A stretch of 39,614 bases of DNA from a virus. The stretch is taken from positions 1 through 39,614 of IMG/VR virus record IMGVR_UViG_3300033992_000245; one strand, 5' to 3'. Each line of letters begins with the position of its first letter. Positions within the stretch are counted from its first letter, which is position 1. Of this stretch, positions 1 to 39,614 are shown piece after piece. The position numbers were made by a program, and so were the translations under genes. A model generated the notes under the pieces. That model was given only the letters and a program-made list of their open reading frames with translations, was not told where the DNA came from and searched no databases.

Positions 1-1
1 A

Positions 2-1198
2 TCCAGCACTGAAGGCATTGCGGGCGTGTTAACTGGCAATGTAGATGTTATTCTCAACATCTTATCAAATGGGACAGGCGGAGTAACTGACATAATTGTG
101 CCTAACGGTGTGGTTCAAACTAGTACCGATATTGTAACAGCGATTGATTTATTAGAAGCAAATGCAAATTTTATTAAAGATGAAGTTATTGCAAGAATTG
201 ATTTAGACAATACTGAATTTGAATACGACAGAACAAAATGCAGAAGAGATATAGGCTATATTGTTGACAGCATTGGTTTTGATTTACAACACGGAGGTAA
301 CAGACAAAGTGTTACTTCCGGAGTTTACTACTACGGATTTAATGCAGCTGACACTGCTATTGACGATCAGATTCCTCAGACAACTGCGGCATACAATTAC
401 ATTAGAGAACTGGTTGATAAAATAATTCAAGGTACTGCAATTCCAGTAACTTATCAAAAGAAAGTTCCACAAGTATTGTCTTCAGCAGTAGGTACTCCTG
501 CTGAAGTAAGTTTAGTGCAGGCAAAAATTGATAATATCACAAACATCATTGAAAATGGTCCAGGCGTTGCACCTACACAAGAGCCGATCAGTGCAGTAGC
601 AAGCACTAGCACTGCGGTTGTAAACTCGTTTAGTATCTTGTTAGCAAACAGAGCTTTTGTTCAAGCAGAAGTTGTGGCATATATTGATGCAGTGTTTACT
701 GATGCAACAAATTATGATAGAGCAAAATGTTTTAGAGACACTGGTGCAATTGTAGACGCAGTGGGATACGATCTAATCTATGGCGGAAACTATAATTCTG
801 TAAACACTGGTAATGGATACTTCTTGCGTAAAGGGCAGTATCATTTAGTGAGACTAGAACAGAACGTAACTGACCCAACATTGTTTATTGATGGTGCAAG
901 TGTTAGATTCTATCAACAGAGTTATATTTCTGCTTCTGGCTATTTGTTTGAATATGTTGGTGCAGGTACACAGTACGGGGCATTGCCTCAAGTTGGTACT
1001 GCTGACCCTCAACAGAGCAAAGAAGTAGTTCAGTTAAATAATGGTAAGGTGTTCTTTACTTCAACAGATCAAAATGGCGACTTCCGAATCGGACCTACAC
1101 TGGTTATTAGCCAGAGTACAGGCGTTCTAAGCGGACGAACTTTCCAAAAGAGTTTGTATGCTGAAATGACACCGTTTATCTTGGTTGTAGGAGCATAA
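2..1198 (+). CDS. Partial virion structural / fibre-like protein (5' end outside window)
   Basis: The reading frame is open to the left window edge, so the true start is upstream; an internal GTG at 26 is not a convincing start. The visible part (about 398 residues) contains two copies of a module of roughly 160 residues. Each has a helical stretch (LLxNxxFxxxEVxAxID), then YDRxKCxRDxGxIVD and DLxxGGN; the KC motif is near nt 236 and again near nt 725. The C-terminal end carries a GKVFFTSTDQNGDFRIGP motif, which recurs in the fibre gene at 6259 (near nt 8247). From established knowledge, modules of this kind occur in large structural proteins of marine T4-like phages. A role as a fibre or baseplate-attached adhesin is inferred from the shared motif and the adjacent fibre genes. 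An AGGAG just before its stop serves the next gene, suggesting coupled translation. The exact role is unknown. Confidence 0.7.
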   Translation, partial: SSTEGIAGVLTGNVDVILNILSNGTGGVTDIIVPNGVVQTSTDIVTAIDLLEANANFIKDEVIARIDLDNTEFEYDRTKCRRDIGYIVDSIGFDLQHGGNRQSVTSGVYYYGFNAADTAIDDQIPQTTAAYNYIRELVDKIIQGTAIPVTYQKKVPQVLSSAVGTPAEVSLVQAKIDNITNIIENGPGVAPTQEPISAVASTSTAVVNSFSILLANRAFVQAEVVAYIDAVFTDATNYDRAKCFRDTGAIVDAVGYDLIYGGNYNSVNTGNGYFLRKGQYHLVRLEQNVTDPTLFIDGASVRFYQQSYISASGYLFEYVGAGTQYGALPQVGTADPQQSKEVVQLNNGKVFFTSTDQNGDFRIGPTLVISQSTGVLSGRTFQKSLYAEMTPFILVVGA

Positions 1199-1199
1199 C

Positions 1200-2945
1200 G
1201 TGGCATCATTATTAAGCGGAGCAGTTAGAAACCCGACCTCCCCGTCGGGCTATATCACATTAGGTCAAGCCCAGGCCGCGTTGGGTAATACTCCTACAAC
1301 TTCAACTGGTTACACGCTAATAACTGCAAACAGTCAAACAACATATTCTTCTAGTCTAGGTCGAATTGAGTTTACATTTACTAATACAGCAAACTTTATT
1401 TCAAGTACAATACCCGATGGCGATGTAATCTACAGACCCAACGGAACTGGCACATTATATCTATACGGCGAAGTGGTTATTCCTAGCTTAGATGCACAAA
1501 CTGCATTTAAAGGACCAGTGCAGGCAGCAACTACAGCTAACATTGATTTAATTGGAGGTGCACCAATTGAGGCTGATGGCTACGCTTTAGAATTAAATGA
1601 TCGTGTTTTGGTCAGAGCACAGACTAATACTGCAACTAACGGTATATATGTGGTCAGTTTCTTAGGATCAGGCAGTAATGGCACATGGGCAAGATCAGCA
1701 GATACCAATACTGCTGAAGAAATGGCAGCAGCCATCGTTAGCGTTATTAACGGTGATACGTTATCTGGTCGTTATTTTTATAACGATTTTAAAGCCACTA
1801 GTACATTAGGTACTGCTCCGGTAAATTGGTATCAGATTATTGCTGATACTAAAAATCAAGATATCACAAATAAGTTAATTGATGCAACTGATATTGGTAC
1901 TCGTATTCCGGGTAAAGGCGTTTTTACAGAAATTGAAAGCACTGGATCGTTTGTTGCAAACAAATTAAGATTAACTAGCACAGAAACTTCTACAACTACA
2001 GACAGCGGTGCTCTTGTAGTTGCAGGCGGTGTTGGTATTGGCGACAATATGAACATTGGCGGCCCTGTAAGAATATACGATCTAACTTCCGCAACTAGTA
2101 CGTTCACTGGTGCATTGATTGTTCAGGGCGGTGCAGGATTTAATGGTGATATCTATGCACAAAGATACTTTGCCGAAGGCGAACCGCTTGATAATCTGTA
2201 TTGGAACGGCGGCGAAATATCAGCACCGTTGAGAATTAGAAATCCAGCAGAAGCCACAAACACCTATTCCGGTGCGTTACAAGTGTGGGGCGGTGCAGGT
2301 ATTGGCGGCGACTTATATGTTGGCGAGAGCATTACTTTAGAATCTCGAGTACAGACGGATAGCGTTTATTTTAGAATGCGTAACACGGCCACTAACGGCC
2401 AGAGCTACACATGGAGAGTAGGCGGAAATAACTTTGAAGGTCAGGCAGGTGCTAACTTAAACGAAGGTGGCCTAACTTTATATAATGACACACAAAACGT
2501 TTATCGATTGGCTATTACAAAAAGCACAGGAAATTTGCTTGTAGGAGCCCAAACCGACAACGGCGTAGACAAATTACAAGTAGCAGGAAGTGTCCGTTTT
2601 GGAGACGGTCAACTGTTTACACGCAGTACCAGCATAAATAACACAAGTACTACGGTAATAGACAGTTTTCCTGCTGCAAATTATAGGACTGCGAAGCTTT
2701 TAATTCAGATAGCTGACGGAGTAGGAACAAGTGCAAAGTTTCATGTGGTAGAAATAGTTGTATTAGTGGATAATAATGGAAACGTTTACAAATCAGAATA
2801 CGGTATTATTACTACAGGAGGCACAGTGGGAGAGTTTGATGTGGATTATAATATAGGAGGCAATGGTCTAGTACGATTGTTATTCACAGCAGACGCTACA
2901 TCGGCTAAGCAAGTTAAAACAGTAAGAACTAGCATCAGTAGGTAA
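1200..2945 (+). CDS. Repeat-containing tail fibre / virion adhesin protein
   Basis: A 581-residue protein starting with GTG one base after the previous stop; AGGAG at 1189-1193 supports this start. The N-terminal third contains a segment common in phage fibres (VQAATTANIDLIGG, then DRVLVRAQTNTATNGIYVV and a W-A-R-S-A-D end, residues about 105-190). Residues about 260-375 hold three copies of the GALVVxGGVGIGxxLxVGG-type repeat seen many times in the next two genes. The C-terminal about 90 residues (YRTAKLLIQIAD, KFHVVEIVV, YGIITTGG, GEFDVDYN) match the C-terminus of the 2960 gene, suggesting a shared trimerisation or receptor-facing domain. There is no signal peptide or enzyme motif. Its place in a run of fibre-like genes supports a virion role. 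The specific attachment point on the particle is not visible. Confidence 0.75.
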   Translation: MASLLSGAVRNPTSPSGYITLGQAQAALGNTPTTSTGYTLITANSQTTYSSSLGRIEFTFTNTANFISSTIPDGDVIYRPNGTGTLYLYGEVVIPSLDAQTAFKGPVQAATTANIDLIGGAPIEADGYALELNDRVLVRAQTNTATNGIYVVSFLGSGSNGTWARSADTNTAEEMAAAIVSVINGDTLSGRYFYNDFKATSTLGTAPVNWYQIIADTKNQDITNKLIDATDIGTRIPGKGVFTEIESTGSFVANKLRLTSTETSTTTDSGALVVAGGVGIGDNMNIGGPVRIYDLTSATSTFTGALIVQGGAGFNGDIYAQRYFAEGEPLDNLYWNGGEISAPLRIRNPAEATNTYSGALQVWGGAGIGGDLYVGESITLESRVQTDSVYFRMRNTATNGQSYTWRVGGNNFEGQAGANLNEGGLTLYNDTQNVYRLAITKSTGNLLVGAQTDNGVDKLQVAGSVRFGDGQLFTRSTSINNTSTTVIDSFPAANYRTAKLLIQIADGVGTSAKFHVVEIVVLVDNNGNVYKSEYGIITTGGTVGEFDVDYNIGGNGLVRLLFTADATSAKQVKTVRTSISR

Positions 2946-2959
2946 CAAAGGAACAACAG

Positions 2960-5900
2960 ATGGCACAAATAAAAGATTTCGTCGTCAAGCAAGGCATAGT
3001 AGCAGAAGGAATTGCACAGTCACTAGCAACTTCTTCCGGTGCTTTAATTGTCGCCGGCGGTGCGGGCGTAGGCGGAAACATCAACGTCGGCGGATCTATT
3101 AAACGACACGGCAATGTCGCACAAGGGCGTGAACACAGTATAGGTGCTCAACTTTCTTTAAGAGATGCTACATTCACCGATGAATTAATCACCGGTAGAA
3201 CTACTTGGGGTATTGTAAACTATTTTGGTAGTTCAGTACTTGATACAATCAGTGAAAATGCAACATATACAAATGCTGCCAGTATATACGTTAAAGGTGC
3301 ACCAGCAGCTGGTACTAATTTAACAATTGAAAAAGCATGGTCATTGTATATTACTTCTGGAACAATGTTCTTGGGAGAAACAAGCGGCAATACTTCAACT
3401 ACTTCTAGTCAAGCCCTGCAGGTTGCTGGCGGAATTAGCTTTAATAACGGTATGGTCGGTTATGGCGGCGGTAGTTTATTTGGACCGTGGGCATTAAATA
3501 GCAGCGAAATTTTAACTCGTGCAACACAAAACGTAGGACTTGTTGAATTCCCAGACGGAATTCGTATTACTACTTCTACACAGTCCTACAGCACAGTAAC
3601 GGGTGCGTTAGTAGTTGACAATAATGGCGGTGCTGGTATTGGCGGAAACTTATACTTAGGTGGTTATTTTGTAGGTGAAACTACAGGAACTTTCCTAAGT
3701 ACTATTAATTCATTATCTACATCAACGGGGGCATTGACTGTCAAGGGCGGTTTAGGTGTAGGCAAAGACATTTATGCACAAAACGGTTTCTTTGTCAGCG
3801 GCAACTCTAACACTGCCACAGTTGGCGGCAACAGTTTACAAGTAACAAACGGCGGCGGATTAGGCGTAACCGGTGTTGCAAGATTTGACAATCAAGTATG
3901 GCTAGCTAGTTTAACTGACAGCACAGGTTTTGGAACAGGTGCATTGATTGTTCAAGGCGGTGCAACAGTTGAACGTAACTTGTCTGCAAACACTGCCGAA
4001 ATATTAGATAACACAGCAGCAAGCTCCACTGACACTGCGGCATTTACTGTAGTCGGCGGTGTTGGCATTGGAAAGAATTTAATTATTGGTGCTGTTGGAA
4101 GTTCTACAGGAACAACTGCAACTAATGCATTAATAGTTGGGGGCGGCGGATATTTTGGCGGATCATTAACAGTTGACGGATCAACTGTGATCAAAGGAGA
4201 CTTGTTCTTATTGGGCACAGGTACTCAGGTAACTATTAATTCAACAAACACATATATTGTTGATCCTGTTATTGAAATTGGTGGCGGAATTGACGGCTCA
4301 ATGCTGACAATTCCAGATGTGTATGACAAGGGATTATTGATTCACTATCAAAATTCTGTAAGCACAGCTACTGATTATCGTGCATTTATTGGCTTAGAAA
4401 ATACCACAGAAAGATTCATCTTTAAACAAGAAATTCTTCCTGGTGTTTCCGGTAGCGACCCATTTGGCAACTATTACAATAGTGGAACATGGAGCACATT
4501 AGAAGCTGGTAGCTTAATTTTACGCGATGCTACTGAATCTGTTGATGCAGATACTGGTGCATTGATTGTTGAAGGTGGTATTGCTGTTAGTGGTAACAGT
4601 ACTTTTGCCAGCTCAACAGTAACATTTACCAGCGGTGCATTCTCGTTAACTAACATTGTTAACAATGCAGTTCAAATTCCTACAGGTGGACTTGGAACTA
4701 GATATCTTTATGTTGAAGAAGAAGGCTATATTGGTAATGCTAGAATCCTTACAACTGGTACAGTTAACGACAATATTGGCGGTATCTTTACATTAAGTTT
4801 TGCATTTATTAATTTAACACAATCGGACGGTACTGACACTGGTGCAGTTACAGTATCTGGCGGTGTGGGCATTGGTGGCAATCTTAATGTTGGTGGCAAT
4901 CAAACACTAGGCGGCACGCTACGAATCTTAAATGATACCCAATCTGACAGCACTGACACGGGTGCGTTAACTGTTGTTGGTGGAGTTGGTATTGGCAAAA
5001 ATGTCAATATTGGCGGCCAAACAAAAATATATGACACTACACAGAGTACCAGTACTGACACCGGTGCATTAGTGGTAGGTGGCGGTGCAGGTATTGCAGG
5101 TGACTTAACTGTTGGTGGTCTTGTAACTGTTGTAAACACATTAACTGTTGAAACTCTAGTTGTTACTAGTGAAATAGACAGCACTGCAACAAATAACGGT
5201 GCTGTGGTAATTGCAGGTGGCTTAGGTGTTGGCAAAACTATTAATGCAAATAGAATTAATATTCAAACTGCAAGTATTAATAGCGGAACAAGTTCTACAT
5301 CAACTACTACAGGTGACTTAACAGTTGTTGGCGGAGTTGGCATTGGTGGTGCAGTATTTGTAGGTAAAGAACTACAGGTATTAAGCACTGACACTGCAAT
5401 TAACACTTCAACAGGGGCAATAGTAGTCAAGGGCGGAGTTGGCGTTGCTAAAGATGTATTCATCGGCGGAAAGCTAATTCGATCTGGACAGGTAACACAA
5501 GATGTAATCAATGCATTAGGTGCAGGCTTAATACTAAGTTCATCAACCTACGTTGATTCTTTAACATCTGGTACTCCTAATTCGTTAGCTATTCACAGTA
5601 TTGGTCGTCCAACTATTCAAGGTGTATTGAATCCAGTATGGACTAATGCTGCTACAGTATTCATTGATAACGAACCACTATTTACAGGTGGTTCTGATGC
5701 TACTAACAAGTGGGCATTGCAGGTTAACAACGGCAAAGTTAAGCTAGGCGGTACAAACTCTAACGTAGGCACAACTACTTCAGGGGCATTGCAGGTAGTT
5801 GGTGGAGTTGGAGTTGGCGGAAATATTACTTCAGGCGGCGAAGTTAGAGCACAGACTTTTAAAGTTGTTGATAACCAGATTAGTTCTGCAACCGTTATTG

Positions 5901-6214
5901 GTAAGAGCAATGATTCTGCTGTGACAATTGACACATATGTAGGTAATGAATTTACTACAGCTAAGTATCTTGTACAGATAGTTGACTTGGGAACTCCTAA
6001 TAAATTCCATGTGGTTGAATTAATGGTAACATACGACGGGTCCAACGCCACTAGCGGAGTCTACATCAGTCAATATGGTATTATTACAAACACGGGTGAA
6101 TTAGGTACCTTTGATGTTACTTATAATACAGGCAATATTAATGTTATCTTTACACCAAACTATACTCCGGTAAGTATGAATCTTAGAGCTTTGCGTATGG
6201 CAATAGTGACTTAA
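2960..6214 (+). CDS. Long Gly-rich repeat fibre-like virion protein
   Basis: A 1084-residue protein with ATG preceded by AAAGGA at about 2947-2952. The N-terminus (MAQIKDFVVKQG) closely resembles that of the 6259 gene (MAQADFIVKNG), consistent with a shared virion-attachment segment. I count about 16 copies of a repeat with the core GALxVxGGVGIGxxLxVGG, spaced irregularly and most often preceded by S/T-rich segments. Such repeats probably form a beta-structured shaft. A module of about 115 residues (nt about 4196-4540, with IVDPVIEIGG, DKGLLIHY and FIGLEN motifs) occurs twice more in the 6259 gene. The C-terminal domain (KYLVQIVD, KFHVVELMV, YGIITN, LGTFDVTYN) matches that of the 1200 gene. 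Function as a tail fibre or head/tail decoration is inferred from architecture and neighbours. No enzymatic residues are seen. Confidence 0.75.
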   Translation: MAQIKDFVVKQGIVAEGIAQSLATSSGALIVAGGAGVGGNINVGGSIKRHGNVAQGREHSIGAQLSLRDATFTDELITGRTTWGIVNYFGSSVLDTISENATYTNAASIYVKGAPAAGTNLTIEKAWSLYITSGTMFLGETSGNTSTTSSQALQVAGGISFNNGMVGYGGGSLFGPWALNSSEILTRATQNVGLVEFPDGIRITTSTQSYSTVTGALVVDNNGGAGIGGNLYLGGYFVGETTGTFLSTINSLSTSTGALTVKGGLGVGKDIYAQNGFFVSGNSNTATVGGNSLQVTNGGGLGVTGVARFDNQVWLASLTDSTGFGTGALIVQGGATVERNLSANTAEILDNTAASSTDTAAFTVVGGVGIGKNLIIGAVGSSTGTTATNALIVGGGGYFGGSLTVDGSTVIKGDLFLLGTGTQVTINSTNTYIVDPVIEIGGGIDGSMLTIPDVYDKGLLIHYQNSVSTATDYRAFIGLENTTERFIFKQEILPGVSGSDPFGNYYNSGTWSTLEAGSLILRDATESVDADTGALIVEGGIAVSGNSTFASSTVTFTSGAFSLTNIVNNAVQIPTGGLGTRYLYVEEEGYIGNARILTTGTVNDNIGGIFTLSFAFINLTQSDGTDTGAVTVSGGVGIGGNLNVGGNQTLGGTLRILNDTQSDSTDTGALTVVGGVGIGKNVNIGGQTKIYDTTQSTSTDTGALVVGGGAGIAGDLTVGGLVTVVNTLTVETLVVTSEIDSTATNNGAVVIAGGLGVGKTINANRINIQTASINSGTSSTSTTTGDLTVVGGVGIGGAVFVGKELQVLSTDTAINTSTGAIVVKGGVGVAKDVFIGGKLIRSGQVTQDVINALGAGLILSSSTYVDSLTSGTPNSLAIHSIGRPTIQGVLNPVWTNAATVFIDNEPLFTGGSDATNKWALQVNNGKVKLGGTNSNVGTTTSGALQVVGGVGVGGNITSGGEVRAQTFKVVDNQISSATVIGKSNDSAVTIDTYVGNEFTTAKYLVQIVDLGTPNKFHVVELMVTYDGSNATSGVYISQYGIITNTGELGTFDVTYNTGNINVIFTPNYTPVSMNLRALRMAIVT
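4196..4540 (+). repeat. 115-residue fibre module, copy 1 (related copies at 8677 and 10984)
   Basis: A module with NSTNTYIVDPVIEIGGG, DKGLLIHY, FIGLEN and SGTW motifs. It is repeated twice in the 6259 fibre gene with the same motif order, showing duplication across genes. Confidence 0.75.
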
Positions 6215-6220
6215 TAAATA
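6213..6220 (+). promoter_or_regulatory. T4-type late promoter (AATAAATA)
   Basis: AATAAATA, one base off the T4 late consensus TATAAATA, overlapping the TAA stop (6212-6214) of the upstream fibre gene. It lies 38 nt before the GTG of the 2237-residue fibre gene, leaving room for a leader with the AAGG ribosome site. Confidence 0.7.
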
Positions 6221-6258
6221 CTAAAAATTTAAAGCCGTCAAGTGGAAAGGGAAACTGA

Positions 6259-9200
6259 GTGGCACAAGCTGATTTCATCGTTAAAAACGGTGCTGTAGTT
6301 CTTAATGGTTTAACAGCCACATCAACCAGCACCACAACAGGAGCACTCGTTGTACACGGGGGCATCGCAACATCGGGCCGATCCACGTTTGGCGGTCCAC
6401 TATTCATAATAAACACCACCACATCTACTAGTTCACTAACAGGTGCATTAGTGGTCGCAGGCGGAGTGGGCATTCAAGGTGATTTAATTGTTCAGGGTGT
6501 TAATTTATTAAAAAGTGATTATCATCATTTCTATGTTTCTGAAGACGGTGACAATAATGCAAGCGGCAAATTGCCGCAATCTGCTGTTAGAACTGTAAAG
6601 CGAGGTTTAGAACTTGCAGATGCCGTTGGAGCAAATGCTGCGGTTAACATTTTAGCAGGAACATACGTTGAAGAATTCCCGCTAACTGTACCAGCTGGAG
6701 TATCAGTTAAAGGTGCAGGACTTAGACAGGTATACGTTTCTCCTACTACTGCAACCAATACACAGAGTGCATTTTTATTAAACGGTGAAACCACAATCAG
6801 CGACTTTACTGTTGGCGGATTTTACAAACCGGGATATGCATTTAAGTTTGCACCGGGTGCAAAAATCACAACACGTAGCCCGTATGTAGAACGATTTTCA
6901 GTACTGACAAAAGGATCAAACCCTACGGTAGGTGACCCTTACGGTTTTGACAGCAATGATGCAGGCGGCGGTGCATACTTAGATGGTGCAAATGTTGACC
7001 CTACCAGTCTCGAAGCAGCCTTTTTATTCAACGAAGCAACTTTTATTGTTCCTAGCAGTGAAGCGGTACATATTACTAACGGAACAAGAGTTGAATTATT
7101 AAACGGTTTTAGTTATTTTGCAGATAAGGGTATTGTTGGTACCAGCGGATCTGTTGGTTGGGGTGGTCAAGGCCGTACAAGACTACGTCTAGCAAACAGT
7201 ACAGGAACATTCACTGTTGGTCATAATCTACATTATGTTGGTTCAACTGGTACATTATTAGCTTCGGGATTAATTGACGAAGTCACTAGCGAATACGTTT
7301 ACCTAGACGGCAAGGCATCTGGGTTTGTTGAAGCAGCAGACAGAACTGGTAAAACAATTAACGTTTACAATGCCACAGTAATCAGCAGTTTTGAACGCAA
7401 GTTCGGAACAGGTGCAGCATACTTTACCACCGACGGCGACTTATTAGACATTGTAAGCGATGCTGATTTACAGTACGGGTTTAGTTCTTATACCGTTGAA
7501 GCTTGGATTCACCTAACACAGAATAACAGAAAGCAATACGTTGTCAATAAAGGACTTACTCCTTCAACAACATTTGGTCTTTGGGTAGGTGCAGACAACA
7601 AACTTGCAGGACAACACGGTGCTATTGCATTTACTTCTACAAATACCTTAAGCACTGGCACATGGTATCATGTAATGATGAGCCGTGATTTAAGCAATAC
7701 TAATAGATTGTTTATCAATGGTAACCTTGAAGCAACTACTACTTCGTCTGCAAATATAACCAATGCAGATAGTTTGACAATTGGCGGCTATACAGGTGTA
7801 CCAACGTTAAGTTTACGAGGTTATCTAGACGAACTTAGAATAAGCACTACTCCTAGATACACCGGATCTTTTACACCTCCAACTAGTGCTTACGCAAGTG
7901 ACAATAGCACAACTGTATTATTACACTGCGACGGTGCAAATTTAAGTACAAGTTTTACAGATGACGGATTAGGCAGTCAAAACGTTTACTCCACTACTGG
8001 AACTTATACTGCGGCAGTAGTAGCCAGTGCTCAACAAATCAGTCTTGCAGATTACAGACAGTTTGGCGGAGAGTTGCGTAGTATTGGATCTGCTGTAGTC
8101 TACGGTAATTACGGTATATATGCAGATGGCGAAGGTATTGACTTTAAAGCAATTGCCTTTAACATGAGTCACATTGGTAGCGGAAAAGACTTTACCAACG
8201 ACCCAAGCCTTGCAATTCAAGCAAATGAAATTGTTAGATTAAATGGTGCAAAAGTATACTTCCAAACAGTTGACCACTTAGGTGACTTTAGAGTAGGTCC
8301 TGAATTCCGTATTAATCAACGTACAGGTAACGTTGACTTTGGTACAGCTAACTTTAGATTAGGGCCGTTGTCTAGCTTAACAATCAGTGACGGTGTTAAC
8401 ACATCAGTTTTACAACCTACAAGTATTCAAGTAGGGCAGTTGTTGCTTTCTGGAAGCACAATACAGACAATTAGCGGTAACTTAACTTTAAATCCTGCAG
8501 GTAGTTTAACCACAATTGAAAGTGATTTGCAAGTTAACGGTGCATTAAACTTTACTGGACAAATTTTAGCCACAAGTGTTGAAAATGCAGTGTCCACAAC
8601 GACCGGTGCATTAGTAGTTAGGGGCGGTGTTGGCATTGCTAAAGACCTATGGGTTGGCGGTAAGGCAACTATAGTCGGGGATCTAGTTGTTCGAGGAACA
8701 ACTACAATTGTTAACAGTACACAGACCAGCATTGTTGACCCTATACTAGATTTAGGTATTAACCCCGACGGAACAGATTTAACAGTTGACGATGGTTTTG
8801 ATCGCGGTTTATTATTACATTACAACACAGGCTCAGGAACTAGTACATACACAAGAACATTCTTGGGTATGGATAATAATAGTGAAACTCTAATCTATAA
8901 AACTGGAGTTATAACAGGTCCTGCAGGAGCATATACTCCTAGCTTTGCAAGTTCTGGTACTTGGGGTGCAGCAAAGTTCGGCACATTAGAATTAATGAGG
9001 ACCGACGCCGGCGGGTTGCTAAACAGCGGTGCATTAAAAGTAGCAGGCGGCGGCAGCTTTGCCGGAGATTTATACGCTAATAGATATTTTGATTCAACCG
9101 GATTAATTGTTTCAACTGCAACAATCGGCCAATATGTTGTAACACAGGCATTGGCCGGTGCTGACATTAATATTGAAAGTGGCATTACATATCCAGGCCG

Positions 9201-12200
9201 TGGCGTTATTACAATCAGTAATACATCTACACTTCAAACTGTTACACAACGAGGATCAACAACCACTGTTGCATTGACTTTTGCCAATGTAACTAACTCA
9301 ACCGGTACCACAACTGGTGCATTAGTAGTAACTGGCGGAGTAGGAGTTGGCGGAAACTTATATGCTAGCAACTTATACTCCAATGGAAGTCCAGTTGTAA
9401 CTGAATCAAGTATTGGAGATTTGGGTGTAACTGCACTAACAGCAGGTACTGACACAGCAGTTTCTTCTTCTACTGGTGTTATAGTTGTTTGGAACACATC
9501 TACACTAGACACTGTTGCCAACAGAGGATCAACAACCACTGCGGCAATCACTATTTTAAACACTGCATCTAGTACTTCCACAACCAGCGGTGCGTTAACA
9601 GTCCGCGGCGGAGTAGGTATTACTGGCGATGTATATGCTGCTAATATCTATTCAAATGGTATTCAAGTATTAACTACTGAAACAGACACTTTAGAAAGTG
9701 TAACAATGCGTGGAGCCATTACTCCTTATGCTGTTACATTCTCAAATACTTCGCAGGCAACAATTTCTGGAAGTACTAAAGCAGTAGGTATTAGTGGTGG
9801 CTTATATGTAGGCAAAAAACTCTACGTTAACGAATTTGTCACATTCATGTCAAGCCCTATTGTGGGAGCAATTGACAGCAGAAGTGCGTTAACTGTAAAC
9901 GGAACAAATCAGCTACAATCATGGTACGACCCAGTCGGCGGGATTGTAGATTTACTATGGACTGGTACAGGCCTTACAGGATACTTCCAACTATTACCTG
10001 CAGGAAGTCAAACGCTGGCATTGGGTGCAAACGATGTTGTAAAAATTGCTGGCGGCTCATCAGGTTCTAATTTTGTTGGAATTAATACTGCCACTGCTAC
10101 TGCTCAACTAGAAGTAGGCGGGGATATCAAAGCTGCAAACATTTATTCAAATGGCAGCTTAGTAATCACCAATGCTTCGTTGGGCACATATGGCGTGACC
10201 AGTTTAACTACTGGTTCTGGTATTGCAGTTAATACCAGCACCGGTGCTGTGATTATTGAGTCTATTGACACATTACAGTTAGTCACCGAAAGAGGAAATT
10301 CTACAACTAACGCAATTATTATTAACAATAATACTGTATCAAACAGCACATCAACAGGTGCACTGGTTGTTTCTGGTGGTGTTGGTATTGGCGGACAAGC
10401 AACAATTGAAACTGCATTAATTACAGTATCTTTAAAAGGAACTCCTGCTGCTACTGCGGTCTTTGAAAATACAACTGCAAGTACAACCACTACTGATGGT
10501 GCTGTGGTTATCTACGGAGGGTTGGGAGTCGGTAAACAGGTACGTGCAGCCGAGTTATATGATAGCGGAAATCGTGTTGTTACCAATGTAAATCCAACTG
10601 CCGGTTCTGGTATTACTATAACTGATGAAATCAGCGTCGGAACCGCAACCAGCTTTACTATCAATAACACTGGTGTTATTGCCGCAGTCGGATCAACTTA
10701 CATTGGAGTCAGTTCGGCCACTGGTATTGTGACGTTCACTAATTTAGGTGTTCAGACTCTAACAGCAGGAACAGACACTAGCGTGAGTAGAACTACTGGA
10801 ACGGTAGTTGTTTGGAATACTTCCACCCTGCAATCTGTTACAAATAGAGGTGCAACTACTACCAATGCTATCAGTATTAGTAATAATACAGATTCAAATA
10901 CTTCTACAGCAGGTGCATTAACTGTTGCCGGTGGTGTTGGTATAGGCCGTAATTTAATTGTAGGCGGAAACGCTGCAATTTACGGTAATTTACAAGTTTT
11001 TGGCACACAAACCTATGTAAATTCAACTCAAACAGTCGTAATTGACCCGGTTCTGAGTCTTGGTGCAGGCATTGACAATACTAACTTAAATGTCAATGAC
11101 GGTTTTGATCGAGGCGTACTATTGCATTACAGTACGACGGCTTCATCTTCATCTACATACGATAACCATTCTTTCCTTGGCATGGACAATGCCAGCAAGA
11201 AGCTGGTTTATAAGACAGATATTTGGCCAGGCGGCTTCCAAGAATTTCCAGCACTATTTTCTAATACAGGAACTTGGGGTGCTGCACAGTTTGGCAGCTT
11301 GAATTTAGTTAATACTACCAGTGCAACTAATACAGTATCTGGTGCGTTGACTGTTGCCGGCGGTGCTGGTATTGGCGGTGACTTATATGTTGGCAACAGA
11401 ATTTATGCAGCAGGGTTAGAAGTATTAACCACTTCTAGTTTAGGTTCTGGCGGTATTGGTGTAAGTCAAATCTTTGCAGGAACTGACACCGCAGTATCGT
11501 CTAACTTTGGTGCAATCACAATCTGGAGCACTGCTACATTAGATTCTATTACCAGCAGAACTTCGTCAACTAATCAAATTATATATTTTAATAATACATC
11601 TCAGGCCACAAACACTGCAACTGGCTCAGTACAAGTTGCTGGCGGTGTAAGTATTAAAAAGAATTTATACGTCGAAGGCAGCATATTTGGTGCACCTGGC
11701 TACATTGAACACAGCGAATATGCTGGTGCAAGTCCGGGAACAAACCAGTGGATTAAATGCTTGACATGGTCACTGCCTAATGTAGGCGACAGCACTACCT
11801 TTAAAATAAAGAGTGCAGTTAAAGCCACTGCTAGTGTAGTTTATAGTGATAACATGGACAACGATGTTCTATGGGTTAGCTATGTAAAAGATGCAGTATC
11901 AACTGTGTTGGGTACAGTATATTGGATATCAGAAAGCGGAGAGGCTGCACTGAGTGTCGGCACTACTAACCATACAGTAACATACGATCCTATATCTGGT
12001 GATTTTGAATACTGGAGACGTTCAACTGTTGCTGGTGGCCGTATTTGGACACTGATTACTGAAGAAATTCCAGCAAACACAGCATATCAAACAGTTACAC
12101 CTGCTATGATTGTAAACAGCTCTTGGGCAGCAAGCGTTACAAGTTTAGGTGCTACAGCAACAATTGACGATCCTGATGTTACCTCTTTTGAAGATTTAAC

Positions 12201-12972
12201 AGTAGCTGGAACGTTAACACACAGCGGTACAACTGCTAATATTTCTAACAATACTGCGGCACTGACTGCAAACATTGCATCAGCAGCAACTTTAGCTGCA
12301 ACACTAAAAACAGTTAACATTGGTACTGCTGGTGTTGCTACATCTATTGCCAACATTAATATTGGTTCTACCATAACAGGTGCGTTGGGTGTATTAACTG
12401 TTGGCAGTACACTGACTAATTTTAGAAGTACACAAACTGCAATTAATACTCAAAGTGCTGCGGTAGTTATTACAGGCGGCCTAGCAGTTGGCGATAACAT
12501 TGTTCTCGGCGACGGTGCAACTACTCGAGGAATTTTAGATGCAAATATAGTTTCAAATGGAACATTTGCAGCAGCAGGAGATGCACAATCCGGGTCATAC
12601 ATTTTACGAGGATTAGCAACTTCAACTTCTACATTTACTTTGACTGTGAATAACACTACTGCAACTACAAACAATCAAGTTATTCTTCCTGATAATTCTA
12701 GTTATATGTTTAAAGTATTTGCCACTGCAAAGTCTACTACCAGTAACGATGAAGGTGCATGGGAGTTTAGCGGATCTATTTCTAGATATGCAGGTGCAAA
12801 CACAACTGTGGTACGCACAGTTAACAAAACAAAAATTTGGGCAAGTCAGGCATACGATGTGAATGTTGTAGCTGATGCAGTAAACGGAGGTTTAAGTGTT
12901 CAAGCAATAGGCGTCGCAAGCGGCAGTGTACGATTTGTGGCAAAAGTGGAAACTGTTGAGGTTACGACCTGA
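6259..12972 (+). CDS. Giant fibre protein with beta-helix-like, LamG-like and repeat modules
   Basis: A 2237-residue protein starting with GTG; an AAGG-containing purine stretch at 6244-6253 and a late promoter at 6213-6220 precede it. Domain order: virion-anchor-like N-terminus; two Gly-rich repeats; a pectate-lyase-like right-handed beta-helix start (HFYVSEDGDNNASG, VNILAGTYVEEFPL, residues about 90-185); a concanavalin/LamG-like jelly-roll (YTVEAWIHL, WYHVMMSRD, LFINGNLEATT, GYLDELRIS, residues about 375-560); then about eleven further Gly-rich repeats and two copies of the 115-residue module (nt about 8677-9000 and 10984-11325). The C-terminal part is a separate domain ending KVETVEVTT. 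LamG and beta-helix domains usually bind or act on polysaccharide, so receptor binding at the cell surface is a fair inference. No catalytic residues could be assigned. Confidence 0.8.
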   Translation: MAQADFIVKNGAVVLNGLTATSTSTTTGALVVHGGIATSGRSTFGGPLFIINTTTSTSSLTGALVVAGGVGIQGDLIVQGVNLLKSDYHHFYVSEDGDNNASGKLPQSAVRTVKRGLELADAVGANAAVNILAGTYVEEFPLTVPAGVSVKGAGLRQVYVSPTTATNTQSAFLLNGETTISDFTVGGFYKPGYAFKFAPGAKITTRSPYVERFSVLTKGSNPTVGDPYGFDSNDAGGGAYLDGANVDPTSLEAAFLFNEATFIVPSSEAVHITNGTRVELLNGFSYFADKGIVGTSGSVGWGGQGRTRLRLANSTGTFTVGHNLHYVGSTGTLLASGLIDEVTSEYVYLDGKASGFVEAADRTGKTINVYNATVISSFERKFGTGAAYFTTDGDLLDIVSDADLQYGFSSYTVEAWIHLTQNNRKQYVVNKGLTPSTTFGLWVGADNKLAGQHGAIAFTSTNTLSTGTWYHVMMSRDLSNTNRLFINGNLEATTTSSANITNADSLTIGGYTGVPTLSLRGYLDELRISTTPRYTGSFTPPTSAYASDNSTTVLLHCDGANLSTSFTDDGLGSQNVYSTTGTYTAAVVASAQQISLADYRQFGGELRSIGSAVVYGNYGIYADGEGIDFKAIAFNMSHIGSGKDFTNDPSLAIQANEIVRLNGAKVYFQTVDHLGDFRVGPEFRINQRTGNVDFGTANFRLGPLSSLTISDGVNTSVLQPTSIQVGQLLLSGSTIQTISGNLTLNPAGSLTTIESDLQVNGALNFTGQILATSVENAVSTTTGALVVRGGVGIAKDLWVGGKATIVGDLVVRGTTTIVNSTQTSIVDPILDLGINPDGTDLTVDDGFDRGLLLHYNTGSGTSTYTRTFLGMDNNSETLIYKTGVITGPAGAYTPSFASSGTWGAAKFGTLELMRTDAGGLLNSGALKVAGGGSFAGDLYANRYFDSTGLIVSTATIGQYVVTQALAGADINIESGITYPGRGVITISNTSTLQTVTQRGSTTTVALTFANVTNSTGTTTGALVVTGGVGVGGNLYASNLYSNGSPVVTESSIGDLGVTALTAGTDTAVSSSTGVIVVWNTSTLDTVANRGSTTTAAITILNTASSTSTTSGALTVRGGVGITGDVYAANIYSNGIQVLTTETDTLESVTMRGAITPYAVTFSNTSQATISGSTKAVGISGGLYVGKKLYVNEFVTFMSSPIVGAIDSRSALTVNGTNQLQSWYDPVGGIVDLLWTGTGLTGYFQLLPAGSQTLALGANDVVKIAGGSSGSNFVGINTATATAQLEVGGDIKAANIYSNGSLVITNASLGTYGVTSLTTGSGIAVNTSTGAVIIESIDTLQLVTERGNSTTNAIIINNNTVSNSTSTGALVVSGGVGIGGQATIETALITVSLKGTPAATAVFENTTASTTTTDGAVVIYGGLGVGKQVRAAELYDSGNRVVTNVNPTAGSGITITDEISVGTATSFTINNTGVIAAVGSTYIGVSSATGIVTFTNLGVQTLTAGTDTSVSRTTGTVVVWNTSTLQSVTNRGATTTNAISISNNTDSNTSTAGALTVAGGVGIGRNLIVGGNAAIYGNLQVFGTQTYVNSTQTVVIDPVLSLGAGIDNTNLNVNDGFDRGVLLHYSTTASSSSTYDNHSFLGMDNASKKLVYKTDIWPGGFQEFPALFSNTGTWGAAQFGSLNLVNTTSATNTVSGALTVAGGAGIGGDLYVGNRIYAAGLEVLTTSSLGSGGIGVSQIFAGTDTAVSSNFGAITIWSTATLDSITSRTSSTNQIIYFNNTSQATNTATGSVQVAGGVSIKKNLYVEGSIFGAPGYIEHSEYAGASPGTNQWIKCLTWSLPNVGDSTTFKIKSAVKATASVVYSDNMDNDVLWVSYVKDAVSTVLGTVYWISESGEAALSVGTTNHTVTYDPISGDFEYWRRSTVAGGRIWTLITEEIPANTAYQTVTPAMIVNSSWAASVTSLGATATIDDPDVTSFEDLTVAGTLTHSGTTANISNNTAALTANIASAATLAATLKTVNIGTAGVATSIANINIGSTITGALGVLTVGSTLTNFRSTQTAINTQSAAVVITGGLAVGDNIVLGDGATTRGILDANIVSNGTFAAAGDAQSGSYILRGLATSTSTFTLTVNNTTATTNNQVILPDNSSYMFKVFATAKSTTSNDEGAWEFSGSISRYAGANTTVVRTVNKTKIWASQAYDVNVVADAVNGGLSVQAIGVASGSVRFVAKVETVEVTT
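8677..9000 (+). repeat. 115-residue fibre module, copy 2
   Basis: Contains NSTQTSIVDPILDLG, DDGFDRGLLLHY, FLGMDNNSETLIYKT and SGTWGAAKFGTLEL, in the same order as copies 1 and 3. It is closest to copy 3 in sequence (DGFDRGxLLHY, GTWGAAxFG). Confidence 0.78.
10984..11325 (+). repeat. 115-residue fibre module, copy 3
   Basis: Contains NSTQTVVIDPVLSLGAG, NDGFDRGVLLHY, FLGMDNASKKLVYKT and TGTWGAAQFGSLNL. Probably a recent duplicate of copy 2 in the same gene. Confidence 0.78.
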
Positions 12973-12984
12973 TAGTTTTGAACT

Positions 12985-12992
12985 AATAAATA
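12985..12992 (+). promoter_or_regulatory. T4-type late promoter (AATAAATA)
   Basis: AATAAATACT in the short gap between two giant fibre genes, 21 nt before the ATG of the collagen-like fibre. If the start lies about 6 nt downstream of the box, the leader would be about 15 nt long, with only a weak GAG as ribosome site (13006-13008). Confidence 0.7.
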
Positions 12993-13013
12993 CTGAATAA
13001 CAATTGAGTAACT

Positions 13014-16000
13014 ATGGCAATTAATTTTGATACCAGTCCACAAGGTAATGTAACACTGAAGTCTCCGACTACAGGTACAGTGACCTTAACCTTACCACAG
13101 AGTGCTAACACCAGCGGTTGGCTTATTGGTCTTGTCGATACACAGGGAACTTTGGCATTTATTGCCCCAGGAACCGGTGCAAGCGGCGTTTCTGGAGCCA
13201 CAGGTGCTACAGGACCAGTTGGTTCTACAGGTGCAACTGGTGCAACAGGTGCTACTGGTCTGCAGGGAGCAACAGGTGCTACTGGCCCAACAGGTGCTAC
13301 TGGTTCAACCGGTGCAACAGGTCTACGAGGTACAACTGGTGCCACAGGCCCACAAGGTACAACTGGTGCCACAGGTCCACAAGGTGCCACAGGTACTGCA
13401 GGTGGAGCAGGTGTAGGCGGCGGCACAGGTGCTACTGGTCCAACAGGTGCTACTGGTGCAACAGGTGCTACTGGATTGCCGGGAAGTACAGGTGCTACTG
13501 GTCTACGAGGCAGCACAGGATCAACAGGTCCTCAGGGTGCAACTGGTTATCCGGGTGCAACAGGTGCCACTGGCCCAATTGGTGCCACAGGTGGTGCGGG
13601 CGGTGTTGGTAATGCAGGTGCTACGGGTGCAACAGGACAACTTGGTGCTACAGGTGCAACTGGTCAAGCTGGTGCTACAGGTGGTATTGGTGCAACAGGT
13701 GCAACAGGACAGCGTGGATCAACGGGTGTCCAGGGTGCAACAGGTGCTGCGGGTAACGTTGGTAATGCAGGCTCTACAGGTGCTACAGGTGCTACTGGCT
13801 TTACAGGTGCAACTGGTGCCACTGGTTTGCAAGGTGCAACTGGTGCCACTGGTTTGCAAGGTGCAACTGGTGCAGCTGGCTCTAATGGTAGTATAGGTGG
13901 AACAGGTGCTACTGGACTAGGATATGATATTACCAGTTCAACATCAAACACTAATGCAACCGGCAGCAAGACTTGGACAGTAAACAAAGCCAGTGCGTTC
14001 AGTGTGGGTATGCGTGTTCGCATTGTGTATCCAGCTATTCCAGTTAACTACATGGAAGGTACTATTACAGGCATTGTAGGTTTAGCAATCACTGTGAACG
14101 TAGACTATGTTGGTGGGACTAACGGTGCTGGACCATATGCAAACTGGACTATCGATGTTACTGGTATGTTTGGTTCAACCGGTGCAACAGGACCGGTAGG
14201 TTCTACTGGTTTAACAGGAACTACCGGAGCACAAGGTACCGGAGGCGGTACAGGTGCTACAGGTGCAACTGGTATACAAGGAAATCAAGGTACAACTGGT
14301 GCCACAGGACCTACAGGCGGTGCTGGTGCAAACGGTGGAACAGGTGCAATAGGATCAACAGGTGCTACTGGATTTACAGGTGCAACCGGTGCCACAGGTG
14401 CAACTGGCCTAACAGGTTCAACAGGTGCTACTGGCCCAACAGGTACTGGAGGCAGTACAGGTGCAACAGGTGCTACCGGCCTAACAGGATCAACAGGTAT
14501 TACTGGTGCAGGATATTGGACTCCAATTATCAGTGCAGGCATTACATCTACTAACTATTCTCTATTCACTAAAACTGGTGGAACTAACGGAAACTGGGAT
14601 GTACAAGTTTATTCAGCGGAAGGATTCGTCCGCGGTGCATATGCAAGTGCCAGTGTTAACAACACCACTGGTCGTGCAATGTTTGGTCTTAACTCTGACC
14701 CAGCAAACAACGCCAGCTTTGACACACTTGATTATGCAATCTATTTTAATGCCGGCACCGTGGCAATTTATGAAGCAGGTGCATCAGTATTAACTGGTGG
14801 TGCATATACTACTGCTGACAAATTTACAATCACATACGACGGTGGCAATGTTAGATACTGGCAAAATGCAACACTGTTAAAAACAACAGCAAGAGCTGTT
14901 TCTAGTTCTCCGCTACATTTTGACTCTAGTTTACAAACTACTGCGGTGGCAATTACTAATGTGGCATTTGGTGCAATGGGAGAAATTGGTGCAACAGGTC
15001 AAGCAGGTGCAGGTATTGGTGCAGGCAGTGCTAATCAGGTTGTTTATAAAGACAGTGGTAACTTATTTGCAGGCAGTGCAAACTTAACGTTTGACGGTAC
15101 TAATTTAAACATTGGTGGTGGCCTAAGATTTGACGGTAAGACATCGTGGGATCATGTTGAAACAACACTGAGTGGCGGCCCAACTTTATCATTTAATGCA
15201 CTAGGTGCACCGGGAAAGAAACACGCAAACTATCTTGATGAGAATTTCTTTAACGGAACTAACAGTATTGCAGTTTACGATAACGCAAGTTCTGGACAAA
15301 CTGCTATCACTCGAATTGCAGCACCGTCGGGTACTCCTACTACTTCTGGATTTGTGTTGCAGGTACAGCATACAGGCAGCAGTCAAAGTCCCGGATTCGG
15401 CGGATTCTACTTTGCTGTAGGCACTAGAGCCAATGCAATTTTAGTAGCAAGATTTAAAGCTAGACTGCCGGCTGGCTACACGTTAACCTGGGCAAGTAAT
15501 TCTATCGGAACAAACGGCCAAAGCTATTGGGCAACAAACAATGTAGGCACAGGCAAGTGGGAAGAATACGCATATGTAGTAATCTGCGGTGATTCAGGAA
15601 CATTCAGTTCAACGCACTTCTTCTACGTTACTGGTAGTCCAACACCTACAGCAGGTGCTCCTTTAACATGGTACATCTGCTCCGCAGCAATATATGATGC
15701 AACTGATCAACGAACTGACATTCTTTACTTAGATCGTGCATCCGGTGCAGCTAACATCAAAGGTTACGGAGAAGGTCAAGTTATTATTGACGGCTCTACT
15801 ACGGGCAAAGGCGTATATTTAAATCACTATGTAAATGCTGATGTCTATGCTGCCGGTGGTGGCGGCAAGATGCGAATTGGTAGTACTGCGGCACCTGTTT
15901 TTGAATTAGATGTTGCTGGTGAAGCAGCATTCCAGGGATATGTAAGAATTACTGCAACATCAGGAGTACAAAGTCTGTTGATGGGTAATCAGGACAGCTC

Positions 16001-19000
16001 GGGTGCTAACAACCCTAGCGTGATCCGTGCAGCCAACGGTACTTTAACTTTTGGTAACGGAAACAGTTGGACAACTACTGGCGGCACTATTACTGATTTT
16101 GCTACATGGGCTCCTACAGGTAGTACATTAAACGGCAGCGGAGTTGGAGTCCCTGCCCTAACAATTAATACAACAGGTGCCGGAAACTGGTCAGAAGGTA
16201 TTAGAGTTAATCCTAATGCAAATACATACTCAGCTATTTTATTCCCACTAGTTGCAGGTAGTACAACTGCATGGTTTGTTGGTAAGATGGCGACTTCTGT
16301 TTATAATGATGGCTTTGTCATTATGAAGAACGGATTTACTGGAGGTATTGCAGCAAGGGCCGATGCAGCGTTTGATATAAGTGCGTCCACTGGTAGAACA
16401 ACATTTGGTTATAATCCGTATGTGGGTACTAACGTTATCTGGCATGCCGGTAACCTGACCAACGTTAACCAGTTAAGCAACGGCCCGGGATTTGTCACAG
16501 GTGGCGGTGCAGCCACATTCCAATATGTGTTAACTACCAACGGTGGTTTAACTGACAATAATAATGGTTTAAAAGTTTACGCACCGGGTGGTGGATCATA
16601 TGTTACTGGCACAAGCACAGTAACAGGTGCAATTAAGATTAGATTACCGCAGTTTAGATCATCTACAATGATGCGAATGACTGTCAAGATCTACGAATAC
16701 GCAGGCGGCAATGCAGGCACAAGTAGAACAATTGAACTAGGTGGTTACAACTACGGACCAGGTGGTTGGTACAACGTTTTTGCACATCAGATCACACATG
16801 GCGGCGGAGACTTAAATGTCCGTTGGGGCCACGACGGCACAAGAAATGCAATTTGGATTGGTGAAACTAGCACAGCATGGACGTATCCTCAGGTATTCAT
16901 TACTGAATTCCAAGCTGGATATAATGCCTACGGTAATACAGACTGGAATGATGATTGGGCAATTACTTTCCCAACAGCATTTGACACTGTGGAAACCGGC
17001 CCAGTTACTGCGGCACGAGCACACACTAATTACAGTTTAACTAACCTAAGTCAGTTAAGCAACGGTCCGGGATACATTACTGCGTACTACACTAGCCCGC
17101 TAGATTTCCGCGGCGGTAAGCACATGTTCCATTCAAGCGGAACTGGGGCAAGCACTATTAACAGTGATTCTTATGCACTGCAAGTTGGCCCTGCAACTAG
17201 TCGTGTAACAACTGCAAACAGTTACTACGGCGGCATTGCATTTAACCACTTGCTAAACTACTCAGGCGGAACACTGAATGCAGACAATACCAGCTATAAT
17301 ATTTCACCACATGCCTGGGTAGGTTTAAGACTGCACGATACTCCGGGTAGCGAGCGTAGCTTCTTGGTATTTGCAACTAAGCCAGGTACAGGTACAACTG
17401 GTGGCGGAACTGATCTTCCTATCGAACGCATGACCATCGATCCAGTTGATGGATTTGTGGGTATTAACGTTACTGATCCTACAACAAGATTACATATTAA
17501 CGGAGATACTAGACACCAAGGCGATAGTAGATCATATTTTGGACCAAACAGTTCCTGGGGTGCCGATTTAATTATTGGCGGTAACGGCCGCACTGATGCG
17601 ACTCGTGCTACTGTGGCAGCAACTAACGGCAACCTGCACATTGATGCAGCCAACGGTTACGATCTATACTTAAACTATTACAGTGGTCGACCTATCTATA
17701 CTAGAGGTAGTGCATTTACCAACTGGGATAGCGGCAACTTAACTAACCTAAGTCAGTTAACTAACGGACCCGGATTTATTACCAGCAGCGGTAGTGTTGA
17801 TAACCTAGGTGGAATTTATTACGACAGGTTTGTCTACGGTGATAACTCAACTAAGACTAGAGAAACAGGATTAACAGCAGCGTTACCATCCGGATTCTAT
17901 AACGCCTATAACAACGGCACACCGACCGGTACTTGGTATACCGCATTACATACTCGTCATACCAACACCGGTAATAACTTTGGTAATCAGTGGGCTGCTA
18001 GTTTCTATGACGACGGTGAAATTTACAACAGACGTATTGAAAACGGCAGTTACGGTACATGGCGTAGAATTTGGAACAACTTCAACTTAACAAATCTGAG
18101 TCAGTTGACTAACGGACCTGGATTCTTAGGCAAGTTTGGTAATGCATATTATCAAGTAGACACTTGGTTGCAGTTAACAGGCAATCATGGTCTGTACGCA
18201 CCAATTGGCGGCTTTAATAATGCACCACATTTTTATCCAAACCCTAACAGCTACGGTTCATGGTATTCTGAAGGACGTAAAAACGGTTGGGGTGGTATTG
18301 AATTTACAGGATATATTAGCGGTAACGTATCGTTAATGATAAACTCAAATACTACTGGATTCCATAACAACAGTTACGGATGGCAGTGGAGATGGGATCA
18401 GGGAACAATTTACGTTAACCGTTCAACTTACGGTGCTGGTACACAATATACTGTATGGGATAGTGGTAATTTAACTAACCTAAGTCAGTTAACCAACGGA
18501 CCTGGATTTATTACCTCAGGCGGTGCAGTAAGCAGCATACAAAACGGTGCTAACTTTATAGGACCTAGTGTATGGCCAAGTGCGGCATTTGGTTATCAAT
18601 ACAGTGGTGGTACAGTTAATTGGGGATTCTCATCAACTGGCGGCCAAGTTAACGTATATGCAGATGGTAATTTCTATGCAACTGACAGCCAACATTTAGT
18701 ATGGCATGCAGGAAACTTATCCAACCTAAGTCAGTTGAGTAACGGACCTGGTTATGTGGTCAACGGCCAAGGCAGTGTTACATTTAGTGATATCTATAAC
18801 AACGGCTGGTTCCGTAATAATAATGCCGGCCAGGGTCTATATAATCAAGCAACGGCTAACCATTGGTACAGTATCAACGGAAACTATTGGGATGCAGGCC
18901 AGCAAGGCACTGGTGGTATTAGATTACGTAACGGTTATCAAGGCACCGTTATGGGTTACCTATATGGTACTACTGGTAATGAATTTGGTTTATTAAACAG

Positions 19001-20024
19001 TTCAGGTAACTGGCAGTTGCGTATGGAAGCTGGCAATGCCAACATGGAACTGTATCGTATTACATACTTAGACGATGCAAGAGCCTATATCTATTATGAT
19101 AGAAACAATACTGGTTACTATACTGACCCTGCAAGTACCAGTAACGTAAACGTACTTAACACAGAAGGTACCACAGTTCGTTGGTTGAGCTTTAAAGGCG
19201 AAGGCGGGGATAGCGGTAACGGAACTCGTGCTTACTCGATATTCCAAGAAGGCGGCGGCTGGGGATTCCCATACCCTGACTTAAGAATTGCATTCCATAC
19301 TGGTCTAAAGTTTGGTGCAAACCTTAGCTACGAAGGTATGCGTTTCTACACAGACTACGATATGAGTGGTCGTGTTATGCAGGTCAACGGTAGCAGCAAT
19401 TACATCTTTATAGATCGCTGGATAAACGTTTCCGGACATCAAGGAATTTATTCCGATACAAACGGTGCTCACATATATCCAAACAACGGTGACTACGGTT
19501 CTTGGCGTATGGACGGAACTCGTAACGGCTGGTATGGTATCTATTTTGCATCTGGTTCTACACTGATGATGAACGACGGTGACGGAGGTATTCATCGTTC
19601 GGGCAACGGTTGGAGAATTTATCACAGCGGAAATAACCTGTACGCACGTGGTGAAGTTACCGCCTACTGGTCCGATCGTAGATTAAAGCAGAACATCAAA
19701 CCTCTAGAAAAAGGATCCGGTTTAGCATTAGTTGATCGTCTAGTACCGTCTAGCTTCGAATGGAACGAATTAGCAACCAAAGTCAATGACGGTTTCTACG
19801 AAGGGCAGGTCGAAACTGCACTGATTGCACAAGAAGTACAAGAAATTTTACCAATTGCCGTAGCTGAAAACAAAGCAGGTAGATGTGCTGGCAAAGATTC
19901 TAACATCGAGAGTTACCTAACTGTTAAATACGACAAGATTACGCCGTTCTTAATCCAGGCGATTAAAGATCTAAAAGCTGAAATTGATGAACTCAAGGAA
20001 ATAATAAAAAATGGCACTAATTAA
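13014..20024 (+). CDS. Collagen-like tail fibre with C-terminal S74 self-cleaving chaperone
   Basis: A 2336-residue protein. After a short N-terminal domain come about 83 uninterrupted Gly-X-Y triplets (residues 55-303, mostly GAT, GST, GLQ, GPT). A small beta domain follows, then about 38 more triplets (387-500). Next are mixed beta domains, one with a carbohydrate-binding-module look (nt about 15235-15720). Six copies of a [18 protein letters not shown] motif lie between nt 16447 and 18760. The C-terminus is a peptidase S74 / endosialidase-type intramolecular chaperone: [10 protein letters not shown] with Ser2220-Asp2221, then a terminal coiled coil ([20 protein letters not shown]). In this family the chaperone folds the trimer, then cuts before the Ser, here predicted to release 117 residues. 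It is therefore a trimeric host-recognition fibre. The next gene overlaps its last 14 nt. Confidence 0.88.
13176..13922 (+). repeat. Collagen-like Gly-X-Y triplet repeat tract 1
   Basis: About 83 consecutive Gly-X-Y codon triplets. The DNA is near-repetitive in units such as ggtgcaacaggtgctactgg. Threonine dominates the Y position. Proline is mainly at X (GPT, GPQ, GPV, GPI); only two triplets, GLP and GYP, have it at Y. Such tracts form triple-helical rods and are prone to length change by recombination. Confidence 0.9.
14172..14512 (+). repeat. Collagen-like Gly-X-Y triplet repeat tract 2
   Basis: A second run of about 38 Gly-X-Y triplets, separated from tract 1 by an 83-residue non-collagen domain. 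It has no proline at the Y position. It ends at GITGAGYW, where a globular domain starts. Confidence 0.88.
16447..18760 (+). repeat. Six NLSQLxNGPGF motifs in the collagen-like fibre
   Basis: The motif (W-D/H-S/A-G)[14 protein letters not shown]/Y occurs near nt 16450, 17037, 17740, 18085, 18468 and 18715, separating variable domains of unequal length. It looks like a linker module that lets receptor-facing domains be exchanged. DNA identity between copies (for example ctaacctaagtcagtt) would help recombination. Confidence 0.85.
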
Positions 20025-20409
20025 AAGGTATGAACTTGCTAATGGTATTGACGCCGACTCTGCGTACCATGTAATAAGTCAAGTTATAACACATAAGATT
20101 CCAACAGATATTCCGGATCCGGGAGGTGTTAGACCGGCTAACTGTCCTGATTGGCAGTGGAAAAAAGGATACTACGGTAGAGTATGCGTACAGGTATTTT
20201 ATAATAAAGCTGCAAGAGATGCAGGCAAATTACCAATTGCACATATTGGAGTTTATCCTACAGATGTACCTGCAGACATGCGAGTTGAAACCAAATCAGA
20301 AACTAATTTCTGGATGTCTATTGACATGGCATCTACAAAAACAGTGGTAGAACAAGCATATGATTTCTTAAAAACTCTAAATTACTATAGCGATGCAGTA
20401 GAGGATTGA
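20011..20409 (+). CDS. Small conserved-looking protein downstream of fibre, unknown function
   Basis: A 132-residue protein whose ATG lies inside the last codons of the collagen-like fibre gene (14-nt overlap), so it is probably translated by coupling. AAGGAAAT at 19996-20003 is a usable ribosome site. It is a soluble-looking mixed alpha/beta protein with several Trp and Tyr residues ([20 protein letters not shown], around residues 47-66), no signal peptide and no membrane segment. I do not recognise a family. Its position at the end of the fibre gene suggests a fibre chaperone, assembly factor or small fibre-tip protein, as with T4 gp38 or gp57A, but no similarity to those is visible. Confidence 0.7.
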
Positions 20410-20411
20410 TT

Positions 20412-20804
20412 ATGGCAGTTACTTACACATGGCAAATTACTTCTCTTAGAACTAGAACTGAAGGCGAAAATCTTAATGCAGTAGTGCAAACTTATTGGAA
20501 AAAGACCGGCACTGACGAGAACGGTAATTCTGGAACGTTTGAAGGTGCAACACCTTTTTCTGCAGCCAGTGTGCCAGCAGGAGAGTTTATTGCTTTTGAA
20601 CAACTGACTGAAGAAACTGTGTTAAATTGGATTAAAGCAGTAGTAGTGGGCGATTACGAACAGCATGTTAATGCAAGAATACAAGATAAAATAAACAGTG
20701 CCGCAATTTCTCAACCAGAATTGCCGTGGGCACCAGGTAAAGGAACAGCGTCTATTGCTGAACCGGGAGCAGCATCTGTTGCCGACCCGTCTTTACAACC
20801 TTAA
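20412..20804 (+). CDS. TYTW-family protein, copy 1
   Basis: A 130-residue protein starting at ATG 20412, two bases after the previous stop, with GAGG at 20401-20404 as ribosome site. The N-terminus MAVTYTWQI matches those of the genes at 21076 (MATTYTWDI) and 22028 (MITYTWEF). All three share an early Asn-x-Val, an acidic Gly turn (DENG or DGEG) and a later LTxExVxxWI-like helix, so they are paralogues. This copy has an Ala/Pro-rich C-terminal tail with PELPWAPGKG. No catalytic motif, signal or membrane segment is seen. Function is unknown; clustering behind the fibre genes suggests a virion-associated or fibre-accessory role. Confidence 0.75.
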   Translation: MAVTYTWQITSLRTRTEGENLNAVVQTYWKKTGTDENGNSGTFEGATPFSAASVPAGEFIAFEQLTEETVLNWIKAVVVGDYEQHVNARIQDKINSAAISQPELPWAPGKGTASIAEPGAASVADPSLQP

Positions 20805-20813
20805 ACTCAGAAA

Positions 20814-20836
20814 ATACCAATAGATTATATTGGTAT
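20814..20836 (+). promoter_or_regulatory. Perfect 9-bp inverted repeat abutting a late promoter
   Basis: ATACCAATA, loop GATTA, TATTGGTAT: a perfect 9-bp inverted repeat with a 5-nt loop. Its last T is the first T of the TATAAATA box. There is no following U-run, so it is not a standard terminator. It could be an mRNA 3'-end stabiliser for the upstream gene or a protein-binding site at the promoter. Confidence 0.6.
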
Positions 20837-20843
20837 ATAAATA
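20836..20843 (+). promoter_or_regulatory. Consensus T4 late promoter (TATAAATA)
   Basis: The only exact TATAAATA among the late promoters listed here. It is placed 21 nt before the ATG at 20865, with GGAG at 20856-20859 as ribosome site. This should be one of the strongest late promoters in the window. Confidence 0.8.
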
Positions 20844-20864
20844 ATATACCTTAACGGAGCTTTT

Positions 20865-21047
20865 ATGAACAAGATTAATTTAACTTTAGATATGAACGAA
20901 CTAAACACCATCATGGCGGGTTTAGGCAAACTACCTTACGAACAATGCTTTGCTGTTGTTGACTCAATCCGTCAGCAAGTCGCACCGCAACTTCAAGAAC
21001 AACAGGCCGCAGGCGGCCAAGGTGCAATGGGACCTGGTAAAGAATAA
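20865..21047 (+). CDS. 60-residue phage protein of unknown function
   Basis: A short protein with an exact late promoter and a good ribosome site (GGAG at 20856-20859, 5 nt before ATG). The N-terminal half reads as a beta strand and two helices (MNKINLTLDMNELNTIMAGL, then KLPYEQCFAVVDSIRQQV). The C-terminal half is Gln/Gly-rich and probably disordered (QEQQAAGGQGAMGPGKE). Proteins of this pattern (NKIxLxLxxxELxxIxxxLGKLPYEQ) are common as small hypothetical proteins in large phages. The promoter strength suggests it is abundant late in infection. Function is unknown. The promoter of the next gene overlaps its stop codon. Confidence 0.78.
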   Translation: MNKINLTLDMNELNTIMAGLGKLPYEQCFAVVDSIRQQVAPQLQEQQAAGGQGAMGPGKE

Positions 21048-21050
21048 ATA
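21043..21050 (+). promoter_or_regulatory. T4-type late promoter (AATAAATA)
   Basis: AATAAATACT, with the TAA of the box used as the stop codon of the upstream 60-residue gene. ATG follows at 21076 with GGAG at 21066-21069. Confidence 0.72.
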
Positions 21051-21075
21051 CTAGTTTAGTACAGCGGAGAAAACA

Positions 21076-21459
21076 ATGGCAACAACTTATACCTGGGATA
21101 TTGAGAACGTAGATTTAATAAGTTCTCACAACGGAAATGAAAACGTAGTATTTCGTGTCACATGGAAATGCACAGCAGACGACGGTGAAGGAAATTCTAA
21201 GTATCAGGTAGGAATTGTAGAACTTAACCCTAATGTGAATTCTGAAGTATTTGTGTCAATTGACAACGTAACTAAACAAGATATTATTGGCTGGGTTAAA
21301 AATACTGTAGCAGTTTCTGTAATTGAAAGAGACTTACTGCCTAATGTTACTACTATTACTTTTTCAGGAACAGATACCACAACAGCCACTACAGTAGCCG
21401 AAGCAATGGCTAGCACTATTGCAAAACGAACAGCAACTCCTGACCCAAATAATACATGA
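21076..21459 (+). CDS. TYTW-family protein, copy 2
   Basis: A 127-residue paralogue of the genes at 20412 and 22028 (MATTYTWDI start, DGEGNS turn, then VTKQDIIGWVKNTV). It has its own late promoter and GGAG ribosome site. The C-terminal tail is Thr/Ala-rich (FSGTDTTTATT onward) and differs from the other copies. Its stop overlaps the start of the oxygenase gene by ATGA, so the two are translationally coupled. Function is unknown. Confidence 0.75.
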   Translation: MATTYTWDIENVDLISSHNGNENVVFRVTWKCTADDGEGNSKYQVGIVELNPNVNSEVFVSIDNVTKQDIIGWVKNTVAVSVIERDLLPNVTTITFSGTDTTTATTVAEAMASTIAKRTATPDPNNT

Positions 21460-22019
21460 TAGGTGAGTGGGCTTATATTAAAAGTTATTTTACGCCCGAA
21501 CAATGTGATAGAATAATTCAAGAGGCCCTAATTTTGCCAGAACAAGAAGCAAAATTAGGGCCTTCTAGTGATAGGGTTAACAACGAATGGCGTAGAAGCT
21601 CAATTCGCGGTATAGTAAGAAACTCCACATGGTCATACTTGTTTAATGAATTAGACAAGGTAGTTGATCAAATTAATAAAGAATGGTTTCAGGTAGATTA
21701 TAAATTTTTACCTGCAATACAGTTTGCTACCTACACTGGTGAAGAACAGAGTTTTTACAAACGGCATCAGGATGTATTTTTAGCACCGTTACCTACGCAA
21801 AGAAAGCTGAGTGTAACTGTACAACTTAGTGATCCTGACGCATACGAAGGCGGTGATTTAAAGTTTTTAGATGTTGGGCATTATCCTAACTCGGAAAATC
21901 TTCGTGCTAGAGGAACAGTTTGTGTATTTCCTAGTATCATTTTTCATGAAGTTACACCGTTAATTAGCGGTGTACGACATAGTTTAGCAGGATGGTACGA
22001 AGGACCGCATTGGAGATAA
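21456..22019 (+). CDS. 2-oxoglutarate/Fe(II)-dependent oxygenase, prolyl 4-hydroxylase-like
   Basis: A 187-residue protein whose ATG overlaps the preceding stop (ATGA). The double-stranded beta-helix core shows the iron-binding triad His104-x-Asp106 (KRHQDVF) and His164 (IFHEV), with Arg174 (VRHSLAGW) to bind 2-oxoglutarate. EGGDLKF and a GTVCVFPS strand are also as in P4H-type phage enzymes. From family knowledge, it hydroxylates a protein or nucleic-acid side chain using O2 and 2-oxoglutarate, in the host cytoplasm. The substrate is not shown. Many marine T4-like phages carry such enzymes. The nearby collagen-like fibre is a tempting but unproven target. The intact catalytic set suggests it is active. 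Confidence 0.88.
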   Translation: MIGEWAYIKSYFTPEQCDRIIQEALILPEQEAKLGPSSDRVNNEWRRSSIRGIVRNSTWSYLFNELDKVVDQINKEWFQVDYKFLPAIQFATYTGEEQSFYKRHQDVFLAPLPTQRKLSVTVQLSDPDAYEGGDLKFLDVGHYPNSENLRARGTVCVFPSIIFHEVTPLISGVRHSLAGWYEGPHWR

Positions 22020-22022
22020 ATA
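22015..22022 (+). promoter_or_regulatory. T4-type late promoter (GATAAATA), 5 nt from ATG
   Basis: GATAAATATTATTATG: the box ends 5 nt before the ATG at 22028, and its TAA is the stop codon of the oxygenase. If the box sits at about -13 to -6 as in T4, the mRNA would start at the ATG. A GGAG at 22012-22015 would lie outside that transcript and is usable only on read-through RNA. Confidence 0.65.
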
Positions 22023-22027
22023 TTATT

Positions 22028-22351
22028 ATGATTACATATACTTGGGAATTTCCTAGATTTGCTGCACACCCTACATTAAACGGCTTGACAAATGTCGTGT
22101 ATAATGTAGAGTTTATCTTATCTGCAACAGACGGTGAAGGGCACGGATCTCAAATTTTTGGTTCAGTTGGCCTTTCGGAACCTGATCCAGAAACATATAA
22201 GCCATTTAATCTATTGACTCAAGATGCTGTGCAGGCCTGGGTTGAAACTGCAATGGGTGAAGAAGTCCTTGCAGATTATAAACTAAATTTAGAAAATCAA
22301 ATTGAGCAACAAAAGGCACCTGCTGTTGTTACTCTAAACAAGCCTTGGTAA
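22028..22351 (+). CDS. TYTW-family protein, copy 3
   Basis: A 107-residue protein starting at ATG 22028. A longer form from 21992 would run into the oxygenase gene and place the shared TYTW motif internally, so it is rejected. It matches the paralogues at 20412 and 21076 (ITYTWEF, NVVYNVEF, DGEGHGS, LLTQDAVQAWVE). The C-terminus ends NKPW, comparable to the PELPW of copy 1. It is separated from copies 1 and 2 by the oxygenase gene. Its stop codon directly abuts the stop of the minus-strand NUDIX gene, with no space for a terminator. Function is unknown. Confidence 0.75.
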   Translation: MITYTWEFPRFAAHPTLNGLTNVVYNVEFILSATDGEGHGSQIFGSVGLSEPDPETYKPFNLLTQDAVQAWVETAMGEEVLADYKLNLENQIEQQKAPAVVTLNKPW

Positions 22352-22801
22352 TCAGCTGACTATTTCAATTAGCAATTCTATTTTAGTTTTGTTAGTTCGA
22401 TTAGATAGGCTTCTCTTAACACCTTGATGCAGAGGCTTTGGCCACTGATTTAAACTGCACCATGCGTATCCCACGTGTTCGTCATTAAGCACAGGAATAA
22501 ACTCTTTGTCAACAATTAACATGTATGTGTTAAAATAAAATCGTTGATCTTCACTAGTAAACAGCTCTAGCGGAATTACTTTCTTTATTTTAGGCAGAGA
22601 TCCAACTTCTTCTGTGATTTCTCTTTCTAATGCGGCATACGGAGTAGCATCAGCAGGCTCTTTCTTGCCGCCAACAATGCCCCATGTGCCCGCAGTTTTG
22701 CCTTGATTTCTTAACAAAAATAAAAATCTTTTTGTATCTTTAGCAAAGAATAAACCTCCACTGCATACAATGTCTTCACGTATCATAAAACTAAACGCCA
22801 T
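22352..22801 (-). CDS. NUDIX hydrolase
   Basis: A 149-residue protein with a NUDIX fold: an N-terminal strand (SGGLFFAKDTKRFLFLLRN), GTWGIVGGKKEP, and the Nudix box at residues 45-67 with the REITEEVG core (Arg60-Glu61, Glu64-Glu65). The box has Asp where the first conserved Glu is usual and one extra residue before the Arg, so substrate choice may differ. These enzymes hydrolyse nucleoside diphosphates linked to another moiety (X), using Mg2+. T4 has a NUDIX enzyme acting on ADP-ribose and dinucleoside polyphosphates, but specificity here cannot be read. Its start overlaps the end of gp15 by 19 nt, making it the last gene of the inverted gp14-gp15 block. Confidence 0.88.
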   Translation of the reverse strand: MAFSFMIREDIVCSGGLFFAKDTKRFLFLLRNQGKTAGTWGIVGGKKEPADATPYAALEREITEEVGSLPKIKKVIPLELFTSEDQRFYFNTYMLIVDKEFIPVLNDEHVGYAWCSLNQWPKPLHQGVKRSLSNRTNKTKIELLIEIVS

Positions 22802-24213
22802 TCACTAGGATAATACATACCGTCTACACTCTTAGACCACTGGGTGCCATCCCACTTGTATTGTATTCCTGTATATGAATTAGTTATATATGTTGTTTCA
22901 GTTGTATCTGCAGAACTGAGAATTATATTCCACTGCACTCCGTCCCATTGAATAATATCATTTGCAGATGCAGTAAAGTTGGTGCTATTACTGTTGGCCC
23001 ATGCATTAGGTCCATCCTCTTCTGTTGTAACAATATCTTCTAGTATCAAATAACGTGCATCAACACTAGGTGTACCTGGATTAAATGTTTTTGGATTTAC
23101 AATAGCATTGACTGTGCCCCTACTTACAGTATTTGTAAGATCAGAAATTGCAGTGTTCAGCAAAGTTTCTCCGTCAAACTGAATGTTTAAAACATCCATG
23201 TCTGCTTCGTCAAATGGATTAATACTTAGGTAGCCTACAATTTTCCCACCATCAAGTTTTGTAAGTTCGATGTGGCTCAGTCCTGTTCTAAACTTGCCAG
23301 GATATAGATCTAATAATGCCTTCCAGTTAATTTTAGTGCCAGCTTTAATTGGAATCTGTTCTAAGTCATTTACTAACAAGTTTTCAGATGCTGCCATTAG
23401 TTTAGCTGTGTTATTTGTTAACAAGATCGAAAAGTTGCCCGGAGTTACCGTGACTCTAGATACTGGATTAGAGAAACTAAATTCAGGACCCATTGCACTT
23501 GTACCTTGTTCCTCTGCAAAAATGTTAGCAATAATTTTAGTAATGATACCTAACTTTTTAACTTTAGCAGGAGGACTTAACCATATAGGAGTTAAGAAAT
23601 TCATGGTGGCAATGTCAATGTCGTTTTCAGTACCTTGCGGAATAGTTCTGCTAGACCAATTCATTCCGGTAAGCTCTACATAGCTGAGACTGGTCCAATC
23701 AATATAGTTACTAGTAGTCTGTATTTCCATTGCAGGACGAAACAATACTAAAATTTGTTCTAGAATTTGTAGTTTCTGTTCAGTGTTGGTACTCCACACG
23801 TCTGCAACAAATTGTAAATTAAACGGTGTTGGCATTAATCGTTCAACTGTATAATTTTCACCTTGCACATTTGCGTAGTCTTGAATAGTTTGTCCAAATG
23901 TAGGGCTATCTGGGTTTTCATCAACGTAACCAAACTGCCTTTCTCTAATGTGCATTTTGCCCACAAAGCTAGGATCTTGTAACCTATCGCGGGCTATGTC
24001 TAGACTTTTAATATAGCAGGCAATGAAAGGTGCAGAGTTAAGCACGTTCTCACTGTTCTTTTTCAATGTGCTGGCTACTTGCCTAGACATATCTCCATAT
24101 CTAACTGGTATTTGAATCACATTTCCACGACCATCTTTGTAAGTAAAATTACTCATTAGTCGCATAAATTGTGTCAAGTAACGGCGTATTTGGCCGTCGT
24201 AAAAATGTTCCAT
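22783..24213 (-). CDS. 15: Tail sheath stabiliser / tail completion protein, gp15-like, with C-terminal extension
   Basis: A 476-residue protein; T4 gp15 has 272. The N-terminal half matches the T4 pattern: HFYDGQIRRYLTQFMRLMSN (T4: FYNSSFRRYATLMGDLFSN), then IQIPVRYGDMSRQ, and TPFNLQFVADVW followed by LQILEQILVLFRPAMEI (T4: IVEQILPYFQP). In T4, gp15 caps the tail tube and sheath and forms the contact with the neck. The extra C-terminal about 200 residues carry Trp-rich motifs (IIQWDGVQWNI, YKWDGTQWSKS) similar to those inserted in the sheath protein. GAGG upstream of the start lies in the end of the Cys-rich gene, so the two are coupled. Confidence 0.85.
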   Translation of the reverse strand: MEHFYDGQIRRYLTQFMRLMSNFTYKDGRGNVIQIPVRYGDMSRQVASTLKKNSENVLNSAPFIACYIKSLDIARDRLQDPSFVGKMHIRERQFGYVDENPDSPTFGQTIQDYANVQGENYTVERLMPTPFNLQFVADVWSTNTEQKLQILEQILVLFRPAMEIQTTSNYIDWTSLSYVELTGMNWSSRTIPQGTENDIDIATMNFLTPIWLSPPAKVKKLGIITKIIANIFAEEQGTSAMGPEFSFSNPVSRVTVTPGNFSILLTNNTAKLMAASENLLVNDLEQIPIKAGTKINWKALLDLYPGKFRTGLSHIELTKLDGGKIVGYLSINPFDEADMDVLNIQFDGETLLNTAISDLTNTVSRGTVNAIVNPKTFNPGTPSVDARYLILEDIVTTEEDGPNAWANSNSTNFTASANDIIQWDGVQWNIILSSADTTETTYITNSYTGIQYKWDGTQWSKSVDGMYYPSEWRLVL

Positions 24214-24218
24214 TAATT

Positions 24219-24365
24219 TTATCCTCTAGATTTGTCAAGCTCTTTGCATTCAGGGCATTCGCAGTCCGGACAGTATTCGCACTCAGTACAACTATGATCA
24301 CAGTGTGCAGGACATCCGCATTTGCATTTAGATGTAAATCTTTTGTAATTTTGATAATCGTCCAT
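24219..24365 (-). CDS. 48-residue cysteine-rich metal-binding-like miniprotein
   Basis: A small gene in the gap between gp14 and gp15. It encodes 48 residues starting MDDYQNYKRF and ending KELDKSRG. The central 27 residues hold ten Cys and two His, with the spacing C-x-C-x-C-x3-C-x3-C-x2-C-x2-C-x2-C-x-C-x2-C. The start ATG (complement of 24363-24365) has GAGG about 5 nt upstream, and the gene fits tightly between gp14 (stop at 24377) and gp15 (start at 24213). The CxC and CxxC pattern resembles metallothioneins or zinc-cluster proteins. Function is not known: metal carrier, structural zinc module of the neck, or host-interaction protein are all possible. The reading frame, ribosome site and tight spacing make it a likely real gene. 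Confidence 0.78.
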   Translation of the reverse strand: MDDYQNYKRFTSKCKCGCPAHCDHSCTECEYCPDCECPECKELDKSRG

Positions 24366-24376
24366 ATATACCTCTA

Positions 24377-25582
24377 TCATAAATCTGCTTCAGGCCCCTG
24401 TCGTTTCTTTAAAGCCTTACTTAGACTCTGTCTCTCTTCAATAACTCGGCCTGCAATAGTTGCAGTGTTGTTATTGTTAATAAAACTGCCAAGTTGAGTA
24501 TGTCTAGTTAATGCATCTGGTGCAGGAATTCCGTCAACTGGCTTGTTAGTCATAGTCATTCTAACATTGCTTTCTACATAAACCCAACCGTTGCCGCTAA
24601 ATCTAAACAATCTATTTGGCATGTAATCTGTGCGTAAATGATATGCACCTATACCGGGGTTAGCTGGGTATTCAATGCCGAAACTGTAAGGTGCTCCATT
24701 TGGTGGTTTGCCGTCTCCTTGAAGATAGCTAATGTAAACGTCTTTTTCAGGAGTTACAAATACAGAACTTGCATCTGCTGCATTACCGTCATAGCTAGCA
24801 TCAACATCTGTATCAGTAGTGTCTCGAATATCTAATTTGCCATCTTCTTGTAAAGGCAAAATATAATATTGATCAGTGTCGTATCCACTTAACCCAGCAT
24901 CTGATTCTGCCTGTGCAATAATTTGATTGTTAATGGCAATGTTTTGATTGTATGTTGAAAGGATGTCTCGAAGGCTGTTCTGTCCATCACCGCTGTCTTG
25001 ATCCAATATCTGTTTGTATTCTTGACTGTCAACTAGTGGCTCACATTTTGCACGGAGCAAATGTGGATACCATGTTTGGCTATAACCTGATGCAGGACGA
25101 GCAACATCCGACACTACATAAAATCGTTTTAGTGCAACCATATCGTCGCCTAGTGCATATTCGTCTTTTAAGTGCGGCAGTTCTAACACATCTCCTGCCA
25201 TTAATTTTCTACCTAACAGTTCTACAATACCACGTAGGTGGAAAGTAATCATAATGTTATCGTTAGATAAGAAGAAACCAAACTGCTGAAGATTAAAATC
25301 AATATCCTGCATTGTGTAGATTCCTCGAGAAACATACACATCGGGTTCATATTTTCTGTCTCTATTTTCCATAAACAACACATCTTGTATTCCTAGTTCA
25401 GGAATAGGGTTAGTGTTTACAGGAGTGGTAGGAGTTGCCTCGCCCTCTAAAGGGTCAGCAGGACCTAGGTATTTGTGAATAATGATATCAGTACCGCCGA
25501 CTTGAAACTGTTCATAAATGACACGGTCAATCATACGGAAATCATTGCCTTTTTCAGGGCGGTAAAGTGATAGTCTTGGCAT
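24377..25582 (-). CDS. 14: Neck / head completion protein gp14-like, with C-terminal extension
   Basis: A 401-residue protein; T4 gp14 has 256. The N-terminus has the gp14 pattern: a short basic start (MPRLSLYRPEKGNDFRMID), then a VIYEQFQVGGTDIIIHKYLG segment, IDFNLQQFGFFLSNDNIMITF (T4: FFSNFGMQVQDEVTLSI) and GDVLELPHLKDEYAL (T4: GDLIYFPMDNSLFEI). T4 gp14 forms the neck with gp13 between the portal and tail. The extra C-terminal half (nt about 24400-24900) has beta-rich low-complexity features. I prefer the ATG at 25582 because it is 7 nt after a minus-strand late promoter box; an ATG at 25588 would leave 1 nt only. It heads an operon with the Cys-rich gene, gp15 and NUDIX. Confidence 0.82.
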   Translation of the reverse strand: MPRLSLYRPEKGNDFRMIDRVIYEQFQVGGTDIIIHKYLGPADPLEGEATPTTPVNTNPIPELGIQDVLFMENRDRKYEPDVYVSRGIYTMQDIDFNLQQFGFFLSNDNIMITFHLRGIVELLGRKLMAGDVLELPHLKDEYALGDDMVALKRFYVVSDVARPASGYSQTWYPHLLRAKCEPLVDSQEYKQILDQDSGDGQNSLRDILSTYNQNIAINNQIIAQAESDAGLSGYDTDQYYILPLQEDGKLDIRDTTDTDVDASYDGNAADASSVFVTPEKDVYISYLQGDGKPPNGAPYSFGIEYPANPGIGAYHLRTDYMPNRLFRFSGNGWVYVESNVRMTMTNKPVDGIPAPDALTRHTQLGSFINNNNTATIAGRVIEERQSLSKALKKRQGPEADL

Positions 25583-25589
25583 AGTCATA

Positions 25590-25597
25590 TATTTATT
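25590..25597 (-). promoter_or_regulatory. T4-type late promoter (AATAAATA), minus strand, drives gp14-gp15 block
   Basis: On the minus strand, AATAAATA ends 7 nt before the ATG at 25582, with no ribosome site between. It is back to back with the plus-strand box at 25598-25605, so two divergent late promoters touch each other. Confidence 0.65.
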
Positions 25598-25605
25598 GCT
25601 AAATA
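25598..25605 (+). promoter_or_regulatory. T4-type late promoter (GCTAAATA), 5 nt from ATG of gp13
   Basis: GCTAAATATTGGTATG: the TAAATA core ends 5 nt before the ATG at 25611, and no Shine-Dalgarno sequence lies between. The two 5' bases differ from the T4 consensus. Confidence 0.6.
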
Positions 25606-25610
25606 TTGGT

Positions 25611-26369
25611 ATGAACGAACTTGACACCCAAAGACAAAACGTAGTTGAATATATCCGTACCATGCTAGGTGACGGGATGGTCGATGTTGAATTAGACCCT
25701 AAACACTACAATACTGCTATTGATCGTGCCCTAGCAAAATATCGTCAACGTAGCAGCAATGCTGTTGAAGAAAGTTTTGGCTTCTTAACCTTGCAAACAG
25801 ATGTTAATGATTACATACTTGCACCAGAAGTTATGCAAGTTCGTCAAGTATTTCGTAGAAGCGTAGGCAGTAGAACAGGCGGTGGCGATGGCGGTACGCT
25901 ATTTGAACCGTTTAACTTGGCCTATACTAACACTTATCTAATGGCCAGCACACAGATGGGTGGGATTGCTACCTATTATATGTTTGCTAGCTACCAGAAA
26001 GAAGTTGGTAAAATGTTTGGTAGCTACATTAACTTTGATTGGAATCCTACTGCAAAGCGTTTGAGAATTACTCAACGCCCTCGCGGAGAAGAAAACGTTC
26101 TATTGTGGATGTATAATCAGAAGCCTGATTTTACCATCATTCAAGACCCTTACTCTGGCATATGGATCAAGGACTATGCACTGGCAAACTGTAAAGTCAT
26201 GCTAGGTGAAGCACGTGAAAAGTTTGCAACTATTGCAAGTCCGCAAGGCGGCACCAACCTAAACGGTACTGCATTAAAATCAGAAGGCAAAGCCGAAATG
26301 GAAGCCTTAGAAATGGATCTAATCAACTACAAAGATAACCAAACACCGTTGACATTTGTCATAGGATAA
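25611..26369 (+). CDS. 13: Neck protein gp13-like
   Basis: A 252-residue protein (T4 gp13: 309). Similarity to T4 gp13 is clear at both ends. The N-terminal TMLGDGMVDVELDPKHYNTA followed by IDRALAKYRQ matches T4 [26 protein letters not shown]. The C-terminal WIKDYALANCKVMLGEAREK, GGTNLNGTALKSEGKAEME and LTFVIG match T4 WVKDYATALAKELNGQ, GGVTIDGQRLIEEA and FGILVG. gp13 forms a ring below the portal and joins the head to the tail with gp14. I choose ATG 25611; a TTG at 25596 would lie inside the promoter. It is divergent from gp14, whereas in T4 genes 13, 14 and 15 run in one direction. Confidence 0.85.
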   Translation: MNELDTQRQNVVEYIRTMLGDGMVDVELDPKHYNTAIDRALAKYRQRSSNAVEESFGFLTLQTDVNDYILAPEVMQVRQVFRRSVGSRTGGGDGGTLFEPFNLAYTNTYLMASTQMGGIATYYMFASYQKEVGKMFGSYINFDWNPTAKRLRITQRPRGEENVLLWMYNQKPDFTIIQDPYSGIWIKDYALANCKVMLGEAREKFATIASPQGGTNLNGTALKSEGKAEMEALEMDLINYKDNQTPLTFVIG

Positions 26370-26375
26370 TGTAAA

Positions 26376-26401
26376 TTATAGTATCGCAGGAGATACTATG
26401 A
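26376..26401 (+). promoter_or_regulatory. Hairpin holding the ribosome site and start codon of the dNMP kinase gene
   Basis: TTATAGTATC, loop GCAGGA, GATACTATGA: ten pairs including one G-U, with 26376-26385 pairing to 26392-26401. The Shine-Dalgarno AGGAG (26388-26392) is in the loop and first pair, and the ATG (26398-26400) is inside the stem. Such a structure could repress translation or present the ribosome site. Confidence 0.65.
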
Positions 26402-27054
26402 TAGTAGGTTTCGTTGGTTTTATTGGCTCAGGCAAAGACACTGCCGCAGATTATTTGGTAAATTTTCACGGTTATCGACGAGACTCATTTGCAAATACTC
26501 TTAAAGATGCAGTGGCCTGCGTATTTGGATGGGATCGCACTCTGTTAGAAGGCCGCACAAAAGAAGCCCGCGAATGGCGTGAACAAGTAGATACTTGGTG
26601 GGCAGAACGCTTAAAAATGCCTAATCTTACTCCTAGACTTATGCTACAGTTATGGGGTACAGAAGTTTGCCGCACTGGCTTCCACGACGATATCTGGATT
26701 GCTTCATTAGAAAATAAAATGCGAAAAACTGGTGATAATATTGTTATCTCAGATGTACGTTTTCCTAACGAAATTAAAGCTATTCACAATGCTGGAGGTA
26801 TTGTGGTTCGTATTAAGCGGGGAGATGATCCTGAATGGTATGACGCCGCAGTTAGCTACAATAGAGGCCCCGATGGTAACTCTACTTGGAGTCTAAGCAA
26901 GAGTCATTTAGACAAACTTAAGATACACGCTAGTGAAACTGCTTGGGTTGGTAGAGATATTGACCACACAGTCTACAATGATACTACCATCGATGCACTA
27001 TTCGAACAGATTAAAAATCTGGTGTTAGATCCCCACGCCTCCAAGGTTGTTTGA
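26398..27054 (+). CDS. 1: Deoxynucleoside monophosphate kinase (T4 gp1-like)
   Basis: A 218-residue protein with a P-loop at Gly7-Thr15 (GFIGSGKDT) near the N-terminus, DSFANTLKDAVACVFGW, LTPRLMLQLWGTEVCR and IVISDVRFPNEIKAI, the pattern of the phage dNMP kinase family (T4 gene 1, about 240 residues). It phosphorylates dNMPs, including modified ones in T4, to dNDPs for phage DNA synthesis in the cytoplasm. It is unusual to find it between neck and tail sheath genes. Its last 44 nt overlap the end of the antisense HNH gene, so its C-terminus may have changed when that gene arrived. Start is ATG 26398 with AGGAG in a hairpin. Confidence 0.88.
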   Translation: MIVGFVGFIGSGKDTAADYLVNFHGYRRDSFANTLKDAVACVFGWDRTLLEGRTKEAREWREQVDTWWAERLKMPNLTPRLMLQLWGTEVCRTGFHDDIWIASLENKMRKTGDNIVISDVRFPNEIKAIHNAGGIVVRIKRGDDPEWYDAAVSYNRGPDGNSTWSLSKSHLDKLKIHASETAWVGRDIDHTVYNDTTIDALFEQIKNLVLDPHASKVV

Positions 27055-27346
27055 GCTTGTGTAATATTCGTTGACAGTTAGCACAGACTGTTTTTAAATT
27101 TGAATACTTGCAATTACTGATGTCACCGTCTATGTGATACACATCGAACTGCTCCGAGTCTTCACCTTTAAAGCCGCATCTATCACATGCGGCTTTCTTT
27201 TTGTACCCACTACTTGACCAGGTAGGGCGAGCTGTCTTGTAACTCTTAGAACAATGATCGCACATTGACCTATAGTATATCCTGCCTTCTTTAAGATAAT
27301 TGATAGCAACAGGCCTTCTTTGACATTTTTTACATAGATCACGCAT
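27011..27346 (-). CDS. HNH homing-type endonuclease
   Basis: A 111-residue protein on the strand opposite to its neighbours. It has four CxxC pairs (Cys5/8, 29/32, 54/57, 88/91) that can bind zinc and an HNH-like core: VYHIDGDISN (His71, Asp73), YSNL (Asn83) and VCANCQRI. It probably makes a DNA break that promotes its own spread, as free-standing HNH nucleases do in T4-like phages. A minus-strand late promoter (27378-27385) and an AGGG before ATG 27346 support expression. It convergently overlaps the dNMP kinase gene by 44 nt. The full set of motif residues suggests it is intact. Confidence 0.85.
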   Translation of the reverse strand: MRDLCKKCQRRPVAINYLKEGRIYYRSMCDHCSKSYKTARPTWSSSGYKKKAACDRCGFKGEDSEQFDVYHIDGDISNCKYSNLKTVCANCQRILHKLKQPWRRGDLTPDF

Positions 27347-27377
27347 ACGACCGCCCTTTTAGTTCCCTTTTGTTCAG

Positions 27378-27385
27378 TATTTAAC
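27378..27385 (-). promoter_or_regulatory. T4-type late promoter (GTTAAATA), minus strand, for HNH gene
   Basis: On the minus strand GTTAAATACTGAAC lies 31 nt before the HNH ATG at 27346, with AAAAGGG in the leader. It faces away from the plus-strand box at 27408-27415. Confidence 0.55.
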
Positions 27386-27407
27386 CCGGTAGTTTTTAGC
27401 CATTGGT

Positions 27408-27415
27408 ACTAAATA
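27408..27415 (+). promoter_or_regulatory. T4-type late promoter (ACTAAATA) for tail sheath gene
   Basis: ACTAAATATAC, 33 nt before the ATG of gp18, with a strong GGGAG ribosome site at 27437-27441. This is a conventional leader, unlike the leaderless-type sites. Confidence 0.6.
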
Positions 27416-27448
27416 TACAAAAGAAAACCATTATATGGGAGATAACAA

Positions 27449-30400
27449 ATGGCTTTAAATTCACCAGGCGTACAAGTTAGCGTAATTGACGAGAGTTTTT
27501 ACTTACCGGCAGCACCGTCGACTGTACCTTTGATTTTTGTGGCAACCGCATCCAACAAGCAGAATGCTAGCGGTACAGGTACGGCACCCGGAACACTATC
27601 AGCAAATGCTGGTCGAGTTTATTTAATTACTAGCCAACGTGATCTAACTGATACATTCGGAACTCCGCAATTCTATCAAGATGCAAGCGGAAATCCAGTA
27701 CACGGTGGTGAACAAAACGAATACGGCTTACAAGCAGCATATTCTGTATTAGGTGTAAGTTCACGTGCATATGTTGTTCGTGCAGATTTAGATCTAAGTC
27801 AAATTAGTGCAGCAAGTTCTATGCCAGTGGGCGAACCAGTAGACGGAACATACTGGCTTGATACATCTAACACACGTTGGGGTATTTTTGAGTGGAACAC
27901 TTCTACAGACAGCTTTACTAACAAAGTTCCTCTAGTAATTGATAACGATAACTATGCCACAGTAACTGATGGCGGTACTGGCGTTACTCCAAAAGCAAGT
28001 TTTGGCTCTAACGGTCAGTATGCAATAGTAGTAACTAGCGATAATGCCAACACTGTATGGTACAAAAACAGCAGCGGAAATTGGGTAGTAGTCGGTACAA
28101 ACTTTGAAGCAGGTTTTGCTTCTGCTGCAACATTCTCTAGCACATGCTGGCAGACAAGCCACCCTGTTGTGGTATCTACTGCATCTAACCCTGCATTAAC
28201 TGCTTATAATGGCAACACATTGATCATCAACGGTCAAACTGTTACCCTAAGCGGAACTACACTAACTGCACTAGCAACTAGCATTAACACTGCTATGAGA
28301 GTGCATGGAGTTGGTTCTAGAGTAAATGCCGGCGGGTTCTTAGAGCTATATGCAGATGCTCGTGCAAAGAGTGACGGTTCTGTATCTGACGGAAAGATTA
28401 GAATTGTAGAAGGTACTGGATTAGCATTAATGTTAACTGCTATTGGTTTACCAGCAGCTACTTATGATGCAGTAACTCTATATCAAGCACCTCACACTAA
28501 GTATCCAGATTTTGGCGATAAGCCAACAGGTTCTGTATATGTTAAAACAACTGTGCCTAACAGCGGTGCAGATTGGTATGTTAAGTTGTACAGCGAAGCA
28601 CAAGGTGCATTTAGCTTGCAATCTGCTAGTATTTTTGATGAGCATCAAACAGCTATTAATACTATCGATGCTACTGGTGATATTCCAGTTGGCAGAGTCT
28701 ATATTCAGCAGAACTTTACAATGGGTGCAGGAAGTGCAACAACTTCTACATCTAGTCCGCAGGTTGCTGCATTCAAAGCCTACAGAAGAAACGCCAGCGG
28801 TGCAACAAAGATTACCAGCGTTGCTACAACTGGAACAGTTTCTACAACATCTAACTTTGTAATTTACGAAGGTTTAGACACATCCACTGCTGGCGTTGCT
28901 AATTATAGCACTGCATACACTGTTAACTTAGTAGCAGGCGACGATGTTGATGATATTATCAGCAAGATTAACGCACTGAATATGACGCATGTAACTGCTA
29001 GTGTTGCTAGTTCAAACGCTAGCGGAGCAGCTACAAGTTTAACAATTCAACACGCAATAGGCGGCCAGATCAATCTTAAGAATGGTACAGGTTCACCATT
29101 GACTAGTGTGTTAGGATTCTCCGGTTGGAGCAGAAACAGCACTACCGGTATTGAAACTGGAACAAAGAATTTATACGCAAAAGCTACATACGACAGCAGA
29201 GACATCACGTTCTATGCAAGTAACTGGAAGCCTTTAGTATACGAAGCAGCAGCACAAACACCATTTACAGACCCAATTGATGGTCAATTATGGTATAGCA
29301 GTGTTGTTGACGAAGTAGATATTATGGTTCACAACGGAACAACATGGAAAGGTTATAAGAATGTATATCCTTTAACTGATCCTGCAGGTCCAATTGTTGC
29401 CAGTGTAGCACCTACTACACAGAGCAACGGTGATCCATTAGTTGATAACGACATTTGGATCAGCACAGCTGACGTCAGTAACTATGGCAGAGTAGTTTAT
29501 ATCCGTACAGGCGGAAAATGGATTTTACAAGACACTACAGATCAAACAACTCCAGACGGATGGTTGTTTGCAGATGCACGTTGGAGCACAGCAGGAACAA
29601 GCGAAGAGATGGCAGACATTGTTGATCTACTAGCCAGTGACTACTTAGACCCAGACGCACCAGATCCAGCATTATACCCACGTGGTATGCATTTGTGGAA
29701 CCTACGCCGTTCAGGATTCAACGTTAAGAAGTATGTTACAACACACATCAACATTGATGCAAACGACGGTAAGAACCCACGTTACAACGACGAGCAAATG
29801 GACGGATCTAACAGCTCTACTCCTTATGTTGCTAACCGTTGGATCACAGTAAGTCCTAACCAACCAACCGGCCAGGGCAGCTTTGGTCGTTGGGCTCAAC
29901 GAGGTTTTGTTGTAGAAGCATTCAAAGCCCTAATTGACACTAACCAAAGTATTCGTGACACTGACACTGTAATCTTTAATTTGATTGCAGCTCCTGGATA
30001 TCCAGAAGCAATTCAAAATATGATTGCATTCAACACAGATCGCGGATTAACAGCATTTGTTGTTGGTGATACACCGTTTAGATTACAACCTAACGGAACA
30101 GAACTAAACAACTGGGGCTTCAACACAGCGTTGGCATTTGACAACAGTGAAGAAGGTGCAGTTAGCTATGACGAATATATGGCTATGTTCTATCCAAGCG
30201 GTTATACAAATGACAACTTAGGAAATGCTATTGTTGTTCCACCAAGCCACATGATGCTACGTACTATCGTTAACAGCGATGCTAAGAGCTTCCAGTGGTT
30301 TGCTCCGGCTGGCACACGTCGCGGCGGTGTTGACAATGCTACCAGTGTTGGTTACATTACTAGTGAAGGCGAGTTTAAAACAACTAGCTTGCCACAGAGC

Positions 30401-30829
30401 TTACGTGATGTACTAGCAGGAGTTAAAGTTAACCCAATCGCTACAATTCCAGGTGCTGGCATTGTTAACTTTGGTCAATACACTCGTGCAAGAAACGCCA
30501 GTGCATTAGACAGAATTAACGTTGCACGTTTAGTTGCATACTTACGTAGACAGTTAAGTCTATTAGTTAAGCCGTTCTTGTTTGAACCTAACGATAGAAT
30601 TACTCGTAACGAGATCAAACAAGCAACAGAAAGCTTCTTACTAGAGTTAGTAGGACAGCGAGCACTGTACGACTTCTTAGTAGTGTGTGATGAAACAAAC
30701 AACACACCTACAAGAGTAGACCGTTCAGAACTATGGTTAGACATTGCTATTGAACCAGTAAAAGCAGTTGAATTTATCTATATTCCACTACGCTTGAAAA
30801 ACACTGGCGATATTCAAGCTGGACTATAA
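27449..30829 (+). CDS. 18: Contractile tail sheath protein gp18-like, greatly enlarged
   Basis: A 1126-residue protein; T4 gp18 has 659. The N-terminus (LNSPGVQVSVIDESFYLPAA, then VPLIFVATASNKQ, RVYLITSQRDLTDTFGTPQF, QAAYSVLGVSSRAYVVRADL) and C-terminus (YTRARNASALDRINVARLVA, RQLSLLVKPFLFEPNDRIT, WLDIAIEPVKAVEFIYIPLR) are typical of T4-type sheath proteins. In the virion it surrounds the tube and contracts to drive it through the envelope. The extra sequence lies mainly in residues about 125-700 and includes four Trp/Tyr-rich modules (starting near nt 27829, 28511, 29272 and 29422; for example DGTYWLDTSNTRWGIFEWN). These should face outward and may bind glycans or decorate the tail. Strong ribosome site; own late promoter. 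Confidence 0.93.
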   Translation: MALNSPGVQVSVIDESFYLPAAPSTVPLIFVATASNKQNASGTGTAPGTLSANAGRVYLITSQRDLTDTFGTPQFYQDASGNPVHGGEQNEYGLQAAYSVLGVSSRAYVVRADLDLSQISAASSMPVGEPVDGTYWLDTSNTRWGIFEWNTSTDSFTNKVPLVIDNDNYATVTDGGTGVTPKASFGSNGQYAIVVTSDNANTVWYKNSSGNWVVVGTNFEAGFASAATFSSTCWQTSHPVVVSTASNPALTAYNGNTLIINGQTVTLSGTTLTALATSINTAMRVHGVGSRVNAGGFLELYADARAKSDGSVSDGKIRIVEGTGLALMLTAIGLPAATYDAVTLYQAPHTKYPDFGDKPTGSVYVKTTVPNSGADWYVKLYSEAQGAFSLQSASIFDEHQTAINTIDATGDIPVGRVYIQQNFTMGAGSATTSTSSPQVAAFKAYRRNASGATKITSVATTGTVSTTSNFVIYEGLDTSTAGVANYSTAYTVNLVAGDDVDDIISKINALNMTHVTASVASSNASGAATSLTIQHAIGGQINLKNGTGSPLTSVLGFSGWSRNSTTGIETGTKNLYAKATYDSRDITFYASNWKPLVYEAAAQTPFTDPIDGQLWYSSVVDEVDIMVHNGTTWKGYKNVYPLTDPAGPIVASVAPTTQSNGDPLVDNDIWISTADVSNYGRVVYIRTGGKWILQDTTDQTTPDGWLFADARWSTAGTSEEMADIVDLLASDYLDPDAPDPALYPRGMHLWNLRRSGFNVKKYVTTHINIDANDGKNPRYNDEQMDGSNSSTPYVANRWITVSPNQPTGQGSFGRWAQRGFVVEAFKALIDTNQSIRDTDTVIFNLIAAPGYPEAIQNMIAFNTDRGLTAFVVGDTPFRLQPNGTELNNWGFNTALAFDNSEEGAVSYDEYMAMFYPSGYTNDNLGNAIVVPPSHMMLRTIVNSDAKSFQWFAPAGTRRGGVDNATSVGYITSEGEFKTTSLPQSLRDVLAGVKVNPIATIPGAGIVNFGQYTRARNASALDRINVARLVAYLRRQLSLLVKPFLFEPNDRITRNEIKQATESFLLELVGQRALYDFLVVCDETNNTPTRVDRSELWLDIAIEPVKAVEFIYIPLRLKNTGDIQAGL

Positions 30830-30831
30830 TT

Positions 30832-30839
30832 GGTAAATA
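30832..30839 (+). promoter_or_regulatory. T4-type late promoter (GGTAAATA) for tail tube gene
   Basis: GGTAAATATT starts 3 nt after the gp18 stop, 22 nt before the ATG of gp19. AAGGAG at 30848-30853 supplies a near-perfect ribosome site, as expected for an abundant protein. Confidence 0.6.
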
Positions 30840-30861
30840 TTAAGGACAAGGAGCACATAAG

Positions 30862-31500
30862 ATGGCAATCGCAAGTTTAAGCAGATTCACAGTTCCACTA
30901 GCAGGTGGTGGACAAAGTAGTACCGTTCAAGGTCTATTGATGCCGAAGTTGAAGTATCGCTTCCGTGTATCACTAGAAAATTTTGGTGTTACAAAACCTA
31001 CCACTGAGCTAACCAAGCAAGTTGTAACGGCAGCTAGACCGCAAGTTCAGTTTGAAAATCAAACAATTCACGTGTATAACAGCCAGATTAACTATGCCGG
31101 TAAGCACACATGGCAACCAATGAACTTGACTCTTCGCGACGATGCTCAAGGCAACGTTACTAAGTTAGTTGGCGAACAACTACAGAAGCAGTTTGATTTC
31201 TTTGAACAAGCAAGTGCAGCAGCAGGTGCTGAATACAAGTTCTTAACTCGTATTGAGATGCTTGACGGCGGCAATGGCGACAATGCAAATTGGGCAGCTA
31301 ACGTATTAGAAACATGGGAAGTTTATGGTTGCTATTTGCAGTCAGTAAACTATAACGAATTGGCATATGCTGAGAGTGCTCCGATGGAGATTGCACTTAC
31401 AATCCAATACGATAACGCACTACAGATCGGACCTTCAGGTCAACCAGTTGGCTTAGGAGCTACTGTAGGAAGAACATTATCTTCCTTAGCAACAGGTTAA
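30862..31500 (+). CDS. 19: Tail tube protein gp19-like
   Basis: A 212-residue protein (T4 gp19: 163) immediately downstream of the sheath gene, as in T4. The body (PKLKYRFRVSLENFG, FENQTIHVYNSQINYAGKHT, WQPMNLTLRDD, LETWEVYGCYLQSVNYNELA, APMEIALTIQYDNAL) follows the tail-tube pattern. It polymerises as hexameric rings to form the inner tube through which DNA passes. A short N-terminal extension (SRFTVPLAGGGQSSTVQGLL) and a C-terminal tail are extra relative to T4. It has its own late promoter and strong ribosome site. It is followed by a palindrome and an intrinsic terminator, so its transcript is short and insulated. Confidence 0.9.
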   Translation: MAIASLSRFTVPLAGGGQSSTVQGLLMPKLKYRFRVSLENFGVTKPTTELTKQVVTAARPQVQFENQTIHVYNSQINYAGKHTWQPMNLTLRDDAQGNVTKLVGEQLQKQFDFFEQASAAAGAEYKFLTRIEMLDGGNGDNANWAANVLETWEVYGCYLQSVNYNELAYAESAPMEIALTIQYDNALQIGPSGQPVGLGATVGRTLSSLATG

Positions 31501-31510
31501 TTAACCTGTT
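31491..31510 (+). repeat. 20-bp perfect palindrome spanning the gp19 stop codon
   Basis: AACAGGTTAATTAACCTGTT reads the same on both strands and contains the last two codons and TAA stop of gp19. As RNA it would form an 8-bp stem with an AATT loop, 8 nt upstream of the terminator stem. Confidence 0.75.
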
Positions 31511-31518
31511 CAAAGATT

Positions 31519-31541
31519 GGCCCTTTAGGGGGCCTTTTTTT
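31519..31541 (+). terminator. Intrinsic terminator after gp19
   Basis: GGCCC, loop TTTAGG, GGGCC, then seven T (31535-31541). The GC-rich stem followed by a T-run is a standard Rho-independent terminator, ending the tail tube transcript. Confidence 0.85.
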
Positions 31542-31544
31542 ACG

Positions 31545-31552
31545 GCTAAATA
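31545..31552 (+). promoter_or_regulatory. T4-type late promoter (GCTAAATA), 5 nt from ATG
   Basis: GCTAAATATTACTATG: it lies 4 nt after the terminator T-run and its TAAATA core ends exactly 5 nt before ATG 31558. No ribosome site lies between. Confidence 0.62.
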
Positions 31553-31557
31553 TTACT

Positions 31558-33174
31558 ATGGCAAATGCATTCACTAATTTTCTAGGTCAAGCACTTACGA
31601 CCACTACGCAGGTTAAAGACTACCAACATGCGAGTAGATTGTATGTTGATGACTATTTTAGACTAGCACCCAAGTCTGGGTTCATGTATTATGTTGTGTT
31701 TAACATCAACAGAAATAACAATCCTATCACTGAACAGTTTTTAACAAAGAACGGTGCTGAGTTAGGTTTGCTGGTAAAAAATATCGACCTACCTAAATAC
31801 AGAATTGCTACAGAAACAATTAATCAGTACAATAGAAAAGCTATTGTACAGAGTAAAATTGAATATCAACCAGTGGCTATGGCGTTTCATGATGATCACA
31901 ATAACACCACTACTGGTATGTGGAAAGCCTATTACAACTATTATTTTGTTGACGGAAAGAACACTTCTGCATTGACCATTGCCCCAGGATTTGCAGATAC
32001 AAAATATAAAAAGATAGGAACCAATGTTAACGAAAGCACAGCGTTTGGTCTAAACAATGGGCAAACAGATCCTTTCTTTAGATCTATTGAAATTTATCAG
32101 CTCAATAGAAAACAGTTTACAGCGTTTGTACTAGTCAATCCTATTATTACAGATTTCAGTCACGATAAACTAGATCAAACACAGAGTAAATTGTTAGAAA
32201 ATAATATGACTGTGCAATTTGAAACAGTACTGTACGGAACTGGGCAAATTAAAAGAGATAGCCCTACTGGGTTTGCTACTATACATTACGATACAACTCC
32301 CGGCCCATTGAGTATTTTTGGCGGCGGCAACAATAGTATATTAGGGCCAGGCGGCATTATCCCCGGAATTGGAGAAATATTTGGCGGTGCAGGTGATGCA
32401 AGTCCGTTAGGATTATTCAAAACTGCAAGAGGTGCCGCTGCAATTTTTAACAATGCTAAGAATATCTCCAAGGCAAGTATCTTATCAGAAGGTTACGGAA
32501 TTTTAGACAAAGTTGCAAGAACTGGAAAGTTACCTGATGTGTTAACTGGAAAAAGTCCTGCTGGACTTTCTCTAGCAACATTACCAGGAGAGATGCCTAC
32601 TACCGCAGTACCTAGGTCGCAGCAGGCCGGTGGCGGTGGCTTTAATTTAGGCGGATTAGCGGCAGGCATCGGCGGAGCAGTTGGCGGATTAACTGATAAG
32701 ATCGGAAACGCAATCAAAGGATTGTTGCCGTCTAGTGCTGCCGGCACATCTGCCGCAATTGCAACTGCTCGTGCAGAAAAAGCAGCATTGGCCTCAGATA
32801 TTTCCGCACAGATTGCACAAAGTCGCAGTTTAAAAGGCGAACTAGATGCAAGGATTGCAGCAGCAGACGGGGACCCTGAAGCAGTAGAAGCAATCTATGC
32901 AGAATTTGATGAGCTTGGCTACACAGATCCTGATAAATTAACATCAAGTTTAAACACTATTGCTTTAGAAGATGCAGAATTAGAAACATTACTAGCAGAG
33001 GCAGAAGCTTCTGAAAATTCAGATGAAACAATAGGTGCCGACGATCCGTTCGAAACTGAAAGGCTAAATGCCGAAACTCGATTCTCAGACACAGAAGACA
33101 TAGATGTTTCAGAAGCAGAAGTATACGAAGTCCAAGAAGATGACGACGATTCAACAACTACATATTTTGCATAA
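31558..33174 (+). CDS. Tail-tube-fold protein, possibly baseplate tube initiator (gp54-like)
   Basis: A 538-residue protein. The first about 245 residues look like a tail-tube-fold protein: YVDDYFRLAPKSGFMYYVVF, LLVKNIDLPKYRIATETINQ, KIEYQPVAMAFHDDHN, MWKAYYNYYF, and a later TVQFETVLYGTGQI. The KNIDLPKYRxxTE segment followed by an acid-containing FxxD region resembles the corresponding part of T4 gp54 (MPENRLSYETD, ISFRMDSEACNYRAMQDWV). T4 gp54 and gp48 start tube growth on the baseplate, so that role is a reasonable guess; a second tube paralogue is the alternative. The rest is unusual: a Gly-rich hydrophobic stretch (residues about 360-395), a helical region, and a very acidic C-terminus (DIDVSEAEVYEVQEDDDDST). 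Its stop overlaps the next ATG (TAATG). Confidence 0.68.
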   Translation: MANAFTNFLGQALTTTTQVKDYQHASRLYVDDYFRLAPKSGFMYYVVFNINRNNNPITEQFLTKNGAELGLLVKNIDLPKYRIATETINQYNRKAIVQSKIEYQPVAMAFHDDHNNTTTGMWKAYYNYYFVDGKNTSALTIAPGFADTKYKKIGTNVNESTAFGLNNGQTDPFFRSIEIYQLNRKQFTAFVLVNPIITDFSHDKLDQTQSKLLENNMTVQFETVLYGTGQIKRDSPTGFATIHYDTTPGPLSIFGGGNNSILGPGGIIPGIGEIFGGAGDASPLGLFKTARGAAAIFNNAKNISKASILSEGYGILDKVARTGKLPDVLTGKSPAGLSLATLPGEMPTTAVPRSQQAGGGGFNLGGLAAGIGGAVGGLTDKIGNAIKGLLPSSAAGTSAAIATARAEKAALASDISAQIAQSRSLKGELDARIAAADGDPEAVEAIYAEFDELGYTDPDKLTSSLNTIALEDAELETLLAEAEASENSDETIGADDPFETERLNAETRFSDTEDIDVSEAEVYEVQEDDDDSTTTYFA

Positions 33175-33545
33175 TGTATACCAATATACCACCTAAACAA
33201 GCAGCAAGGTCTGCAAGTGATTTATCAAACAAGAACTTAAATCAATATAATGATTTACCTGTTCAATTACATAACGACACGTTGACCGCAATGAAAGGGC
33301 TATTGTCTAACAAAGGATTCAGCGACGAATCTGCAGAAAATATTGCCATAACAATTATGATGCAGGCCAAGCGTGACAGCTTTAATCCGATGAACGTTCT
33401 CGATTCTATGAAAAATTTAGGAAATGTTGAGCTGAGCCAGTTAGTATCGGAAATATTAAATTTCAATAGATTTAAGACCAGTGTATTGGGCACAACACAA
33501 AACATTACACCCGTTGAAGTGGTTAAACGTAACATTTTACCCTAA
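33174..33545 (+). CDS. Conserved-looking small protein between tail and head-completion genes, unknown
   Basis: A 123-residue protein whose ATG overlaps the preceding stop and whose own stop overlaps the gp4 start (TAATGA), so it is translated in a tight run of three genes. It is mostly helical (SDLSNKNLNQYNDLPVQLHN, ESAENIAITIMMQAKRDSFN, MNVLDSMKNLGNVELSQLVS, EILNFNRFKTSVLG). There is no signal, membrane segment or catalytic motif. I do not recognise it as T4 gp53 or another named baseplate protein. The context suggests a morphogenesis role. Confidence 0.7.
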   Translation: MYTNIPPKQAARSASDLSNKNLNQYNDLPVQLHNDTLTAMKGLLSNKGFSDESAENIAITIMMQAKRDSFNPMNVLDSMKNLGNVELSQLVSEILNFNRFKTSVLGTTQNITPVEVVKRNILP

Positions 33546-33985
33546 TGAGAAACACAGCTAAAGGTCGATACATTCCCAAAAATCCTGAAAAATTTGTGGG
33601 GCAACATGATCCTGTTTATAGATCAAGTTGGGAACATACGTTTATGCTGTTCTGCGACAACAACCCTGCAATAGAGCAGTGGGCTAGTGAAGCTGTTAAG
33701 ATTCCTTATAGAGATCCGCTCACCGGAAAGAATACAGTATACGTTCCGGATTTTTTAATCGTCTATTCGGATAAGAATCAAAAACGTCATGCGGAAATGA
33801 TAGAAATTAAACCCAACAATCAAGCAGTAAAAGAATCTGTGGGCAAGAACCCCCATAATCAAGCAGCTTATGTAAAAAATATGGCAAAATGGGAAGCAGC
33901 CAGTGCATGGTGTAAAGCCCGTGGAATACAGTTTAGAGTAGTAAGCGAGCGTGATATTTTCCATAATGGCAGTAAAAAGCGATAA
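33545..33985 (+). CDS. 4: Head completion protein gp4-like (nuclease fold)
   Basis: A 146-residue protein (T4 gp4: 150) that aligns along its length: GRYIPKNPEKFVGQ (T4 GKWVPKNISKYRG), VYRSSWEHTFMLFCDNNPAI (T4 TYRSNWEKFFFEWLDKNPEI), SEAVKIPY, VYVPDFLI, EMIEIKPNNQ (T4 FIEIKPKKE), KWEAASAWCKARGIQFRVV and SERDIF. Asp69 and Glu87-x-Lys89 give a PD-(D/E)xK-like nuclease arrangement. In T4, gp4 (also called gp50) is needed to complete packaged heads before tail joining. The start overlaps the preceding stop. Confidence in identity is high; nuclease activity in head completion is inferred. Confidence 0.93.
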   Translation: MRNTAKGRYIPKNPEKFVGQHDPVYRSSWEHTFMLFCDNNPAIEQWASEAVKIPYRDPLTGKNTVYVPDFLIVYSDKNQKRHAEMIEIKPNNQAVKESVGKNPHNQAAYVKNMAKWEAASAWCKARGIQFRVVSERDIFHNGSKKR

Positions 33986-33993
33986 GTAATATT

Positions 33994-34461
33994 ATGACAA
34001 AGAAACTTGAAGAACTTTTTAATTTGCCGCAAGATAACGAGGAAGTAGTTATTCCTGCCGAACCTATAACAATTTCCTTACAAGAAAAACTAGAAGAATT
34101 TGACAAAATTTCAGCAGCCTTACCTCGTGTTAAAGGACTTGGCGACATTAGCGATAGTGAATTAGATGCACTAGCAAACAAAGCTGAAAAAGCCTACGAC
34201 GATCTAATGGATCTAGGTATGAACGTCGAAGCACGTTACGGTGCCCGCATGTTTGAAGTTGCAGGCAATATGCTAAATGCCGCAATCACTGCCAAAAGTG
34301 CAAAAATTGATAAAAAGTTAAAAATGGTAGAATTACAGCTAAAAAAATATGCTGTAGATAAAAAAGAAGGTAATGCAAATCCTGAGTCAGTACAAGCTGA
34401 AGGAGTGCTGATTACAGACCGTAACAGCCTCATTGCAAAACTTAAAAATCTGGATAAATAA
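33994..34461 (+). CDS. 16: Small terminase subunit gp16-like
   Basis: A 155-residue protein (T4 gp16: 164). It has an acidic N-terminus (KKLEELFNLPQDNEEVVIPA), then long helices with coiled-coil potential (YGARMFEVAGNMLNAAITAK, SAKIDKKLKMVELQLKKYAV, residues about 80-122), and a C-terminal segment GVLITDRNSLIAKLKNL. The same layout occurs in T4 gp16, whose central coiled coil forms the ring that recognises DNA and stimulates gp17. The gene lies 3 kb before gp17 rather than directly next to it, with two virion-like genes between. The start (33994) lies 5 nt after TAAGTA, a one-base variant of the late box, with no ribosome site visible. Identity rests on pattern and context. Confidence 0.78.
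   Translation: MTKKLEELFNLPQDNEEVVIPAEPITISLQEKLEEFDKISAALPRVKGLGDISDSELDALANKAEKAYDDLMDLGMNVEARYGARMFEVAGNMLNAAITAKSAKIDKKLKMVELQLKKYAVDKKEGNANPESVQAEGVLITDRNSLIAKLKNLDK
34453..34460 (+). promoter_or_regulatory. T4-type late promoter (GATAAATA)
   Basis: GATAAATAAAG overlaps the gp16 stop codon (34459-34461), 17 nt before ATG 34478, with AGGA at 34467-34470 as ribosome site. Confidence 0.6.
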
Positions 34462-34477
34462 AGCATAGGAAATCACC

Positions 34478-34996
34478 ATGAGATCATTTAAAGAATATCT
34501 TACAGAGTCTGTAAAAAAATACGATTTTAAAATTAAAGTCGCACAAGAATGCACCTCTGAATCAGAAGCAAAGATGAAGGGTTTATTAGAACGTTTCAGC
34601 GTAGCTGAGTTTAGCAAAAAAGGCAAAACTCCTATCCAGCAATTACCACTAGACTTTCCAAAAATTAAAAATGCAGAAGTTAGTATCTACGAAATCTCTC
34701 TTAATTACCCAACTACTGCAAATGAATTACACAAATATCTGACAGCAGAATTAGGCATTAACGAAAACTACATGGTAGTACGTAGCCCATTAGAGCCGTC
34801 GGAAGAATATCAAGAACCCGTAGAAAAGAGAGAAGGTGCGTTACTAACAGATAGTGAGTACAAAGAATTGCCTAATGCAAAGTTTGATGATTACTACGGT
34901 GAAAAATATAATACATCATTTTTGAAACAGTTAAATGCAGATGCCGCAGCTAGACGCAAAGAGCGTGGGGAACAGATCCCTACTTCGGGTCAATAA
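34478..34996 (+). CDS. Probable internal head protein with T4-type capsid-targeting peptide
   Basis: A 172-residue protein starting MRSFKEYLTES. This matches the ten-residue capsid-targeting sequence of T4 internal proteins (IPIII: MKTYQEFIAE, then A) at each position by identity or conservative change. It ends in the gp21 prohead protease consensus (L/I)-x-Glu, so cleavage after Glu10 is predicted. The rest has a beta-alpha-beta-beta-alpha-beta order (YDFKIKVAQ, SEAKMKGLLERF, VAEFSKKG, AEVSIYEISLNYP, TANELHKYLTAELGI, YMVVRS), consistent with a ferredoxin-like fold. It is followed by a charged C-terminal tail. T4 internal proteins are packed with DNA, and some are injected to protect DNA or affect the host. 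The specific role here is unknown. It lies between gp16 and the gene before gp17. Confidence 0.72.
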   Translation: MRSFKEYLTESVKKYDFKIKVAQECTSESEAKMKGLLERFSVAEFSKKGKTPIQQLPLDFPKIKNAEVSIYEISLNYPTTANELHKYLTAELGINENYMVVRSPLEPSEEYQEPVEKREGALLTDSEYKELPNAKFDDYYGEKYNTSFLKQLNADAAARRKERGEQIPTSGQ

Positions 34997-35009
34997 AGGA
35001 AATACGAAT

Positions 35010-35999
35010 ATGGAAATGTTAAACATACTTAAAAAATTGTCTAGCCTAAACGGCAGCAACGCACAGCCTGCACTAGTTGAAAAGCCAGCAGTCTTAACAG
35101 AAAGCAAAGAAGTAGAATTGAATCTACCTGAGCCAGATATGTCCGAGCTAAGAGCATTAAGCGGTTTTAAGAAACAACTTAATGAGTCTGCACTTGCAGA
35201 ATGCGGTATGATGGGCATGGGGTCTCCAATGAATATGGCACCTCAGATGCCAGCTAGTATTAACATGAGTGCTGGCAATGCACAAGAAATTGTTTCTATG
35301 ATGCGTGGCATTATGGATCTGGCTAAAACTGATACTCCTAGTGCTACAATGGGTATGCCAGGAATGGATCCTATGATGAAAGCATTGGGCGATGTTGACA
35401 TGGATGGTGATCATGATATGACGGATCACGATCTTGAGCAACCAGATGATGGCCCATTAACTGCTGAGCCTCCTGCAAACATAGACGATAGCGGTGCAGA
35501 CGAATTAGCTGACATTATTAAAAAGATTCGCACAGGGCAACCAGTAAAAATCTCCACAGATATGCCAGTTAAGGTTACTAGCGACGAACCTATTAAAGGC
35601 AGCACAACTGACAAGTTAAATGCACGTGATAACGGAAAGCCAGAAGACGAAGGGTATGATAATACACCTGATCCAAAGACACGCGATTATAACCCTAACG
35701 ACTTTGCACATGTAGTAAACAAAGTTCGTGATTTTGATTATACTCCGCCGAACAGTGGTTCTAATCCAATGCCCGATCCGAACGCAAAAAAGAAGGAAGA
35801 GACTGCTAGCCCGGTGGCTGCATTTGAATCTAAGCTAATGGATGATTATAGAAAGTTTGTTGCAGAAGGTCCGAAACCTGAAGACGTTCCTGCGTTTATC
35901 CGTAAGTCAAAAGAGCCCGGCAAGGCCGCTAATAAAGAAGCTAACGACAAACGAAACGAAAGGGTTGGTGCTAAAGTTTTCTCTAGCCCAAGAAAGTAA
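35010..35999 (+). CDS. Met/Asp-rich protein with calcium-loop-like motif, probable head or core protein
   Basis: A 329-residue protein. ATG 35010 is chosen because AAAGGAAA at 34995-35002 precedes it; a longer form from 34935 would overlap the previous gene by 62 nt. Features in order: a helical N-terminus (LNILKKLSSLNG); LTES and LNES segments that fit the gp21 protease (L/I)xE consensus; a Met-rich part (residues about 66-126); DVDMDGDHDMTD at residues 128-139, which fits the EF-hand/dockerin calcium-loop pattern DxDxDG with Asp at position 12; an acidic low-complexity middle; and a C-terminus with FESKLMDDYRKFVAEG. There is no membrane segment. Position before gp17 and the protease-like sites suggest a prohead core or internal component. 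The family is not recognised. An intrinsic terminator follows. Confidence 0.68.
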   Translation: MEMLNILKKLSSLNGSNAQPALVEKPAVLTESKEVELNLPEPDMSELRALSGFKKQLNESALAECGMMGMGSPMNMAPQMPASINMSAGNAQEIVSMMRGIMDLAKTDTPSATMGMPGMDPMMKALGDVDMDGDHDMTDHDLEQPDDGPLTAEPPANIDDSGADELADIIKKIRTGQPVKISTDMPVKVTSDEPIKGSTTDKLNARDNGKPEDEGYDNTPDPKTRDYNPNDFAHVVNKVRDFDYTPPNSGSNPMPDPNAKKKEETASPVAAFESKLMDDYRKFVAEGPKPEDVPAFIRKSKEPGKAANKEANDKRNERVGAKVFSSPRK

Positions 36000-36015
36000 T
36001 CCATTTGGATTAACC

Positions 36016-36043
36016 AAATAGCCTCTTAGGAGGCTATTTTTTT
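36016..36043 (+). terminator. Intrinsic terminator before the large terminase gene
   Basis: AAATAGCCTC, loop TTAG, GAGGCTATTT (10-bp stem), then T-run to 36043. A second small hairpin, ATTTGG-ATTAA-CCAAAT at 36003-36019, overlaps its left arm by four bases. Confidence 0.88.
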
Positions 36044-36044
36044 C

Positions 36045-36052
36045 GGTAAATA
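36045..36052 (+). promoter_or_regulatory. T4-type late promoter (GGTAAATA), 5 nt from ATG of gp17
   Basis: GGTAAATATTCACATG: it begins 2 nt after the terminator T-run and ends 5 nt before ATG 36058. No Shine-Dalgarno sequence. Same layout as at 31545-31560. Confidence 0.62.
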
Positions 36053-36057
36053 TTCAC

Positions 36058-37644
36058 ATGTCAGCTAACAAATACGATAACTTAATCAAGAAGCCCTATT
36101 CTACACAGAAATGGACAGAACAGGACATCGAAGATTTAATGAAATGTACTGATTCAGTAATTGGCCCTCATTATTTTCTTGATAATTTCTTCTACATCCA
36201 ACATCCAGTTAAGGGTAAGATGAAGTATGTACCGTTCGAATATCAGATAAGATTAATCGACAGTTATCACGATCATCGATTTAATGTAAATTTACTACCA
36301 CGTCAAACAGGTAAAACTACTACCGCGGCGGGCTACCTGTTATGGTACGCTATGTTTATTCCTGATTCAACTATCTTAGTTGCAGCTCACAAGTATACAG
36401 GTGCCCAGGAAATTATGTCGCGTATTCGTTATGCATACGAATTATGTCCCGATCATATTCGTTGCGGTGTAAAGAGTTACAATAAACAGAGCATTGAATT
36501 TGACAACGGTTCACGTATTATTGCACAGACAACTACTCCGACTACTGGTCGAGGTTTATCTTTGTCCTTACTATACGCTGATGAGTTTGCATTCGTTGAA
36601 CCTAACATTGCTACAGAATTCTGGACGTCTATTAGCCCTACACTAGCTACTGGTGGTAAGGCGATTATTACTTCTACGCCAAACAGTGACGAAGATCAGT
36701 TTGCACAGATCTGGAAAGAAGCAAACAAGAAATTTGACGAATACGGGAACGAACAAGAAGTTGGTCGTAACGGATTCTTCCCCTTTAGAGCATTTTGGAG
36801 AGAGCATCCAGACAGAGACCAAGAGTGGGCTGACACTGAAAAATCCCGTATTGGTGAGGAGAGATTCCGTCGAGAACACGATTGCGAATTCTTGATTTTT
36901 GACGAAACTCTGATTAATAGTATTACATTATCTGATCTAGAAGGTGTTGACCCGATCATGAAAATGGGTCAGGTAAGGTGGTACAAGAAGATAGATCCTA
37001 ACAGTATATATGTTGTGTCTCTTGATCCAAGCCTGGGCACGGGCGGGGATTATGCAGCACTTCAGATATTTGAAGTACCTAGCTTTGAACAAGTAGGCGA
37101 GTGGAATCACAATACTACTCCAGTTCAACAGCAGGTTAGAATCATGCGAGATATTTGCAAGCACATCGATAATGAATGCTCAAAGAGCGAAAATAGAGGC
37201 CAGATCTATTACTCAGTAGAAAACAATACTGTTGGAGAAGCTGCTCTAGTTGCAATTAACGAAATGGGCGAAGAAACTATACCCGGAATGTTTATGAGCG
37301 AGCCCATTAAGAAAGGGCACGTGAGACGATTCCGCAGAGGTTTTAACACTACAAATGTAAGCAAAATATCCGCGTGTGCAAAGCTCAAGCAGTTAATTGA
37401 ACAAAAACGTTTAAAAATTAAAAGTAAAGCCCTAATCAGTGAGCTTAAAACTTATATTGCAAAAGGCATTAGTTTTGAAGCAAAAACCAATGAACACGAC
37501 GATCTAGTATCTTCTACGCTACTAGCAGTACGGATGATCAGCCAGTTAGGTGATTGGGATCCTACAGTGTACGATCGAATGGTAGAAGATAGGGCAATGG
37601 ACGATATTGATCTGCCCATGCCGATATTTGTATCACATTATTAA
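36058..37644 (+). CDS. 17: Large terminase subunit gp17-like (packaging ATPase and nuclease)
   Basis: A 528-residue protein (T4 gp17: 610). The ATPase domain has Walker A PRQTGKTT (residues 81-88), Walker B LLYADE (171-176) and the coupling motif ITSTPNS (about 203-209). The C-terminal RNase H-like nuclease has Asp323 (SLDPSLGTGGDYA), a middle acidic site near VENNTVGEA, and HDD at 480-482. It binds the portal, cuts concatemeric DNA and drives it into the prohead with ATP. All key residues are present. The N-terminal region is a bit shorter than in T4. It is preceded by a terminator and a late promoter 5 nt from the ATG, so it probably has its own mRNA. Confidence 0.96.
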   Translation: MSANKYDNLIKKPYSTQKWTEQDIEDLMKCTDSVIGPHYFLDNFFYIQHPVKGKMKYVPFEYQIRLIDSYHDHRFNVNLLPRQTGKTTTAAGYLLWYAMFIPDSTILVAAHKYTGAQEIMSRIRYAYELCPDHIRCGVKSYNKQSIEFDNGSRIIAQTTTPTTGRGLSLSLLYADEFAFVEPNIATEFWTSISPTLATGGKAIITSTPNSDEDQFAQIWKEANKKFDEYGNEQEVGRNGFFPFRAFWREHPDRDQEWADTEKSRIGEERFRREHDCEFLIFDETLINSITLSDLEGVDPIMKMGQVRWYKKIDPNSIYVVSLDPSLGTGGDYAALQIFEVPSFEQVGEWNHNTTPVQQQVRIMRDICKHIDNECSKSENRGQIYYSVENNTVGEAALVAINEMGEETIPGMFMSEPIKKGHVRRFRRGFNTTNVSKISACAKLKQLIEQKRLKIKSKALISELKTYIAKGISFEAKTNEHDDLVSSTLLAVRMISQLGDWDPTVYDRMVEDRAMDDIDLPMPIFVSHY

Positions 37645-37650
37645 TAAATA
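37643..37650 (+). promoter_or_regulatory. T4-type late promoter (AATAAATA), 7 nt from ATG
   Basis: AATAAATACGCTAATATG: the box overlaps the gp17 stop codon and ends 7 nt before ATG 37658. No ribosome site lies between. Confidence 0.62.
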
Positions 37651-37657
37651 CGCTAAT

Positions 37658-39598
37658 ATGAATATCATCGAATTTATTGCACAAGACGTCTTTGACAAAG
37701 TACGCGGCCGTTTCACTAATGTTGAGATGGGTGACGCCGAGGGCACAATAACCACCGCACCGAAAGATGCACGATTTTTTGACTTTGATTTTGTCATTGA
37801 AGGCAACAATTTAGGTCGTGTTAGTGTTTCAATTAACGATTTAGGCAGCTTAAAAGTTTTCTATAGTCAAGGTATTACTGAGGACGTAGACACTATTACT
37901 CTTAATGAGTGGTATGAATTTTTAAGAGAAATGCGTTATTTTGCCAAACGTAGAATGCTACGATTTGACACTAGAGACATTACAAAAAGCAATTTAAACA
38001 AGAATGATTTTCAATATCTTGCACAAACAGGAACGAAGGAAAACAATATGAACGAGTCTGCAATGATTGGTAGAGGTCCAAAGACCAGCATGAGAAAACT
38101 AGAAAACACTAGACTGATTGTACGTCACTCTAAAGTAGTTGACGAAACACAGAAGGGTGCAAGAAGTAGAAATATTAATTCCTTATATATTGAAAACTCC
38201 GACGGTGAACGTTTTAAGTATCCTTTCATCCACTTGGCTGGTGCTAAAGCAATGCAACGTCATGTATCAAATGGTGGCAGACCGTACGACGATGCAGGCA
38301 AAGAAATTATTTCTCTAAGCGAAAAAGTAAGTCAGCTAGTTGCATTTAAAAGACATGTAGGACACCACGACGGCATGAATCAAGAAGTAAATGAAATTCT
38401 TGAACGCAGTCAAGTAAAACTTGAACAAATTCGTAAAGTAATCGAAGGACTTGGCGGACAGAAATTTTATGAATCATGGGTAGAATCTCTTCAACCATCT
38501 AATGAAGATGACGGCTTTGTGTTAGATCAAGCCACTATGGAAGACTACAAGAGTAAGTTTACAGTTAAGAATTTCAAAGAAGACTTGGCACAATACTTTC
38601 CACTGATCCACAAAATTATGCAAGAAACAAGTGAAATTGATCTTGAAAGTTTTGGTGAAGTTGAAGAAGATATTAGTGAAGAAACAATGCCAGTTGATGA
38701 CTTTGCTGCATTTGAGTCTTGGGCAACCTCTGTATCTGAAGGTACACTAGAGCCTGACACTATTATGGCATTGAAAGATCTATTAGACAACGGTTTAACA
38801 TTTGGCGGCCCAGATGCAACCGGTGCTATTGAAGCACTGCAAGGTATTGGAGTGTTTAATGATGCACTAGAGAATGCACTAACAGCAGCCGCACAATTAA
38901 ACCCAGAGGGTGATCCTAAAGGCACAATTTTATCTTGGCTGATGAAAGATGATCCAGAAGCTGCACAAGAACTAAGCGGAGAGCAGCCGGCTGAACCTGC
39001 ACCTGCACCTGCAGAAATGCCTCCAGCCGCACCTCCTGCAGAAATGCCAGTCGATCAACCTGTTGCGGAAGCCCCAGAAGATCGCACAAGCTATCAGGTT
39101 GCTAAAATTCTTTTTGATAAAGGTATCAAATACGATTCTGCAAAAGAAAACGAATTGATCAGTGCTATTGGCATGATATTAGTTAAACATCTTGACATGA
39201 GTCCAAAACATGCACGTCACATGATCAGCTATGACGAAGACTTTGTAGGTGATACATTATCAGAATTGAGAAACATGGATAACACGCCTGAAGAAGGTGA
39301 AGACATGGAAAATCAAGAAAGCAAGCCAGAAGGTCGTAGCCCGTCAATGAAAGAAATTGTAGAATTTATCAAACCTTTCTATAATAAACACGCCCAAGAA
39401 CAGGGTTTAGGCGAGTGGCGTAAAGGTCCTACTGAGTTAGGCATTATGGCTGGCAAGCAATTTGGCGATCATGTTGGCAAACTTGTAGAGAAGTATGTTG
39501 AAGAAATGCAGGCCAAAACTGAAGCAATGCGTAGTCAACAAGAAGCCACAATGCAGTTCGAAGCTATTAAAAAACTAGCAGGTCTTTCAAGAATTTAA
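37658..39598 (+). CDS. Large protein downstream of gp17, unknown function
   Basis: A 646-residue protein. ATG 37658 is chosen because it follows the late box by 7 nt; a longer version from 37607 would overlap gp17. Features: an N-terminal alpha/beta domain (MNIIEFIAQDVFDKVRGRF, then FFDFDFVIEGNNLGRVSVSI and LNEWYEFLREMRYFAKRRM); a basic segment with GPKTSMRKLENTRLIVRHSK; a region with SLYIENSDGERFKYPFIHLA and a long helix; acidic middle; a Pro/Ala-rich linker near residues 445-475 (EPAPAPAEMPPAAPPAEMP); and a helical C-terminus ending with a coiled-coil-like QAKTEAMRSQQEATMQFEAI. There is no signal or transmembrane segment. I do not recognise the family. Its own late promoter next to the motor gene suggests a virion or packaging-associated role. 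Confidence 0.7.
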   Translation: MNIIEFIAQDVFDKVRGRFTNVEMGDAEGTITTAPKDARFFDFDFVIEGNNLGRVSVSINDLGSLKVFYSQGITEDVDTITLNEWYEFLREMRYFAKRRMLRFDTRDITKSNLNKNDFQYLAQTGTKENNMNESAMIGRGPKTSMRKLENTRLIVRHSKVVDETQKGARSRNINSLYIENSDGERFKYPFIHLAGAKAMQRHVSNGGRPYDDAGKEIISLSEKVSQLVAFKRHVGHHDGMNQEVNEILERSQVKLEQIRKVIEGLGGQKFYESWVESLQPSNEDDGFVLDQATMEDYKSKFTVKNFKEDLAQYFPLIHKIMQETSEIDLESFGEVEEDISEETMPVDDFAAFESWATSVSEGTLEPDTIMALKDLLDNGLTFGGPDATGAIEALQGIGVFNDALENALTAAAQLNPEGDPKGTILSWLMKDDPEAAQELSGEQPAEPAPAPAEMPPAAPPAEMPVDQPVAEAPEDRTSYQVAKILFDKGIKYDSAKENELISAIGMILVKHLDMSPKHARHMISYDEDFVGDTLSELRNMDNTPEEGEDMENQESKPEGRSPSMKEIVEFIKPFYNKHAQEQGLGEWRKGPTELGIMAGKQFGDHVGKLVEKYVEEMQAKTEAMRSQQEATMQFEAIKKLAGLSRI

Positions 39599-39614
39599 GT
39601 CACAGCAACCTTAA

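Follow-up and report, generated by a model that had tools for sequence, protein, structure and literature searches.

Late transcription of the T4 type is a textbook system with leadered mRNAs. The locus described here raises the question of why boxes resembling T4 late promoters lie at a fixed, very short distance from certain start codons. This was addressed in the window, i.e., the whole 39,614-nt stretch of a viral record (IMGVR_UViG_3300033992_000245), and in related phages, d being the number of nucleotides between the end of a hexamer (TAAATA or TAAGTA) and the ATG. As judged from sequence, the spacing is best interpreted as a sign of leaderless late mRNAs, with the exact +1, promoter activity and translation all predicted.

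Promoter-like boxes adjoining start codons in the window

A hexamer lies at most 60 nt upstream of 14 of the 23 curated ATG starts of the window, five of them at d=5, two at d=7 and the remaining seven at d=17-33. The original prediction had TAAATA ending 5 nt before the ATGs at 22028, 25611, 31558 and 36058, TAAGTA ending 5 nt before that at 33994, and a 7-nt spacing at 37658 (plus strand) and 25582 (minus strand), and each of these positions was verified. Of its gene names, the large terminase at 36058 was confirmed, and none of the box-bearing genes was identified as gp14. The features, in order of position, are:

12987..12992, plus strand: TAAATA box, leadered, d=21; ATG 13014, giant tail fibre
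20838..20843, plus strand: TAAATA box, d=21; ATG 20865; the window's sole perfect TATAAATA octamer
21045..21050, plus strand: TAAATA box, leadered, d=25; ATG 21076, phrog_7802 paralogue; GGAG present
22017..22022, plus strand: TAAATA box, d=5; ATG 22028, gene 22028-22351, phrog_7802, unknown function; TAA doubles as stop codon of upstream ORF 21456-22019
25590..25595, minus strand: TAAATA box, d=7; ATG 25582, virion structural protein phrog_11591, 24377-25582; back to back with the next box
25600..25605, plus strand: TAAATA box, d=5; ATG 25611, head-tail adaptor Ad2 (phrog_211), 25611-26369; divergent junction
27378..27383, minus strand: TAAATA box, leadered, d=31; ATG 27346, HNH-like
27410..27415, plus strand: TAAATA box, leadered, d=33; ATG 27449, tail sheath
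30834..30839, plus strand: TAAATA box, leadered, d=22; ATG 30862, tail tube; AGGAG Shine-Dalgarno
31519..31541, plus strand: terminator-like site, 6-bp stem then seven T, directly 5' of the next box
31547..31552, plus strand: TAAATA box, d=5; ATG 31558, tube-like protein, 31558-33174
33983..33988, plus strand: TAAGTA box, d=5; ATG 33994, phrog_16202, unknown function, 33994-34461; TAA doubles as stop codon of upstream ORF 33545-33985
34455..34460, plus strand: TAAATA box, leadered, d=17; ATG 34478, virion structural protein
36016..36043, plus strand: terminator-like site, 10-bp stem and T tract, directly 5' of the next box
36047..36052, plus strand: TAAATA box, d=5; ATG 36058, terminase large subunit, 36058-37644
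37645..37650, plus strand: TAAATA box, d=7; ATG 37658, virion structural protein, 37658-39598; possible 2-3 nt leader

The regions holding the terminator-like sites have minimum free energies of -16.2 kcal/mol (31505-31546, z -2.43) and -14.6 kcal/mol (36003-36046, z -3.68). The head-closure gene (33545, phrog_218) has a box-free start.

With 48 hexamers on both strands and 23 curated starts in the window, 0.014 starts are expected at each distance by chance; the probability that at least five share one distance is 4e-12, or 2.6e-10 once multiplied by 60 distances. When the 60 nt preceding every start were mononucleotide-shuffled 20,000 times, the mean number of starts with d=5 was 0.045 and no shuffle gave more than 3. 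This expectation and the shuffles, together with the excess in relatives, rule out chance as the cause of the spacing. General AT-richness was also rejected, as TAAATA itself gives 10, 8 and 7 sites at d=5 in three contigs of the window clade (G001, G005 and G006, respectively), where its permutations give 0.2-0.8 on average. It is the hexamer that is conserved and not the full T4 octamer, because the octamer's TA is missing at all five d=5 boxes of the window, where the preceding bases are GA, GC, GC, GA and GG. Within the window, WATAAATA-N5-ATG has zero matches, and matches to TATAAATA that allow one mismatch at most show no excess (53 found vs 72.7 expected).

Recurrence of the 5-nt spacing in related phages

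The original prediction proposed looking in relatives for an excess at 5 nt, and they show it very clearly. Among the 80 nearest loci, TAAATA at d=5 precedes 107 distinct starts, versus between 0 and 4 at any single distance from d=0 to d=4; in a wider viral set, 396 starts at d=5 are spread over 46 of 252 families, with 37 at d=4, 66 at d=6, 95 at d=7, 30 at d=8 and 4-10 at each of d=9-13. The distance profile in viral relatives consists of a sharp 5-nt peak with shoulders at 6-7 nt, a sparse 8-13 nt zone and a broad leadered class beyond it. The sparse zone is thinly populated, not vacant, as the 30 starts at d=8 in the wider set illustrate. In the window clade, the placement is carried by 87 of 96 terminase representatives.

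The Pelagibacter phage HTVC008M, in culture with Candidatus Pelagibacter HTCC1062, displays d=5 at 11 of its 81 GenBank starts (6280, 7562, 11972, minus 16007, minus 18916, 18943, 19456, 31132, 49760, 75559 and 75830) and none at d=2-4, while Shine-Dalgarno (SD) sequences are present at its capsid, sheath and tube genes. T4, Syn9 and PA5oct show no d=5 excess, with counts at background level only. Tenacibaculum phage PTm1 was discarded as a candidate, with a pattern count of 20 vs 5 for the control, yet one d=5 site at gene starts; Atu_ph07 gave 15 vs 9 by pattern count. A host search returned zero terminase relatives among the genome contigs searched.

Gene specificity of the two classes

The leaders attributed earlier to gp18 and gp19 were confirmed at the sheath (27449, d=33) and tube (30862, d=22) genes, and their orthologues are uniform: sheath is leadered in 57 of 57 starts and tube in 62 of 62, with d=5-7 in 0/57 and 0/62, respectively. 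The opposite class includes terminase (118 starts at d=5 and 9 at d=6-7, i.e., 127 of 153) and the neck (head-tail) adaptor (16 at d=5 and 4 at d=6, i.e., 20 of 21). Orthologues of the tube-like gene at 31558 have 53 starts at d=5 and 6 at d=6-7 among 84, and those of phrog_16202 (33994) have 72 and 19 among 106; for the genes that carry a 7-nt box in the window, d=5-7 is found in 11 of 13 starts (minus-strand 25582) and 115 of 156 (37658). The HNH-like gene (27346) is leadered in 33 of 35 orthologous starts, and that at 34478 is divided, with 44 at d=5-7 and 80 at d=14-39 among 133. Since the most abundant virion proteins (sheath, tube, capsid) keep SD starts, the mode appears to be largely a gene's own property. 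These orthologue tables support the earlier idea of two translation modes in one phage, the leaderless one being predicted.

Start codons and flanking bases

When ATG, GTG, TTG and CTG were counted in the window and the 80 loci, all 197 of 197 dereplicated starts at d=5-7 were AUG (ATG 137, 26 and 34 at d=5, 6 and 7; GTG, TTG and CTG 0). More distant sets include a few other codons: in scan E, TAAATA precedes ATG at 71, 16 and 41 starts at d=5, 6 and 7, GTG at 4 (d=5) and TTG at 1 (d=5) and 2 (d=7); scan C has GTG once at d=5 and once at d=6, and scan B once at d=7. The base at -1 of the 137 d=5 starts is T in 82%, C in 15%, A in 3% and G in none.

In agreement with the earlier claim that most 5-7-nt sites lack an SD sequence, SD 4-mers occur in the window clade at 3/180 d=5 and 0/79 d=6-7 starts, vs 108/194 leadered ones, a contrast that is partly forced because the box itself fills -11 to -6. 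In the other sets, d=5 starts have SD 4-mers in 6/23 (scan B), 7/101 (scan C) and 2/108 (scan E). Five T within the 28 nt 5' of the box were found at 109/180 d=5 vs 35/194 leadered starts of the window clade, and a TA-like signal about 10 bp 5' of the start is present at d=5 sites in the window and relatives. At the sixth position past the box, A makes up 62% in clade leadered promoters (n=189) and 60% in those of T4 (n=25), which lends modest support to the +1 assignment because the seventh base is A-rich too (65% and 52%, respectively). At 7-nt sites, the fifth position past the box is occupied by A in 94% of cases (66 dereplicated sites).

Predicted leaderless late transcription

T4 late promoters are described in PMC2988020 as 8-bp boxes beginning at -13; such a box ends at -6, so that a 5-nt spacing places +1 on the A of ATG. 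This numbering and the 5-nt excess in relatives support the leaderless late mRNAs suggested in the original prediction. We consider it very probable that T4-type late promoters set +1 at or near the ATG in these phages and that many of their late mRNAs are leaderless or nearly so. The boxes would be read by a gp55-like sigma with host RNA polymerase; at 5 nt, transcription would start on the A of ATG, and at 6-7 nt it would start 1-3 nt 5' of it, hence the 7-nt sites may have a leader of about 2-3 nt and are not necessarily strictly leaderless. With the promoter placed at the ATG, the mRNAs would be leaderless or nearly so for terminase, neck adaptor, tube-like protein and several virion proteins, and their 5'-terminal AUG would enter the SD-independent host leaderless pathway of 70S ribosome and initiator tRNA; sheath, tube and capsid would retain SD initiation within the same phages.

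T4-type late promoters work with the gp55 sigma, the gp33 co-activator and the gp45 sliding clamp, and initiate about one helical turn past the box. In the present phages, a gp55-family late sigma (phrog_234) was detected in G001 (E 2.8e-26), whose terminase is 100% identical to that of the window, and in G006 (E 3.5e-26); it was not found in 8 other clade contigs searched, each partial. Searches with PF02916 and phrog_223 found no gp45-type clamp in G001, G005, G006 and G008, and missed PA5oct too. Phage-encoded bS21, considered as a candidate helper of leaderless translation, is present in HTVC008M, PA5oct and Phosso and was not found in ten clade contigs, which carries no inference because these are all partial. 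A phage initiator tRNA was considered and rejected: G001, G005 and G006 yielded a single kind of tRNA, with anticodon CAT, which is not initiator-like, given its G1-C72 pair. Such pairing is a criterion against initiator tRNA identity.

Alternative origins of the spacing

Translational coupling, in which the box would be the TAA stop of the upstream gene and ribosomes would reinitiate on a long mRNA, is improbable. The box TAA is the upstream stop at 22028 and 33994 and at 28 of 180 d=5 sites in the window clade, and coupling is geometrically possible at 66 of the 180, where the preceding ORF reaches the start of the box or runs past it; the other 114 speak against it, 16 having no upstream same-strand ORF stop within 200 nt and 98 a stop separated from the box by more than 3 nt. 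In the window, 25611 stands at a divergent junction and 31558 and 36058 come after terminator-like sites, and coupling explains neither TAAATA over plain TAA nor the exact 5 nt.

Just as improbable is that the promoters are real but +1 lies farther upstream or transcripts are longer, and that ribosomes land, independently of SD, on an AT-rich stretch free of structure. Bacteria are known to initiate in this way on unstructured leaders, and AT-rich bases are frequent 5' of d=5 sites; a loose AT-rich signal, however, would not give a sharp 5-nt peak next to a sparse zone, nor the difference between permuted hexamers of the same composition (0.2-0.8) and TAAATA (7-10) at d=5 in three clade contigs. 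Finally, a start-choice artefact, with true starts elsewhere and the box-adjacent ATG unused, is scarcely credible: gene calls on IMG/VR contigs are mechanical ORFs without annotation, but the same peak appears in the independently annotated GenBank starts of HTVC008M, N-terminal offsets in alignments to the window proteins are at most 15 residues in 153/181 terminase rows and 106/108 rows for 33994, and for 333 of 396 d=5 starts, reading upstream in frame leads to a stop codon ahead of any other possible start.

Comparison with known systems

Late promoters of T4 share with the boxes studied here the TAAATA sequence, late structural genes downstream, an AT-rich start region, a common sixth-base A and a gp55-like sigma, here from relatives. 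They differ in that T4's own box is mostly separated from the ATG by 20-30 nt (peak d=28) and in the octamer TA at -13/-12, which is not kept at the d=5 sites of the window; in Aeh1, these first two positions are given as a/gC (PMC2988020). T4's two d=5 matches do not look like gene starts, as that at 42558 has no annotated start and that at 38409 lies inside a longer ORF by gene call.

The cI repressor of λ is a single gene, related to lysogeny. Its leaderless mRNA (PMC9031893) is likewise a phage mRNA starting at AUG, but it represents one gene versus a class of late lytic genes here. TA-led leaderless bacterial genes (PMC3160421) share a TA-like signal about 10 bp upstream and the absence of SD, and differ from the present case, which has a phage late-promoter box, a sharp 5-nt peak and gene-split use. 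In phiKZ, late transcripts have a TATG promoter with G as start (according to the AR9 paper, PMC5312081), a jumbo-phage late motif resembling the T-ATG of our sites. That phage uses its own multisubunit polymerase, whereas relatives of the window have a gp55-like sigma, and leadered genes lacking TATG are preceded by this box as well. A phiKZ-type polymerase was judged unlikely because of these leadered genes.

Among the matches listed in open PMC papers, we found no report of leaderless T4-type late genes and no publication of a PA5oct transcriptome, and a term search of a review on T4 post-transcriptional control (PMC3014915) did not return the word "leaderless". Pelagimyophage late promoters had been sought earlier, unsuccessfully, according to PMC7029224. 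The best reading of the sequence data is that a predicted leaderless late class is present in a large group of uncultured T4-related phages and in a cultured SAR11 phage.

Possible roles

Tentatively, and with less than even likelihood, the 5-nt promoters might act as a translation gate, where only the AUG-first mRNA is translatable and the promoter-AUG distance alone sets dose and timing. Read-through transcripts of the early or middle class that cover these genes would then stay silent, some gated genes having in addition a terminator hairpin beside the AUG; low-copy assembly proteins would be made via the leaderless pathway and high-copy ones via SD starts, and host ribosomes may be shifted towards leaderless initiation late in infection.

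If leaderless late transcription holds true, one late regulon would feed two translation pathways, with the leaderless class maintained at particular genes throughout a widespread uncultured clade. With this sequence rule, errors in the annotation of start codons and promoters could be corrected in many environmental phages; where a promoter sits would be tied to how its gene is translated, and possibly to how many protein copies are made. The prediction can be tested in HTVC008M and in one PA5oct gene. In PA5oct, gp262 (ATG 144985) is annotated with mass-spectrometry evidence, and its box is TAAATACGTGTATG.

Putative late promoter boxes in the window

The window, an IMG/VR virus record of 39,614 nt, carries the late structural genes of a myovirus of the T4 superfamily (terminase, sheath, tube, neck and giant tail fibres). 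Its terminase shares at most 54% identity with the matches found in the phage collection, where Pseudomonas phage PA5oct is the top match, followed by Sinorhizobium phage Phosso (50%) and RaK2-like jumbo phages (about 43%). Genes are designated by their ATG coordinates:

22028, phrog_7802 gene
25582, minus strand, virion structural protein
25611, head-tail adaptor Ad2
27449, tail sheath
30862, tube
31558, tube-like protein
33994, phrog_16202 gene
34478, virion structural protein
36058, terminase
37658, virion structural protein

Among 23 curated ATG starts, a set excluding GTG- and TTG-started ORFs, the hexamer TAARTA (TAAATA or TAAGTA) ends 5 nt before the ATG in five, 7 nt before it in two and 17-33 nt before it in seven, and it occurs at no other distance up to 60 nt, the expected count being 0.014 per distance. 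The original prediction had placed boxes 5 or 7 nt ahead of several late genes, and all its spacings were correct on re-measurement. The octamer, with at most one mismatch allowed, was not over-represented in the window; its distinctive property there is position, not abundance.

At 25590-25605, boxes stand back to back in the tiny intergenic region of a divergent junction, flanked by two genes that would have no or very short leaders; similar arrangements were observed in the cultured Pelagibacter phage HTVC008M (18916/18943) and in G001 (99850/99880), a clade contig related to the window. Three adjacent small genes (20406-20804, 21076-21459 and 22028-22351), each matching phrog_7802, look like paralogues; one has a 5-nt box and another is leadered, with its box further upstream. 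The tail sheath (27449-30829) has 1126 aa, compared with 659 aa in T4, and only its residues 609-1120 align with phrog_23, the general sheath family.

Box spacing in viral relatives

Five terminase-seeded scans of viral contigs were carried out, keeping the best 80 matches of each: of 559 for the window, at least 599 for HTVC008M, 101 for Phosso, 384 for L080 (42 new locus ids, several being earlier contigs with shifted ends) and at least 600 for PA5oct (79 new ids). For TAAATA ahead of ORFs of 100 aa or more that open with ATG, each combination of distance and first 30 bases being counted once, the 5-nt spacing occurred 107, 20, 85, 70 and 71 times, respectively, against at most 5 at 0-3 nt in every set and at most 17 at 4 nt. 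The original prediction had proposed to look for such an enrichment in relatives. The hexamer ATAAAT gave echo peaks at 6-8 nt, and it is not an independent control because it overlaps the true box; 14 permutations of the hexamer over whole contigs were preferred. TAAATA was found at 5 nt 10, 8 and 7 times in the clade contigs G001, G005 and G006, where the permutations averaged 0.79, 0.21 and 0.43 and never exceeded 3, 2 and 2, respectively. As related sequences are not independent events, families with a 5-nt member are a safer measure than raw counts: these were 46 of 252, 11 of them with at least three such members, compared with 24, 15 and 12 families at 4, 6 and 8 nt, and some of those beyond the 11 may be due to chance.

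HTVC008M, whose gene starts were annotated by others, constitutes an independent witness. TAAATA lies at 5 nt in 11 of 81 annotated starts from part of its genome, the other boxes within 45 nt being single cases at 0, 1, 6, 8, 21, 27, 30 and 36 nt and two at 18 nt. One of the 11 (75559) has a terminator-like site, box and ATG arranged as in the window, and an ORF at 142360, beyond these 11, also fits. Shine-Dalgarno sequences precede the capsid (74222, outside the 81), sheath and tube genes.

Two classes of late genes

Box placement among orthologues of window genes (starts with a box within 39 nt and an alignment offset to the window protein of at most 15 residues; box-less orthologues left out)
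Gene; box at 5-7 nt; leadered
Sheath; -; 57/57
Tube; -; 62/62
Tube-like protein 31558; 59/84; 22
Terminase; 127/153; 14
33994; 91/106; -
25611; 20/21; -
25582 (minus strand); 11/13; -
37658; 115/156; 29
34478 (n=133); 44; 80 at 14-39 nt, with 6 at 8-13 nt and 3 below 5 nt

Gene 34478 switches between both placements. In G001, G005 and G006, a strong Shine-Dalgarno sequence precedes the capsid gene. In the T4 virion, sheath, tube and capsid proteins are present in many copies, neck proteins in few and terminase in none; the split between the classes tracks this copy number, a correlation over few genes.

Start anatomy and the probable position of +1

With ATG, GTG, TTG and CTG counted over the window and 80 loci, all 197 dereplicated starts at 5-7 nt were ATG, and the base preceding the 5-nt ATG was T in 82% and never G. 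Bacterial leaderless initiation has been described as favouring AUG and a start near the RNA 5' end (PMC9031893). At the sixth position after the box, leadered promoters (n=189, from clade loci of scans A, D and E, with part of C) had A in 62% of cases and G in 13%; the T4 values were 60% and 16% (n=25). Since the seventh base is likewise A-rich in both, this lends modest support to the predicted position of +1. T4 late promoter boxes are described as 8 bp beginning at -13 (PMC2988020), and therefore end at -6. Start anatomy and this numbering together point to the A of the ATG as +1 in the 5-nt class, whose mRNAs would be leaderless. In the 7-nt class, the fifth base after the box was A in 94% (n=66), suggesting a leader of 2-3 nt.

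Two other explanations were weighed, namely an AT-rich stretch behind the 5-nt starts and translational coupling to the upstream gene. In the window clade, five T occur within 28 nt before the box in 109 of 180 5-nt sites versus 35 of 194 leadered ones. Neither explanation predicts the sparse zone at 8-13 nt, which would be expected if a transcript needed either no leader at all or one with room for a Shine-Dalgarno sequence. Coupling is further opposed by two window sites that adjoin terminator-like sites a few bases 5' of the box, by a window site at a divergent junction, and by 114 of the 180 window-clade sites, where an ORF stop upstream on the same strand is either lacking over 200 nt or lies more than 3 nt ahead of the box.

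Distribution across phages

Terminases were clustered at 90% identity, and a tree was drawn of the 132 representatives, with tips grouped by eye and by scan. In it the 5-nt signature fills an uncultured clade linking the window to the PA5oct neighbourhood. At least one site was found in 87 of the clade's 96 representatives, with a total of 225 over 1,487 kb, a density of 15.1 per 100 kb versus a mean of 0.33 at 12 other distances. The group of Phosso, Atu_ph07 and RaK2-like phages (16 representatives) had 5 sites (2.28 versus 0.27 per 100 kb), and the cyanophage/pelagiphage-like group (17 representatives) had 11 (4.42 versus 0.57). Whole-genome counts were 2 in T4, 0 in Syn9 and 2 in PA5oct, with permutation means of 0.71, 0.29 and 1.29; of the T4 sites, 42558 has no annotated start and 38409 lies inside a longer ORF. 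One of the PA5oct sites coincides with the start annotated for gp262, a protein backed by mass spectrometry. Pattern counts in eight more cultured phages and one single-cell marine virus gave no clear excess save in Tenacibaculum phage PTm1 (20 versus 5), which has one 5-nt site at gene starts. In PTm1 (L465-L476), TAAATA lies 7-14 nt ahead of 26 possible starts, a broader and different spacing. Melnitz has three 5-nt sites at gene starts, versus a permutation mean of 0.21.

T4-type late promoters are already known, and so are leaderless mRNAs, both bacterial ones and those of individual phage genes; the AR9 paper describes phage transcripts as often leaderless (PMC5312081). Searches of one open-access library turned up no account of T4-type late genes that form a leaderless class. 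No gp45 gene was found in the clade contigs G001, G005, G006 and G008, and no bS21 gene in ten clade contigs; these contigs are partial, so neither absence is informative. Genes for bS21 were found in HTVC008M, PA5oct and Phosso (L438, L439 and L440). A 151-kb relative (L097) carries a lone tRNA gene (1220-1294, minus strand) with anticodon CAT and an encoded CCA, which is not initiator-like.
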